A stretch of 64,000 nt of DNA from positions 24,061,235 to 24,125,234 of the forward strand of contig OX031069.1 of assembly GCA_943736015.1 (NCBI GenBank). The letters are read 5' to 3'. Below, piece after piece: positions 1 through 64,000 of the stretch. The stretch's first letter is position 1, and each line of letters opens with the position of its first letter. The notes below the pieces were generated by a model. That model was not told the DNA's origin and did no database searches. It saw nothing but the letters and a program-made list of their open reading frames with translations. Origin of the DNA: Tridacna crocea. Lineage: Eukaryota; Mollusca; Bivalvia; Cardiida; Cardiidae. The translations under genes and the position numbers were made by a program.

Positions 1-205
1 AACACATCGGTAGATATCTTGTAACAACGTTTTCGCAAAGGCTATTCGGCCAATCTCGGCAACTTTCGTCTTTTTATATAAGAATTAGAGGGCGATAGAC
101 AAATCGGTAAATATCGTGTAACATCCGGACGTTTTCGTAAAGGCTATTCGGTCAATCTCGACACCTTCCGTCTATTAATATGAGAGTTAGGGACCAATAC
201 CTTAG
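1..205. repeat. two tandem ~100-bp repeat units
   Basis: Two diverged direct copies of a unit containing ATCGGTAAATATCGTGTAAC, CGTAAAGGCTATTCGG and a final ATGAGAGTTAG. The same unit is again present twice at 53773..53965. The unit has no open frame and its class is unknown. Confidence 0.6.
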
Positions 206-334
206 GGATCAAATCTCGTCATGTCAAATGATTTAAAAAAAAAAACGAAATAAATTCATTTTTTCTCAAGATCTAGAAGCAGATTTTCTCAGCCTACAAA
301 GATATTTTGGGTCGTAGACTAGCATCAAGGATTG

Positions 335-396
335 GACGGCGTGGATAAAAGATCAGATTGCACGTAAAGTGCAGTCTGATCTTGATCTACGCCGTC
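335..396. repeat. AGATCAGACTGCAC palindrome
   Basis: A 62-bp near-perfect palindrome; GACGGCGTGGAT on the left answers ATCTACGCCGTC on the right around a TGCACGTAAAGTGCA centre. First of about 20 copies of this hairpin family in the window. The flanks 206..334 and 397..643 show nothing I recognise. Confidence 0.75.
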
Positions 397-643
397 AACA
401 CAGGCTACCTAGGCCATCTATGGACGTTAAAAGATTGCAAGCGTGAAGGGAAATTTCATCGCAAAAAGCTAGACTTGAAATTGATCCATGACATTGTCTT
501 GGGCTGATACGATTCAATTTATCACTCGTAATTTGCATCGTAAAAACATATCAGGCATGGACAGGGAGAAATTATTTCTCCCCATTATTTTCAATGTATA
601 AGATATTTTCTGTACATCAAATACAGAAGGAGTTCGTCCGACA

Positions 644-1192
644 TTAAAGGCGGCCCTTCAGATTATGGGACGAAAATTGTACAAAAGAGCAAAAAAATCA
701 TCCTTATACTCCAAAAGCCTTTTAATTTTCATTCATAAAACGCCAGTAGTCGAACACCGTCTGACAACACGAGAAATTAGAGATTTACTGCAGCCCAGGT
801 CGACATGGACGGGAGACACGTTCTATTTTTAGATGATCAATTTACTCATCTACATACAGGAATACACAGATTAAGTTTCAAACATAGGGTCCAAAGAAGA
901 CATTATGGAAAATAATTATTACATGTTTGTTATGTAATGGAATTTAAGCGTTATGAGTCACGTGCCAGTCACTTGGCATTCCCAAAATGCTTTATTGCTT
1001 TTTGGCGCGAAATCTAAAAATACCTTAAGAGGCTACGTAGCCTTTTAAGGGAACACCATCAAAAAAAATTTTTTTTTGTAATTTTATGAATCTTAATTAT
1101 TGATGATTTGTATTATTTTTTCATATGAATTTCAGTGATATATATATCTTTTAATTTGGTGAGATGTGAAAATTCTAAATACCCACCTTTAA
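644..1192 (+). mobile_element. TTAA-flanked non-autonomous element, ~550 bp, copy 1
   Basis: Starts TTAAAGGCGGC and ends CCACCTTTAA. An inverted copy of the whole element sits at 41187..41725, so both ends are defined by pairwise comparison. Short inverted ends begin at AAAGGTG next to TTAA, which suggests a TTAA-specific (piggyBac-like) transposase. No transposase frame remains. Confidence 0.7.
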
Positions 1193-1249
1193 ATGTATAG
1201 AGATAAAATAATTATTTCGACATAGTTTTTAAGAATGAGTTTGTTTGGT

Positions 1250-1450
1250 TTATTTTCTGTGTTTCATGCCGTTTTTTAATGTTGTATTTAACGCCATTTT
1301 CAACATTAATTCAGTTATATCGTGCCGGAAAGTGCGCCTATCAACGTTTTTTCTGTAGTTTCTTTTACCAGTATTCAGAAGAGTATTCTTTCCGAGCCAC
1401 TGTAACAACGCACAAACAAACATCTATAGAGAACTAAAATCCGAGTCAAA
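1250..1450 (-). mobile_element. SINE body fragment
   Basis: Reads as the minus-strand body of the SINE that is complete at 11974..12289: TTTAACGCCATTTTCAACATT, then a TTATATCG block, then TCTTTTACCAGTA and TTTCCGAGCCACTG. The tRNA-like head is missing. Confidence 0.55.
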
Positions 1451-1615
1451 AATAGAAACATGCTGTAAAATACACTGGACACCATTCTCTTTTCCCGCGC
1501 CTGCAAATGTCTGTTATATGTATTCTAATGGTCGCCCAGTCTTTGACAGATCCGCTCTAACGAGGTCCGGATTAATCGCTCTTTTTTATCCGATATCACC
1601 GCTAGAACACTGACC

Positions 1616-1844
1616 TTAACCCTTTACCTGATATGCCAATTTGGGACTCTTGCATTTCAGCAGCAAATAAAGATATGATGTCAAAAATATAGACAAATGA
1701 GGATACAAATATCTGATTGAGCGAAAACATTGTGGGAAAAGGAGAAATTGCTCGTTACGAGCAATTTCTCCTTTTCCCACAATGTTTTCAAAAGTTGTCT
1801 GTTGTTGATGCGTCAAAATGAGTATCTATGGAGTAAAGGGTTAA
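1616..1844 (-). mobile_element. TTAA-hairpin MITE, GCTC subfamily
   Basis: TTAA-CCCTTTACC at the left and GTAAAGGG-TTAA at the right. The hairpin at 1722..1789 has the GAAATTGCTCG/CGAGCAATTTC tip instead of the common AAAATGCTGG tip. Flanks match the copy at 13884..14092 in reverse. Confidence 0.85.
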
Positions 1845-2144
1845 AACGTACGTAGGTGTCGCGTCAATAAACAAAACAATGTGATGAAAAGAAGTGTGGT
1901 TGACTTAATGAGTATTTGATTGGTGTTTACACCGCTTTAAACATTTTATTGTACCATGACGACAGCTTATTTCTCTGTTTCCTGTGTATCATCAACGCAG
2001 GGCTGGGGAACTGAAGTGCCCTTGCAAAATGCACTCCCACGGTACCATTGTCTCGAGTGAAGATCGAACGCCGAGACCGCCAGATTGCGAATCCTAGACC
2101 TGCACCCTTGATCCGTGCTTAGTATTATATAAGTCATGTTCTGT

Positions 2145-2225
2145 AGAAAAGGGGGCTTAATGTATCAGCCAAAACTATCTACGTGGTCAGCCTGCGCAGA
2201 CCGCGTCTTAAAGATCATTTTATGA
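2145..2225 (+). repeat. fragment of the GGGGGCTTAATGCA repeat family
   Basis: AAAAGGGGGCTTAATGTAT followed by GTCAGCCTGCGCAGACCGCG resembles the left half of the repeat at 57505..57760. The rest of 1845..2284 shows only a very degenerate tRNA-like B box around 2060 that I do not call. Confidence 0.35.
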
Positions 2226-2284
2226 TGTTGTCTCACGAGAACAAGTGATTGCTGTCTAAAATCAGATTCAATTTCTCAGTGGTT

Positions 2285-2346
2285 TCAGAAATTATTTTCT
2301 TTCTATCGTGGTTTATCGTTCAATAAACCACAGTTGTGAGTTTATT
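2285..2346. repeat. short hairpin repeat (GTGGTTTAT)
   Basis: GTGGTTTATCGTTCAATAAACCAC forms a short stem-loop. The same sequence is found inverted at 47621..47690, with flanking similarity on both sides. Confidence 0.5.
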
Positions 2347-2455
2347 TCATTTTAGATAAGGCTGAAATTTTGTCGTCTGGTAAAGGGTTAAATATGGCTG
2401 CAACATACATTTCAAAGAAATTCGGCTTGTCATGTTTTTATACACTAAAATTGAA

Positions 2456-2803
2456 ATTTTTTATTATATACCTAGCAGTGAAATCCTGGAATTTCCCAGT
2501 GTAATAAATTTTGATATCATCACTAGTGACGTTATCAACTTTCAGTTCCTGACGTCATTTGGGAACTACGTTTTTTTTTCGACTACATTTTTTTCGACTT
2601 TCAAACGCAAAATTACAAATAATGATGTTAATAAGGTATATAATAAATAGAATAATCAACTGGTTGTTTTTGATATGAAAAATATCTCACTCGGACGCGT
2701 CGTAAGGCGTTAAAAAAACTCGTGCTGCGCACTCGTTTTTTCAACGCCTAACAACGCATCCTCGTGAGATATTTTTCATATCAAAAACAACCAGTTGATT
2801 ATC
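2456..2803 (+). mobile_element. hairpin-bearing element, full copy
   Basis: Left part (2456..2574) contains CCTAGCAGTGAAATCCTGG; right part is a ~153-bp near-perfect palindrome (2651..2803), arms ATAATCAACTGGTTGTTTTT and its complement. The pair recurs inverted and truncated at 34491..34672. Sequences flanking this insert (2395..2455 and 2804..2880) lie next to each other at 4165..4300, an apparent empty site. Confidence 0.65.
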
Positions 2804-2929
2804 CTCTATATATTGTAGAACGAAATTCGATACGGTTTCAACCATTGATGTCAAGATTTGTAGAACGATTTATGTTCGCAAAAAGAAATGATATTTATGT
2901 AACAGTAAAGATCTGGTATACGATGCATC

Positions 2930-3115
2930 TTGTTTGATACCAAAAACGTAGACTTGCACAAATTGAAAGCATTTGTGGCAAAGGAGATAGATTTTTTTCT
3001 GAAATATTATAGGATAGAAAACACTGTGGAAAATGGAGAAACTACTTGTTTCCAGCATTTTCTCCTATTCCCACGATGTTTTTAAAAGTTTTTTTTTTTC
3101 CTCTAGGGTTGTTAA
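2930..3115 (-). mobile_element. degenerate TTAA-hairpin MITE
   Basis: AAATTGAAAGCATTTG flank, then GAAAACACTGTGGAAAATGG and its partner arm with mismatches. Terminal TTAA sites are eroded, so the boundaries are approximate. Confidence 0.5.
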
Positions 3116-3253
3116 ACCTCACGCAAAAAATGTTGAACATGTTGAATTCCAAACAACAAAATTTTCAACTTGTCCAAATAAAAAAAATTAGCAGATAAAA
3201 CTACTATTAATCCTTTCATCGTTGTGTTCCGAGTAAGTTTCGCATACTTTATT

Positions 3254-4015
3254 GTGGCGCCGCAAGAGTGGTGGCACTGTATCTTTATTCGGTTCTGAAA
3301 AGTACCTATAAAGGCAGCCATCTTGTTCACTCGGCTTCCAGTCATTTCGTAATAAGATCATTTCGTATTTTCGTACAATTTTGGTAATTTCGTACCCATC
3401 TGTACTTTTATTTGGTCATTTCGAAGTAACTTTGATCCTTTCGTATCAATTTTGGACATTTTATAACCAGTTTTTAATATCAATTCGGTAATATAGAACC
3501 TAGTCTTACTACTATTTTCTTGCGACGTTTGCCGAATGACAACTGCTTTTGTGCATAGTTCCAATTGAAATTACGTGAATTTCGCCGAAGAATGGCTATG
3601 ACTGTGTCTTGCCATTATTGACTCTTTAACCCTTTACTCCATAGATACTCATTTCTACACATTACTTGTAGGAGCCTTTGGAAAACATTGTGGCAAAAGG
3701 TGAAATTGCTCTTCAAGAGCAATTTCACCTTTTGTCACGATGTTTTCTATGTTATCAAAAGGTGTCATTTACACATAAGAAACGGCTTCATCCTTGCTGT
3801 TATTTAGGGTCAATTAGAGATACCATAGGAATGCCTTATGGGGTAAAGGGTTAAGTTTTTAATTCTAAGGATTTTTTAGGGCTTTTTTCAGTTCATTTCT
3901 CACAGATTTCTGCATAACTTTAATTTGGACAATTTGAAATGCTGTATTGTGCTTTATTTCAGAAACAAATGATTTGCGGCGCCATTGATGTTTTGCATCA
4001 AAATTTTCTTGTGAG
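3254..4015. mobile_element. GCGGCGCC repeat, copy A (interrupted)
   Basis: Begins near GGCGCCGCAAGAGTGG and ends after GATTTGCGGCGCCATTGATG. It includes a run of diverged TCATTTCGTA motifs. Uninterrupted paralogue at 56327..56893. A TTAA-hairpin MITE (3626..3854) splits this copy. Class unknown; the GCGGCGCC motif at both ends may be terminal. Confidence 0.6.
3626..3854. mobile_element. TTAA-hairpin MITE, GCTC/GGCAAAAGG subfamily
   Basis: TTAA-CCCTTTACTCC to GGTAAAGGG-TTAA, nested in the repeat above. The hairpin uses GGCAAAAGGTGAAATTGCTC arms. The paralogous site at 56730..56733 has a single TTAA and no insert, which shows the TTAA duplication directly. Closest relative: 12813..13041. Confidence 0.9.
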
Positions 4016-4159
4016 ATTCTTAATTTAGGTTTCACAAATCCTGTTAACTCAATTTCTTGATACATTTAATGATCGACAACAGTTGCATGTTTCTGAAAAA
4101 ATCGATGTTCAGCCTCCGTTTCAAGATAAATATGGCTGATTTATTGTTGCAGTGCCAGA

Positions 4160-4300
4160 GGTGAGATGAAACATGGCTACAAGATAGATTTCTGAGAAAA
4201 ACCAGCACGTTGTGTGTATATGTATACACCAAAATTAAACTCTAGATTGAAACTCGATACTGTTTCAACAGTTGTTATCAAGATTCGCTGAAAGATTTTA
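4160..4300. repeat. paralogue of the host of the 2456 element (empty site)
   Basis: TATACACCAAAATTAAACTC followed directly by GAAACTCGATACTGTTTCAAC matches the two flanks of the 2456..2803 element, without the insert. Confidence 0.5.
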
Positions 4301-4657
4301 TATTTGCACACAAACAAGGCCTAACACGAAGAATTTCGAGAGCAATTAACCACAATTTGTCCTTGGACTACGAACTCGTAAATAACACCCAAAAGTCTAA
4401 TTGATTGATTGATAGAATTTTGACAGCACCTAATCACAAATTTATTAATGTCCTTGCACTGGGAAATTCGTAAATGGCTTCAAAAATGCAATGTGATTTA
4501 TTTATTTATTTATTCATTTATTTGTTTACCGTTTATTTAATGGTCGCAACCAGTTGTCTGTACGGACGAACCCCCATTCCCTCCCCTCGGCCCTCTTCAA
4601 GGCTGTTATATAGGGAGAGAAAAACATACAACGAAACCCATCCATATACTTCTCTCT

Positions 4658-4892
4658 AGGGTCCCTGTTTACCAACCGTTCATAAGTACATTCCTATTCT
4701 CCAAGATTTCCTAAATTTGAAAGTAACAAAACTTCTGATTGGCTAAACCAGATGGTTAAGCCAATCAGAAGTTTTGTTTTTTTTTTTCAAAACTGTTCGA
4801 ACCAATAAGAAGATTTGTTACTTTCAACTTACGAAAATTCTGAAGAGGACGAGGAACGTTCCTATAACAATGGTTGGTGACCACGGACCCTG
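4658..4892. repeat. GTATTCACCAACC long palindrome, degenerate copy
   Basis: Outer arms GGTCCCTGTTTACCAACCGT and AATGGTTGGTGACCACGGACC. Inner arms are AAAGTAACAAAACTTCTGAT followed by TGGCTAAACCA. Better copies are at 46586..46787 and 48777..48976. The T-rich segment near 4780 breaks the inner stem. Confidence 0.65.
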
Positions 4893-4899
4893 ATCCTTT

Positions 4900-5042
4900 C
4901 ACTCTTTTAAAGTAACAAAACTTCTGATTGGCTAAACCATTCGGTTTAACCAATCAGACTTTTTGTTACTTTCAAGTTTAGAAGATTCTGAAGAATCGGA
5001 CACGAAACGTATAAAGAATGGTTGTTAAATACGAACCCCTGT
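4900..5042. repeat. GTATTCACCAACC palindrome, second degenerate copy
   Basis: Directly follows the previous copy. AAAGTAACAAAACTTCTGAT pairs with TTTTTGTTACTTTCAAG; the right outer arm AAGAATGGTTGTTAAATACG is kept and the left outer arm is lost. Confidence 0.55.
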
Positions 5043-5131
5043 TCCTTTAATTCTGTCAACGCCAAATGTCTAAACTCTTTCGACCTCTGAGAATACAATC
5101 CACTGAATTTCAAAAAAGGTTTTTGTGATAT

Positions 5132-5393
5132 GGCCCGCAATACACGAAAAAGTGACATTCGGACATTTCCGTAAAGTGTCGTCTCGGATCAGCCAGTGCA
5201 GTTCGCGCAGACCAATCCAAAACGACCTTTTCCATTCTTCTGTAAATTTTCTGTTTTGTACAAGTCTACTGTAGGATTAAATCGTATGTAGTCGTAAAGT
5301 GCCGTCTCGGATTAGCCTGCGCGGACTGCGCAGGCTGATCCGAGACGACACTTTACGCAAATATCCGGATGCCCCTTTTCGCGTGTTGTAGGC
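5132..5393. mobile_element. double-hairpin element (CGTAAAGTGTCGTC), degenerate
   Basis: TGGCCCGCAATACACGAAAA at the left and CGCGTGTTGTAGGCTA at the right. The right internal hairpin (GCCTGCGCGGACTGCGCAGGC) is intact and the left one is eroded. Eight copies or fragments occur in the window. Confidence 0.7.
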
Positions 5394-5437
5394 TATGTAT
5401 GCTTCTCTAAGTTAGAGGACGGCATTGATCAAGATCA

Positions 5438-5532
5438 GGGCCCGTATTCACCAACAATTCTTGAGAATATTCTTAGTCTCTTCAGGGTTTTCTAAATTTG
5501 TAAGTAACACAACTTCTGATTGGCTACACCAA
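5438..5532. repeat. half GTATTCACCAACC palindrome
   Basis: GGGCCCGTATTCACCAACAAT to AACACAACTTCTGATTGGC, only the left arm; the sequence then switches into the next repeat at about 5533. Confidence 0.6.
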
Positions 5533-5872
5533 GATTCGATCTGTCTTTCATGACGCATCACTATCCCCGATATCGTGTAGCCTGTAGTAATACGCGCTAT
5601 TAAGTAGCAATGGAGAAAATGTTTTTTATCAATAAGTTTGAGGGAAAATCAGGCCTGTTTTAGCCCCAGATTTCTCTAAACTGCTGATCATAGCTAAGTG
5701 AATCGCACGAGATAGCGTTTTATTGAGTAAACGTTTATTTTAATTATTTTAATTTGAAATTCAAAGTAACTGTTGTCGCGTAGGAAAGTGGTTCGGTTCT
5801 GTACCCAGGATGCCCAAATTAGACAGATGAGTATTTATAGAATGCCACCTAGCGAGAGATGATGGGAATGTA
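5533..5872 (+). repeat. GACGCATCAC...TAGCGTTTTATT repeat, copy 1
   Basis: About 340 bp shared with 6370..6722, 8585..8943 and the split copy 50922..51662. Landmarks: CTCTAAACTGCTGATCATAG, GTGGTTCGGTTCTGTACCC and GAATGCCACCTAGCG. No coding frame; class not recognised. Confidence 0.7.
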
Positions 5873-5927
5873 CTGACATCCTTATGGGACCCGAACTTTG
5901 TCGCTGCAAGTGTCTATCACTTTAACT

Positions 5928-6090
5928 TTGTCTCGACAATGGTTATGTGGGAAAGCAGCCAGATGCTTGGAAAGAAAATTGTGCAGAGTACTGGTAAGAG
6001 AGATTCCAAGTAGTCAAGACGGGTGTACTGGCCGCCGCGATATAATTAAAATAATGCTAGACACAGCGTTAAACACCATACTGTCAACCA
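5928..6090 (+). mobile_element. SINE body (headless)
   Basis: Same body as the minus-strand SINE at 11974..12289 but on the plus strand: TCGACAATGGTTATGTGGGA, AAAGCAGCCAGATGCTTGG, CCGCGATATAATTAAAATAA and GCGTTAAACACCATACTG. Confidence 0.6.
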
Positions 6091-6230
6091 ATCTATTACT
6101 TTAACTATTTCGATTGACCCCAAAGAATGTAGTCTCAAGCTAGTGTCTGCCACCATACAAGAGAAGAACAATCACGAATTGGCTTAGTCTGTCTAATACA
6201 TAGGCGCTTAAAGGCAGAACTCTTCTTCTA

Positions 6231-6307
6231 ATGGGTGTCCGTGGTTGTGGGGTAGATCACTGGCCTTCAATGGTAACCATAAGGTCCCGAGTTCGATACC
6301 CGGGAAC
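6231..6307 (+). mobile_element. tRNA-derived SINE head
   Basis: GTGGTTGTGGGGTAGATCAC resembles an A box and CCCGAGTTCGATACCCGGG carries a B box, with tRNA-like spacing. It does not close into an acceptor stem, so a SINE promoter remnant is likelier than a tRNA gene. Confidence 0.5.
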
Positions 6308-6369
6308 ATGTGCCAACTTTGGTGTTTGTTCATTAGCCCATACGTTCGGTTCGAGTATTAGTGTAGTTC

Positions 6370-6722
6370 GCGTTGTCTGTGCATGTCATATTCTTCGAAG
6401 ATTCGACTGTCTTATATGACGCATCACTAGCCCCGAAAGCGGGCTGACTGTAATATTACGCTCTATAAAGTAGCAATGTTGAAAATAGCTTTTATCAATA
6501 CGTTTGAGGAGAAATGAGACCTGCTTTAGCTCCAGATTTCTCTAAACTCCTGATCATTGCTGAGTGAATCGCACCATGTAGCGTTTTATTGAGTAAACGT
6601 TTATTTTAGTTTGAAATTCAAAGTAACTGTTGTCGCGTAGGAAAGTGGTTCGGTTCTGTACCCAGGATGCCCATATAAGATAGATGAGTATTTATAGAAT
6701 GCCATCTAGCGGGAGATAATGG
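6370..6722 (+). repeat. GACGCATCAC...TAGCGTTTTATT repeat, copy 2
   Basis: Starts GTTGTCTGTGCATGTCATAT and ends CATCTAGCGGGAGATAATGG. Near-identical over most of its length to copy 3 at 8585..8943. Confidence 0.75.
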
Positions 6723-6857
6723 TGTAGTTCGCAGGAAGCAGAATCAAGAGAGATAAGTATAAAATGCGAGATCTTTTTCCTAAACTGATGTAAAGTAAAT
6801 CATGTTTTCAACTAACCTAAAAGGCAATGCTCCGTTTTCCAGATCCGTTACACAACC

Positions 6858-7096
6858 TTAAACCATTACAACACAATCCCTACATTTGACGACCCTGAGA
6901 AAGAAGCCTATTGAAAACATTGTGGGAAAAGGAGAAAATGCTGGTAACCAGCATTTTCTCCTTTTCCCACAATGTTTTCTACGCTGCTGGAAACAAATCT
7001 CAAATTTTCAGTCACTTTTATTATTTCCTTTTTTGTCATCTGCAAATGCTTTCGATTTGGAAAAACCTATAATTTTGTCGTTTGGTAATGAGTTAA
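6858..7096 (+). mobile_element. TTAA-hairpin MITE, well preserved
   Basis: TTAA at both ends. The central hairpin at 6913..6979 is a perfect 67-bp stem (33-nt arms around one unpaired A in GGTAACC). The right flank GTCATCTGCAAATGCTTTCG is typical of the family. Confidence 0.9.
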
Positions 7097-7391
7097 GGCA
7101 TCTGGTGGGTCTAAACTGTTTAAAAAAGCTGTTGAACGTTGTTCTACACATTGCAATGGTTAATATTATGACACAAGGATTTTTATTACAACAAACTCTC
7201 GTGAGACGCTCGCAATCTCTGCTATTTTTCTGCGAGACGATGAGAACAATATGTAATCCATCATTCGGTAACAGACATATCTCCGACCTTTCTCAGGCGA
7301 TGTATAAAAGCGTCTCGTACAGTTTTAATTAGTTCCTTATATGATTAGGGTTTTATTCGATTTCATCTATCTGTCTGTCTGTGTGTGTGTC

Positions 7392-7652
7392 CATGGGCGG
7401 ATCCAGAGGGGGGGACAGGGGGTCCGGACCGCCCCTGGAATTTTGGAAAAAATGTGGTTTTGAAAATGAAATTTAAAAAAAGAAGTTCTAAATGTGGAGA
7501 ACTCCTCATGGTTAGAACTGAAAAAGTTGACTTTCCTTGTAAATGGCAAACATCAGCTGAAATCCGGAAATCAATTAAAGTATCATATAATAAGATGAGT
7601 GCGTTTACGGTGGGACCCCCCCCCCTGAGAAAAATATCTGGATCCGCGCATG
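7392..7652. mobile_element. GGGCGGATCCAG MITE inserted in a microsatellite
   Basis: Inverted ends CATGGGCGGATCCAG and CTGGATCCGCGCATG, with G- and C-runs just inside. It sits in a (CTGT)n tract that continues on both sides. Similar GGATCC-ended short elements are known from many invertebrates. Long open frames over it on both strands come from low-complexity flanks. Confidence 0.7.
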
Positions 7653-7925
7653 CTGTCTGTGTGTCTGTCTGTCGGTCGGGCAGGCGGTTGGTCGGGTGGG
7701 CGAGTGGGCGGGCGGTCGAGCAGTCGGGTAGGCTAGCGGGCGGGTGGGCGGTTGGTCGGTCTGTCCGCTCGCCCGACTGCCTCACCGTCTTCCAGCTCAA
7801 ACACACGCCTTTCTGCCTTTCGCTCACTCTCTCTCCTCACCGTCTCTCCTCGCTCTCTTTCTCTGTCAGTCTGCAAGCCTTTCTGTCTGTCTGCCTGCCA
7901 CCTCTCTCTCTATGTTGTACATTTA
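7653..7925. repeat. degenerate CTGT/GGGC/CTCT microsatellite
   Basis: CTGTCTGT passes into GGTCGGGCAGGC-type and then CTCTCT-type simple repeat. The frames through it are not coding. Confidence 0.8.
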
Positions 7926-7998
7926 TATTTGTCTCACTAGTAAGAATTTATTACCTTTCTCCCTATAATGTTTTCCAAAGTTGTCCGTTGAAGAGGCA

Positions 7999-8230
7999 TT
8001 AACCCATCACCACACAATCCCTACTTTTGACGCCCCAGAGAAAGAAGCCTTTTGAATTGAACACTGTGGGAAAAGGAGAAAATGCTGGTAACTAGCATTT
8101 TCTCCTTTTCCCACAGTGTTTTCTACCCTTCCCAGAACAAATTTCAATTTTTCAGTCATCTTTATTTTGTCGTCTGCAAATGCTTTGAATTTGGACCAGT
8201 CTAAAATTTTCCCGTGTGGTAAAGAGTTAA
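7999..8230 (+). mobile_element. TTAA-hairpin MITE
   Basis: TTAA-CCCATCACCACACAATCCC to GTAAAGAG-TTAA. The stem uses CACTGTGGG on the left and CCCACAGTG on the right, a matched variant of the common CATTGTGGG pair. Confidence 0.88.
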
Positions 8231-8584
8231 GGTGTTTTTCTCGTATGATAATTGACCAAGAAAAAAACGAATGCCTGCGCGAAAAGGTTAATTACCCCTC
8301 TTGTCACTGAACGAGGATGACCTTTTTGATCTTCGCACTTGAACAACTACAGCCTCGGTTGAGAAGAAGAAAAAGCCGATTAGCAACATCTAAATACAAA
8401 TGACTGCAGAAACGTTACTTGGTGTAACACGCAATTCTCCAATAATCCCAGAAACAAATATAACGGAAATGTAATTCAGGCTGCATTTATATGAAAAAAA
8501 AAAGTTCGTCTCGATAAATTCCGCGAGCAAATTGCCGTTCAATCAGCCTCGCCATTTTGTTTTTTTGAAAGCACGGAATGTTGC
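8231..8584. other. no feature recognised
   Basis: About 350 bp of AT-rich sequence with no repeat, exon or RNA gene that I can support. Confidence 0.5.
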
Positions 8585-8943
8585 TCGTTGTCTGCGCATG
8601 TCATATTCTTCGAAGATTCGACTGTCTTATATGACGCATCACTACTAGCCCCGAAAGCGGGCTGACTGTAATATTACGCTCTATAAAGTAGCAATGTTGA
8701 AAATAGCTTTTACGTATCAATACGTTTGAGGAGAAATGAGACCTGCTTTAGCAACAGATTTCTCTAAACTGGTGATCATAGTTGAGTGAATTGCACGAGG
8801 TAGCGTTTTATTGGGTAAACCTTTATTTTTGTATTAAATTCAAAGTAACGGTTGTCGCGTAGGAAAGTGGTTCGGTTCTGTACCCAGGATGCCCATATCA
8901 GATAGATGAGTATTTATAGAATGCCATCTAGCGGGAGATAATG
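8585..8943 (+). repeat. GACGCATCAC...TAGCGTTTTATT repeat, copy 3
   Basis: GTTGTCTGCGCATGTCATAT to AGCGGGAGATAATGG. It differs from copy 2 by small indels such as an added CTA and CGTA. Confidence 0.75.
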
Positions 8944-9023
8944 GAATGTTGCTAGGGAATATATAAGAATTTACTTCCGGTATTTTTTTACGGTTCGCGA
9001 GAAAAATTAGACTGTTCTTACCC

Positions 9024-9670
9024 TTAACTCCTCACCAAACGACACGATTTTAGACTTGTAAAAATTGACAGCATTTGCAGACGACAAAATAAGCGTGACT
9101 CAAAGAATGAAACCTGGCTTTAGAAGAGTATAAAACATTGTGGGAAAAGGAGAAAATGCTGGTTACCAGCATTTTCTCCTTTTCCCACAATGTTTTCAGA
9201 AGGCTTCTTCTTCTAGGTCGTAAAACCAGGGATTGCTTGGTAAAGGGCATCTTCGCGAGCCAAGTTTACGATCACTACGTGGATCTTACCTTGCCTGATT
9301 GAATCCGATTTCGAGATTCCTGCGATGCGTCCTCTATTGGATGCTGGTTATTAACCCCCCCCCCCCCCCCTTTTAAATCATATTTCTAAAATCAAATGAA
9401 ATATCGTTTTACAAACCGCTTACGAATACACATGAAGCGATATGCAGACATCCACGTGGGTTTCCATGTTAACCTTTGAAAGGTAGCGACCTTGATCTAT
9501 TTTTATCTAAGATGAAATGCTACGAGCGATTTCATTCGTTGCAGCTAGAGCTGGCTGCATCCAATGAAAAAAGCGTATCGGGGCAATGTAAAAATCAAGC
9601 TCGATCCGCCAAGGGTAGAGTAACTTAATGAATCGTTAGCCTTGGCTTGCGAAGATTGGTAAACGGTTAA
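9024..9670 (-). mobile_element. TTAA-hairpin MITE split by another element
   Basis: Left TTAA at 9024 and a perfect hairpin with the GGTTACC centre. The right terminus GGTAAAGGG-TTAA is interrupted: a ~410-bp element (9248..9657) sits between GGTAAAGGG (9239..9247) and its duplicate GGTAAACGG (9658..9666), and TTAA resumes at 9667. Confidence 0.85.
9248..9657 (-). mobile_element. CATCTTCG element with 9-bp target duplication
   Basis: Terminal inverted repeats CATCTTCGCGAGCCAAG and CTTGGCTTGCGAAGAT. Flanking 9-mers GGTAAAGGG/GGTAAACGG match at 8 of 9 positions. Relatives: 43627..43927, 51208..51609 and 63809..64000. A poly-C tract near 9355 is internal. Non-autonomous; the 9-bp duplication would fit Mutator- or Merlin-like transposases. 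Confidence 0.8.
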
Positions 9671-9760
9671 CCTTCTGAATTAATGTAACTAATGAACTAG
9701 TAATAATCCAAATTTTACTGTTTCAAAGGTAATTTTGGGAAGAAAAATATCCCCTTACCC

Positions 9761-9825
9761 GACAATGTAGATCCAAGATCGGACTGCACGTTCTGTGCAA
9801 TCTAATCCTGATCTACAGAGTCCGC
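9761..9825. repeat. AGATCAGACTGCAC palindrome
   Basis: GACAATGTAGATCCAAGATC to GATCTACAGAGTCCG around TGCACGTTCTGTGCA. Some arm mismatches. Confidence 0.7.
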
Positions 9826-9939
9826 TCGGGAACTTTCTAAATCGCGCTTAACAGTGCAAGAGTTGGGTCTCTTTATCCTTTCATGCTTTACAGATGTTTT
9901 TATATAGCTGGGTCGTTTTAAAACAATTCGAGGTGTTGT

Positions 9940-10235
9940 AATACCATTGCGTAGTTAACCGTAGTCCCATCTTGCATAGTTGACCGTACTGGGGAATGAA
10001 CGTAATTTAAGGTATTGAACGTATAGTTACACGAAAATAACCGTAGTTCAACGCAGTAAGTAGCGTACTTTGAACTTGTAATTTGTCCGTAGTAATTTCT
10101 TAATTTTTGAATTTTTTCAAAAATAAGTTACGTAACTACTATGTTGTGATCCTATCATGACCGTAGTTTAAACGTAGTTGACTTTAGTTAACCGTAATTG
10201 ACCTTACCTAACCATAGTGTTTACTGTTGTCCGTT
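9940..10235. repeat. cluster of diverged ACCGTAGTT motifs
   Basis: The words CGTAGTTAACCGTAGT, TAGTTGACCGTA, ACCGTAGTTCAAC, ACCGTAGTTTAAACG and TTAACCGTAATTGACC recur irregularly. It looks like a decayed array of a ~10-12-bp unit. Confidence 0.5.
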
Positions 10236-10887
10236 ACTGTTGTTGTCTGTTATTTGAAAGGACATCGTTTCTTCCTGGGCAGCCAAGGGATTGTACCTGC
10301 ATGCGGTGCCCTTGTTTGTGCTTGTACCGTGTAGCTTTGGAAATCATTTGGGGGAAAAGAAGTAGTTATTTATCCAAAACAATTACTTTTCCTACTAAGT
10401 TCTTATTTCAATGACCGTTAAATATAATACAACATCAACAAATATGCAATGGCAAGTGAAAGTCTAATACAAAATTTGATTGGTTATCCAAGTCACGTGT
10501 ACAAAAATGGCGGATCTATAACACTAAGAGGAAGTCAGAACATGACAAATAGAAACAGCAGCAAAAGTAATTCGCTCGGCATGCAGCCAAACGCGTGTCT
10601 GCTTCATACATCATTATCGAGCAGAACCAAGAAAACGCTCGTTAAACTGGGATGCATCTGTCAATTTGTATCTCCCCCTCCCCCCTGTTCCATTAGATTT
10701 TTATTGAACATTGAGAACATTTACAATTATCAAATCTGACGTAGGGTGAATGCAAAACGCATACTCTTGTCAGATGCTTTCCGTATTTCTTGCATATTTT
10801 CCTTTGGATTCTTGAGTTTCCAATAATGCACTGTTATCATTAAGCTTTTAGTTAAGCGATTATCATGCAATCCGTCGATATTGCTTT
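10236..10887. other. no feature recognised
   Basis: About 650 bp. A 96-codon frame at 10449..10739 has no recognisable domain or codon signal, and I see no repeat. Confidence 0.45.
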
Positions 10888-11564
10888 TTAACCCATTACC
10901 ACACAATCCCTATTTTAACGACCCTTAGAAAGAAGCCTGTAGAAAACATTGTGGGAAAAGGAGAAAATGCTGGTAACCAGCATTTTCTCCTTTTCCCACA
11001 ATGTTTTCTACCCTTCATACCACACATTTCAATTTTTCAGTATAATCAAAATGAAGTATATAAGTATAATAAAATACAAGTAAAATAGAAATGTTTCAAT
11101 TAAGGAAAGACCTGTGTAATGGAAAAAAGCTATTTCCATTAAATTATCATCCTGCAAAATTAGCTTTAATTAAAAATGAGTATTATTGAACTACTTTCAC
11201 CGATTCATTTTTTCCACTGTTTCCTTCTTTGAATTATGATTTATAAATCTAAAACCACTTTATTCTCAATTCAAAAAAGAGATAATAATTACCTCCCTTT
11301 TCCGAAAAAAAAAACAAAAGTATCAAAAAATAATTTCAAGATAGACATAAACGGAATTTCTGATCCGTTAGAAATGTGTAAAAATATCATTTCTGCACAA
11401 ATCCTGATTTATCCTTATTTATCAACCAATCAGAATTTTTGCCCCATGTTCACCGGAAGTGCATTACACAGGTCTTACCTTAAATTATGATTATAATGAC
11501 TTGCTCTCTATTAAAGTATTGAATCAGATGCATAATTGTTAGGAATTGTGTGGTAAGGGGTTAA
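10888..11564 (+). mobile_element. TTAA-hairpin MITE, split copy
   Basis: Intact left half and perfect hairpin up to about 11040. The right terminus GTGTGGTAAGGGG-TTAA reappears at 11548..11564. Between them lies another TTAA-flanked element (11100..11483) plus AT-rich sequence. Confidence 0.75.
11100..11483 (+). mobile_element. TTAA-flanked GGACC/GGTCY element, copy 1 (nested)
   Basis: TTAAGGAAAGACCTGTGTAA at one end and TTACACAGGTCTTACCTTAA at the other. Internal AATTTCAAGATAGACAT block is shared with 37385..37737, 53968..54583 and 60901..61259. Lies inside the split MITE. Confidence 0.7.
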
Positions 11565-11722
11565 TACCAAGACTGGAACTAAAAAATGGTTCATGAATAC
11601 GTGCACAGATTACACGATCTGCGCAGGTTGATCTTGATCTACACTGGCAACCAAAGGGAGTCATTTCGCTTGTTCTGAAAGTCTGCAAAAATAACTCAAG
11701 ATGTGCCTTGGCTTTCTATGCG

Positions 11723-11951
11723 TTAACTCATTACCACATGAGAAAATTTTGGACTGGTCCAAATTGAAAGCATTTGCAGACGACAAAATGAAGGTGACTG
11801 AAAAATAGGTATTTGTTCTGGGAAGGGTAGAAAACACTGTGGGAAAAGGAGAAAATGCTGGTTACCAGCATTTTCTTATTTTCCCACAGTGTTTTCAAAA
11901 GGCGTCTTTCTCAGGGGTGTCAAAAGTAGGGATTGTCTGGTAATGGGTTAA
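11723..11951 (-). mobile_element. TTAA-hairpin MITE
   Basis: TTAA-CTCATTACCACATG to GGTAATGGG-TTAA, with CACTGTGGG/CCCACAGTG arms. One arm has TTATTTTCCC where the other has GGGAAAAGG, a rare mismatch. Confidence 0.88.
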
Positions 11952-11973
11952 TTCACTTTATCCCAACGGGAGT

Positions 11974-12289
11974 TGATTAAATGGTTAATTGTATGGTGTT
12001 TAACGCCGTTTTCAACATTATTTCAGTTATATCGCGGCTGCCAGTGCACCTATCCATGCTTTCCTGGAGTCTCTTTTACCAGTACTCCGCACAATTTTCT
12101 TTCCAAGCCACTGGCTGCTTTCTCACATAACCATCGTCGAAGCAATAGTCAGCGGTGAGAGAGGAATGAATCCTGTCACAATGACTATCATCAATCCTCG
12201 GAAAGAAATTAGCCGAGCCGAGAATCGAACCCACGAGTCCCCTCTTCTCAAGTCCTGTACGCTAACGACTGAGCTAGCGGGGCTCGGCC
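11974..12289 (-). mobile_element. complete tRNA-derived SINE with perfect 12-bp duplication
   Basis: On the minus strand the head reads CCGCTAGCTCAGTCGTTAGC (A box) and GGGTTCGATTCTCGG (B box). The body follows and ends GCGTTAAACACCATACAATT. Both sides carry CCCAACGGGAGT (11962..11973 and 12290..12301), a perfect target duplication that fixes the ends. Needs a partner LINE; none is visible here. Confidence 0.85.
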
Positions 12290-12301
12290 CCCAACGGGAG
12301 T

Positions 12302-12680
12302 ATTTACATATATGAGCACGCTTTCTTATCCGTCTATCTTCTTGAGATTTCAAAGAGAAAAGGCAAAAGCTAAGTTTATGAATAAGCAAACGTATATAGC
12401 TGAGAACAGTCGCACAAAAGGAGAAAAACGTCCCTAAATAATGCCCAATTTTCAAACGTCAAACTCCCGCAAACACGACAGAAGGGTTTTACTAAGCTCC
12501 ATTATTTAAAGCTTTAGCGTTATCGACTTCTGAGCGCTTATCAGTGTAATTTTGTTGACTTAGAAAATATCATTTTGCGTTCCCTATATTTCTGCGTGTC
12601 CACCATATTTTCCAAGAGAATATTTTTTTTTTGGTACTCTAACAGCAGCATTAGTGAGAACAGAGAAAACACAGGCTTTT
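12302..12680. other. no feature recognised
   Basis: AT-rich sequence after the SINE duplication; the open frames are short and unconvincing. Confidence 0.4.
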
Positions 12681-12749
12681 TGCGAACAGCATAGATCAAG
12701 ATCAGACTGCACAGAACGTGCAGTCTGATCTTGGTTCTACGCTGCCCGC
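12681..12749. repeat. AGATCAGACTGCAC palindrome
   Basis: TGCGAACAGCATAGATCAAG to TTCTACGCTGCCCGC with TGCACAGAACGTGCA at the centre. Confidence 0.75.
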
Positions 12750-12812
12750 TTCTTAGGTCAATTCTGTCAGATAACAAACACAACTTTTGCACGTTATGTG
12801 CAGATTGCTCCC

Positions 12813-13041
12813 TTAACCTTCTACTTCATAGATACTCATTTCTACGCATTGCTTGTAGAAGCCTTTGGAAAACATTGTAGCAAAAGGTGAAATTGCTCGT
12901 CACGAGCAATTTCACCTTTTGCCACAATGTTTTCTATGCTATCAAAAGGTGTCATATACACATAAGAAACGGCTTCATCCTTACTGTTGTTTAGGGTCAA
13001 ATAGAGATACCATAGAAATGCCTAATGGGGTAAAGGGTTAA
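12813..13041. mobile_element. TTAA-hairpin MITE, GCTC/GGCAAAAGG subfamily
   Basis: Same subfamily and length as 3626..3854, including AAGAAACGGCTTCATCCTTA and the TACCATAGAAATGCC right flank. Confidence 0.88.
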
Positions 13042-13883
13042 CTATACCGTCAGCTAGTTTAGACAAGCCTATAATTACGATAATAGTTTTCAGACTCACT
13101 GAGAAAGGCATTATAAAGAGGTTGAAAGAAGCCGGGTTGCTAAAAGTCGTTTTCTATGAAAAGAAGGTTTAATGCATCTGGAAAGAGTTGAGGCCCATTT
13201 CAGCTTGCTCAATCCGTGCAAGCTGATCTGGACCGAAATATTTTGCTACAGATGAATTTTCTGCGTGTCATACGACTAGATTACCTCTTGATTCGGTCGG
13301 CTTTTAAATATAATTAATTTTAGGGATGCACAACTATGTGAAGACTTGCTTTATATAATGAATCATGCAGTTGAGTGAAATGTTTTCAGTGAGCGGCTTA
13401 CAATTTTGAAGGCGAAAGATTGACATTTTCCACATAAATCCCATTGTTTCAATGAAATAAAGCCATTACGAAATTTCTTGTCTCATATACGTATGAGACA
13501 AGAAAATAGTACTGCATTTGGTCAACAAACTGTATTTATACGCTTCATTTTTAAAACGTTGCTGACCTAGGTTCCTGAAGGAAATTAATGGTCAAAATTC
13601 TTAATCATGATAAAGTTGTTAATTTAATCACTTTTAGATTCAAAACAAAATCAATATGTAAGTTTTTTTTGGAACTATTTTTCGTTAGTAATATAACTGT
13701 CACAGAAGCGCATAGGCTTCATAAAAATCTCGCATAGACTTCATACAAATCTAACAACACATGATACACGTATGCCTCTCTTTTAACACATTATGGACTG
13801 TAATTCTTGTCAGTAATGTGATCAAAAGAATCTAACATTCGTTGGCTTTTGAGGTAAAACTTTATTAAACTCGTCCACAAAAA
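13042..13883. other. mostly unrecognised; one short palindrome
   Basis: TTTCTTGTCTCATA and its complement form a hairpin at 13474..13505 around TACGTA. The stretch near 13145..13260 resembles the GGGGGCTTAATGCA repeat family. Nothing else is supported. Confidence 0.45.
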
Positions 13884-14092
13884 TTAACCCTTTACTCCAT
13901 AGACACTCATTTTGACGTATCAACTACAGACAGCTTTTTAAAAACATTGTGGGAAAAGGAGAAATTGCTCGTAACAATGTTTTTCACTCAATCAGATATT
14001 TGTATCCTCATTTATCCATATTTTTGACATCATATCTTTATTTGCTGCTGAAATGGAAGAGCCTCAAATTGGCATATCAGGTAAAGGGTTAA
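13884..14092 (+). mobile_element. TTAA-hairpin MITE lacking one stem arm
   Basis: TTAA-CCCTTTACTCC to GGTAAAGGG-TTAA. Flanks match 1616..1844 in reverse. The left arm GGAGAAATTGCTCGTAAC is kept but the right arm is cut to CAATGTTTTTC, so the hairpin is lost. Confidence 0.8.
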
Positions 14093-14513
14093 GCTCGCCA
14101 AAGGCTCGATTAGTAACATTTTTGTAGACTCGTTTAATAAAGTTTTATCTAAAACCCAACTCATGTCAGATCCTATAATTCAAAATTTTTGGATATAAAC
14201 AATATGACATGCACCGTTTCCATAACTGACAGGATGAATAATAAACATAAATCTATAATGTATGAACGTTTGAAAAAAACACTGTAAAGTTTTAAGAAAA
14301 TCCAGGTAAACCTGAGATATAATGAAGCAGGATTCCTCTTGCTGCGTTGTAGATTTAATGATTATAAATAATTGTAACAAATGCATTTAAGAGTTTGTAC
14401 CTAAAAACTTTTTCCAAACATTTACGAGAGTCATTTCCCAAGGATTGACTTATTTTCTCGTAGTTTAGCATTGCTCTGAAAAAAAAAAAGAAATATCTAA
14501 GTTGAATCCAAGT
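14093..14513. other. no feature recognised
   Basis: AT-rich sequence between a MITE and the 44-bp satellite. Confidence 0.45.
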
Positions 14514-14518
14514 GGTTT

Positions 14519-15310
14519 GGGGAATAAGATGTTCTTCGCGTTTTAAACGGGTTATCGGACATGAGGAATAAGATTATCTCAGCGTTATAAATGGGTTATC
14601 GGACATGAGGTCTAAGATGTGCTTCGCGTTCTAAAGGGGGTAAAGGACATGGGGAATAAGTAGTTTTTCACGATCTAAACGGGTTATCGGACACGAGGTA
14701 AAAGAGGTTTTTAGCGTTCTAGACGGGTTATCGGACATGAGGAATAAGATGTGATTAGCGTTCTAGACGGGTTATCGGACAAGAGGTAAAAGAGGTGCTT
14801 AGCTTTCTAAACGGGTTATCGGACATGAGGAATAAGATGTGATTAGCGTTCTAAACGGATTATCGGACATGATGAATAAGATGTGCTTAGCGTTCTAGAC
14901 GGGTTATCGGACACGAGGAATACGATGTGCTTAGCGTTCTAAACGGGTTATCGGACACGAGGAATAAGATGTGCATAGCGTTCTAAACGGGTTATCGGAC
15001 ACGAGGAATAAGATGTGCTTAGCGTTCTAAATGGGTTATCGGACACGAGAAATACCATGTGCTTAGCGTTCTAAACGGGTTATCGGACATGAGGAATAAG
15101 ATGTGCATAGCGTTCTAAACGGTTGATGGGAAATGGGGAATATGATAATCTTCACGTTCTGAACAGGTTATCCGAAATGAGGTTTAAGATGTACTTAGCG
15201 TTCTAAACAGGTTATGGGACATGGGGAATAAGACTATCTTAAGAGTTGTAAACGGGTTATAGGACATGTGGAATAAGATGTGCTTAGCGTTCTAAAGAGG
15301 TTATACAACA
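14519..15310. repeat. 44-bp satellite array
   Basis: About 18 tandem units with the core GGTTATCGGACATGAGGAAT followed by AAGATGTGCTTAGCGTTCTAAACG; period 43-45. Neighbouring units differ by point changes (ATG/ACG, GTGCTT/GTGATT/GTGCAT). The middle units are the most uniform and both edges decay. Confidence 0.92.
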
Positions 15311-15489
15311 TAAGGAAGTAATAAATGCGTTATGCCCTTGAAGGGGGTCGAAGCAACATGAAAAAGGAATAAGAAGTGCATAGCATTAATAAAAGATTCA
15401 AACAGAATTCGTATGTAATAAAATGTTTTGCCCTCTAAAGGGGTTTAGCAGTAGGACTGAAGAGTAAGATGTGCTTAGCGTTCAAAGGA
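15311..15489. repeat. decayed edge of the 44-bp satellite
   Basis: Isolated AAGTGCATAGCATT and AAGATGTGCTTAGCGTTC remnants with broken spacing. Confidence 0.6.
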
Positions 15490-15508
15490 GCAAAACAACT
15501 TACAAGGA

Positions 15509-15719
15509 AGCTGGTCCAAATTGAAAGCACTTGGAGAGGGCAGATTAAAGATGGATCAAAGGGCAAAACTTATCCTTGATGGGGTAGAAAACAGCATTTT
15601 CTCCTTTACCCACAGTGTTTTTAAATGGCTTCCCTTCAAGGGTCGTTAAAACCTGGGACTGTTTGGTATAGAGTTGAAGATGAAGGATTCCATCACAATT
15701 TTGTGTGGTAAAGGGTTAA
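15509..15719 (-). mobile_element. TTAA-hairpin MITE with deleted stem arm
   Basis: GCTGGTCCAAATTGAAAGCA flank, GGTAGAAAACAGCATTTTCT junction (one arm gone), then CAGTGTTTTTAAATGGCTTC and a final GGTAAAGGG-TTAA. The left boundary is approximate. Confidence 0.6.
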
Positions 15720-15828
15720 GCGTCATAAATAATATAGTGAGTCATTTCCGAAACTGAGGGAAACATATGGAAGCTCTCGTAATAATTATAAGCTGATAAT
15801 GATGTTTTCTTTCAACCCTTAACACTTA

Positions 15829-16183
15829 ACTACACAGTAAAGTTTAGATTCTTCCAAAATCAGAACGTTTTTGTAAACAAAAAAAAAAAATATCAAAATT
15901 AATACAAATGGGCTTCCGAAGATCGTTCTCATATAGAATTGAATGTAAAGTTTAGATTATTCCAAAATCAGAACGTTTTTGTAAACAAAAAAAAAATATC
16001 AAAATTAATACAAATGGGCTTCCGAAGATCGTTCTCATATAGAATTGAAAACATTGTGGGAAAAAGAGAAAATGCTGGTTACCAGCATTTTCTCTTTTCT
16101 CATTTTCTCTTTTTCCCACAATGTTTTCAATAGGCTACTTTTACGTGATCATTAAAACAAAGAGTTAGGTGGTAAAGGGTTAA
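15829..16183 (-). mobile_element. TTAA-hairpin MITE with internal tandem duplication
   Basis: A ~107-bp left-flank block (GTAAAGTTTAGATTC to CATATAGAATTGAA) occurs twice, at about 15837..15943 and 15944..16050. The hairpin stem then uses GGGAAAAAGAGAAAATG arms with a small arm insertion. Ends GGTAAAGGG-TTAA. Confidence 0.8.
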
Positions 16184-16238
16184 CTCTTTACAGTATGACA
16201 TTAGACGTCACTGTTTTCGCCTATGTCGCCGAAAGGGT
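16180..16238. mobile_element. 59-bp TTAA-ended mini-element
   Basis: TTAACTCTTTACAGTATG to GCCGAAAGGGTTAA, starting at the TTAA that closes the previous MITE. It could be a minimal derivative with only the termini, or chance. Confidence 0.35.
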
Positions 16239-16480
16239 TAAAAAAAAAAATTAATGCACCTGTGCATGTTGCACACCTGTGTCGAATCGCTTCTTTTTAG
16301 ATGAGAAATACGTTCTATTTTTGATGCATTCGTCTTCATTAGTGGGATAAGCTAACGCAGAATTAATTATCTACACTAACAAACAACATCATTTCAGACC
16401 CTTGTACTATTAGGGACGAAATTGTATTCGTCAGCCATTCAACCCCTAGGCTGCTGCTAAGCGCGACTCATTGACCTTGG

Positions 16481-16547
16481 GCGGACAGTGTAGGTTAAGA
16501 TCAGACTGCACAGAACGTGCAGTCTGATCTTCGATCTACATTATCCA
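16481..16547. repeat. AGATCAGACTGCAC palindrome
   Basis: GCGGACAGTGTAGGTTAAGA to TCGATCTACATTATCCAC; centre TGCACAGAACGTGCA is perfect. Confidence 0.78.
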
Positions 16548-16555
16548 CAAAATCA

Positions 16556-17130
16556 AACTAGAGCTATTAAAAAACGTGATCATACTCCCCCACCAGCTCC
16601 TTGTCACAAAACGGGTCTTTGTTACAGAATGCAGAATGGTATAGTAAAGAGTTGAAAAAAAGTTCAAGGGGAGATAATTCCGCAAGAAACCGCAGCAAGG
16701 TCATGGAAATTGCGCGAAAAGGGACATTCGGAAATTTCCGTAAAATTTCGTCTCGGATCGGCCTGCGCAGTCCGAGCAGGCTTATCCGAGACGACACTTT
16801 ACGATTACATTTGATTTTGTCCCACAGTAGACTTGCGCAAAACAGAAAATTATATGAAAACGGAAAGTGTCATTTTGGATTAGTCTGCGCCGATTGCGCA
16901 GGCTGATCCGAGATGACCTTGCACGCAAATATCTGAATGTCCCTTTTCGCGAGTTGCAGGCCATATATAGGAACTCTGTATGTAAATTTGAGTTCAATAC
17001 CTGAAAAAACTGTCCGAGTATTTCTTCAGACAATTTTGTGTCTACGGACAGACGGACAGACAGCCATGGCGATTCCAGTATAACCTCCCTTTCCAGTTCG
17101 TTGTTGGGGTTGTAACTAGGCAACAAGCAA
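16556..17130 (+). repeat. ACTAGAGCTATT...CCAGTATAACC repeat, hosting an insertion
   Basis: Left part CTAGAGCTATTAAAAAACGTG and AGGGGAGATAATTCCG; right part ACGGACAGACGGACAGACAG and GCGATTCCAGTATAACC. Paralogue at 22005..23115; the right tail is also at 38940..39110. Interrupted at 16709..16964. Confidence 0.6.
16709..16964. mobile_element. double-hairpin element (CGTAAAGTGTCGTC)
   Basis: GCGCGAAAAGGGACATTCGG at the left and its complement at the right. Two internal hairpins, GCCTGCGCAGTCCGAGCAGGC and GTCTGCGCCGATTGCGCAGGC, are separated by TTTGTCCCACAGTAGACTTG. Nested in the repeat above. Confidence 0.8.
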
Positions 17131-17158
17131 TGTAATATCACACGTAATGTATAGTTTC

Positions 17159-17388
17159 TTACCCCTTTAGCACACAATGACGACTATTGACGACCCTGGG
17201 AAAGAGGCCTTTTAAAATCATTTTGGGGAAAGGAGAAAATGCTGGTACCCAGCATTTTCTCCTTTTCCCAAAATGTTTTCTACTCCATCAAAAAACGATT
17301 GTAATGCTTGAGCCATATTGAAATTGTCGTCTGCAAATGCTTTTCAATTTGGACAAGGCTTAAAGTTTGTCGTGTGGTAAAGATTTAA
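17159..17388 (+). mobile_element. TTAA-hairpin MITE, left unit of a dimer
   Basis: Starts TTAC-CCCTTTAGCACACAA. The stem carries CATTTTGGGGAAAGG, matched by CCCAAAATG on the other side. Ends at the TTAA (17385..17388) shared with the next copy. Confidence 0.85.
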
Positions 17389-17599
17389 TCCCGGGTTTTA
17401 CGACCCTGAAAAAGAAGGCTTTTGAAAAACATTGTGGAAAAAGGAGAAACTGCTGGTAACCAGCAGTTTCTCCTTTTCCCCCAATGCTTTTTACCCTGCT
17501 AGCAACAAACTTTAATTTTTACACTTGCGTTTATTTTGTCATCCGCAAGTACTTTCAATTTGGACCAGTGTAAATTTTTGTCGTTTGGGAAAGGGTTAA
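17385..17599 (+). mobile_element. TTAA-hairpin MITE, right unit of a dimer
   Basis: Begins at the shared TTAA but lacks the CCCTTTACCAAACAA terminus, entering at TCCCGGGTTTTACGACC. Stem tip AACTGCTGG pairs with CCAGCAGTT, again a two-sided change. Ends GGGAAAGGG-TTAA. Confidence 0.85.
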
Positions 17600-17620
17600 A
17601 CGAACATTACACAAATAATT

Positions 17621-17766
17621 AAGGAATGAAGAGAATTTCATTTTTTTTTTCGTGAAAGTATTAAGAAAAACCCCTAATCACACTGTATGAAACCGCGAAG
17701 CCGTTTCATACAAATGTGATTAGGGTTTTTTTTTTTATGAAAAAAAAAAATTCTCTTCATTCCTTA
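17621..17766. repeat. 146-bp hairpin
   Basis: AAGGAATGAAGAGAATTTCA at the left and its complement at the right; inner arms AACCCCTAATCACA and TGTGATTAGGGTT, loop near CCGCGAAGCCG. Single copy in this window. Confidence 0.75.
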
Positions 17767-18600
17767 TAATTTAATATTATAGACAACATACACTCATGGA
17801 AATAATTCAAAACGCATTCATTTTCTTTAGTTTTAAATCTAACCTTGGAGTTTCTAAAGCCCCTGCCACTCATATTTGTATGGCATAAGAATACAACTGG
17901 GAAGCAGTTTTCAGATTCCCAATACTGAAAATTAACCAATAGAATTAAAGTAAATGAGCAAAGCAGTGTGTAGGACCCGCAAAAGTAATCTTCAGCAAAA
18001 GTAGTTTCGGCACAAGGTAACTTTTTCATGGAGCTATGAAAAAAAAAAATTCAGCCAATCAGAACTCGCCAATGTTCATGAAAACAACTGATATTAAATT
18101 ACATGTATAACAAAATGAACAAAAAAGCGACTAAATAAATTGTACTCAGCAACTCTAATAAGGGTGAATATAAACGAGAATTTGAGTAGCTGTTAGCGAC
18201 AGCTTCGCTAAGTCCGTTTGACCTTTTCAAAATCGAGACAGGTTCATTTAGATAAATTAATTGAATTGCCGGTCATACAAAATGGTCAACGGTCAAGCAT
18301 AATGACCAGAACGGTATGTATTATCTTCATTCCCCACCCTCTTGTGTTTCTGTCAAAACTAATGAGTGTCAACTCGAGTACAGTTATCCATTATTGTACA
18401 TTTCATTAAGTGTTCTGGTGCAAGGGGGTGGTGAGTTGGGGGGAGGGGGATGAATTCAACAGATCGAACAGTACCGGACTTGATATCATGCTTCATTAAC
18501 CCTTATCCTGCTAAATAACCAAAACGAAATTTTCATTTCGACACTTAAAACCCAGATATTGCTATTTCAGAGTTAGTTTCAGGGAATGATATCTCCTTCT
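17767..18600. other. no feature recognised
   Basis: About 830 bp of AT-rich sequence. A 90-codon minus frame at 17757..18029 has no recognisable homology, and there is no repeat shared with the rest of the window. Confidence 0.45.
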
Positions 18601-18657
18601 CGGACAGTGTAAATCAAAGATCAGACTGCACGTTCTGTGCTTGATCTACAGTGTCCG
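18601..18657. repeat. AGATCAGACTGCAC palindrome with shortened right arm
   Basis: CGGACAGTGTAAATCAAAGA and TTGATCTACAGTGTCCG pair, but the right GCAGTCTGATC segment is missing after TTCTGTGC. Confidence 0.7.
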
Positions 18658-18884
18658 CTAAAGGTCAGCGAGTCACGCTTAGCAACCAAAGGGTTAAATT
18701 ATGAATATTTTCTTCTTTTCCAAAATCATTTTCGCAAACCGGGCGCCGGGCAGACTAATAGACAGACGGCCAGATATAGACAGAATATCTGCCTCCATTA
18801 TACTCTCTCTGAATTCGATATTGGGTTATGGCTATCCCATGGCAACGGACAGAAGTTTGGTCGAATTGAAATTTGTACGTCTTG

Positions 18885-19010
18885 TTCACCCCATGATTAC
18901 ACCCTGCTCCATTTGGCCATGAATACTTATAGATAAAAAAGAAATGATTGAAATGCTGGGAATTAAATGTTAACGGCCAAAGATATTTCAAAACCATAGC
19001 TTTCAGGAAC
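18885..19010 (+). repeat. fragment of the 22440/43205 repeat
   Basis: CCATGATTACACCCTGCTCC and GGGAATTAAATGTTAACGGC match 43500..43620. The GACAGACGGCCAGATATAGA stretch at 18758..18780 may also belong here. Confidence 0.5.
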
Positions 19011-19585
19011 AAATTTAATTTAATACGATTCTTCGCATGATTTCTTTCTGTATCTATCATGCATCGAAATGTCAAGGGACGTTTAAGCCAATATTTGAAT
19101 GATTTTTTTTCTTTTTCTTTCATATCATTAATTCCACACGACTGCCTCTTTGACAAATACCACTTTAGCGTTCTCAACGCTTTGATCATATATTGAATTG
19201 CCTATTTCATGAAGGATAGAACACATGGCTAAACGGGATCAATTGCAAGTTCATAGAATGTATGGACTGTTACCCCAGGAGAAAACTTCGCATACCAGTA
19301 GACTGAAGATAGACAAAGAAAATGTGAAAGTATTCGAACAATTACAATATTGAATGTAGACTGATATATTTCTTAAAAACTTGTGACAAAAAGGGAGATA
19401 GCTCATGGCAGAAATTTCTAAATATTTTCTGTCGTCAAGAAGTTACTAAGCAAGCAGTCTCGGTCAGATTTTTTTAAGAAAAAGTTTTCCTCTATGAAGG
19501 AAAAATGTCAAGTTACCTTGAACTATTATATAATGAGCTAGACAGATGGTTTGAATTACACTCTTATTTTTCAATAGTTATTTGA
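19011..19585. other. no feature recognised
   Basis: AT-rich; the long minus frame at 18755..19189 overlaps repeat sequence and shows no domain. Confidence 0.4.
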
Positions 19586-19802
19586 TTAAGACCCCTGCGT
19601 TTAAACAACCCTAAGAAAACAGGCTTTTGAAACTATTGTAGGAAGAGGTGACAATGCTGGTACCAGCATTTTCTCCTCTTCCCAAAATGCTTTTACCACC
19701 TCTCAGAAGTAAGTTCTATCTGTCCAGCCACCATACATAAATTGGGTGCAGATATTTTTATTTTGGAAAGGTCTAAAATTTTACCGCCATAAAAAAAGTT
19801 AC
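19586..19802 (+). mobile_element. TTAA-hairpin MITE, old copy
   Basis: TTAA-GACCCCTGCGTTTAAACAACC start, GGAAGAGGTGACAATGCTGG arm with mismatches to CCAGCATTTTCTCCTCTTCC, degraded right terminus. Confidence 0.65.
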
Positions 19803-20087
19803 CATGAAAAGGACAATGCATGTATGGATACTTGAACAATCACGTGATACAAAAAGCAATCAAAGTACTGATGCGCTTTGTCGTTTTTGATGAAGCAACA
19901 GTTTTCTCAAGTTTCGGTGTAATAAAAGAAAATTTGTAACTTGCTACCATACGACCGCGATTATTTTACACCCTTTGATTCTTATTTCTTTATTTCACTA
20001 TCTCAGACAAATGATGAACATATTACTAAACCAATAAAAATCGACGGATAATGGGCCTACCCGCATTGGCCTTCTCATCATTGAATC

Positions 20088-20316
20088 TTAACTCTTTACC
20101 ACACGACAAAATTTTAGACTGGTTCAAATTGAAAGCATTTGCAGACAACGAAATAAAGGTGGCTGAAAAATTGAAATGTGTTCTGGGAAGGATAGAAAAC
20201 ACTGTGGGAAAAGGAGAAAATGCTGGTTACCAGCATTTTCTCCTTTTCCCACAGTGTTTTCAAAAGGCTTCTTTCTCAGGGGCGTCAAAAGTAGGGATTG
20301 TGTGGTAACGGGTTAA
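20088..20316 (-). mobile_element. TTAA-hairpin MITE
   Basis: TTAA-CTCTTTACCACACGAC to GGTAACGGG-TTAA; perfect stem with CACTGTGGG/CCCACAGTG. Confidence 0.9.
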
Positions 20317-20326
20317 TATATTATCA

Positions 20327-20519
20327 TTAACACTTTACGAAACGACAAAATTTTAGACTGGTCCAAATTGAAAGCATATTAATGCGACTCAAAAATTGAA
20401 TTTTGTTCTAGGAATTATGGAAAACCTTGTGGTTACCAGCATTTTCTCCTTTTTCCACCCCCACAAATGGCTTCTTTCTAAGAGTCGTGAAAATCCGGGA
20501 TTGTTAGGTAAAGAGTTAA
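20327..20519 (-). mobile_element. TTAA-hairpin MITE with partly deleted stem
   Basis: TTAA-CACTTTACGAAACGAC to GGTAAAGAG-TTAA, 11 bp after the previous copy. The left arm is reduced to GGAAAACCTTGTGG before GTTACCAGC. Confidence 0.8.
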
Positions 20520-20547
20520 TTATGGCTGACCGATAATTACGGAAGCT

Positions 20548-20596
20548 GTGGCCCCTTCCCCCACCCCCCCCCCCCCACTCCACCACCACCCCCTCC

Positions 20597-20624
<28 letters not shown>
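20548..20624. repeat. C-rich tract and (CA)n microsatellite
   Basis: CCCCACCCCC-type sequence followed by about 13 CA units. Confidence 0.9.
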
Positions 20625-20627
<3 letters not shown>

Positions 20628-20834
20628 AAAACTGTTACCTTGTCAGTTGATCGAAAGAAATTTCAAAGAGTCATCACTTTTTCGTAATGATCCGCAAATC
20701 ATATTGAAAATAACAAATGTGTCGACTTTTAAAAAGATTTTCTGTAAAATCTCCGGCATTCATTATGCAAACTGTTGGAAGAGAGGAAAGCTCAGAATTA
20801 CGTCAACAAACGGACAAATTTTGAAAGTGAGCTT

Positions 20835-20974
20835 AAATGCATCCCCCAGCTTTTATTTGCTCTATTAAAGTTTCGAAATGCGTTTAGATTTGTGCTAAAA
20901 TGCACCCCCATCCTCGACCCATAGCGTTTATTTGCTCTATAAAAGATTCGAAATGGGTTTAGACTTGTCTAAAA
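20835..20974 (+). repeat. tandem duplication of a ~65-bp unit
   Basis: AAATGCATCCCCCAGC...TTTATTTGCTCTATTAAAG is repeated as AAAATGCACCCCCATCC...TTTATTTGCTCTATAAAAG. The surrounding 20625..21090 holds nothing else that I recognise. Confidence 0.65.
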
Positions 20975-21090
20975 TTAACCCTTAAAGCTGCCAAAAAGAT
21001 ATAAACGAAAACTGCTGGCAAATATTTCAAACATTGCGATTTGAAAAGGATCCTTTCGCGAGAAAAATGAAAGAAAAAACTCACTGCATT

Positions 21091-21163
21091 GGGCAGTGTA
21101 GAGACAAGATCAGACTGACTGACTGTACGTTCTGTGCAGTCTGATCCGGATTTAGACACTCTA
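21091..21163. repeat. AGATCAGACTGCAC palindrome, with small duplication
   Basis: The left arm has GACTGACTGACTG, a short slippage of GACTG; the right arm is normal. Confidence 0.7.
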
Positions 21164-21320
21164 CACACTCTGCAAAATCAAAATGAGTCGTGATTTTGGA
21201 TCTAAGGATAAAATGAATCAGCAAAGAGTGAGTTTAAGTATAGTATGTCACCCTTTCTGTTTTTAATCCATCTGTTGTCAATTAACCGATTGGCTGCTGA
21301 GTGCGACACACTGACTTTTT

Positions 21321-21388
21321 GCGGAAAGTGTAAATCAAGATCAGACTGCACAATACGTGCAGTCTGATCTTGGATCTACACATTCCGA
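21321..21388. repeat. AGATCAGACTGCAC palindrome
   Basis: GCGGAAAGTGTAAATCAAGA to TGGATCTACACATTCCG; centre TGCACAATACGTGCA. Outer GACTTTTTGCGGA flank is typical of the family. 21389..21748 shows no further feature. Confidence 0.75.
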
Positions 21389-21748
21389 TATGAACATGTT
21401 GTCTACCGAAAAATACCTTTGAAATAGAACAAACCTTAAGTCTTTTGATTTACTCAAGTCACCAAACAGACCCATTTTCCAACTTAGGTTGACATTCTTA
21501 TTTTACACGCATTTCACTAACATCAGACTCTAGAAACATTTTCAAATCCTAGGATGGCACAAAGTGTCAGACCCAGCTAAGCTAAATAATGGACTTAAGT
21601 CATTTTAACGGATTTCAGTCCATTATTTTGCTCAGTTGAGTGTAAAATATTGTGTCCTTTTAGGATTGAGAACGTTTCTTTAGTCTATTTATACTTTTCT
21701 TCAGTCTGTTTATATTAGTAAGAATAAGTTTCAAGTAACAAACCCGAC

Positions 21749-21976
21749 TTAACCCGTTCCCAAACAACAAATTTTGGACTCTTCCAAACTGAAAGAGTTT
21801 GGAGACAACAATTTTAGATTTTGAGAAAATGGCAGAAAGTTCTCAAAAAGGGTAGAAAACACTGTGAGAAAAGGAGAAATTGCTCGTCACGAGCAATTTC
21901 TCCTTTTCCCACAGTGTTTTCAAAAGACGTTTACTGCAGACACGTAAAAACCAGGGCTTGTTTGGGAAAGGGTTAA
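21749..21976 (-). mobile_element. TTAA-hairpin MITE with GCTC tip
   Basis: TTAA-CCCGTTCCCAAACAAC to GGGAAAGGG-TTAA. Stem GAAATTGCTCGTCACGAGCAA inside otherwise ordinary flanks, so the tip variant occurs on two different flank backgrounds. Confidence 0.85.
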
Positions 21977-22004
21977 GTCGCAAATGGGGTCAGTCAGAAG
22001 ACTA

Positions 22005-23115
22005 GAGTAGAACTAGAGCTATTACTAAACGTGATTTATCCCCAACCAGCTCCTTTGTCACAATCAAAGCATTGAGAATGCTGAAGTGGTATTTGTCACG
22101 GAAGCCTTAGTGTGGAATTAATAAATTGTAAGAAAATGAGAAATATTGCAACATCATATAAACCAAATATTGGTTTGAAAGTCAATCAACTAAACAAATG
22201 AATGCAATTTTGGCAATAGAGAGTAGTCATGACAAACTTAGGATTATTTGTGTATTGGACGACTCCCTTTGATCATTAGTAGGAGTCAGAGTAACATCCC
22301 TTGACAGTACAATGCATGATGGATAGAGAGAGAAACCATATGAACAATAGAATAAAATTAAGTTTCTACCTGAAAAGTACTATTTCGAAATAACTTTACA
22401 ATTCCCAACATCACAATCAATTATTTCGATCAATAAATATCCATGCCCAATAAGCTGGAGTAACACACTATCATGGGATGAACAAGCCATGGGAAAAACT
22501 TGTTTTGGAATGAAAAAGCCCAGCACCAACTGATCTGTAGACAAATCATGTATCATTGCGCCAATGGAAAGCTATGAGCATTAGTGAAGCTACTTACAAT
22601 CAGAAATTCAGTATTTCCACCATGGATGGCCTCACTCAGTGTATTTTAACATGCCATTTCCAATTATATATCTGAGTGCTACCGAGAAAATAATTTGCAA
22701 GAGAAAAATTGAGTTTAATTGGCTTTATTTCCTTTGGCTTTGCACAAAATACAATACATGGTCTTCAAAATTAAATACTGAACTTATAATGGTATTGTCT
22801 TCGACAAATACCATAAAAACAGTTCTTTTACAGAATGCAGAGTGGTTTATTACATAAGTAAGAGTTGAAAAAAGTTCAAAGGGAGATAATTCCGTAACAA
22901 ATCGCAGGGGGGTCATGAAACTTGCACATGCACAACTTCATAGACATAGAAACCATTAGTAACATAACATAACAAACATACCATTAGTGTTCAGTACGTG
23001 AAAAAACTGTAGGAGTATTGCAGAGGTCAACTCTGAGTCTACGGACAGACAGACAGACAGACACCCATGGTGATTCCAGTATACCCCCTCCTCTACGCTG
23101 TGGGGGTATAATAAG
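22005..23115 (+). repeat. ACTAGAGCTATT...CCAGTATACCCCC repeat, interrupted copy
   Basis: CTAGAGCTATTACTAAACGTG at the left; AGAATGCAGAGTGG, GACAGACAGACAGACAGACA and GTGATTCCAGTATACCCCC at the right. The middle, roughly 22075..22820, is not in the 16556 copy and contains another repeat. Confidence 0.55.
22440..22815 (+). repeat. repeat paralogous to 43205..43530 (inverted)
   Basis: GGATGAACAAGCCATGG, CATTGCGCCAATGG, CATTTCCAATTATATATC and AATTGGCTTTATTTCCTTTG all recur as complements at 43205..43530. Confidence 0.65.
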
Positions 23116-23583
23116 AAACTGGAGTTTTTGCATGAAACCGGGCCCGGAGCACTAGTGATCGTCACAGAGGTACACGTAGGCAAACAACCCAGCCAGCTCG
23201 CGTGACGATAGCACTCGGGCATTAAGGTTGCGGATTCCTCAACTTTCCCGACTAAGCAACGAACGAACACATAAAACGTATTACTAAAGAAGTTATAGGC
23301 ACTTGTCTTTTTCTGCAAACATCGCCCTCCAATATGTTTGTTTATTTCGGGGTCATTACCAACCGCTGAGAGGTAGTTATTACTCATTTCTTAGAAAAGA
23401 GCGATAGCTTTCTAAACTGCTTACACCAAACACAGGCACTTGGTTTATAGATGAGCGAAGCTTGTCTATATATAGGTTCACAAGCTTAACCTAGTCTAAC
23501 CTACAGTGGAAGTTGGTTGATTGCATTGCATAACGTCGATTCAAAATTATTTTTAGTTATGCTGCTGCGGCAAGTGGCATCAG
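23116..23583. other. no feature recognised
   Basis: A 143-codon minus frame spans 22956..23387, but its first half is the GACA repeat and it has no domain. Confidence 0.4.
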
Positions 23584-24075
23584 ACCTCTCCAACAGTGGT
23601 GAGTTTAAAAGGCAGACTGTCACAGAATTTGCTGCCTAAATCCATTTTTCTTGCGAAATTGTTGATACACAGTCTGTTTCGTCATGGTTTTGTAAATAAA
23701 TCGAAATCAAATAACCAAAACAGGAAGTATATGTGGTTTATTTTCATATGACGAATTTCAGAAAAATGTTTGTTACATTAATTTGCCATGGCTGCAATTG
23801 ACCCCTAAAATAATTGTAATTTTTCATTTATTGAATAAATCTAAGCAGAAGAAAAAAATAAGAATAATTTCGTTAAAAAGAGAAAGAAGACTGCAGGACA
23901 AGATCACGCGACAAGAAGGCCAAATAACCGTCAAGTAAAGCATATGACGTTTCTACGCGGCGGCTTTTTCACTTGTTTGTCTACATGTACCAAAACGTAT
24001 TTAAACGTATTTAAATTAAAAGCCAGTGATTTATTTGAAAACATTGATGCTGACCTCTCCTGGCTTCTTTTTTTA
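23584..24075 (+). repeat. GACCTCTCC repeat, copy 1
   Basis: ATCAGACCTCTCCAACAGTGG to GATGCTGACCTCTCCTGG. An inverted copy lies at 53095..53600. Shared landmarks include GATACACAGTCTGTTTCGTC and CATATGACGAATTTCAGAAA. No coding frame. Confidence 0.7.
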
Positions 24076-24190
24076 AAGAAGCCAACTTGTGCTTTCCTGG
24101 AGTTACCAGTTACCTGTTACCAGAATTTTTCTAACAAACGGCTGCACCATGTGGTAGAAAGGTGCTTAGCCAAGCAGAATGTTTACGAAT

Positions 24191-24259
24191 AGCAAAATGT
24201 TTCGATTCAGGTCAGCCTGCGCGGACTGCGCAGGCTGACCTGAATTGATACATTTTGCT
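24191..24259. repeat. single palindrome, AGGTCAGCCTGCGC type
   Basis: AGCAAAATGTTTCGATTCAG and its complement flank GCCTGCGCGGACTGCGCAGGC. The stem core is shared with the double-hairpin family. 24260..24711 holds nothing further that I recognise. Confidence 0.8.
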
Positions 24260-24714
24260 AATGCATTCAACCTCTTTTCACAGGGCATTGGTCATATGAG
24301 ATAATCGTGGCTGAAGTTTAAGATTTTTTTTCGTAAAAGAATTGCTTGTGCTTGGTGTACCAAATTCAGAACAGTATCACTCATTTCTAGGAAATGAGTT
24401 ATAACTAATAACCAACATACGGCAATGACTCCAAAGTAAATAGTATTACTGCAACACTACACACGTGCTGGCGTGCGTGTAAAATGCATGAGCTGTCAGA
24501 TTCAGGTAATTTTCCCATCTGGCACGCATAGAGAAATGTTATTGTAAATTAAGCGCGTGTATTTGACCTGTATGTAAACAAGATTTTCTTGGAGTGCCGA
24601 TAAATATAGTTTAAATTTAGTAACAATTTGTTCCCGTTCTTTTCCTTTGTTTGATTGGGGTTTAAAGTGTTTTTCAAAGTATTTCAATTACAATGTGGCA
24701 AAAGCTCGTTTACT

Positions 24715-24739
24715 GATTATTATTATTATTATTATTATT
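24715..24739. repeat. (TTA)n microsatellite
   Basis: About eight TTA units. Confidence 0.9.
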
Positions 24740-24825
24740 TATTTCCTCCATGTGGAAGATTTGTAAACACATTCGCAATAAAAGACAGTATGGATCAACA
24801 GTAAACATAATACGAATGATACACT

Positions 24826-24827
<2 letters not shown>

Positions 24828-24860
<33 letters not shown>
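24828..24860. repeat. (GA)n microsatellite
   Basis: About sixteen GA units. Confidence 0.95.
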
Positions 24861-24862
<2 letters not shown>

Positions 24863-24972
24863 CAAACGATAAATTTCACATCGTTCTATACATAGAAGAC
24901 TTGACCGAAACGAAAATTATTCAAGTCAGATATTAAGCACTAAGTAAAGGAGAAAACTGTTGTGCTAAAGAT

Positions 24973-24999
24973 AAGCTCATCACACAACGTGATGAGCTT
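24973..24999. repeat. short hairpin
   Basis: AAGCTCATCAC and GTGATGAGCTT around ACAAC: 11-bp arms. Confidence 0.6.
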
Positions 25000-25057
25000 G
25001 TCTGTACGAGTGCCAGATACTTTGTAGTAAACAGACAATTACATTATTAGCTGGAGG

Positions 25058-25187
25058 GTCAAGTGGCAGGGGACTTGGAAACTTGTTCATAGCTGTAGTG
25101 AATTATGTCGCTACGAGCCGAAGGCTAGGCGGTCACATGATTCACTACAGCCGTGAACAAGTTTCCAAGTCCCCTGCCACCTGACAG
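25058..25187. repeat. 130-bp inverted repeat
   Basis: Arms GTGGCAGGGGACTTGGAAAC and its complement, continuing to CTGTAGTGAAT/ATTCACTACAG; loop TATGTCGCTACGAGCCGAAG. About 47-bp arms with few mismatches and no other copy here. Confidence 0.8.
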
Positions 25188-26261
25188 TAAAACAAATTTA
25201 TTATACAGCAAAGTTTTACCATTCCAACATTTGTTAAGCGAATTTTACCTTTTTGGTTTGAAAAATTAAGTACGCCGACGAAGTAGAATTTCCCTCTGAG
25301 TGCCCCAATACAATGAAAGCTGACGTCACTGGGAACTGGCGTCAGTGAAACCTTGCTTATACGTGCTAAAACGTGCAACTTGGCGCATAAATTTGACGTT
25401 AATCTTGATCGATTCCGCCAGTTTGGATGTTGTGTTGAAAGTGTAGTCATGTATACGAGGCCCCCGAAAAGGTAAACTGCTTTAACGTTGGTTTTGCCAG
25501 TATACATCATATATATGTTCGGGGCATATTATCCAATCAGATCACGAAAAATTTATTTGCAGTATAATAAAAAAAAAATTTCACTCGTTCTCGTTCCATT
25601 AAATATAGAATAGAAATTTGTATTAATACCGAAAACTGTATAAACAAAATCCAAGCTTATCATAGACTGAAAAGATATTAAAGTATTATGAAATTTGAAA
25701 AGTACTGCAATTTCTCACTGACCTAGCCAATCATATATAGATCTATAATACAAATATTTTTTTTCTCAAATTTTGAAAATTCTTGCAAACAAGACTCGTC
25801 ATGCTTTTATGGACGGGTGATAAATATGGACCCCGGGTTTGCCATGAGTCTAATGCTTTGCCCTTCCCCTCTACCATAACGCCTCCGATCCCCCCCTCCC
25901 TCTCCTCCCCCCTCCCTTTTCGGAAATTGCCACTGGACCAAGGCAAATAGATACTCATTTCAATGACTACAACCCCCACGCCTCCTATTTCTACCACTCA
26001 CCTTGCCGTTGCGGAAATTGCCGAACACTGGACAAAGGCCATTAGATAATCATTTGTATGACGATTATCATTTTTAAAAAGCACAGTCTTAGAAATACGA
26101 ATATATACTGTTCTTTTAAGTAAAAAAAATGTATCTTTTACAGAACGAATACACAGTCTTCTTCGATCTATATCATCAGAATGTTCAGTCAGTCGTTTCA
26201 AGGTAAAAATCTCACATTCAGCCGACGAAAGACGTCAGCGGTCGAGTATGTATGGCGATGA
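25188..26261. other. no feature recognised
   Basis: About 1.07 kb with a C-rich low-complexity patch near 25870..25920. Minus frames of 121, 84 and 67 codons show no domains. It lies downstream of the cyclase exon in transcription order, so is probably intronic. Confidence 0.45.
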
Positions 26262-26512
26262 CAACACGCAAAAATGGGCAGTCGAACATTTGCGTAAAGT
26301 GTCGTCTCAGATCAGCACTCCGCGCAGGCTAATCCGAAACGACACTTTCCGTTTTTATGTAATTTTCTGTTTTGCGCAAGTCTACTGTGGGACAAAATCA
26401 AATGTAATCGTAAAATGCCGTCTCGGATTAGCCTGCGCGAACTGCGCAGTCTAATCCGAGACGACACTTTACGCAAATGTCCAGATGCCCCTTTTCGCGT
26501 GTGGTAGACCAT
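26262..26512. mobile_element. double-hairpin element (CGTAAAGTGTCGTC)
   Basis: CAACACGCAAAAATGGGCAG to CCCCTTTTCGCGTGTGG. The left hairpin is shortened and the right one is intact (GCCTGCGCGAACTGCGCAGTC). Lies 169 bp beyond the splice donor, inside the putative intron. Confidence 0.75.
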
Positions 26513-26674
26513 ATTGCGCTGACAAAGTTGAAAAGAGCATCGACGGTCTCTAGGTTTTTCTAATTAGGGAAATCGATACATAAAAACAAAAAAAGCCGTG
26601 CTAGACCGCTGAGCAATGGACTGGTAATCAGCTTGTTACAAATTCTACGGTTACAATAATTTCACAAAAAATAA

Positions 26675-26681
26675 ACATACC
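26675..26681 (-). other. splice donor of the adenylate cyclase exon
   Basis: On the minus strand the exon ends ...GGAGACAG and the intron starts GTATGT, a strong consensus donor. The split falls between codons (phase 0) after a Gln. Without splicing the frame would run only nine more residues to a stop. Confidence 0.8.
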
Positions 26682-27277
26682 TGTCTCCATAGCAACTCGG
26701 GCAAGTTATTGGCGACGAGGATTGTGACAATCATATGACTAGCCGGAAGTAATATTCCCAAAATGGCGGCAAGATACGTCCGTAAAGGCATCATGGCGTA
26801 AATCACAAATATAACATACATCACTTCCCAGACCCCTTGCACAGGTGTGTGAAGGGGGCGGGGCAGGTCCCACCCCAGGTACGTAAAATCCAGCGGGAAT
26901 CCCAAAATGGCAAATCCGAATAAGAATAAAAGCACTATAACACAGACGATCTTGAAGTGATATTCCTTCATGAACCGCGTATTGATATATATGTATAGAA
27001 TAATAAATAGGACACACTGCACAGATAAGTAGATCCCCTGAACGTTGAAATGCCGGATATAGTAAAAGTGGAGGACAATCAGGCACGCGCAGAGCAATGC
27101 CAAAATCAAGAGCACGTGACCTACGGAGGCCTGTTGCAGTTTGTAGACATACCGCCGATACAGTCTCTCCAGCTCCGAGTTATCGAACTCGTGTCTTGTG
27201 AAAGCCCGTTTCAACCGAGCAGTCCTGGCTGGCCTAGCAACAGGCGTTGTTTGTTGAAGCATTGGACTCGTTTCCAT
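26681..27277 (-). CDS. first coding exon of a membrane adenylate cyclase, type 1 / rutabaga-like (partial)
   Basis: Encodes the N-terminal 199 residues of a twelve-span adenylate cyclase, the plasma-membrane enzyme that makes cyclic AMP from ATP. Seen: a polar N-terminus; the family motif FDNSELERLYRRYVYKLQQ at about residues 31-49; then five hydrophobic spans near 53-72, 80-98, 108-127, 147-163 and 166-189, leaving the sixth and both catalytic domains for later exons. From memory of the family, QGVW, FVIYAMMPLR, LLPASHMIVT and the final LLWRQ fit the Ca2+/calmodulin-responsive type 1 / rutabaga group best; types 5/6 and 8 are close alternatives. The ATG has a good context (ATCACCATGG), and an in-frame TAG lies upstream at 27293..27295, so this is a true start exon. 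It ends at GTATGT in phase 0. No downstream exon was found to the left; an isolated or retired exon cannot be excluded. Confidence 0.82.
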
Positions 27278-27295
27278 GGTGATGTCTTCGAGCTA

Positions 27296-28206
27296 TTTCG
27301 ACGTGAAATTCAAATCTAAGATTTCGTCATTCATGTTTATCTTTAATTTTCAAAGAAAGCGTCTGTATAAATATTTGAAGACAAATTCTATATGAGATTC
27401 AAATATTCATCCGACCGATGCCTTATATCTTCAAATCACTTTTATCTTCAAAAACGTGTTAGATTTTGCTTTACTTGTCACATATATCACCAACACTTTC
27501 TCTGTTTTCATGTTCTTAAAACAACAAAACAAGAGAATAACAATTTTCAAGTAAAGACAAAGCCCGCGGCCAGATTACTTCCATAAAACTAAACAGAAAC
27601 TCTACTTTTGATCAAAGTTGTCTAAACGCGGTCTCGATCACAAAAACGTTTGGCCGTATTATCCGTTATTTGTAAAGCAGCGTTCAGCCTTACATTCCAA
27701 TATTCCATTCCTGTTTCTACAATAACTCCGGGCAAAGTGATTCCAACAAAAGCTCCACTCTTCATTCATCCGTCACTCTCAAGGCAACTGATGACTTCTT
27801 TGAAGATAGTGTGCGATATCAAAAGCTGCAGCCACGTATCTGAAATATAAGAAGAAATCAAAGCGCTGAGAGGACTGAGACATTTTACGGCGTAGTTATA
27901 TGTGCTGGCTTTCGACCTACTTTTTGATACCAATAATAAACGAATAAATAGAAGTTTGTGAAAGGTAAAAATGTAGATATGTTTATTCTAAGGACCCATG
28001 TTTATTTTCTAGCTGTCTTTCTTCTCTTTAAAGATGTTTCGTTTCTTTATGCAAGAACTGTCAGGGCATTTTCCCTCGCTACTTTAAAACATATTTTATA
28101 GCCATATACATTTTTACAAAAGCAATACACAAACAAAATTTCTAGTGGATGGAATGACATACATGTATGTACATTGGCAAAGGGGTCTGGCTTCTCTGTC
28201 CCTCTC
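27296..28206 (-). other. upstream region of the cyclase exon
   Basis: About 900 bp free of the repeat families that crowd the window, consistent with 5' UTR and promoter or an upstream intron. An AAATATTTATA box (minus strand) lies about 90 bp before the ATG, but nothing confirms a start site. 27890..28206 is AT-rich with no repeat. Confidence 0.4.
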
Positions 28207-28434
28207 TTAACTCTTTACCAAACGAAAAAATTTCGGACTAGTCCAAGTTGAACACATTTGCAGACGACACCATAAATGTGAATCAAAAATTAAAATTTGA
28301 TTTGGAAAGAGTAGAAAACATTGTGGGAATGGAGAAAATGCTGGTAACCAGCTTTTTCTCCTTTTCCCATAATGTTTTCAGAGGTTTTCTTTCCCATGGT
28401 CGTCATAAGTCGGCATAGTGCAGTAAAGGATTAA
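28207..28434 (-). mobile_element. TTAA-hairpin MITE
   Basis: TTAA-CTCTTTACCAAACG to GTAAAGGA-TTAA. The left arm lacks the AAAA of GGGAAAAGG, giving a bulged stem. Confidence 0.85.
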
Positions 28435-28524
28435 AACAACAGATTTTGTAGGCACTCTTTAAAATGACCTCGAAGTGCAAGTGGATATCTTGTTACGTCC
28501 CAAATACCCTTTTATCTGTTTCAC

Positions 28525-28605
28525 TGAACGGTGACAGCATTTTTTGCCTTTTACTCACGATGCTTCCAAAATCTTTCTTCGTCAGGGTCGTTAGATTATA
28601 ATTTT
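28525..28605 (-). mobile_element. half TTAA-hairpin MITE, degenerate
   Basis: GACAGCATTTTTTGCCTTTT, then CACGATGCTTCCAAAATC and CGTCAGGGTCGTTAG. Only the right stem arm and inner flank are kept. Confidence 0.45.
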
Positions 28606-28849
28606 AATACTAGGGGCTGCGTTACTTTCTAAATTCAAATTAAGGCAGATAATATTTTCAAGACTGGTTGGTTCATACGGGCCCTGTTCTTTCTGGAGTT
28701 TAGTCTAACCAAGTACTAGTAGTTGGATCTATGTCATGTTTGCTTCTACTGACCAAAATAACGTTCGTTTTATCTATTATGTAGTATAACATTGAAAATA
28801 CATGGCCGCTAATGTTTTTGTTATGTCTTTGTAAAACAGTCTATGTTAA

Positions 28850-29077
28850 TTAACCCTTTACTAAAGTATTCCGGCTTTCTACGACCTCGAAGAAAGGAGC
28901 TTTTGAAAACATTGTGGGAAAAGGAGAAAATGCTGGTAACCAGCATTTTCTCCTTTTCCCACAATATTTTCTATACATTCAAATACAAGAGTAATAATTT
29001 AGGTCCGCAGGTGATTTGTTCTCTCGCAATGCCTTCAATATGATTGTCTAAATTTTTGTTTTCTGGTAGAAGGTTTA
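28850..29077 (+). mobile_element. TTAA-hairpin MITE
   Basis: TTAA-CCCTTTACTAAAG start, perfect stem except CACAATATT, and an eroded right end (GGTAGAAGGTTTA). Confidence 0.85.
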
Positions 29078-29170
29078 TCTTGTAGGGAATGTATGTTGCG
29101 GAAAAACAACATGAGTGTTCAAGTGCCGTACCTCTTAACCAAAACGACAAAAATTTTGACTAACTCAATT

Positions 29171-29370
29171 TTAACTCTTAACCGCATAGTAACGACTTTG
29201 AACGACCCTGGAGAAGATACCTTTTAATACCTTTTAGTAACAAGCATTTTCTCTATTTGCCTCCCCCCCCCCACAATGTTTTCTAGCCCAGCAAAGAAAA
29301 TTTGCACTATTTCAGCCATACTGACATTATCGTCTGCAAATACTATCTTTCGTCATTGGTAAACGTTGAA
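29171..29370 (+). mobile_element. TTAA-hairpin MITE, damaged stem
   Basis: TTAA-CTCTTAACCGCATAG, the left arm is lost, a C-run expands inside the right arm (TTGCCTCCCCCC), and the GCAAATACTATC right flank is kept. Confidence 0.65.
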
Positions 29371-29526
29371 AGCAAATGCAGGCGACGAATTAAATTTGGC
29401 TAAAGTTGTATAGCATTTTATTTCATTGTTCAATTATCTCAGAGATAGGGGCATTTTTCACCGGTTTGGTTGTGCGCGTTTTGTCGTAATATGCAATATA
29501 GACGTATAATGCTATTCATATAATTG

Positions 29527-29788
29527 TCCTGCAACACGCGAATAGGGGCAGTCGGACATTTGCGTAAAGTGTCGTCGCGGATCAGCCTGCGCAGTCCGCG
29601 CAGACTGATCCGAGACGACATTTTACGACTGCATTCGATTTTGCTCGACAGTAGACTTGCGCGAAAGAGAAAAGTGCATAAGAACGAAAAGTGTCGTCTC
29701 GAATTAGCCTGCGCGGACTGCGCAGACCGGTCTGATATGGCATTTTACGCAGACGTCTGTATGCCTCCTTTTCGAGTGTTGCAGGGCC
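29527..29788. mobile_element. double-hairpin element (CGTAAAGTGTCGTC)
   Basis: GTCCTGCAACACGCGAATAG to TTCGAGTGTTGCAGGGC. Left hairpin GCCTGCGCAGTCCGCGCAGAC; the right one is slightly eroded. Confidence 0.8.
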
Positions 29789-29948
29789 ATTATGTTAATT
29801 TTTCGTAACAGTCTGGGCGCAATGATATTTTACACGTCTGTGATGTAACTATAGTAATACTGTTGTAAAAGACGTCAAACACGAAAGAAACGGATTTTTC
29901 ACCTCAGCAAAAATCAGTGATTATTCAAAAGAATCAATTACATTATAT

Positions 29949-30016
29949 GGCCTGTAAGACGCGAAAAGGGGCATTCGGACATTTGCGTAAAGTGTCGTCT
30001 CGGATTAGCCTGTGCC
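29949..30016. mobile_element. truncated double-hairpin element
   Basis: GGCCTGTAAGACGCGAAAAG to GTCGTCTCGGATTAGCC, broken before the first hairpin tip; about 160 bp from the complete copy. Confidence 0.7.
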
Positions 30017-30432
30017 TGAAAAGTGGTCATTGTACCTTGTGATACAATCATTTTTGAACTATCAATTTGACCACGCGATCTGTGACACTTTTTGCAATTC
30101 CCAGAAGGAGCTGAACTTAATCTACATTGACCGAAACCTATGGGTTAAAATGGAAGAAAAACGACACAAAAACTTTCGCACGCATTTTACGTTTCGTCCT
30201 ATTGTCTTTCGACCCAGTTTTCGTGAAGGTTACACCTGTATATATAATAAGACGGGATAAAACGCAAATGATAACATCTCCCATTTGATCTTTTTTTTCT
30301 GAAATGACCCCTTTTTGTTACCTTTCCCTTCATTTCACTTCAACCCTGTTCATTCCTCTGTGCGCTTCTTTTGTTCGTTCATTCCAGTACGGACCGGCAG
30401 TATCCGATTGGAAACATTTTTGTGCGTGTTGT
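30017..30432. other. no feature recognised
   Basis: An 82-codon frame at 30012..30260 has no recognisable domain. Confidence 0.4.
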
Positions 30433-30715
30433 GTATGATATTTAACGTTTAGTATTTCAGATACATGTATTTCTCAGCAGCCAGTGCACCTTACATTCTT
30501 TCCTGGATTTTCTTTACCAGGCACTTCATCCGATGTATTTTCCAAACTACTGGCTTCTTTCCCACATGAACATCTCCGAAACAACGTGGATTGGTGAGAA
30601 AAGGTTTAAATCCTGACGCAGCCACTTACACCATTCATCAGAAAGAAATCGCCTGAGGTTGGAATCGAGCCAATGTCCCATGTGATTTCAGGTCGAGTAG
30701 GTTTCGGGGGTGTGG
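30433..30715 (-). mobile_element. SINE, degenerate
   Basis: TATTTAACGTTTAGTATTTC, CAGCCAGTGCACCTTACATT, TTTTCTTTACCAGGCACT and CTACTGGCTTCTTTCCCACA match the 11974..12289 SINE. The head is reduced to GGTTGGAATCGAGCC. Confidence 0.6.
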
Positions 30716-30800
30716 AGGAGGGGATGATCTCCCGGGTTTGCCAATTTTCCACTACGGCCACTTACAACGGTCAATAACCATAGACAGGGTTGTCGAAAGT

Positions 30801-30896
30801 CACGTTTTGTGCGTTCTGATCTTGATTAACATTGTTCGGAAAAGGTCAGTGAGTCGCGCACAAAACGCGCAATCTGATCTTTTATCAACACTGTCC
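30801..30896. repeat. two half AGATCAGACTGCAC palindromes
   Basis: CACGTTTTGTGCGTTCTGAT and CACAAAACGCGCAATCTGAT: two right-hand arms in direct order, 56 bp apart. Confidence 0.55.
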
Positions 30897-31023
30897 TATA
30901 TAGTGGATAAAGATCTATTCAGATCAAACTTGCTTAACTCTTATTCTGCCATAAAAATGAAGATGACCCGTAAAAGCCCAAATTTACTTTTTCAAACAAA
31001 AAAAAGGGTGAAATGTTCTTATT

Positions 31024-31089
31024 GGACAGTGTAGATCCAAGACCAGACTGCACTTTCTGTGTAGTCTGATCGTGGTCTATACAGTCTGC
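31024..31089. repeat. AGATCAGACTGCAC palindrome
   Basis: GGACAGTGTAGATCCAAGAC to CGTGGTCTATACAGTCTGC with a CACTTTCTGTGTAG centre. Confidence 0.7.
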
Positions 31090-31107
31090 AATAGTTCAGC
31101 CTATGGG

Positions 31108-31333
31108 TTACTTCTTTACCAGGTGGTCAGTATCCACCACGATGCAGATCACCAATGGAGTTTGAATTTAGTAATTGGATCTGTCTATGAGAAAATATAA
31201 ATAAAATATAGGAAAAAAGGAGAGAATGCTGGTTGGTAACCAGTTTTTTATTCTTTTCCTGTATGATTCTAAAACGCCTCCTTCCTCGGTATCGTGAAAA
31301 AAAAAAAACGGGATTATTATGCAAAGGGTACGT
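31108..31333 (-). mobile_element. TTAA-hairpin MITE, old copy
   Basis: TTAC-TTCTTTACCAGGTGG start and AAAAGGAGAGAATGCTGG arm with a mismatched partner. The end has decayed to GCAAAGGGTACG. Confidence 0.6.
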
Positions 31334-31386
31334 TGACTTTTGTCCATTAACCATTTGGCTGCTGAGTACGACTCGAGGACCTTTTG

Positions 31387-31455
31387 CGGACAGTGAAGAT
31401 GCAGATCAGACGGCACAAAATGTCCAGTCAGATCTTGGACTTATACTTTCCCCAA
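31387..31455. repeat. AGATCAGACTGCAC palindrome, degenerate
   Basis: GCGGACAGTGAAGATGCAGA to TCTTGGACTTATACTTTCC; typical GACCTTTTGCGG outer flank. Confidence 0.6.
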
Positions 31456-31535
31456 AAGATTTTTTTCTCCCAAAAATCTGAAATTGTAAAATTCGGGTTT
31501 TCGCTATAAAAGACTGAAAGTTTCATTTCACTCAT

Positions 31536-31768
31536 TTAAATCTTTACCAAACGACAAAAATTTAGACTGGTCCAAATTGAAAGCACTTGCAGACGACAAA
31601 ATAAACGTGACTCAAAAATTGAAATTTGTTTCCAACAGGGTAGAAAACATTGTGGGAAAAGGTGAAAATGCTGGGTACCAGCATTTTCTCCTTTTTCCTA
31701 CAATGTTTTCAAAAGACTTCTGTCTCAGGATTGTAACAAAAAACAGGGATTATTTGGGAAAGAGTTAA
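31536..31768 (-). mobile_element. TTAA-hairpin MITE
   Basis: TTAA-ATCTTTACCAAACGAC to GGGAAAGAG-TTAA, near-perfect stem with a GGTACC centre. Confidence 0.88.
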
Positions 31769-32009
31769 AACTGAGGTTAAGGGTGAATTTATTGAAACTG
31801 CCGGTATACTAATGCATCATTTATACCCAACGGGATCAGAGTTAAGATCTCATTCCAAATCCTTCGAGTATAAACCCAGTTTATAGCTTTAATGTATATG
31901 ATAAAATATACCAGATAAAAAAGTAAAATAAAATGGGTGTTTATACACAAAGCAAGTTCGATAATGTATGTGCCATAATCTGTGAAAGAGAGGGATTAAT
32001 GAATTTGCA

Positions 32010-32070
32010 AAAAATTATCGACCCAGGTCAGCCTGCGCAGTCCGCGCAGGCTGACCTGGGTCGAAACTTT
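32010..32070. repeat. single palindrome, GACCCAGGTCAGCC type
   Basis: AATTATCGACCCAGGTCAGC and its complement around CTGCGCAGTCCGCGCAG. The downstream TTTTGGGTCAATTTTCTG matches other GGGGGCTTAATGCA repeats. Confidence 0.82.
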
Positions 32071-32539
32071 TTTTTTTGTTTTGGGTCAATTTTCTGGGTA
32101 TCCAAGGACGAGTCTACCTCATGACAGCTAGTAGTTGTTCTAAACAGATTTCAAAGATGTATAACACTATGATGTCTCCCCAAGTGCCCTGCTTCACGGA
32201 GAGGCGTTAAGACCCCTTTTCACAGAGCATGGCTCCATAATATTCCAGTCCCTTTGAGAATTTTCTTGGTTCGAGGTTAAAGTATACGATAGGCAATTCC
32301 AGATAAATTTAAAAACGGTGCCCACACAAAAAAATGTTTGCAATTATTTATAGCACTCAAGTGTTCTCAAATTATCCAGATTAGTAAAAACTGTATACTT
32401 ACTAAAGGAAAATTGTCCAATTATAAAACACTTACATTCCTGATAGCACCACAATTTTTTAATAAATCCAGATTAAACAGAAATATAACACACTTTTAAT
32501 CTTTCGCTGCAAAGCGCGACTCACTCTCCTTTAAAATTG
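32071..32539. other. remnants of the GGGGGCTTAATGCA repeat, otherwise unrecognised
   Basis: GTTAAGACCCCTTTTCACAG and AGAGCATGGCTCC at 32200..32235 are the family's end in inverse orientation; nothing else is supported. Confidence 0.4.
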
Positions 32540-32605
32540 CGGACAGTGTAGATCAAGATCAGACTGCACAGAACGTGCAGTCTGATCTTGATTCTACACT
32601 GTCCG
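32540..32605. repeat. AGATCAGACTGCAC palindrome, best copy
   Basis: CGGACAGTGTAGATCAAGAT to its complement CGGACAGTGTAGAATCAAGA; only one arm indel. Good reference for the family. Confidence 0.85.
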
Positions 32606-32739
32606 ATAATGACATGCATTCCCCCCCCCAAAAAAAAATACATTTTAAGATAGCAACATTAAAATTTTGTTTTTATTACTATCGACTTTAAAAATTCATG
32701 TTAGTTATTCAGCTGGATAAGTCCTTGATGAAACTTAAG

Positions 32740-32965
32740 TTTCCCTACCTCACAAAAGAATTTTAGACGATTCAATAGGCCTATTGAAACGATTTTCAGA
32801 ACAAAATTCAGTATGTAATATTATACCTCAAGTGATAAGTCTTTGAAAAGGATATAAAACCACGATGGGAAAAAAAAGGGAGAAATGCTGGTTATAAACG
32901 TTTTCCTCTCTTCCCACAACGTTTTCAAAAACCTCCTTTTTAGAGGGACACAACACTTACGCGAT
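32740..32965 (-). mobile_element. TTAA-hairpin MITE, old copy
   Basis: ACCTCACAAAAGAATTTTAG start, GGGAAAAAAAAGGGAGAAAT arm and a diverged partner arm; no clear TTAA ends. Confidence 0.5.
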
Positions 32966-33082
32966 GGTTTTTGAATGAAAAAAAAGAAAAACAAAAAATA
33001 GTCCAGATATGGAAAATATTGATACACATAAAGTATTCTCAAATATCTTAGCACCTTCAAAAAGAAAAAAAAGTCAACAAGT

Positions 33083-33169
33083 ATATCGTCGGTTTACTTC
33101 AAAAACCTCGTAACTACAGCTTGTTTCAAGCTGTAGTTACGAGGGTTTTTGGAAGTAAACCGACGATAT
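33083..33169. repeat. 87-bp near-perfect palindrome
   Basis: ATATCGTCGGTTTACTTC, then CTCGTAACTACAGCTTG, each answered by its complement. A half copy is at 47575..47616. Confidence 0.8.
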
Positions 33170-33864
33170 GGCGAATTGTGCAGGAGGTGGTTGTTTTATT
33201 CAGGACTATCGATACAATTTTGAATTATTATCTCCCTGACGAGTTTTAGAAAAAGAAAGATCTTACTTTTTTACAAACGCGAAGACCCCCAAAACATCAG
33301 ATACAAATTTCAGTTTTTATCTAATTTCTATTCCAACGGATATCCCCCAATGGAAAACTTGGTATTACCCAGAAAAAATATTCCCGATTCGAAGCAAGAA
33401 TGAAAACTCACAAACACATGTACACTGTTAGATGTTATTCAAATAAATAACACACTAACTTCTTTAACTCCAACGTGCACTGAGCGAATAAGCTTTGAGA
33501 GCGTTTGGGGAGAAATAAACTGTACATAATGTCTACACATTTCAGTTCCAGCTCATAAATTAGTCCTACATATCTCCAAATCTCCTAGAAGACGAAGCAG
33601 CGAGGAGAGTTTTTGGTATTCTGGTAAATTTCCAGTTCTTATACAACTGTTGTCAGACATACACTCCCGCGAACAAATGCTAAATACATTTCTTTCTCTA
33701 CCTCGCAGCGCAAACGGACGCCGTGAGTTATCACCTGTATAGTATATATATATATATTTTTTCTTACTCTCTGTTCGTACCACTGAACCAATTACCTGAA
33801 AACAAAGGTATGTGTACAGAGTATTTTCGGATTTCAGGATTAATTTAACTACAAGTCTTTTTAG
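33170..33864. other. no gene; short (TA)n tract
   Basis: About 700 bp without recognised features except a TA run near 33737..33760. Confidence 0.45.
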
Positions 33865-33928
33865 CGTACAGTGCAGATTGAGATCAGACTGTACAGAACA
33901 TGTAGTCTGTTCTGGATTCTACAATGTC
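33865..33928. repeat. AGATCAGACTGCAC palindrome, diverged
   Basis: GCGTACAGTGCAGATTGAGA to TTCTGGATTCTACAATGTC, with TGTACAGAACATGTAG centre. Confidence 0.65.
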
Positions 33929-34162
33929 AAATACACATGTAGTAAGTTTTTTTCCCTGCGAGAAGAACATGGAGTACATCTTTGTAACATTTACTGAAAT
34001 TTTCAAGTTCATCTGTTTAATAGTTTATACAGGGTGACCCAAAATGAGTGCAACCCATATCATAGCGAATAAAATCGTGAAAAGTAGTCCAATTTGTTTT
34101 ATGTTGCAGATTCCACTAGAGGAGAGGATAACAACAAGAGAAAATAACAGCCAGTACTAAAA

Positions 34163-34293
34163 ATGCCTTGGACAACTGAACAAAAAACATTTTGTGTTGA
34201 GACCTATTTTGAGACAAAATCGTTCAAATCAGTGCAGGCAAGATTCTGAAGGGAGTTTAACTTTAACAGCTATCCTGGTAATATTCAAATTTA
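34163..34293 (+). pseudogene. transposase N-terminus fossil, plus arm
   Basis: ATG then MPWTTEQKTFCVETYFETKS and a few residues to an in-frame TGA at 34247..34249; reading through gives NFNSYPGNIQIY. This matches the N-terminal helix-turn-helix (DUF4817-type) of mariner/IS630-like transposases. Everything after the first helix pair is missing. Confidence 0.7.
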
Positions 34294-34317
34294 CTGATTG
34301 GCTCAGTTTTTGCACAG

Positions 34318-34467
34318 TTCTGGATCTCCTAAACTTATTTATCCATCGGTAAATCTGACTTTTATCAGGATAGTCGTTAAAGTTCAACTTCCTTCAACTG
34401 ATTTGAACGATTTCGACTCAAAATAGGTCTCAACACAAAATGATTTTTGTTCAGTTATCCATCGCAT
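34318..34467 (-). pseudogene. transposase N-terminus fossil, minus arm
   Basis: ATG then RWITEQKSFCVETYFESKSF, a frameshift near GTTGAAGGAAGTTGA, then NFNDYPDKSQIYRWINKF. It extends a little further into the helix-turn-helix than the plus arm. Confidence 0.68.
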
Positions 34468-34490
34468 TTTTAGTACTCAGTGAGTTAAAT

Positions 34491-34672
34491 AGAGGATAAT
34501 CAACTGGTTATTTTTGATATGAAAAATATCTCACGAGGATGCGTGAGGATGAAAAAAAAGTAGTTCCCAAATTACGGCAGGAAGTGAAAGTGAAAGTTGA
34601 TATCGTCACTAGTGATGATACCAAAATTTATTACACTGGGAAATTCCAGGATTTCACTGCTAGGTATAATAA
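34491..34672 (-). mobile_element. hairpin-bearing element, truncated inverted copy
   Basis: One hairpin arm (GGATAATCAACTGGTTATTT) and the ATTTCACTGCTAGG part, complementary to 2456..2574. Serves as target for the following element. Confidence 0.6.
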
Positions 34673-34936
34673 TGGAGTGCAACACACGAAAAAGTGCATT
34701 CGGACATTTGCGTAAAGTGTCGTCCCGGATTAGCCTGCGCAGTCCGCGCAGGCTAATCCGAGACGGCACTTTACGACTACAATTAGATTTTGTGCTACAG
34801 TAGACTTGCGTAAAACAGAAAATCACATAAAATCAGAAAGTGTCGTTTCGGATTAGCCAGTGCGGACTGCACACGCTGATCAGAGACGAAATTTTACGCA
34901 AATGTCCGAATGGCCCTTTTCGCGTGTTGCACTCCA
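34673..34936. mobile_element. double-hairpin element with 8-bp target duplication
   Basis: TGGAGTGCAACACACG and CGTGTTGCACTCCA ends flanked on both sides by TATAATAA (34665..34672 and 34937..34944). Host copy at 2456 has the empty site. Two internal hairpins, about 62 and 66 bp, separated by TTTGTGCTACAGTAGACTTG. An 8-bp duplication fits hAT-type transposases. Confidence 0.85.
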
Positions 34937-34944
34937 TATAATAA

Positions 34945-35438
34945 AAAGAATTCTCCCTAGTGCAGTTGTTAGGTATTGTATTCACACCGTGACGAAGCCA
35001 CGCATAAGGAGTGGTCTCGCGTAACAAACCTCAAAAACAATTGCCTGTATTTCCTCACAATTTTCTCATTTTGTTGAAAAGTAGTATTTGGTTATTGGGT
35101 GACGCATATGAAAATATTAAATTTCCAAATAGAACTAAAAAAAGCATGTTTCTAGAGGTAGCAACGGTTGTTGTAAATATTCGTCTCAGAAATGAGGGAG
35201 CAAATACGGCAGCAGAAACCCGTCTAATAAACATGTGCACATTTTTAACCAATCGCAAATGACCATATATTCATTCTGTATCAGTACCGAGAAGTCAGTC
35301 AAAAGCTATCGCATTTAGCTATGCCTAAAAACAAAGGTAGTAGCTTTTAGCTCAGCAGTTTTCGAAAACAACAAATCATCGAAGTCTTGTTAAAATCTCG
35401 TTGTCGTCTTGGTCGCCATCAAACCAAAACTTAGTAAT
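34945..35438. other. no gene; SINE scrap
   Basis: GTGACGAAGCCACGCATAAG and AGGAGTGGTCTCGCGTAAC at 34990..35028 match the 57757/58106 SINEs. The rest is unrecognised. Confidence 0.4.
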
Positions 35439-35683
35439 TTAAAACACTTTACCAAACGAAAAAAATTCTAGACTGGTTCACATTCTAGACTGGTTAAAAA
35501 TATTCTAGACTGGCTTACCATTTGCAGACGACAAAATAAAGACAGTCAAAACGACGAAATTTGTCATTAATAGGCTTGAGAACAATGTGTTCCCAGCATT
35601 TTCTCCATTTCCCAACAATGTTTTGAAAAACCTTCTTCCCAAGGGTCGTGAAAACTCGTTGGGATTGTTTGGTAAAGAGTAAA
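35439..35683 (-). mobile_element. TTAA-hairpin MITE with internal triplication
   Basis: TTAA-AACACTTTACCAAACG start. The segment ATTCTAGACTGGTT occurs three times in a row (about 35466..35516), and one stem arm is lost. The triplicated piece is the one that forms the 63-bp satellite at 39467. Confidence 0.75.
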
Positions 35684-35878
35684 ATGAAGCAGTCATTTTT
35701 TTTTTTTCTCATTTTTGTTTACGAGAACTCGTTTTGACGTACCATTATGTCCTACAATTAATTTAGGCGTCCAAATACGGTGTAAACACATATTATAGAC
35801 GTTTACAGAAAAGTCAACCTTTAAGTTAGGATACGTCATTGTTTGCACTTGGTTTGGTCATCACTGTCATTGGTAAAT

Positions 35879-36000
35879 GAGCCATGCTCTGCAAAAAGGG
35901 GACTTAATGCAGTTGCGAAAATCATCGATCCATGTCAGCCGAAACTTTTCGCAATCGGTCAATTTTCTGTATGTTCAAGGACTCATTCTACCTCATGACG
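35879..36000 (+). repeat. GGGGGCTTAATGCA repeat, palindrome deleted
   Basis: GAGCCATGCTCTGCAAAAAG, GGGACTTAATGCAGTTGCG, then ATCGATCCATGTCAG directly joined to CCGAAACTTTTCGC. Confidence 0.5.
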
Positions 36001-36166
36001 AAGTCGGTTGTTGAAAAAAGTTGCGATTGGGTATCGCTGATTACGTAAGTGGCTTTAAAGGTATACTGCCATCGCGGAGATGCATTAAGCCCCCTTTTGC
36101 CAGAGCATGGCTCGAATATAATTGAAACATTCTGTGTGAAAACGGGGCTTAGAAATAGTGCACGCC

Positions 36167-36353
36167 TATGGGATACTTGTTACATCCCCTTGCACTGCCG
36201 AAAAAACGTACGGATTCGGCTTAAAACTCGGGTAATCCGTAATCGATCGGCTAACAGACGCTGCTTCCCCGTATCTATTACGGGGACTACCCGAGTCTCA
36301 GCCGATTCAGCCTTTCATTGGCGATGAAAGGCGATGTTACACGAATCCCATTA
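36167..36353. repeat. foldback element
   Basis: Outer ends TATGGGATACTTGTTACAT and ATGTTACACGAATCCCATTA; inner arms CGGCTTAAAACTCGGGTAAT and GACTACCCGAGTCTCAGCCG. A 187-bp imperfect palindrome and the only copy here. Confidence 0.65.
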
Positions 36354-36368
36354 GGGTGCCATATCCTC

Positions 36369-36584
36369 AGCTCTTTACCACACAATGACGACTTTTGACG
36401 ACTCTGAGGAAGAAGCCGTTTGAAAACATTGTGAGAAAAGGAGAAAATGCTGGTTACCAGCATTTTCCCCTTTTCTCACAAAGTTTTCTACCTTGTCAAA
36501 GGAAAATTGCCACTATGAAATTGTCATCTACAAATGCTTTTAATTTGGATAGGTTTAAAGTTTTGCCGTGTGGTAAAGGGTTAA
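36369..36584 (+). mobile_element. TTAA-hairpin MITE
   Basis: CTCTTTACCACACAATGACG start and GGTAAAGGG-TTAA end. The stem has CATTGTGAGAAAAGG with a partner CTTTTCTCACAAAG, a two-sided change. Confidence 0.85.
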
Positions 36585-36701
36585 TACATCTACAAAAAGG
36601 TATCGAACTGGGTCAGATTGCGCAGTCGAAATCTTTTACTTTTGGTTAAATTTCTGCATGTCAAAGTACCATTCTACATTATGATGCATTGGGCTGTTAG
36701 A

Positions 36702-37155
36702 CGGATTGGATTTAATATTATATTCTATGTGTCTATTTTTAGAAATGTTTAAAGTCGGTATAGAAATGACGTAATTTAAGCTGGGGGGTGGTGGGGGGGA
36801 GGGGGATTATTTCCCCGGTACAGTAAATAATTTCCTCCTACCGAAAATCTGGTTAATTGACTTGAGATCACTAGTTTTAAAAGTGGCTTCGTTGACAAAA
36901 TAATCAGAGGAAATATAATATATAATTTTTTTCATCAGCTTGTGGTATATATGGGGAAATATTTGCCTCAAAAGGGAAAGGTCCGCGAAAATAACTCGTG
37001 CCTTACGGCACTCGTTATTTTCGCATACCTTTCCCTTTTTCGGCAAATATTTCCCCATGTTAACCACAAGCTGATGAAATAGACTCTATTTCTTTACCCA
37101 TGACATTTCTAAAAATAGACACATGAAATATAATATTTATAATATTGGATCCATT
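36702..37155. repeat. outer inverted repeat around a hairpin
   Basis: GGATTTAATATTATATTCTA and CTATTTTTAGAAATG at the left are complementary to CATTTCTAAAAATAG and the AATATAATATTTATAATATT block at the right, enclosing 36930..37081. A G-rich tract (GGGGGGTGG) sits near 36785. Confidence 0.55.
36930..37081. repeat. 152-bp hairpin (TCATCAGCTTGTGG), copy 1
   Basis: Arms TTTCATCAGCTTGTGG...AATATTTGCCTCAAAAGGG with their complements; tip ACTCGTGCCTTACGGCACTCG. Confidence 0.8.
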
Positions 37156-37181
37156 ATATCCAATACGTCTATATATAATTC

Positions 37182-37333
37182 ATTTCGTCAGCTTGTGGTT
37201 AATGTGAGGAAATATTTGCCTCAAAAGGGAAAGGTCAGCGAAAATAACTTGTGCCTTACGGCACACTTTATTTTCGCATACCTTTCCCTTTTTCGGCAAA
37301 TATTTCCTCCTATTAACCACAAGCTGATGAAAT
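37182..37333. repeat. 152-bp hairpin (TCATCAGCTTGTGG), copy 2
   Basis: Same length as copy 1 and 101 bp further on. Tip is CTTGTGCCTTACGGCACACT. Confidence 0.8.
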
Positions 37334-37384
37334 AAACTCTATTTATGTGATGATCTGCTTCGTATAATGCATAAAGGAGATGAA

Positions 37385-37737
37385 TTAAGGTAGAAACAGA
37401 TATATATTTCCACTTTAATATTATCCCACAAAATTTGCTATTATCAAAAATGAGTATTATTGTACTATTTTAACCGAGAAATTCCCCCCCCCCCCCGTTT
37501 TTTTTCTCTCTTAGAATTATCATTTATGAATCATTGTTACAAAGGGAGATAATAAATAACTTCCTTTCTGAAAACTATCAAAAGTATCAACAAATGATTT
37601 TAAGATAGATATCAAAGGAATTTCTTGTCGGTTTAAAATGTGAAAAAGTATTATAATCTGTATAAATCCGTATGTATCAACTATCAAGCAATTTTATTCC
37701 ATGCTGCAATAGAGGTGTTACGGGTCTTCTAACTTAA
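37385..37737 (+). mobile_element. TTAA-flanked GGACC/GGTCY element, copy 2
   Basis: TTAAGGTAGAAACAGATA to TTACGGGTCTTCTAACTTAA. Internal TTTCCACTTTAATATTATCC and TTTTAAGATAGATATCAAAG match 53968..54583. A C-run near 37485 is unique to this copy. Confidence 0.72.
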
Positions 37738-37800
37738 AACCCTATGTTCCAGAGCGTGGCCAATTTATTTCAATCACATCTGGGCACCAGTTCACCTTAA

Positions 37801-38105
37801 CCAGCCGATATAGCTCAGTAGGTAGAGCGTAGGACTCGTGAACACAATGTTTCGGGTCACTACAGGATGTGGGTTCGAATCCCCGGCTGGCCAACTAAAA
37901 TTTCTAACAGTCTTTCGGATGAGACAACAAACCGAGGTCCCGTGAGACGGTGCTATACGCCGAGCACGTTAAAGAACCAGGCGAAGCTCTCAGTAGTTTC
38001 GTCCTGTATCCTTGCACTATCCCCCGTAACAACTAACCGTCTTCTAGGGGCGTCGCTCAGATGGGCAACCGGTAGCGACGATAAATGAATGGAAATTACC
38101 AACCA
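37801..38105 (+). mobile_element. tRNA-derived SINE with conserved central domain
   Basis: Head: CCAGCCGATATAGCTCAGTA (A box) and GGGTTCGAATCCCCGGCTGG (B box); CCAGCCG and CGGCTGG pair. Body: CGGATGAGACAACAAACCGA, GGTCCCGTGAGACGG and GCACGTTAAAGAACCAGGCG, a block like the central domains shared by several metazoan SINE superfamilies. Stem and spacing are not those of a working tRNA. Confidence 0.8.
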
Positions 38106-38235
38106 ACCACCAGTTCACCTATTTATATTTTCCTGGGTTTCACAAGTACTTGACAGAAACATCATTTAGATTAGCTCTTCATTTACATTTCATCTCGCAG
38201 TTCCGATAATGAAATCTCACATCACATTTATCTAG

Positions 38236-38375
38236 GTCTGATATTGCGGAGGTAATTACGAGTTGCAGATTGCGGAAAAACAAAAGGCGATTACCTTTGC
38301 CCTTATCTTGAACTAAAGGGAAACAATAGCGGGGCGCACGCTGTAGATCCAAAATCAGACTTCACGCTTTGTCTC
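38236..38375 (+). repeat. isolated unit of the 40725..42925 array
   Basis: GTAATTACGAGTTGCAGATT, GCGGAAAAACAAAAGGCGAT and half a GATC palindrome (CTGTAGATCCAAAATCAGAC). The rest of 38106..38506 shows nothing. Confidence 0.55.
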
Positions 38376-38506
38376 CCAGAGGACGTGAGATGGATAAGAT
38401 TCGAATATCTGTAGAAGACTCAGGTTCCATCCGTAATCGAAGCGATGTGTCAGTGTAGGTTATTTTTTTTTATTTCAGAGTCTGCTTTGGCAAACATATT
38501 TCAAAC

Positions 38507-38735
38507 TTAACTCTTTACCAAACGACACATTTTTAAACTGGTTCAAAATGAAAGCATTTGCAGACGACAAAATGAATGTAATTCAAAAATTGAAATTTGT
38601 TTCCGGCAGGGTCGAAAACATTGTGGGAAAAGGAGAAAATGCTGGTTACCAGCATTTTCTCCTTTTCCCACAAAGTTTTCAAAAGGTTTCTACCCCAGGT
38701 TCGTAAAAACCAGGGATTGTTTGGGAAAGGGTTAA
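38507..38735 (-). mobile_element. TTAA-hairpin MITE
   Basis: TTAA-CTCTTTACCAAACGAC to GGGAAAGGG-TTAA; a stem mismatch only at CACAAAG. Confidence 0.9.
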
Positions 38736-38939
38736 CTGGTACTATTAAGCCGAAAGATACAACGGTACATAACTGAGTTGTCGCCGTGTAATGACTAAAA
38801 TTAATATTGAAATCACCGTAAAACACATTTCAATCAACTGGGGACGGTTTTCTGTGAAACACTAGGAAGGGAACTCTAGGGTAGCTTAGATAGATGCACT
38901 GGTATTACTGTGAAAGACCAAAGTTGATGATAAAAAAAA

Positions 38940-39110
38940 TTGAGCCGTCACTGAAGGTGACTTAACACCCCTGCAAAATCGGTAGTATTTTGTATACAGA
39001 GGGACACACGGACACACAGACGGACACAGGGACGGACATACGGACAGACAATCTGGTTCCGGTATACCCCCGAAAACATTCGTTTTGCGACGGTATAATA
39101 ATATTAAAAG
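38940..39110 (+). repeat. CCGGTATACCCCC tail repeat
   Basis: GGACACACGGACACACAGAC, then TCTGGTTCCGGTATACCCCC and GCGACGGTATAATAAT. Related to the right ends of 16556..17130 and 22005..23115. Confidence 0.5.
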
Positions 39111-39278
39111 CGGCAAATAAACACATTTCAATTAACTGGTATAATTTTTGTGTGGAACACTGGTAAAATAATTCTAGGAAAACTTAGATAATTGCCCTGG
39201 CCGCCGTGTCATAAATGATAATTTCAATACTGGGAACCACCAAATGATCAAAAACCAATCCAGCTTCCACAGTATTAT

Positions 39279-39502
39279 TAATCCTTTACTAAACAATCCC
39301 TGGTTTTTACCCTGAGATAGAAGCCTTTTGAAAACATTGTGGGAAAAGAAGAAAATGCTGGTAACCAGCATTTTCTCCTTTTTCCACAATGTTTCAACCC
39401 TGCCAGAAACAAATTTCAATATTTGAGTTACGTCTATTTTGTCGTCTGCAAGTACTTTCAATTTGAACCAGTCTAGAAATTTATCGTTTTGTAAAGAGTT
39501 AA
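39279..39502 (+). mobile_element. TTAA-hairpin MITE that seeds the 63-bp satellite
   Basis: TTAA-TCCTTTACTAAACAATCCC to GTAAAGAG-TTAA with a normal stem. Its last 36 bp (ACCAGTCTAGAAATTTATCG...TTAA, from 39467) are the first part of satellite unit 1. Confidence 0.88.
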
Positions 39503-40662
39503 ACCTCTTTTTTACAATATTTACAACGACCAGTCTAGAATTTTTATCGTTTGGTAAAGACTTAGAACTCTTTTTTACAATGTTTACAACGACCAGTCTA
39601 GAATTTTTATCGTTTGGTAAAGACTTAAAAGTCTTTTTTACAATGTTTACAACGACCAGTCTAGAATTTTTATCGTTTGGTAAAAAGTTAAACCTCTTTT
39701 TTACAATATTTACAACGACCAGTCTAGAATTTTTATCGTTTGGTAAAGACTTAAAACTCTTTTTTACAATATTTACAACGACCACTCTAGAATTTTTATC
39801 GTTTGGTAAAGAGTTAAAACTCTTTTTTACAACGTTTACAACGACCACTCTAGAATTTTTATCGTTTGGTAAAGAGTTAAAACTCTTTTTTACAACATTT
39901 ACAACGACCACTCTAGAATTTTTGCCGTTTGGTAAAAAGTTAAACCTCTTTTTTACAATGTTTACAACGACCAGTCTAGAATTTTTATCGTTTGGTAAAA
40001 AGTTAAACCTCTTTTTTACAATATTTACAACGACCAGTCTAGAATTTTTATCGTTTGGTAAAAAGTTAAACCTCTTTTTTACAATGTTTACAACGACCAG
40101 TCTAGAATTTTTATCGTTTGGTAAAGAGTTAAAACTCTTTTTTACAACATTTACAACGACCAGTCTAGAATTTTTATCGTTTGGTAAAGACTTAAAACTC
40201 TTTTTTACAATGTTTACAACGACCACTCTAGAATTTTTATCGTTTGGTAAAAAGTTAAACCTCTTTTTTACAATGTTTACAACGACCAGTCTAGAATTTT
40301 TATCGTTTGGTAAAGAGTTAAAACTCTTTTTTACAACATTTACAACGACCAGTCTAGAATTTTTATCGTTTGGTAAAGACTTAAAACTCTTTTTTACAAC
40401 GTTTACAACGACCAGTCTAGAAATTTTATCGTTTGGTAAAGACTTAAAACTCTTTTTTACAATGTTTACAACGACCAGTCTAGAATTTTTATCGTTTGGT
40501 AAAGAGTTAAAACTCTTTTTTACAACATTTACAACGACCAGTCTAGAATTTTTATCGTTTGGTAAAGACTTAAAAGTCTTTTTTACAATGTTTACAACGA
40601 CCAGTCTAGAAATTTTATCGTTTGGTAAAGAGTTAAAACTCTTTTTCACAATATTTACAACA
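39467..40662. repeat. 63-bp satellite derived from a MITE terminus
   Basis: One 62-bp seed unit (39467..39528) and 18 exact 63-bp units from 39529. Each unit is ACCAGTCTAGAATTTTTATC + GTTTGGTAAAGAGTTAA (the MITE right end) + AACTCTTTTTTACAATATTT + ACAACG (flank). Units fall into a few variants (gacttaaaactc, gagttaaaactc, aagttaaacctc; ATG/ATA/ACA/ACG before TTTACAACG). Because 63 is divisible by three and the unit lacks stops, long frames run through both strands; they are not genes. Confidence 0.95.
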
Positions 40663-41186
40663 AACAGGAACTGTGGAGACATTCGTTCATTACCTCCCCA
40701 CACGCTATTTTGTTCATAAAATTCTCTTATCGTATTTATCATGTGCTAATATTATGGTATAATTACGAGCTGCAGATTGCGGACAAATAAACGTTGAACG
40801 GGGCGATGACCTCTTGTCCTTAACTTCAACTATAATACATAATAAAGCAACGGATATTGTAGATCCAAGATCAGACTGCACCTTTTGTGCAGTCTGATCT
40901 TGATCTACAATGTCCGCAAAAACTATTTTGTACTTTGACGGCAGTGACTTTTGTAAACCTTTTATCGTGTTGATCATGTGCTAAAATCACGGTATGATTA
41001 AGAGGTTCAGATTTCGGACAAATAATCTTTCAATAATGGGCGATAACCTTTTCCTCTCAGCATCATCTAATACAAAATAACGTAACTGACATTGTAGATT
41101 CACGATCAGTCTGCACCTTCTGCAAAATCAACCTTAGTCATTGATGTAACGACTTGTGTGAATCTCTTATCGTGTTTATCATGTGC

Positions 41187-41725
41187 TTAAAGGTGGGTAT
41201 CTAGAATTTTTACATCTCACCAAATTAAAAAATATATAATTATATCACTGAAATTCATATGAAAAAATAACAAAAATCATCAATAATTAAGACTCATAAA
41301 ATTTAAAAAAAAAATTGATGGTGTTCCCTTATAAGGCGACGTAGCTTCTTAAGGTATTTTTAGATTTCGCGCCAAAAATCAATAAAGCATTTTGGGAATG
41401 TCAAGTGACTGGCACTACCGATTAAATTCCACTACATAACAAACATGTAATAATTATTTTCCATAATGTCTTCTTCGGACGCTGTGTTTGAAGCGTCGTC
41501 TGTGTATTCCTGTATGCAAATGAGCAAACTGATTATCTGAAAGTAGAACGTGTCTCCCGTTGGTGTCAACCTGGGCCGTAGTAAATCTCTTGTTTCTCGT
41601 GTTGTCAGACGGTTTTCTACTACTGGGGTTTTATGAATGAAAATTAAAAGGCTTTAGGATTATAAGATGATTTTTTTGCATTTTTGTAAAAATGTTCATC
41701 CCAAAATCTGAAGTGTCACCTTTAA
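41187..41725 (-). mobile_element. TTAA-flanked non-autonomous element, copy 2, inside the array
   Basis: Inverted copy of 644..1192: TTAAAGGTGGGTATCTAGAA to AAGTGTCACCTTTAA. It splits an array unit at GTGCT[TTAA]ATTATGG, so it is younger than that unit. Confidence 0.8.
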
Positions 41726-41941
41726 ATTATGGTCTAATAACGAGGTGCATTGCAGACAAACAAACGTTCAATATGGCGGCGACAACCAGTTTCTACGTCT
41801 TTGACTAATATACTACTCAAAATTTGATAGTGATCACCTAATAGATTCACGGTAAATATATATGTGACATGTATCATGTATGGTTTTACAATATGCTACA
41901 TTGCTACACTGATCAATAAAATGACCAGTGGAAATGGATCT

Positions 41942-42166
41942 TTAAGCCTTTATCTCACAATGCGGACTGTTAAAGACACTGAGAAAGAAGCCCTTGGAAA
42001 ATATTGTTGGAAAAGGAGAAAATGCTGGATACCAGCATTTTCTCCTTTTCCAACGATGTCTTCTACCATATGATAGACAGCATAGTGCACGTTGCATATG
42101 GCTTTTGGTCAGCAAATGATTTCAACTTTGACAAATCTACAATTTTACAGTATGGTAAAGAGTTCA
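41942..42166 (+). mobile_element. TTAA-hairpin MITE inside the array
   Basis: TTAA-GCCTTTATCTCACAATGCGG start, eroded GGTAAAGAG-TTCA end. The stem has ATTGTTGGAAAAGG matched by CCTTTTCCAACGAT. Confidence 0.82.
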
Positions 42167-43204
42167 TGCAAAACTGTTGTAACATATGAACCCATACAGA
42201 AATATGTAAGTGATCCCTATCAAAGTTTGAGTAGTACACAAAACAAACTGGCTGTTGGAGATCACAAGATCATACTGCAATTCTAGAGCAGTCTGGTCTT
42301 GATCTACAATATCTACGAAACCCGCATTTGTCATTCCTGGTGGCGATTGCTGCAAGTCTCTTCTTCTATTTATCATACGTTGATGTTATGGTGTAATTAA
42401 TAATCAATTGCGGAAAAACAAATGTTCAATTCAGGGCAACGACCTTTCCACAAACTGACGGACATTGTAAATCCAACATCAGACTACACGTTCTGTGCAG
42501 TCTGATCTTTATCTAGACTGTCCGAAAAAGTCACTCTCTTCATCGCTGGTAGCGACTGTTGTAAGTCTCACATTTCTCACATTGTACGTATCACGCGCTT
42601 ATATAATGATAAAATTAATTACCAGTCACAGATAGGGGGCAAAATAAATGTTCAATAAAGGGCAACGACCTTTTGCTGTATGTTATACTAATACAAAACA
42701 AAATGATTGACTGTTGTAGATTCAGGATCAGACTGTACGTTTTGGTGCCGTTTGATCTTGATCTATAGCGTTCGAAAACCTATTTGTTCATCGATAGCAA
42801 CGGCAGAATTAAACCTCTTATCGTATTTATCATGTGCTAATATCACGGTGTAATTACCAGTTAGCAGATAGCTGACAAATTCACGTTCTATACAGGGCAA
42901 TGGCCTGTAGCCATATCTTTTCCAGGGTAATAAAATAGATATGGCGTGTAATTAAAGATGCAAAGCGCAAACATCATTTATTCACTAATTTACATAATTA
43001 AGTATTGCTGCTATCAAATTCAGAAAGGTGGATTATGGAACTAGAAATTTCCAAGGGCGACAAATACAACTGATCGATTGTGTAGTCAGTGGATCAGGAA
43101 AAAAGTCAAAGGGCGGTAACTCCGGTTGTAAGTCGACCAATCATAAAACTAATTACAGGTGCACCTGGCAGAGGGGTTTCCTTCAAATTACATGTAAACG
43201 GGTT

Positions 43205-43620
43205 TTTGTGGGATTTGACGAAGACAATACTACTAGGAGTTCAATATAGAACTCTGAAGACAATGTATTCGGTATTTTGTTCAAAGCCAAAGGAAATAAA
43301 CCCAATTAAACTCAGTTTTTCTCAGGCAAATTAGTCTTTTTTTCGGTAGCAGTCAGTTCTGTAATTGGAAATGGCACATTAAAATACATTGGGTGAGGTA
43401 TCACTCGCACAAAGTCTTCTGTTGGCGCAATGATACAAAATTTGTCAACCGATCGCTTGGTCCTGGGCTTTTTCGTTCCAAAACCAGTTCGTCCAATGGC
43501 TTGTTCATCCTATGACTACACACTACTCCATTTGCTTATGCATGAAAATTTATAGATCGAAATGATTGATGGCAATATTGGGAATTAAATGTTACCGGCT
43601 AAGATATTTCAAATCATTGT
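43205..43620 (-). repeat. repeat paralogous to 22440..22815 and 18885..19010
   Basis: GACGAAGACAATACTACTAG, CATTGGCGCAATG-type and GGGCTTTTTCGTTCCAAAAC blocks are the complement of the 22440 copy; the end (43500..43620) matches 18885..19010. Confidence 0.6.
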
Positions 43621-43626
43621 TTTCAG

Positions 43627-43927
43627 CATCTTCGCAAGCCAAGGCTAACGATTCACTACGCTTCTCTACCCTTGGCGGATCGAGCTTGATTTTTACATTC
43701 CCTCATACGCTTTTTCATTGGATGCAACCCACGTGGATGTCTGCTTATCGCTTCAAGTGTATTCGTAAGCGGTTTGTAAAACGATATTTTACTGGCTTTT
43801 ACAAATTCGATGTAAAGGGGTGTAATAACCAGCATCCAGTAGAGGGCGCATCGCAGGAATCTCGAAATCGGGCTCAATCAGCCTAGGTAAGATCCACGTA
43901 GTGATCTAACCTTTGCTCGCGAAGATG
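43627..43927 (+). mobile_element. CATCTTCG element, internally deleted copy
   Basis: CATCTTCGCAAGCCAAGG to CCTTTGCTCGCGAAGATG. Flanking TGTTTTCAG (43618..43626) and AGTTTTCAG (43928..43936) match at 8 of 9. About 100 bp shorter than its relatives after GGATGCAACCCACGTGG. Confidence 0.82.
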
Positions 43928-43936
43928 AGTTTTCAG

Positions 43937-44434
43937 GTACAAACTTAATATTATTCAAAAAGAAAGCGGCCAGTGGCTTGGAAAGAGCGTGAAACGTGTT
44001 GGTGCCTGAAGACCGGGACTTAACCCTACACCCCTGACAGCTTTTTTTAGCAAAAAAAATCCTTATCTATTTCAATTACTTTATATAACGCACATTAATA
44101 TTAAAAGTATTTATGTTGTTCACTTTTTGCAGTTTTGCCAAGATCTACCAAATTAGCCCACTGGTTTGTTCACGAAAAGAGATACTCTAGACTCTTTGAT
44201 CTTTTGATTAGAAGGATGTTTCCGTGCTTTGTTCTCGATTTTCTGCTCTCATCTCCTTAGTTTAGTACAGGCTGTTTTCATTAATTGGGTATGTACTTGT
44301 ATATCTGAAATTAGAACATCTGGAATCTAATTTTGAGATATATTTTCAGCTTGGCTGTTTTTGAGGAAAGCGTCGAGGAAAAAGCCGAAGCCCTGACGTC
44401 CGTGCCTTCTAAAATTTCGTCCTATGGTAAACAG
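43937..44434. other. SINE scrap, otherwise unrecognised
   Basis: AAAGCGGCCAGTGGCTTGGA at 43964 matches the SINE body; the remaining ~400 bp show nothing. Confidence 0.4.
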
Positions 44435-44664
44435 TAAACCCTTTACCACACAATCCCGAGTTTTAACGACCCATCAGAAGTAGCCTTTTAAAAACTTTGT
44501 GGGAAAAGGAGAAAATGCTGAAAAACAGCATTTTCTCCTTTTCCCACAATGTTTTCAAAACTATCGGATTCACATCCAATCATTTGTGCCGTGTAATTTT
44601 TGTCGTCTGATGTTTTTGGTTGAATTGGACCAAGCTAAAATGGTGTCGTCTGGGAAAGAGCTAA
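44435..44664 (+). mobile_element. TTAA-hairpin MITE
   Basis: GTAA-ACCCTTTACCACACAATCCC to GGGAAAGAG-CTAA. Stem tip AAAATGCTGAAAAACAGCATT, where both sides have lost the GGTAACC centre. Confidence 0.85.
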
Positions 44665-45257
44665 AAGTTAACGTAACCTTTCATCGTATCATCTAATAAA
44701 GATATGCTTATAACAATGAAAATTCTGACAGAACAACTAATGTGGTCTGATATTGATCTAAACCGTTCTGAAAAGAAACTTGGATTGACCGTGGCGAGAT
44801 GGGGTTAACGCGTGCGCACAATTCTACCTAGTTACGGCATCAATGGCGGGACCGGAAACAGCTTTCAAGTGACGTACTGGTAACAATGCCACTGAAACCT
44901 GAAGCATGTACCATTAGCGTTCGTTAATATAAACGCTCGATAATTCTTTAGCGTTATTCACATAAGCATTCTAAATTGAGCACCTACTTAACACTAATGC
45001 TGGATCCAAGACAGGTAATCTGATTGGCTAATGCAGAACGTGTCAGCCAATCAAAAAGGCAAGTATCGGCATTTCGAATTTAAGCAACATACACTATGTT
45101 TGGTAATACACCATTTGTTCACCAATTTGGATCTTTTCATATTATTACAATTTTTTAACTTGGACATTGGAAAATGGAGATTATTATATATAATAGCATG
45201 GATTAGGGTACGCATTCATAAACCATTCTAACTTGAATTTCTTCAACTATTTCTTAA
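44665..45257. other. no feature recognised
   Basis: About 590 bp. AATCTGATTGGCTAATGCAG and TCAGCCAATCA near 45018 form a weak stem. The last 9 bases are the target duplication of the next element. Confidence 0.4.
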
Positions 45258-45650
45258 GGGTCCGTGAAGTTGGCTCAATGCTCAGTAATCGACATTCAGC
45301 TCAACGCCAGCCTTGTTGAGCCAGCTCGACATTCCAGCTCAACGACCAGCTCAACAGCAAAAATATATATATATGTCAAAATCAAAGTCCGGTGACCCTG
45401 CTCGACATTCCAGCTCAACCGCCAGCTCAACAGTAAAAATACATATGTTTTGATCAATGTCCGTTGTATTTTTACTGTTGAGCTGGCGGTTGACCTGGAA
45501 TGTAGAGCAGGCTCAACGGACTTTTATTTTAACATATATATGTAATTTTACTATTGAGCTTGCCGTTGAGCTGGAATGTCGAGCTGGCTCAACAAGGCTG
45601 GTGTTGAGTTAAATGACGATTACTGAGCGTAGAGCCAACTTTACGGACCC
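45258..45650. mobile_element. Mutator-like foldback element with 9-bp target duplication
   Basis: GGGTCCGTGAAGTTGGCTC and GAGCCAACTTTACGGACCC ends; nearly the whole 393 bp is one palindrome with repeated GCTCGACATTCCAGCTCAAC words. ATTTCTTAA on both sides (45249..45257 and 45651..45659) is a perfect 9-bp duplication. GGG termini plus 9 bp fit Mutator-type elements; no transposase. Confidence 0.88.
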
Positions 45651-45884
45651 ATTTCTTAACAATGGTAGGTAAACAGCATCCCTGATCCATTTTCCGGCAG
45701 AACAAGCCCTATATGCTTACCGTACAACTTTTGAACTAATAAAATGGAGATTAACATGAACAAATAAAAGCACGTATGTATTCACATTCCATTCTTATTT
45801 TCATCGTTTCAACTACTTCAAGAGGTTTTAATGAATTTCAAGGCTTCTAAGTGCATTTTCTAACTGGCTAAACAAATTGATTTT

Positions 45885-45995
45885 TGTTCAGTGAAAAGGT
45901 GTCTTAATGCACTTGCAAGAAATGTATCGAACCAGACTGATCTGAGCCAACACTTTTTTGATACCTTTTTTGCATGACTAAGGACCAGTATACCA
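45885..45995 (+). repeat. GGGGGCTTAATGCA repeat, diverged
   Basis: AAAAGGTGTCTTAATGCACT, ATGTATCGAACCAGAC and TGCATGACTAAGGACCAGTA follow the family order with a broken palindrome. Confidence 0.45.
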
Positions 45996-46010
45996 CACTA
46001 TATAGAGGAT

Positions 46011-46122
46011 TTTTTTTCGGTGAAAGATCGAAATTTATTTCTGGTTCTGGCTGCACCACTCGTGAAAATATTACCGATGGTGTTCACACGATGAACTAAA
46101 TTTCGATCTTTCACCGAAGAAA
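46011..46122. repeat. inverted repeat with 21-bp arms
   Basis: TCGGTGAAAGATCGAAATTTA at 46018 and its complement ending 46119, loop about 60 bp. Single copy here. Confidence 0.65.
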
Positions 46123-46585
46123 ACAAATATTCTGTTTATTTCATGCTTTTAACCCTTTCTGGGAGGAGCTTTATCAAAATCCAGTACATATCTTTTCCCT
46201 TATATCCCGTGGCGTACCGATCCCGCATAGAAACATATTACAATATTACGTCAAGAGCGAGAAATGTAAGGTAAATGACGTCACATTTCCATCTGGTTGT
46301 GAGGCACTCGCAATTTACCTAGCTAACTAGAATGTTAAATCGGTATTTTCACTGGTCGTGCCGGTGTAATATCGAAAAATATTTTCACTGCTGTTTCTCG
46401 ATATCCTACCGGAAAACATAAAATAATATGTTGGTTGTTAGATAAAGTGGACCTTACGGATCCATATCTATGTGATGAAATGCCAGGCATCATGCATTTC
46501 GAAGATGCACTAAGCCATCTTTTTCCAAAGCATCGCTCACTTGGTTTAGCTTAACGAAAGATGAAATTATACCATTCTGAAAAGC
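46123..46585. other. no feature recognised
   Basis: GAAGATGCACTAAGCCATCT near 46500 is an inverse end of the GGGGGCTTAATGCA family. The rest is unassigned. Confidence 0.4.
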
Positions 46586-46787
46586 AGGATCCGTATTCAC
46601 CAACCGTTCTTTAGAACACTCTTTTGTCTTATTCTCCAGACATTTCTACATTTGAAAGTAACACAACTTCTGATTGGCTAAACCAAATGGTTTAGCCAAT
46701 CAGAAGCTGTGTTACTTTCAAACTTGGACAATCTTGGAGAGTAAGACAAAGAAAGTTCTTAAGAATGGTTGGTGAATACGGGCCCAG
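46586..46787. repeat. GTATTCACCAACC long palindrome
   Basis: GATCCGTATTCACCAACCGT to TGGTTGGTGAATACGGGCCC, inner TTCTGATTGGCTAAACCAAA with its complement. About 200 bp of near-continuous palindrome. Confidence 0.85.
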
Positions 46788-46984
46788 GTGACCATAGGAC
46801 GAGTTAAGAATGAATTATCATGCGGTTTTACATGTCATCAACAATGGATTACTCTGGTTGTCTAGGTTATTAATCCTTCGAATGTTAAATAAATGAAATA
46901 AGAAAAGAATAATGTATAGAAATAAAGGTCGCTACGTATAGTAAGGCCGAAAAACACAGCTCTGTACTGAATAATTGATTTCAA

Positions 46985-47215
46985 AAATTGTGGTTAACAT
47001 CGATTTCAACATCCTATCAGTTTTATCACGGCGACAACTTTCTTATTCATCTATGTGTCGGATTGCGCCAGTGCTAGGCTAGGGCTTTGAAGTGTCATGC
47101 TAAAGGACGTTACCACCAGAAACCTATTGCTTCCCGTGAGGCTCTAACCTGTACATTCAAATAAGGAGTCCCACACTTTGCCACTGAGCCAAGCAGAACT
47201 CTTACATCCGTACAT
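46985..47215 (-). mobile_element. possible old SINE
   Basis: CATCGATTTCAACATCCTAT, TTATCACGGCGACAAC and a final CCACTGAGCCAAGCAG suggest a decayed minus-strand SINE, but the B box is not clear. Confidence 0.35.
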
Positions 47216-47285
47216 ATACAACTTGTCTACAATAGTCTATTACTATCACTTTTTTCTAACCATTCCTTTGTTTTTCACTGATAGA

Positions 47286-47509
47286 TAAAACCTTTACCAA
47301 ACGACAAAACTGTAGGCCAGTCCAAATTGAAATGACTTGCATACGACAACATACGTATGACTCAAAATTTGAGTAGAAAATTGGGTACAAAACATTGTGG
47401 GAAAAGGAGAAAATACTGGTTACCAGCATTTTCTTCTTTTCCTACAATGTTTACAAAAGGCTTCTTTCTCATGGTTGTCAAAAGTCGGGATTGTGTGGTA
47501 AAGAGTTAA
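47286..47509 (-). mobile_element. TTAA-hairpin MITE
   Basis: TAAA-CCTTTACCAAACGAC to GGTAAAGAG-TTAA; two stem mismatches (AATACTGG, TTCTTTTCC). Confidence 0.85.
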
Positions 47510-47574
47510 ACATGTGACCTCTTTATTTCCCGCACTGGGTTAAAAATGAAAAAGAAAACCACATGACCTACAAA

Positions 47575-47690
47575 ATATCGACGGTTTACTCCAAAAACCG
47601 CGTAACTACAGCTTGTTAGTCCGTAACTCACAACTGTGGTTTATTGAACAATAAACCACTATAGAAAGAAGATTATTTCTAAAATAACCA
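47575..47690. repeat. half palindrome plus short hairpin
   Basis: 47575..47616 is the left arm of 33083..33169 (ATCGACGGTTTACTCCAAAA). 47621..47690 is the inverse of 2285..2346 (GTGGTTTATTGAACAATAAACCAC). Confidence 0.55.
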
Positions 47691-48033
47691 ATAAAGAGAA
47701 TATAGAATGAGAAATGAAAGCCTGGGTATCCTTATTTGTCGCTGCATCACAATGAAATATGCCTCCGTCAGCAAACAGAGTTGCATTTGATTGTATTTCG
47801 TATATATACGGGTATATGTTGCCATTGATTCTTGTCTACGAGTGGTTCCGGTGAGTTAGTTTAAACGCACCTTTTACTTGAAGAGTCCCACTAATGGAAA
47901 TGAAAAGTATTGATTCCATCTTTTCATTGGTGCAAAACTTGACTTATTGTCCAATCATGTACTTGATCAATATTCAAAGAGAGGATACTTGATGCCCTTT
48001 GATCCTCAGTGCTTTTATGTTTCAATAACATTA
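47691..48033. other. no feature recognised
   Basis: No repeat, exon or RNA gene that I can support. Confidence 0.4.
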
Positions 48034-48300
48034 TTTGGCCTTTAACAAAACAATCTTGCGCTCTAACGAACCTGAGAACGAAGACTTTGAGTAAAGGTGA
48101 AAACGTTTAACAGGTAAAGACTGGTAAAAATATTGCGAGAAAAGGAGAAAATGCTGGTAACCAGCATTTTCTCCTTTTCACACAATATTTTCTACCTGTT
48201 CACCAATAAATCCAATCTTTTTGGCCTAGCCTAAATTATCATCTGCAAATGTTTTCAGCTTGGACAATTCTAAAATGTTGTCGTCTGGCTAAAGTGTTAA
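48034..48300 (+). mobile_element. TTAA-hairpin MITE, longer left flank
   Basis: CCTTTAACAAAACAATC start, about 40 extra bases before the stem (GAAAACGTTTAACAGG...), perfect inner stem, GCTAAAGTG-TTAA end. Confidence 0.8.
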
Positions 48301-48776
48301 GCTTTGATATAGAACCACCAGAAGACAAACTGTGACACCTCTTTAAAATAAGGTTCTGACTATGTACCCTTGTGACAAGCCGCCTTTAACAAGAATGTAG
48401 CTAGAGAAAAAAGAATACAAGTCTTACGGAGGAACATCTTCTTTTGCCATCATGTTTTCAAATGTACAGATTTTGTGTATTCAACCAAACTATTATGTTG
48501 ATTATACGTAATTACTTCACTCTACTTAAGAAAAAGAAACAATAGTTACAATTTACAATCTGAATCTTTCTAAATACATTTCGAATGACGAACATTTTGT
48601 ACATTTACTTTCTAAACTCATTCTAGCAATTCCGTTGACATTTTTAGCGACCTGAAAAAACTTAACCATGGCAGTTGTTTCCGTTGCTAATCGATTTATT
48701 TGGACGCAGCCGTGTTTAAGGTCATGTGACTGGCAGTAACATAGTAAATGGTAACATGTCTGATACAGACAAGGTC
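48301..48776. other. no feature recognised
   Basis: A MITE-arm scrap (CTTTTGCCATCATGTTTTCA) sits at about 48443. Nothing else. Confidence 0.4.
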
Positions 48777-48976
48777 AGGGCTCGTATTCACCAACCATTC
48801 TTGAGAATATTCTTGTTCTTATTCTCCAAGGTTTTCCAAATTTGTAAGTAACACAACTTCTGATTGGCTAAACCGAATGGTTTAGCCAATCAGAAGTTGT
48901 GTTACTTACTAATGTAGAAAATTCTGGAGAATATGACCAAGAACCTTCTTAAGAATGGTTGGTGAATACAGGCCCA
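48777..48976. repeat. GTATTCACCAACC long palindrome
   Basis: AGGGCTCGTATTCACCAACC to GGTTGGTGAATACAGGCCC with inner TGATTGGCTAAACCGAATGG stem. Close relative of 46586..46787. Confidence 0.85.
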
Positions 48977-50079
48977 GATGTAGTTTGGAATCGGCCGAGT
49001 TGTGACGAGTGAACATTGTATCTGACCCTGGTAGAACATAGACCAAGCCTGCTAGGAAACAGAGGAAAAATGTGCCGATGTATCCCTTCATTTCTCAGTT
49101 CAATAATGCCACACGACATCAAATGTCTCCATGCCACAATACTATTACTGTAACATGTTAATTTTCATTACTCTAATCTAGCGCGTCTTTTAAATGCCAA
49201 AGATTTAAAATTATGCAAGCTAGACGTCCAAACCTTTTTCCCGCCATGCAGACTATAACATGACACATGAGTTAGAGATTTCTACCGAAAATATTGTTGC
49301 AAAACGGGGACATTGCTCGAGTAGAGTAATGTCCTCGTTCGTCATTTTTTCTTATTAGCATTTTCAAGTTTTTATCTGGAAAAGAATTGATTTTTATCTT
49401 TATCTTATTCAAAAAGTCTCTAAGTGCCAAAAGCCCATTGACTGCATAAAAAGTAATATACTTCATGTGTGAGAAGTTACATTGAACGCTCGAGACGCAT
49501 CAATCAATTATACTGTGATTTACAGTGTAGACACGCGAATGAATATTCTAATTATCGCCGACTTAAAAAGCGTCTAGTTATAAAGATAATTAATTAAAAA
49601 AACAAACACTGAAATCGCCAATTTCTGGCTTATATATTAGGTTGTTAAAAAAACTTTTTGACGGATAAACTCAAGTGAATATGATGCATAACAGCCTGAG
49701 AATCAAGATCTAGTTTTTCTTCTTTTTCAACCGGAAATGCACGACGATTTACCACGAACAAATGAATTGCCGCAATCAAAGTAAATCTCTAGCGTCTTCC
49801 GTATAATTCATGGGCTGTTAAACGTACTTTGTAACTGTTAAAGCTGGCTTAAAACCCGAGAGAGACAGTGTCGAGGTTTAATTAGTTTTGCAATAGATTA
49901 CATTCTTCTTTTGTCTAGATTATCCACTGTAAAGAATGGACGAGTTCGTTTGTTCTACTAGTACTACTTTATGGCCTTTGGTTTCACGGGGACTAGGCAT
50001 CGACTCGCAACATATCGAGGCTGGTGGTTTGGAGTCTTTGTGACTTCTGCAATGACTGCATTGAGAAGGGTCTTCATGG
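48977..50079. other. mostly unrecognised
   Basis: 1.1 kb without a supported gene. 49285..49355 (GGGGACATTGCTCGAGTAGAGTAATGTCC region) may be a very old hairpin of the MITE's GCTC type. Confidence 0.4.
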
Positions 50080-50308
50080 CCAATCACAACACAATACCTA
50101 TTTTTAGAGTCCCTAGGGGAAAACGGATTTTGTAAACAGTATGAGAAAAGGAGAACCCTCTGGCAAACCAGCATTTTGTCCTTTACCCACTGTGTTTTCT
50201 AACCTATCACTGATTAATCCACCAATTTAGCCATATCTGTTCTGTCTTTTGCAAATGCTTTGGTAAAGGACAAGTTCAAAATTTGTCGTTGGTACAGGAT
50301 TGAGTTAA
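50080..50308 (+). mobile_element. TTAA-hairpin MITE, old copy, left of a pair
   Basis: CACAACACAATACCTATTTT start, TATGAGAAAAGGAGAACCCT arm with mismatched partner, GGTACAGGATTGAG-TTAA end. Confidence 0.6.
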
Positions 50309-50313
50309 AACAT

Positions 50314-50551
50314 TTAACCCCTTCCCAAACAACCCATGGTTTTCATGACCCTGAGAAAAAGCCTTATGAAAACATTGTGGGAAATGGAGAAAATGCTGGT
50401 AACCAGCATTTTCTCCTTTTCCCACAATGTTTTCTTCCATTTCCCCCAAAAAACTTCAATTTTCGTGTCACACGTGTCACATTTATTTGGTCGTCTGCAA
50501 ATGATTCTAATATGGAACAGTCCAAAACTATGTTGTTTGGTAATGAGTTAA
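50314..50551 (+). mobile_element. TTAA-hairpin MITE, right of a pair
   Basis: TTAA-CCCCTTCCCAAACAACCC, 5 bp after the older copy and in the same orientation; near-perfect stem; GGTAATGAG-TTAA end. Confidence 0.85.
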
Positions 50552-50921
50552 GGTGGCGAACTATTTCTTCAGTAGCGGAAGCTTTCATCAATATAATCAA
50601 CGTTGAATCTCAAATATCGATTCATATTCAGTAGGCAGTATTTTGTAAATAAAATAAAATCTAAGGCTAAATACGTCCGATAAAGCCCAGCATGGCTTAT
50701 CAGCCCGACGCTACATGAGACAGTATTTATGATGTTTTGGATCAAGTACCGGAAAACAGCCATACTTGCTTAAGCTTAGCTTGCAAAACTAACACATGGA
50801 CAATTTCCGGGGAAATCGGTACAGGGGAAGAGCCTAATGCTACGATTTCTCTGCTGGGCTGCCTCTCACTAAACAGCGTGCTTATAAAATATGCGCACGC
50901 AGATTAGAAAAACAAGCATAG
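50552..50921. other. no feature recognised
   Basis: No repeat, exon or RNA gene that I can support. Confidence 0.4.
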
Positions 50922-51662
50922 TGTCGTTGTCTGCACATGTCATGTTCTTCGAAGATCCGACCTGTCTGCTAGGACGCATCACCCATCCCATATACATGGA
51001 AAAAGTAAGGCTTATACCGAAGCTATCATCCGGGCTAGGGTTGTTTTAACAAATGGCCGGTGCATAGGTTACTTGCTAGCTGATCGTAGCCAAATGACTC
51101 GCACCAGGTGGCATTTTATTGAGAAAGTGTTTATTTTATTTTGAAATTCAAAGTAACGGTTGTCGTTTTGAAAAGTAGTCCGGTTATGTACTCAGAATGC
51201 TCAAGTTCATCTTCGCAAGCCAAGGCTGACGATTCACTACGCTACTCTACCCTTGGCAGATCAAGCTTGATTTCTACATTCCCCTGATACGCTTTTTCAT
51301 TGGATGCAGCCAGCTCTATCTGCAACAGATGAAATCGCTCGTAGCATTTCATCTTTGATAAAAATAGAATAAGGTCGCTACCTTTCGAATAGTAGGTAAA
51401 CATGGAAACCCACGTGGATGTCTGCTTATCGCTTCATGTGTACTCGTAAGCGGTTTGTAAAACGATATTTCATTTGCTTTTAGAAATATGATGTAAAGGG
51501 GGGTAATTACCAGCAACCAAAAGAGGGAGTATCGCAGGAATCTTGAAATCGGTCTCAATCAGCCAAGGTAAGATCCACGTAGTGATCGTTACCTTGGCTC
51601 GTGAAGATGGCTCAAGTTAAAAAGATGTGTATTTGTGGAATGCCATCTAGCGGGAGATAATA
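50922..51662 (+). repeat. GACGCATCAC...TAGCGTTTTATT repeat, copy 4, split
   Basis: GTCGTTGTCTGCACATGTCA up to AGAATGCTCAAGTT, then resumes after the insertion with GGAATGCCATCTAGCGGGAG. More diverged than copies 2 and 3. Confidence 0.7.
51208..51609 (+). mobile_element. CATCTTCG element with perfect 9-bp duplication
   Basis: CATCTTCGCAAGCCAAGG to CCTTGGCTCGTGAAGATG. GCTCAAGTT is present at 51199..51207 and again at 51610..51618. Complete at about 402 bp and the best-defined copy. Confidence 0.9.
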
Positions 51663-52095
51663 AGTATAATGTCTGAATCCACAATATTCACTGAACAGCA
51701 TAACTTTACGATTGGAGTGTTAATTTGCATAACTTTAGGCCAGCTCATACCCTTGGATAAAGCAGAAATAATACATGTGTACATACAATCCAAAATGAAT
51801 TGCGTGAATCTAAGCAAAATATTGAAACGCAGCTATGGCTTTTTTTGTTGTTGTAGTTTCAGCGTAGCGTTTGTGTATTTGTACGCATGCGTTTTAGGTG
51901 TTAAGTATGGTAGCACATTTCTGCCCTGAAATACAAGATACATATTAATTTTTGAAAACTATCGCGATAAATTAAAGTTTCCTGGAATTTTCATCGAGAG
52001 AGTAAGAAGTTTCCTGAAAAAGTTAACACGATAAAATTAATGTTTTAACGCATTTTTTTTAATCGTTCGCGAAGCTGACATTCGAGTTGGCTGGT
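51663..52095. other. no feature recognised
   Basis: An 86-codon frame at 51669..51929 has no recognised domain. Confidence 0.4.
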
Positions 52096-52097
52096 TG

Positions 52098-52335
52098 GTT
52101 GTATTGGGGTTTAACGTCACTTTAACAGCTAAGCTCATGTCATGGCGGTCGGTGAAGCACATGTGTTTTCTGGCTTTCTCACACCAGTTCCAACACAACT
52201 TTCTTTCCAGAGCTAACGACTACTTTTCTCAAATGCTTCAGCAGAGGAGAGAAGCGAAAATACGCCTCTACCGGATATCGAACTCACAACCACCAGGTCA
52301 TGAGTCCGACATGCTCACCACTCAGCCACCTGGGA
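52098..52335 (-). mobile_element. tRNA-derived SINE, second family
   Basis: On the minus strand: CCCAGGTGGCTGAGTGGTGA (A box), GTTGTGAGTTCGATATCCGG (B box), and body ending in TGACGTTAAACCCCAATAC. Related to 59360..59823. Confidence 0.78.
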
Positions 52336-53094
52336 TAGAATTATCATAATAGTTCCATTTGTTTTCTCTGTACCTATCCATAGAAAATTCACCATTCGGA
52401 TGAACTCGGTAGTTTTTGACTGCACAATTCAAATATTTTACAATTGTAGGTTAACTGGTAAATTTTGACAAAACTCGAAACGAACAGAAATATGTTAAAT
52501 ACAAAGACGACTCAAAATGCCTTCTACTAACAACTTTAAAATCAATCAGGGAAAAGGAGAGTTCATAATTTTGTAGACTAAAATATTCCGAAACCGCATC
52601 TAATTATAGGCACCGTGAATGTCAGTTGTGGGAACGGGAGCAAAAAGAAATCATGATAACAGAATTATCGCGATATTTTTATCGTGAGAACATCTAGATA
52701 GTATTTCCAGGAAAAATTGTTTTATCGCGATAGTCCTGTTAAACTATCGCAATAGCCATCTTGTATCTCGCGGCAGAAATATGCCACTACAGTTAAGTCC
52801 TTGCCAATGACCTTCAATTAAATGAATCCACATATACACACAATCCTTGAATGAATGTGTTTAACAAATGTTACGTCATTAATCATGAAATATAGACATA
52901 AAAATAAAACTGAATAAATCTTTGAATAAAAACACCCATTCATAACCATAATTTACAATAAATCAAACATTACTGCTAATCCGTTTTTGTGGCTTATAAA
53001 CATCGCTCTTTACCTATCGACCAGTGCAGCTTCTACCACACAAGACGTTGGGAGTTATTAGAGTTGCAGATGACAAATCAAATGCAGCTCAAAT
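52336..53094. other. no feature recognised
   Basis: AT-rich; repeated ATCGCGATA-like words near 52665..52750 are noted but not a clear element. Confidence 0.4.
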
Positions 53095-53600
53095 AAGTTG
53101 GCTACTTTACAAAAGAAGCCAGGAGAGGTCAGCATCAAATTGTTTTCAAATAGTTTATTGGCTTTTAATTTGAATACATTTTGGTACATGTAAACAAACA
53201 AGTAAAAAAGCCACCGCATGGAAACCTCATATGCTTTACATGACCTTCCATTTGACTTTCTTGACGCGTTTTATAAGTCGCATGATATTGTCCAGCGGTC
53301 TTTTTTCTCTTTTTTAACGACAATCTTATTTCTTCTACTGCTAAGATTTATGTGCTTAGTGAAACATTACAATTATTAATTTTGAGAGGTCATTTGCAAC
53401 CATGCAAATATTTTCTGAAATTCGTCATATAAAGATAAACCACGTCTATTTCCTCTTTCGTTTTTTGTTTATTTCGCTTTATTTACAAAACCATGCCGAA
53501 ACAGACTGTGTATCAGTACAACTTCGCGAGCAAGATGGATTTATACAGCAAATTCTGTGGCAGTTTGCCTTTGAAACTCACCACCATTAGAGAGGTCTGA
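53095..53600 (-). repeat. GACCTCTCC repeat, copy 2
   Basis: GAAGCCAGGAGAGGTCAGCA to CCATTAGAGAGGTCTGATTT; complement of 23584..24075 with many small differences. Confidence 0.7.
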
Positions 53601-53772
53601 TTTGTCTATGTTCTTCTATTCCAATAGTGTTACGGAAAGTAGTTTTCCCTATGCTTGTTGAAATAAGGGCTTGTGTTGTAAATGTTTTAATCTGAATGAA
53701 TGGGCATGAGAAACATTGAGTAACCTTGAACAAAACCTTGAGAAAGTTACATGAATATGCTTAAGGTCCCTA

Positions 53773-53965
53773 ATTCATCGGTAAACATCGACGTTTTCAT
53801 AAAGGCTATTCGGCCGATCCCGGCAGCTTCCGTAAGCTTAACATGAGCTTAGACTCACTCACTCATCGGTAAATATCGTTTAACATGGACGAGTTCGTAA
53901 AGACTATTCGGCCAGTCTCGTCAGCTTCCGTTTTATTAATATGAGAGTTACGGGAATTGGACCTT
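53773..53965 (+). repeat. two tandem units paralogous to 1..205
   Basis: CATCGGTAAACATCGACGTT and CATCGGTAAATATCGTTTAAC start the two units; ATTAATATGAGAGTTA ends the second. Confidence 0.6.
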
Positions 53966-53967
53966 AG

Positions 53968-54583
53968 TTAATGTAGTGGACCCGTAACAGCTATTTCCAC
54001 TTTAATATAATCCAACAAAATTTGCTAAGATTAAAAATGAATATTATTGTACTACTTATACCGAGACACTTTTTTCCTTTTTGTCCTTCCTAGAATTACC
54101 ATTTATAAATCTAAAATCACTATATTCTCATTACAAAGTAATATGATAATTACCTCCCTTTTCTGGAAACTAACAAAAGTATCCACAAATAATTTCAAGA
54201 TAGACATCAAAGGAATTTCTGGTCGGTTAAAATGTGCGAAAGTACTATATCTGTAGGAATCTATCTGTATCATCTGTCAAGAAATTTTTATGCCATGCTG
54301 CACTAGAAGTATACAGTCAGACATAAGTTAAGCTTCACCAAAACTGACCAGCAATAGCCCATGTGCTTAGACCAGCATTACTCATGCCAACGATTTGCCA
54401 TTTCTGAGCTTCGGAAAGTTCTTTGATTTGGCTCAAAAATTAGCCTGTTACTTGTCTAGTGGGTCCGTGCATAGCTTGAAAATATACCAAATAAGAGGTT
54501 ATCCATTAAAGAAATTATGACTAAATTTGTTCTGGTGATGCTTAACTTATGTCTGACTGTATATTACGGGTCCACTACCTTAA
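53968..54583 (+). mobile_element. TTAA-flanked GGACC/GGTCY element, copy 3
   Basis: TTAA then GTAGTGGACCCGTAA, and at the far end TTACGGGTCCACTAC before TTAA: perfect 15-bp inverted ends. Carries a nested Tc1/mariner-type MITE (54312..54561); without it the length matches the other copies. Confidence 0.82.
54312..54561. mobile_element. Tc1/mariner-type MITE, nested
   Basis: TACAGTCAGACATAAGTTAA at the left and TTAACTTATGTCTGACTGTA at the right: perfect ends of at least 23 bp (through GC) with TA at the borders, 250 bp in all. TA target and CAGT start fit Tc1/mariner. No transposase. Confidence 0.85.
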
Positions 54584-54885
54584 GTGGACACTGTACCTCA
54601 AGGGTAGACTGAACAGAACGAACATTCAGATTTTATATTTATTTATACGTTCTGATAATTTGCCATACAGTTTAGACTTCACAGTCTTGAAGTTACAATA
54701 ATTACGTTTCAAGAATATACCAGACAAAGTTTACATAAACATGGCAGACAGAATTTAAACGTTTATTTTGCGGCACATTTGTCGCCCTGTGGGACTGTCC
54801 TACGTCATGAAAACTTGCTAATCACGATTACGCCAAATAAACAACAATCTATCATTGACAAACAAATGAAAATAAACGCTACATT

Positions 54886-55148
54886 TGGAGTGCAACACGC
54901 GAAAAGGTGCATTCGGACATTTGCGTAAAGTGTCGTCCCGGATTAGCCTGCGCAGTCCGCGCAGGCTAATCCGAGACGGCACTTTACGACTACATTAGAT
55001 TTTGTGCTACAGTAGACTTGTGTAAAACAGAAAATCACATAAAATCGGAAAGTCTCGTTTCGGATTAGCCTTTGCAGACTGCACACGCTGATTCGACACG
55101 ACACTTTACGCAAATGTCCGAATGCACCTTTTCGCGTGTTGTACGCCA
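54886..55148. mobile_element. double-hairpin element, closest relative of 34673
   Basis: TGGAGTGCAACACGCG to CGCGTGTTGTACGCCA; shares GTGTCGTCCCGGATTAGCC and GTGCTACAGTAGACTTG with 34673..34936. I see no target duplication here. Confidence 0.82.
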
Positions 55149-55315
55149 TTTGGTGATTGAGTATACTACTGGTGTCAGAAAATAGATGCTTAATCTCAGG
55201 CGTCACGAACGATCTGCGGACATCACGCAATCATTTCGTTGGCCTGATTAACGAGTGTGTGTGTATCTTTTTTAACCTAAAATATAACGAATTCTATTTT
55301 CGTTTGGTTCGTATG

Positions 55316-55740
55316 GTTTGGACGGTATTTAATACTGTTTTCAGCATTATTTCAATTATATCGCGGTGATCAGTGCACCCATATAGTATGCAACACGTGG
55401 AAAGAGGTATTCGGACATTTGAGTAAAGCATCGTCTCGGATCAGCCTGCGCAGTCCACGCAGACCAATCCGAGACGGCACTTTACGACTTCATTAGATTT
55501 TATCCCACGGCAGACCTGCGCCAAACAGAAAATCACATATTAAAGAAAGCTGTCGTTTTGAATTAGTCTGCGCGGAGTGGGCAGGCTGATACAAGACCAT
55601 GCTACGCAAATGTCCGAATGTCCCTTTTCGTGTACTGCAGGCAAAACAGTCTGGGGTTTCTTTAACCTGCTTTTTTTCCACACAATTTTCTTCACACTTT
55701 GGCTGAATTCCCACGTACACATTGTCGAAGCAATGTACAG
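55316..55740 (-). mobile_element. SINE split by a double-hairpin element
   Basis: GACGGTATTTAATACTGTTT, CATTATTTCAATTATATCGC and CAGTGCACCCAT, then after the insertion TTTCTTTAACCTGC, CCACACAATTTTCTTCACAC and CATTGTCGAAGCAATG; the order matches 11974..12289. Confidence 0.65.
55389..55641. mobile_element. double-hairpin element (CGTAAAGTGTCGTC), nested
   Basis: TATGCAACACGTGGAAAGAG to CTTTTCGTGTACTGCAGG; left hairpin GCCTGCGCAGTCCACGCAGAC, right hairpin eroded. Confidence 0.75.
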
Positions 55741-56224
55741 CTATGGGATATGTCCTTTTAATATTTCAACTTTCAAAGACTTTTCATAGCGACATATACT
55801 AGTAATTTGGGCTTGGCTTTCCGGTGTAACGACGTTTTTCCGGGGTTACGTCGTTTTTCCGGGGTTACGACATTACTTTGCGTAGGATCTTCAATGTCTT
55901 GCTCAAGGACAATCCGATGCCAGAAAGTTGCCATCGGGGATCAAATCAGGATTTCCAGATCTCAAACTCAACATCTTGTACAATATGACACGGAGGAGAT
56001 CCCTAAATCCCTACCAAGGGTAAAAAGGGAAATAAGCCCGTCTGCCCTAAAATCGAAACGAATGGTAATTTGGAATATCATTCAAAATCATAGGACAGTA
56101 TGTTCGTCTTTAAGGATTTCACCAATATTTGATACCTGTGCACTGCCGTGGCTTGCTCAAGAGAATCCGCCGCCCAGGTTTGAACCAGATCTATTTTCAC
56201 CTGCCATTCACCATTCTTAGGTCA
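55741..56224. other. no feature recognised
   Basis: A 137-codon plus frame (55807..56220) has no domain; its start overlaps a duplicated TTTTTCCGGGGTTACG word. Confidence 0.4.
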
Positions 56225-56312
56225 CATTCTTAAGAACTTTCAATATATGAAAGTAACATATTTTCTGATTGGCTAAACCAAATGGTTTAGCCAATCAAAC
56301 TAATACTTCTTT
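56225..56312. repeat. GTATTCACCAACC palindrome, core only
   Basis: GAAAGTAACATATTTTCTGA and TTGGCTAAACCAAATGGTTT with part of its complement. Confidence 0.6.
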
Positions 56313-56326
56313 CTAAGATTTTTTTT

Positions 56327-56893
56327 GCGGCGCCGCATGAGCGGCGGCACTATATTTCTATTCGGTTTTGTAAAGTACCTATGGAGGCTGCCATATTGTT
56401 TACTCGGCTTCAAGTCATTTCGTAATTAGGTCATTTTGTACCGCGGTCATTTCGTATAATTTTGGTCATTTCGTACACACCTGTTCTTTTTACCTTGGTC
56501 ATTTCGTACCCACTTCGATCATTTCGTACCCACTTTGGTCATTTCTCATTTCATATCCAGATTTTGATATCAATTTGGTAATTTGGAACCTAATTTAATA
56601 CTATTTACTTGGAATGCTTCTCGAGTGACAACTGCTTTTGTACATAGCTCCAATTGAATTTGTGTTAAATTTTGCCGAAGAATGGCTTTGGTTCTATCTT
56701 ACCATTATTGTTTTTTTTTTTCTTTGAAGTTAAGTTGCATTCTAAGGATTGTTTAGGACTTTTCAGTTCATTTCTCACCTAGTTCTGCATGAATCTACTT
56801 AGGTCATTTTGAAATGCAGTAATGTGCCTTATCTCAGAAACAACTGATATGCGGCGCCATTGATGTTATGCATCAATATTTTCTTGTAATAAG
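56327..56893. mobile_element. GCGGCGCC repeat, copy B (empty site)
   Basis: GCGGCGCCGCATGAGCGG to GATATGCGGCGCCATTGATG, uninterrupted. It has a single TTAA at 56730..56733 where copy A carries a MITE. Confidence 0.65.
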
Positions 56894-57283
56894 ACTCAGC
56901 ATGTAGATAAGAGTGCATGATTCGTTAAATACGGATACAGGATTTCTTAATTACAAATCCAATGCATTATTCGCTAAGCCATGGGGGGACCTACAGCCAC
57001 GGAAAGCATGGAAATACGACTATCTGCTGTACCGATCTTTAAAACAGCAATAGGCATACCACTAAAACCCGTAAAACAGTATGTTTGCCTGATACAGATC
57101 GTACAAACAGACTTGCATTGAAATATCGTCAAGCAATAACCACTTTGGCAGAGCGAACCTGTATTCTTTTTTTTTTTTAATAAATACAGGTCAAAATATC
57201 TACAAAAACATCTGGATGCGAGCAATGCTTCCTATACTATGATTTTTACGTCATTAAAATTGGTCTAGATGCAGACATATTTA
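56894..57283. other. no feature recognised
   Basis: The 83-codon minus frame at 56974..57225 shows no domain. Confidence 0.4.
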
Positions 57284-57495
57284 ATTCGCGCCATTTAAAA
57301 GTATGAATATTATTTCACCCATGCACCTGCCATTGTGTTATAGTACAATCTATCAAACTTCCTGTTGCTGGAAAAAACATGGATGCCATGCTCTGACAAT
57401 TCGCGCCATTTAAAAGTATGAATATTATTTCGCACATGCACCTGCCATTGTGTTATGGTACACAATCTATCAAACTTCCTGTTGCTGGAAGAAAA
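57284..57495 (+). repeat. direct duplication of a ~100-bp unit
   Basis: TTCGCGCCATTTAAAAGTAT to AACTTCCTGTTGCTGGAA occurs at 57284..57372 and again at 57400..57495 with very few differences, so it is recent. Confidence 0.8.
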
Positions 57496-57504
57496 TATGA
57501 CTTA

Positions 57505-57760
57505 GCCATTGGCAAAAGGGGGCTTAATGCATCTCCGTGATCCATGGTACCGACAAGTCATCACATAATTTTGGATCCATAAAAATCTATCTTGAAATCC
57601 ATTCTGACGACCGGGTGAATCAATAGGTATACTGATCCTTGGACATTCAGAAAATAGGCCAATAGCGAAAAGTATCGACCCAGGTCAGCCTGCGCGACCT
57701 GCGTAGGCTGACCTGGGTCGATACTTTTCGCAGTTGCTTAAACCTCCTCTTACGAACGAA
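57505..57760 (+). repeat. GGGGGCTTAATGCA repeat, fullest copy
   Basis: GCAAAAGGGGGCTTAATGCA at the left; perfect palindrome 57665..57731 (GCGAAAAGTATCGACCCAGG...); CAGTTGCTTAAACCTCC at the right mirrors the left end. Confidence 0.72.
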
Positions 57761-57794
57761 GTCCGTAACAAAGAAACAAATGAATAAATGAGTG

Positions 57795-57960
57795 GCAGAA
57801 TTAAGGGACCGGGCAGGGTTCGAACCCCAGACGGACGAGAGGCCAATACCTTAACCACCGAGCCAAAGAGATATCTCCCTGACGCAGTAGTCAGGCATTG
57901 TATTTAAATTGGGAAAAAGCCATGCAGGAAGGAGTGGTCTCCCGTAGCACACACCCCTCT
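57795..57960 (-). mobile_element. tRNA-derived SINE, third family, copy 1
   Basis: Minus strand: TTTGGCTCGGTGGTTAAGGT (A box), TGGGGTTCGAACCCTGCCC (B box). The body on the plus side includes GCCATGCAGGAAGGAGTGGT. Part of a larger direct repeat with copy 2. Confidence 0.75.
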
Positions 57961-58105
57961 TAGAGTCCTCATTTATTGATGACTCAAGGCCTTATCAAGC
58001 AGGAAGTCCATTTATGGACAACAAATGGGATAAATGGCTCAATGGCCAATCCCGGACGAGTCCCAATCTCACGAACAAACCCGTAACAAAGAAACAAATG
58101 AATAA

Positions 58106-58275
58106 ATGCATGGCAGAAATAAGGGACCGGGCGGGATTTGAACCCCAGATCTACCGGACGAAAGGCCATTACCATAACTACTGAGAGCTAAAGAGATATC
58201 TTCATGACGTAGTAGACAGGTATTGTATTTAAATCGGGACAATGCCATGCAGGAAGGAGTAGTCTCCCGTAACAC
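58106..58275 (-). mobile_element. tRNA-derived SINE, third family, copy 2
   Basis: Minus strand B box TGGGGTTCAAATCCCGCCC, and GCCATGCAGGAAGGAGTAGT on the plus side. The flank GTAACAAAGAAACAAATGAA precedes both copies, so a ~310-bp segment was duplicated. Confidence 0.75.
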
Positions 58276-58339
58276 TCCCCCTTTCGATAAAGTATTGGTC
58301 ATGTTTGTTTGCATCGGAGTTTAACGCCATTTCAACAGC

Positions 58340-58567
58340 TTAACCCATTACCAAACAACAATATTTTAGACTGGTCCAAATTGAAAGCATTTGCAGACAA
58401 CAAAATAAAAGTGACTGAAAATTTGAAATTTGTTTTGTGAAGGGTAGAAAACATTGTGGGAAAAGGAGAAAATGCTGGTTACCAGCATTTTCTCCTTTTT
58501 CCACAATGTTTTCTGAAGGCTTCTTTCTCAGGGGCGCCAAAAGTAGGGATTGTGTGGTAATGGGTTA
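58340..58567 (-). mobile_element. TTAA-hairpin MITE
   Basis: TTAA-CCCATTACCAAACAAC to GGTAATGGG-TTAA, perfect stem. The bases before it (GGAGTTTAACGCCATTTCAA) look like a SINE end. Confidence 0.9.
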
Positions 58568-58962
58568 AGTCATGTCATTGCTATCAGGGAATGCTGTTGA
58601 TTTCAAAACCGCTTTCAATTCATTTCAATTTTATCATTAAGGTATTATCTCATAAAGTCATGTATTTCCTTTGTGCCATCAGTGCAAGACTGTGGATGTG
58701 CCATGCCTTGCCTAAGGTATCTTCAACGGGGGACTGAATAATCATGTGTTTAAGCCTTGCACAAAGGCAAACAAAATCTTTTCTAATCTTCGAAAAAAAT
58801 CTTGTATAACAAGAGAAAAAGTTCACGCCGATCTAATGTAGTAGAAACTAGGAAATGGCTTATTGATCGTAAAACGCTATAAAATGCAAAATACATTTTC
58901 TTTCGCAGAGATAAAGTCACACGTTATCCCATGTAGTTCTAAATTCGATCGGAACTGCTTAT
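58568..58962. other. no clear feature
   Basis: Possible decayed SINE body (CAATTCATTTCAATTTTATC); not supported further. Confidence 0.35.
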
Positions 58963-59029
58963 GCAGATAGTGTAGATCAAGATCAGACTGCACAGAACGT
59001 GCAGTCTGATCTTGATCTACACTGTCTGC
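58963..59029. repeat. AGATCAGACTGCAC palindrome, perfect core
   Basis: GCAGATAGTGTAGATCAAGA and its complement around TGCACAGAACGTGCA; only an outer mismatch. Confidence 0.85.
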
Positions 59030-59129
59030 TCCTTTATTAAAACAGTCTAGGAAAAAAAGCAAGTTTTAGAATTGTAATATTAGTATCCTTACTAATCACA
59101 AATAATGCCTCTTTTGTTTGTATTGCGGT

Positions 59130-59356
59130 TTAACCCTTTACTACACAATCCCGACTTTTGACGCCCCTGAGAAAGAAGCTTTTTGAAAACATTGTGAGAA
59201 AAGGAGAAAATGCTGGTAACCAGCATTTTCTCCTTTTCCCACAATTTTTTCTTCCCTTCTCAAGGCAAATTTTAATTTTTCAGTGTCATAAATTTTGTTA
59301 GCTGCAAATGCTTTCAATTTGGCCCAGTCTAAAATTTTCTTGTGTGGTAAAGAGTT
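59130..59356 (+). mobile_element. TTAA-hairpin MITE
   Basis: TTAA-CCCTTTACTACACAATCCC to GGTAAAGAG-TTAA; stem intact except CACAATTTT. Confidence 0.9.
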
Positions 59357-59359
59357 AAT

Positions 59360-59823
59360 GCTGTTTTAACACTTAGATTATATAACGACAGTCAGTGAAA
59401 CTATGCATGGGTTTTTCTAGATTTCTCACACCAGTACTGACACTACTTTCCTTTTAACCCTTTACCACAAGACAATATTTTAGGTTTGTCCGAGTCGAAA
59501 GCATTTGCAGACTACAAAATAAAAGTGACTGAAAATTTGGAAAATGTTTTGTGAAGGGTAGAAAACATTGTGGAAAAGGGAGAAAATGCTGGTAGCAGCA
59601 TTTTTTCCTTTTCCCACGATGTTTTCAAAAGGCTTCTTTCTCAGGGTCGTCAAAAGTAGGAATTTTGTGGTAATGGGTTAGGCCAATGACTACTTTTCTC
59701 CCATATGCATCAGAGGTGAGAGGTGAAAAAACTGCCGAAAAGAAAGTTTGCCTCATCCAGGTACTGAACCCGTAACCACGTGGTCACAAGTCCGATACGC
59801 CAACCACTGAGCTACACAGCCGG
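59360..59823 (-). mobile_element. SINE of the 52098 family, split by a MITE
   Basis: TCTCACACCAGTACTGACAC to the left; GGCCAATGACTACTTTTCTC and a minus-strand head CGGCTGTGTAGCTCAGTGGT (A box) with GGGTTCAGTACCTGG (weak B box) to the right. Confidence 0.72.
59454..59681 (-). mobile_element. TTAA-hairpin MITE inside a SINE
   Basis: TTAA-CCCTTTACCACAAGAC to GGTAATGGG-TTAG. The SINE reads CTTTCCTT | GGCCAATGAC across it, confirming insertion after the SINE. Confidence 0.88.
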
Positions 59824-60229
59824 GAAGAGACTATTTATTTCATTTATTTTGTTCAACAAGAATTAAATTTTGCAATGGTAATGGCTTGTTTTTTCGTCCT
59901 GTTTTTAACCTATTGCCCTGCCAAACGCGATCTCTTTTTTTTTTGAGAATCCTGAACAAGATCAGACTGTCCATAGTTACAGTCTTATTTCAATCAACAT
60001 TCTTTGCTGTTCTTTAAACAGTCTGAGATCAAAATGCAATCGAATTGAAAGAATCCATTTCTTTTTTTAAAAAGTTGAAAAAAAACTGTCTGTCTGCATG
60101 CAGAGCACTGTCAGGCTTAACATTTCAACACAAAGACTTACAGGAAACATTTCCTTTTCAGTTTATTTTTCTCTACTCCTCCCCGCCCTTTGCGTGTAAA
60201 CATTGCCAATAATTGCTTTTCTTACAATG
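59824..60229. other. no clear feature
   Basis: A half GATC palindrome (AACAAGATCAGACTGTCC) near 59950; otherwise unrecognised. Confidence 0.4.
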
Positions 60230-60495
60230 TTTTACCCCATTTTATACTGACATAAAAATTGTGAGAAAATGTGACGCTGTGACCAAACATTTTCTTATCA
60301 TCCTTCAAAACTATTTGCAGACCGCAAATTACGTGTGGCTTAGACAGAGGATTTTCATTTTTAGAATTGTAGAAAACCTTGTTAGAAAAGGAGAAAACGC
60401 TGGTACCCAGCATTTTTCTCGTTTTCTTACAATAATTTCAAAAGGCTCCTCCGCCAGGGTCATTAAAACTCGGATATCATGTGGAAAGGGTTTAA
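60230..60495 (-). mobile_element. TTAA-hairpin MITE, old copy
   Basis: ACTATTTGCAGACCGCAAAT flank, TTGTTAGAAAAGGAGAAAAC arm and its partner, GGAAAGGGTTTAAGGG end. Confidence 0.65.
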
Positions 60496-60890
60496 GGGAA
60501 TAGAAGTACATGTATCTTTTAGCACAAGCCTTTGAAGATCTTTTGGTCTATCAATAAAATTGTCCTTGGTACCCAGCATTTTCTCCTTTTCTTACAATGT
60601 GTTCAAAAGGCTCCTCTGTCAGGGTCGTTAAAATTCGATATCGTGTGGAAAGGTGTTAAGGGATTAGAAGTATCTTTCAGCACAAGCCTTTGAAGATCTT
60701 TTGGTCTATCAATAAAATTGTTCTTGGAATCCAGCATTTTCTCCTTTTCTCACAATGTTTTCAATAGGCTCTTTCGTCAGGGTCGTTAAAATTCGATATC
60801 GTGTGGAAAGGTGTTAAGGGATTAGAAGTATCTTTTAGCACAGGCCTTTGAAGATCTTTTGGTCTATCAATAAAATTGTTCTTGGAGGAT
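60408..60890 (+). repeat. ~160-bp tandem array made from half a MITE
   Basis: Three units starting with CAGCATT at 60408, 60574 and 60732. Each carries one stem arm, GGGTCGTTAAAATTCGATAT, GGAAAGGTGTTAAGGG and then non-MITE GAAGATCTTTTGGTCTATCA. Units 2 and 3 are nearly identical. Confidence 0.85.
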
Positions 60891-60900
60891 CAACGAACGC

Positions 60901-61259
60901 TTAAAGTAGGTGACGCGTAACACTTCTAGTGCAGCATGGAGTAAAATTTCTTGATGGTTTATGAATATGGATTTATGAAGTTATAATACTTTTGCATATA
61001 TTTAAACGACCAGAAATTCCTATCTAAAAATTATTAGTTGATACTTTTGTTAGTTTCCAGAAAAGGGAGTAATTATTATCTCCCATTGTAATGAGAATAT
61101 AGTGGCTTTATACTGATAAATGATAATTCTAAGAATGAAAAAAGGAAAAAGATTCTTGTTTAAAGAAGTAAAGTAATACTCTTTTTGAATCATAGCAAAC
61201 TTTGTAAGATAATATTCAGTGGTAATGGCTTTTTTTTTTATTACGGGTCCACTACCCTA
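60901..61259 (-). mobile_element. TTAA-flanked GGACC/GGTCY element, copy 4
   Basis: TTAAAGTAGGTGACGCGTAA at the left and TTACGGGTCCACTACCCTAA at the right. Interior is the complement of 53968..54311. Confidence 0.72.
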
Positions 61260-61712
61260 AGGCACATTGGTGTATCGCTTTTACATCACTGAATATACAT
61301 TCGAATTTTCATTAACACTGTTTTAATAAAAAGCACCTTGGCGACCCCATCTATATCGTACATAGGATACTGAGGAAATCCCCTCAATGTGCTATTTATA
61401 GTAACATGTCCGAGCGTCTGATAATGAAAATTTCGATATCCCTTGACACACTAACGGAGTCTCAGAGGCCTATGCTTTTAGTGTTAACAGTAACAGAAAA
61501 AACTTGCAGCTAAAAATACCGTGGGTGGAAGAACCTAGAGACAGTAAAACCTTGTTTAACCTAATTTTGGGCAAAACCCGCGAAAATCTGCTTAAAACGG
61601 AGAATTTAGTTACAGATGAAATACATGTATTGAATATGAAAAGGCCTTTAACAGTCAGGGGAACTGTTGGAATGCTTTGTGTTACAATTGGAATTTTGAA
61701 AGAGAATTTAAT
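61260..61712. other. no feature recognised
   Basis: 82- and 86-codon frames on opposite strands (61470..61752) overlap; neither has a domain. Confidence 0.4.
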
Positions 61713-61939
61713 TAACCCTTTCCCAAACAATCCCTGGTTTTTACGACCCTAGGATAGAAGCCTTTTGAAAACATTGTGGGAAAAGGAGAAAATGCTGGTA
61801 ACCAGCATTTTCTCCTTTTCCCACAATGTTTTCTACCCTGCCAGAAACAAATTTCAATTTTTGAGCTACGTTTATTTTGTCGCCTGCAAGTGTTTTCAAC
61901 TTGGACCTGTACGAGATTTTGTTGTATGTAAAGGGTTAA
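61713..61939 (+). mobile_element. TTAA-hairpin MITE, well preserved
   Basis: TTAA-CCCTTTCCCAAACAATCCC to GTAAAGGG-TTAA with a perfect stem; good reference copy for the + orientation. Confidence 0.92.
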
Positions 61940-61984
61940 GAATGGTTGCTGATTACGCCCCCATACTCCTGAACCCTTGGGGTC

Positions 61985-62000
61985 TTCGTTCGAAGATCCC

Positions 62001-62037
<37 letters not shown>

Positions 62038-62110
62038 GTTTGGGTGTGTGTGTGTCTGTCTGTCTGTCTGTGCCGGTCTCTGTCCGATTCTCTCTCTGTA
62101 TCTGTTTCTT

Positions 62111-62167
<57 letters not shown>

Positions 62168-62364
62168 AGATCTTTTTCTGCTTGTCTGTCTGTCTTTTTA
62201 GCCTGCCTTTCTTGCTTTCCATGTCTGAGAGTCTATGCATTTCTCTCTCCCCTTTCCGCCCTTTCCGCCCTCTCTCTCTGCTTGTCTGTCTTTCCTTTTA
62301 GTCTGTCTTTCTTGCTCTCCGTGTCTGAGAGTCTATGAATTTCTCTCTCCTTCCGCCCCCTCCC

Positions 62365-62402
<38 letters not shown>
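61985..62402. repeat. CTGT/CT microsatellite complex
   Basis: (CTGT)n then (CT)n, then a ~100-bp block (CTTGTCTGTCTGTC...TCTGAGAGTCTATG) repeated twice, then (CT)n. Frames rich in Leu/Ser/Cys/Val here are not genes. Confidence 0.92.
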
Positions 62403-62621
62403 AAAGTACGATTTCCAATGTCTTCTCTTGACTTTATTATCTCTGGAAAACACGTTTATTTTATGTGACTTGTTTTCTTCGATTCCTGTATTTTACATTA
62501 TACTTAATTGAAATTCCAAATCGTCGATGATTAACTCACATCTTGTCGAATTTGTTTTATCGAATAACACGAAAATCAATTATGGTTGGCTTCTCGCTAT
62601 TTATTTATCTATAAAACATAA

Positions 62622-62653
62622 ATACGAGAGGTGTTCGAAAAGTTTCGGGACGA
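62622..62653 (+). mobile_element. isolated mariner-type terminus
   Basis: TACGAGAGGTGTTCGAAAAG then TTTCGGGACGAC matches the typical inverted end of mariner-type elements, with a TA before it. No transposase follows. 62654..62893 is otherwise empty apart from a half GATC palindrome near 62800. Confidence 0.55.
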
Positions 62654-62893
62654 CTGGCGTCATTCTTTTATTTGTTAAGATTTTTTCTTTCGGTAGTAAT
62701 GGCTACAACTATATTCCATGGGTTAATCGAAACAAATTAACGAGGATTTACCCCAAACGTGATGAATGGTCACTATAGCAAAAGAAAAGTGTAAATGTAG
62801 GTCAAGATCAGATTGCGCTATGAAGCAATAGATCTGTTTATGTTTTATTTTGTTTGATTTCTGTTTGACACTTGGAATTAAAATTTCAGATTT

Positions 62894-63128
62894 TTAATGA
62901 CCCTTTAGCAAACAATTCCAAGTTTTAACAATCCAAAAGAAGAAGCCTTAAAATAACCACTTCTGAAAAGGGATGCAATGTTGGTAACCAGTATTTTCTC
63001 CTTTTCCATCAATTTTCTCCTTTTCTAATCTTGTAGAAACAAATCCAGTAATTTGAGCCACTTATAGGATATTTGTCGTCTGCAAATTCTGTCATTTTGA
63101 CCGACCTAAAACTTTGTCGTTCGGTTCA
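62894..63128 (+). mobile_element. TTAA-hairpin MITE, old, left unit of a dimer
   Basis: TTAA-TGACCCTTTAGCAAACAATTCC, a badly broken stem with one arm duplicated (TTTTCTCCTTTTCCATCAA), and GTCGTCTGCAAATTCTGTC flank. Confidence 0.7.
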
Positions 63129-63356
63129 CTCTTTACGAAACAATCCACGGTTTTTACGATCCTGGGATAGAAGTGTTTCGCAAAAATTGTGGGAAATAAA
63201 AGAAAAAGCTGGTAACCAGCATTTTCTCCTTTTCCCACAATTTCTGCTACCCTGCTGGAAACAAATTTCAATTTTTTGAGCTACGTTTATTTTGCCGTCT
63301 GCAAGTGCTTTCAATTTGGACCAGTCTAACAATTTTGTCGTTTGGTAAAGAGTTAA
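63125..63356 (+). mobile_element. TTAA-hairpin MITE, right unit of a dimer
   Basis: TTCA-CTCTTTACGAAACAATCC starts exactly where the previous copy ends; GGTAAAGAG-TTAA end. Stem with AAAAGCTGG mismatch. Confidence 0.82.
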
Positions 63357-63419
63357 GGATTAAGTAACATCTTATTTGCTTAATTCTGTTGCCTAGCCTG
63401 CTTAACCCGGTAAAATAAG

Positions 63420-63643
63420 TCAATTCTTTACACAATCAGGGCTTTTAACACCACTGTATAGACTTTTGAAAACATTGTTGGAAAAGGAGAAAATGCTGGT
63501 AACCAGCATTTTCTCCTTTTCCCACAAAGTTTTCTTCCCCATCCGAAATAAAAAAAATCTCTATTTCAGTAACATTTAATTTGTCGTCAGCAAAATCTTT
63601 CAATTTGGACCAGTCTAATTTTTGTCGTTTGGTTAAGAGTTAA
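63420..63643 (+). mobile_element. TTAA-hairpin MITE
   Basis: CAATTCTTTACACAATCAGG start, near-perfect stem (ATTGTTGGAAAAGG against CCTTTTCCCACAAAG), GGTTAAGAG-TTAA end. Confidence 0.85.
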
Positions 63644-63719
63644 CCCGCTAAGTAAGTTAAAAGTTTCAAGTTGATATTATGTCTCAAACGCTACTCTTTA
63701 ATTTTAGGGACCTTCTCAT

Positions 63720-63785
63720 TGGACGGTGTGGATCAAAGATCAGACTGCACGTTCGGTGCAGTCTGAACTTGATCTACACTGTCCG
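63720..63785. repeat. AGATCAGACTGCAC palindrome
   Basis: TGGACGGTGTGGATCAAAGA to TTGATCTACACTGTCCG, centre TGCACGTTCGGTGCA. Confidence 0.8.
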
Positions 63786-63808
63786 CAAAGGTCAGTTTTT
63801 ATGTTAAC

Positions 63809-64000
63809 CCGATACGCTTTTTCATTGGATGCAGCCAGCTCTAGCTGCAACGAATGAAATCGCTCGTAGCATTTCATCTTTGATAAAAATAGAACAAGGT
63901 CTATACCTGTCGAATATAAGGTAAAACATGGAAACCCACGTGGATTTCTGCTTATCGCTTCATGTGCATTCGTAAGCGGTTTGTAAAACGATATTTCATT
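63809..64000 (+). mobile_element. CATCTTCG element, truncated and running off the window
   Basis: Starts inside the element at CCGATACGCTTTTTCATTGG and follows 51208..51609 (GGATGCAGCCAGCTCTAGCT, CGTGGATTTCTGCTTATCGC). The left terminus is missing, so this is a truncated or degraded copy. Confidence 0.7.

Follow-up and report, generated by a model that had tools for sequence, protein, structure and literature searches.

Mostly independent arm decay and recurrent matched changes in the hairpin of a piggyBac-type MITE of Tridacna crocea

Introduction

When the two arms of a stem carry matching changes, this is commonly regarded as the best evidence of functional RNA structure, as noted in the sections available of a study of template switch mutations in RNA hairpins (Monttinen and Loytynoja 2022, PMC8794818). 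The mechanism by which one arm is copied onto the other is itself already known; the same sections describe a fold-back form that preserves the loop, and the authors call the evidence that template switching maintains short stems "circumstantial." Among mobile elements, CMITE, a group of piggyBac-related MITEs of Acropora corals described in parts of PMC2872659, resembles the Tridacna crocea element analyzed here in its TTAA target site, its CCCTTT-type ends, and an internal region common to families with differing ends. A role in transposition was proposed for that region by the authors in those parts. CMITE is about 100 bp long, whereas the present element is about 229 bp, and far fewer copies of CMITE have been reported. 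The text passages of that paper mention neither a hairpin or palindrome nor an analysis of arms, and the printed 60-bp CMITE sequence, compared by eye, bears no resemblance to the T. crocea stem.

Results

The 67-bp hairpin is the central palindrome of a TTAA-flanked, piggyBac-type MITE, and the hairpins are real. A genome-wide core search found 191,599 perfect 31-bp stem cores in the 1.05-Gb genome; all genome counts rest on one T. crocea assembly. TTAA was present at both ends of 56 distinct copies out of 200 (motif search, 58 rows), and in the other copies the ends are decayed or truncated, or the copy sits at the edge of a locus. The terminal inverted repeats found at both ends (CCCTTTACC, CCCATTACC, or CCCTTTCCC) start with CC[C/T]T, the beginning of the piggyBac-type terminal motif given in the parts of PMC2872659 available. 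The element is short, noncoding, and high in copy number, and the open reading frames listed across its copies in the window were judged by eye to be chance frames only. In a comparison with autonomous piggyBac of this genome, there were 118 transposase matches, and three of five elements examined end in TTAACCCTTT or TTAACCCATT, but their likeness to the MITE breaks off after about 10 bp.

The window, the whole 64-kb stretch of DNA that was analyzed, contains 48 near-perfect palindromes compared with none in one mononucleotide shuffle, and 27 of these were assigned to the MITE family by reading. Thirty ungapped stems are listed in the window, and 35 elements were found by their flanks alone, so that the approximately 42 copies counted in the preliminary description are plausible if broken copies are included. 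The copy starts that it named are element starts: seven of eight agree to within 1 base with the start that the stem predicts, and 17385 is off by 15. The paired variants that it reported were recovered (CACTG/CAGTG, CATTTTGGG/CCCAAAATG, AACTGCTGG/CCAGCAGTT, TTGTTGG/CCAAC, and AATTGCTCG/CGAGCAATT). However, the loss of GGTAACC on both sides of the copy at 44435 is not a paired change, as GGTAACC has become GAAAAAC, which sets A opposite A and opens the loop. Unpaired changes are also present in other copies that it had singled out, with four in the stem at 17214 and four or six, depending on which of two alignments is used, in the stem at 41997. The copies and stems, with flank families F1 to F8, are as follows.

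1616-1844, minus strand: MITE copy, F6, GCTC tip; stem 1723-1789, 33/33 pairs; TTAA at both ends
3626-3854, plus strand: MITE copy, F4, GCTC tip; stem 3681-3747, 31/33 pairs; TTAA at both ends
6858-7086, plus strand: MITE copy, F2 (flank score); stem 6913-6979, equal to consensus, 33/33 pairs
8057-8123, plus strand: stem, F1 (CACTG), 29/33 pairs
9131-9197, minus strand: stem, F3, 32/33 pairs
10942-11008, plus strand: stem, F2, 33/33 pairs
11723-11951, minus strand: MITE copy, F1 (CACTG); stem 11830-11896, 31/33 pairs; TTAA at both ends
12813-13041, plus strand: MITE copy, F4, GCTC tip; stem 12868-12934, 32/33 pairs; TTAA at both ends
17159-17387, plus strand: MITE copy, F8; stem 17214-17280, matched G10T (pair 10) and 4 unpaired changes
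17370-17598 (start approximate), plus strand: MITE copy, F3; stem 17425-17491, matched A26C, among the 15 both-arm cores genome-wide
20088-20316, minus strand: MITE copy, F1 (CACTG); stem 20195-20261, 33/33 pairs; TTAA at both ends
21749-21976, minus strand: MITE copy, F5, GCTC tip and CACTG base; stem 21855-21921, 32/33 pairs
28905-28971, plus strand: stem, weak flank, 32/33 pairs
31643-31709, minus strand: stem, F3, decayed or gapped, 23/33 pairs
36422-36488, plus strand: stem, F8, matched G13A, 31/33 pairs
38507-38735, minus strand: MITE copy, F3; stem 38614-38680, 32/33 pairs; TTAA at both ends
39330-39396, plus strand: stem, F3, 29/33 pairs
41942-42170, plus strand: MITE copy, F8 (best score); stem 41997-42063, matched G12T and 4 to 6 unpaired changes
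44435-44663, plus strand: MITE copy, F7; stem 44490-44556, loop opened (GAAAAAC), no matched change
47388-47454, minus strand: stem, F7, 28/33 pairs
48126-48192, plus strand: stem, weak flank, matched C6T, 30/33 pairs
50368-50434, plus strand: stem, 32/33 pairs
58340-58568, minus strand: MITE copy, F2; stem 58447-58513, 32/33 pairs; TTAA at both ends
59130-59358, plus strand: MITE copy, F1 (best score); stem 59185-59251, 31/33 pairs; TTAA at both ends
61712-61939, plus strand: MITE copy, F3; stem 61767-61833, equal to consensus, 33/33 pairs; TTAA at both ends
63181-63247, plus strand: stem, F3, decayed or gapped, 21/33 ungapped pairs
63468-63534, plus strand: stem, F7, 31/33 pairs

The stem consensus is common to families with strongly differing flanks, so the internal region is more alike than the flanks. 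The consensus stem is fully paired (33/33) in seven of the eight flank families with at least three copies and 32/33 in F4, and of six stem differences fixed between families, five are altered in both arms. The CACTG variant and the GCTC tip are inherited within subfamilies and did not originate privately in single copies. The GCTC tip does occur on three flank backgrounds (16 copies in F4, 8 in F5, and 2 in F6) and thus spans more than one flank lineage, as had been proposed, and position 8 (T or C) and the tip (GG or CG) occur in all four combinations. Both observations would fit an exchange of stems between copies, which is possible, but recurrent matched change could also produce the four combinations, and the stem type is tightly tied to the flank in F4 (16/16) and F5 (8/8), which argues against wholesale exchange. 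Variants restricted to one arm reach at least 25% at position 54 in F7 (12/44) and at positions 55, 61, and 62 in F8 (4/15 each). These may represent hot spots or unpaired sublineages and speak against tight upkeep of symmetry even inside families.

Decay of the arms was counted in 169 copies found by flanks alone, after 6 of 175 with a stem score under 20 were left out. These counts replaced stem-ascertained ones, since selection for stem-likeness could bias pairing; the stem-ascertained set (15 of 199 rows removed because an arm had more than nine changes) included L001 to L008, picked by a pattern, which is a possible pairing bias. A right-arm change specific to F4 (position 55) was scored as unchanged, and the collapse step applied to the tandem copies of L010 removed none in the flank-ascertained count. 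There were 448 one-arm changes, 27 paired changes, and 14 nonmatching doubles, and the arms were perfect in 17 of the 169 copies and differed at four or more places in 74. The arms thus mostly decay by near-independent mutation, arm by arm. The earlier view that the stem usually stays paired, and its premise that pairs escape mutational breakage, do not hold, as most changes do break pairs. The same figures make it extremely improbable that pairing in single copies is maintained by selection, for instance to supply small RNAs, even though many copies could still fold; no Rfam family reached threshold within the window.

Comparing the arms within copies nevertheless gave more paired changes than expected (27 versus 13.0 ± 3.6; permutation within divergence strata, P = 0.0003, n = 169), whereas nonmatching doubles were at expectation (14 versus 13.1, P = 0.43, n = 169). 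Two other palindromic repeats were also counted. P2 (17 copies) had 32 matched changes versus 18.6 expected (P = 0.006), but it is a mix of subfamilies, and P3 (13 copies) had 10 versus 7.8 (P = 0.19); neither gives firm support for arm copying. The outer and inner stem differ in divergence, a difference that unbiased copying would not produce.

The genome-wide tests covered two sites, 26 and 29, with the types of double change read among the first 50 places listed. A26C was found in both arms of 15 cores and in one arm of 650, with 191,599 cores carrying it in neither; the 15 both-arm cores compare with 0.55 expected (P = 6 × 10^-17). At pair 26, 40 of the 50 doubles listed out of 111 were complementary, compared with 39% expected (P = 4 × 10^-9), and in the nonpartner control (26/43) 32 of 70 were of the complementary type. 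Agreement was weak at site 29, where 29 of the 50 doubles listed were complementary (P = 0.02). Nonmatching doubles at sites 26 and 29 were 1.8- and 2.3-fold above simple independence, indicating that copies differ in rate. Pairs 26 and 29 were both altered in both arms at two loci, at one of which both pairs were complementary, and one copy (L026:9643) bears two matched changes.

Palindromes are difficult to sequence, and only one assembly was searched, so the consensus of one arm could have been pulled toward the other by palindromic reads or strand-blind k-mers during assembly or polishing. We regard such an artifact as very unlikely, because changes confined to one arm persist in the assembly (650 for A26C and 3,941 at site 26), and correction of this kind would be expected mainly to bring back the common sequence, not to propagate a rare one.

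The both-arm copies are spread over unrelated flanks. For site 26, 29 of 36 copies had assignable flanks, which fell into five families, with mean pairwise flank identities of 0.730, 0.764, and 0.742 versus 0.744 in the background; for site 29, 17 of 20 were assignable, to six families, with a flank identity of 0.728. The excess of matched doubles is therefore recurrent and independent of the flank. Inheritance alone, in which matched changes arise in source elements, are kept by selection on the stem, and spread by transposition with no copying within copies, would account for the flank-linked CACTG and GCTC stems and for the few both-arm copies that are related: L059 and L060 are duplicates of each other, and the three A26G copies found on F1 may form a small subfamily. 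It is unlikely as the whole explanation, as flanks of both-arm copies are no more alike than those of random copies. It is quite unlikely that rare both-arm stems reached other flanks through gene conversion or recombination among elements, since donors of A26C in both arms number 15 in some 190,000 cores, and only very frequent exchange could have placed them on so many flanks.

The center base was A in 29 of 36 (site 26) and 15 of 20 (site 29) both-arm copies, compared with 119 of 145 in the background, the orientation being unsure for 10 of the 56. There was thus no excess of center inversion, the mark of the interstrand form of template switching, in the both-arm copies at these two sites. 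Frequent flipping of the palindrome, suggested by a strand-blind listing with about half A and half T at the center, was rejected, as A was present in 127 of 171 copies oriented by their flanks. In F4, the center base was G in 11 copies and C in 5, which could reflect inversion or a subfamily.

Discussion

We propose, with a probability of about 0.7, that inherited subfamily palindromes, near-independent decay of the arms, and within-copy arm-to-arm copying of about 1 to 3% together account for the pattern. Source elements would be perfect or near-perfect palindromes, so that subfamilies would differ chiefly by matched changes inherited by their copies. After insertion, most copies would be free of pairing constraint, and their arms would mutate separately. 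About 1 to 3% of arm changes would then be copied onto the opposite arm within that copy, producing matched pairs whatever the flank background. The likeliest route would be either template switching of the fold-back (intrastrand) type, at replication or in repair synthesis, or the repair of mismatches within an extruded hairpin, given that both-arm copies show an inverted center base no more often than others do.

Both processes offered in the preliminary description seem to operate, at different levels. Spread of variants by transposition is supported at the subfamily level, where family consensus stems differ by fixed changes mostly present in both arms. Arm copying has support as a process of minor extent, in that variants present in both arms turn up repeatedly on unrelated flanks. 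The subfamily changes may themselves have arisen in source elements by the same arm copying. We further suggest, tentatively and at somewhat below even odds, that in hundreds of thousands of unselected hairpins arm copying makes matched "compensatory" changes without selection on the stem, with a per-mismatch rate that lies within a few-fold of the per-site rate of point mutation, and that it could found palindromic subfamilies such as that with the GCTC tip.

Comparison with known systems

In the open-access literature, we found no report of arm copying measured in an unselected repeat family, no paper on a bivalve piggyBac MITE with a palindrome, and none containing the stem or end sequence of this MITE. 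The process proposed here resembles the template switch mutations described in the available sections of PMC8794818, in which an arm is rewritten from the other arm and matched changes arise in one event. In contrast to the rRNA genes and microRNA loci under selection that those sections treat, the hairpins here belong to an unselected repeat family. Similarly, the yeast quasi-palindrome mutations described in parts of PMC3820800 come from reporter assays under high transcription, whereas this is a natural repeat family. Matched changes recur here in copies otherwise lacking upkeep of pairing, indicating that covariation can arise from mutation alone, and the family, whose roughly 190,000 intact cores have unlinked flanks, constitutes a natural assay in which arm copying can be counted by mismatch type, loop distance, and tract length.

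Structure and abundance of the element

In the window (C14:24061235-24125234, in a genome of 31 contigs and 1,048,827,098 bases), a near-perfect 67-bp palindrome with the consensus GAAAACATTGTGGGAAAAGGAGAAAATGCTGGTAACCAGCATTTTCTCCTTTTCCCACAATGTTTTC is present in many copies. This stem is the middle part of a MITE of ~229 bp, which consists of a 55-bp start part, the stem, and then 107 bp. The element starts with TTAA-CCCTTTACC (or CCCATTACC, CCCTTTCCC), and its far end is the inverse of the start followed by TTAA. A motif search (58 rows) found TTAA at both ends in 56 distinct copies out of 200. TTAA together with CCC(T/A)TT ends is a hallmark of piggyBac-type elements. The piggyBac transposase family (PF13843) was matched 118 times across the whole genome; many of these matches are in open frames and several share identical scores, which suggests recent activity. 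Three of five transposase-bearing elements examined (L071, L092/L093, and L094/L095) had TTAACCCTTT or TTAACCCATT ends, matching the MITE for ~10 bp and no further; the ends of the other two, L069 and L070, were looked for and not found.

Twenty 10-kb pieces at round coordinates (L009-L028) contained 144 stems at an ungapped threshold of 44/67 or better, or ~0.7 per kb. If this density is typical, the genome holds several hundred thousand copies. The perfect 31-bp stem core was counted at 191,599 places genome-wide. One piece (L010, C1:25000000-25009999) contains a ~1.67-kb tandem array in which each unit carries one MITE stem, and six stems are identical as listed. Other repeats in the window were as follows.

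39427-40719, open on both strands: tandem array, 23-residue pattern repeated throughout the frames
5292-5358, 34710-34776, 54923-54989: palindromic repeat family, GTCTCGGATTAGCCTGCGC type
4719-4784, 46654-46719, 48844-48909: palindromic repeat family, CTTCTGATTGGCTAAACC type

The array is open for 430 aa on the forward strand and 523 aa on the reverse strand, with a unit of 69 bp by eye. Matched-change counts for the two palindromic families come from too few copies to be decisive.

Stem variants among flank families

Nine flank references (F1-F8 and F3b) were used, to which 171 of 199 copies were assigned. The consensus stem is paired at 33/33 positions in seven of the eight families with at least three copies and at 32/33 in F4. 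Families differ by fixed changes in both arms at positions 8, 14, 21, 26, and 31; the one-arm fixed difference is at position 55 in F4, where T in 9/16 copies gives a G-T mismatch. Position 54 in F7 and positions 55, 61, and 62 in F8 also vary in one arm, with minority variants that reach a frequency of at least 25%. Stem type tracks flank family (F4, 16/16; F5, 8/8; F6, 2/2), and the CACTG and GCTC arm pairs, noted in the preliminary description, are therefore inherited. F1 has 10 CACTG and 7 plain stems, and CACTG occurs in 1 of 28 F3 stems. The GCTC tip is indeed carried by three flank families, as had been noticed. Position 8 and the tip are found in all four possible pairings, and both observations fit either stem exchange or recurrent matched change. 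The F4 stem centre (position 34) is G in 11/16 and C in 5/16 copies, which could reflect either a subfamily or an inverted centre; elsewhere in the stem, G>C is the least common change of G (16/205).

Private changes in the two arms

We located copies by their flanks alone in the window and in L009-L034, so that the stem played no part in their choice. Of 175 such elements, 169 had an alignable stem, and private changes were scored against the nearest subfamily stem. There were 448 one-arm changes, 27 matched changes (both arms changed, pair still complementary), and 14 non-matching doubles. Perfect arms were found in only 17/169 copies, so the earlier statement that the stem usually stays paired does not hold. 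When right arms were shuffled among copies of similar divergence, 13.0 ± 3.6 matched changes were expected (P = 0.0003), and 13.1 ± 3.3 non-matching doubles (P = 0.43). Other shuffles of the same data gave 12.4 matched changes expected (0/2000 shuffles). Matched changes numbered 15 versus 8.1 expected in the outer half of the stem (P = 0.013) and 12 versus 4.9 in the inner half (P = 0.003). Arm decay is thus mostly independent, with matched changes at about twice the expectation and the built-in non-matching control flat. The stem-ascertained set (184/199 copies) gave a concordant result, with 609 single changes, 35 matched changes versus 21.3 ± 4.3 expected (P = 0.0035), and 31 non-matching doubles versus 29.5 expected.

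Genome-wide counts at pairs 26/42 and 29/39

Counts were made genome-wide in the 31-bp core at two sites of one assembly. A26C occurred in one arm at 331 and 319 places and in both arms at 15, versus 0.55 expected under independence (Poisson P = 6e-17; P = 3e-13 with the expectation raised 1.8-fold). For all changes at pair 26/42, there were 3,941 one-arm and 111 both-arm places. Among the first 50 doubles listed of these 111, 40 were complementary (21 T/A, 13 G/C, and 6 C/G) and 10 were not, versus 39% complementary expected (P = 4e-9). Position 26 with its non-partner 43 served as a control: 32 of 70 places, over two position combinations, were of complementary type, or ~16 complementary and ~19 other per combination, compared to estimates of ~89 and ~22 for the true partners, extrapolated from the 50 doubles listed. 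At pair 29/39 there were 8,538 one-arm and 305 both-arm places, with 29 of the first 50 doubles listed complementary versus 42% expected (P = 0.02). Non-matching doubles exceeded simple independence 1.8-fold and 2.3-fold at the two sites, and copies therefore differ in rate.

The excess amounted to 1.9% (1.3-2.4%) of one-arm changes at 26 and 1.0% (0.1-1.8%) at 29, where the intervals reflect sampling of the 50 listed doubles only. One-arm change frequencies per arm were ~1.0% and ~2.2%, respectively. By our own arithmetic, copying per mismatch would be within a few-fold of the per-site point-mutation rate, given copies of like age.

Independence of the both-arm copies

The site-26 sample comprised 36 loci: all 15 with A26C (14 genome loci and the window copy at 17425), L023:1223, and 20 more (10 A26G and 10 A26T). 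Flanks were assignable in 29 (F7, 8; F2, 7; F3, 5; F8, 5; F1, 4; background counts 44, 36, 28, 15, and 17, respectively). Mean pairwise flank identities of the C, G, and T groups were 0.730, 0.764, and 0.742, compared to 0.744 for random background copies. The site-29 sample comprised 18 loci with pair 29 alone and two with pairs 26 and 29; 17 of these 20 had assignable flanks, in six families, with a mean flank identity of 0.728. Since both-arm copies are spread over several families with flank identity like the background, the events are largely independent. L059 and L060, 19 kb apart with other stem changes in common, are one event duplicated, and a small subfamily may account for three of the A26G copies, all with F1 flanks.

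Mechanism of matched change

The matched changes would arise most simply if one arm of a hairpin was copied onto its other arm. That they are artefacts of the one assembly is, in our estimation, unlikely. Interstrand template switching would invert the centre. Centre A was kept in 29/36 (site 26) and 15/20 (site 29) both-arm copies, with orientation unsure for those unassigned, and in 119/145 background copies (F1, F2, F3, F3b, F7, and F8). Because the centre is kept as in the background, fold-back copying or mismatch repair within an extruded hairpin is favoured over interstrand switching. Of the two double-pair loci, L082 was matched at 26 only and L081 at both pairs. The 31-bp core of L081 is perfect, with outer stem and flanks badly decayed; one such locus does not suffice as proof of tract copying. 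In four loci (L002, L004, L006, and L007, each at 1471) one arm is partly deleted in what look like within-palindrome deletions; picked by a short-spacing pattern, they are uninformative on deletion frequency.

Comparison with known systems

Arm copying as a mechanism is known, not new. It is known from quasi-palindrome mutations in yeast (PMC3820800), and template switching has been proposed as maker and maintainer of RNA hairpins, with evidence for short-stem upkeep that its authors call "circumstantial" (PMC8794818). CMITE of corals (PMC2872659) is a piggyBac MITE group with an internal region common to its members. Within the literature searched, the element itself seems to be new, as does the use of its copies as evidence of arm copying without stem selection.
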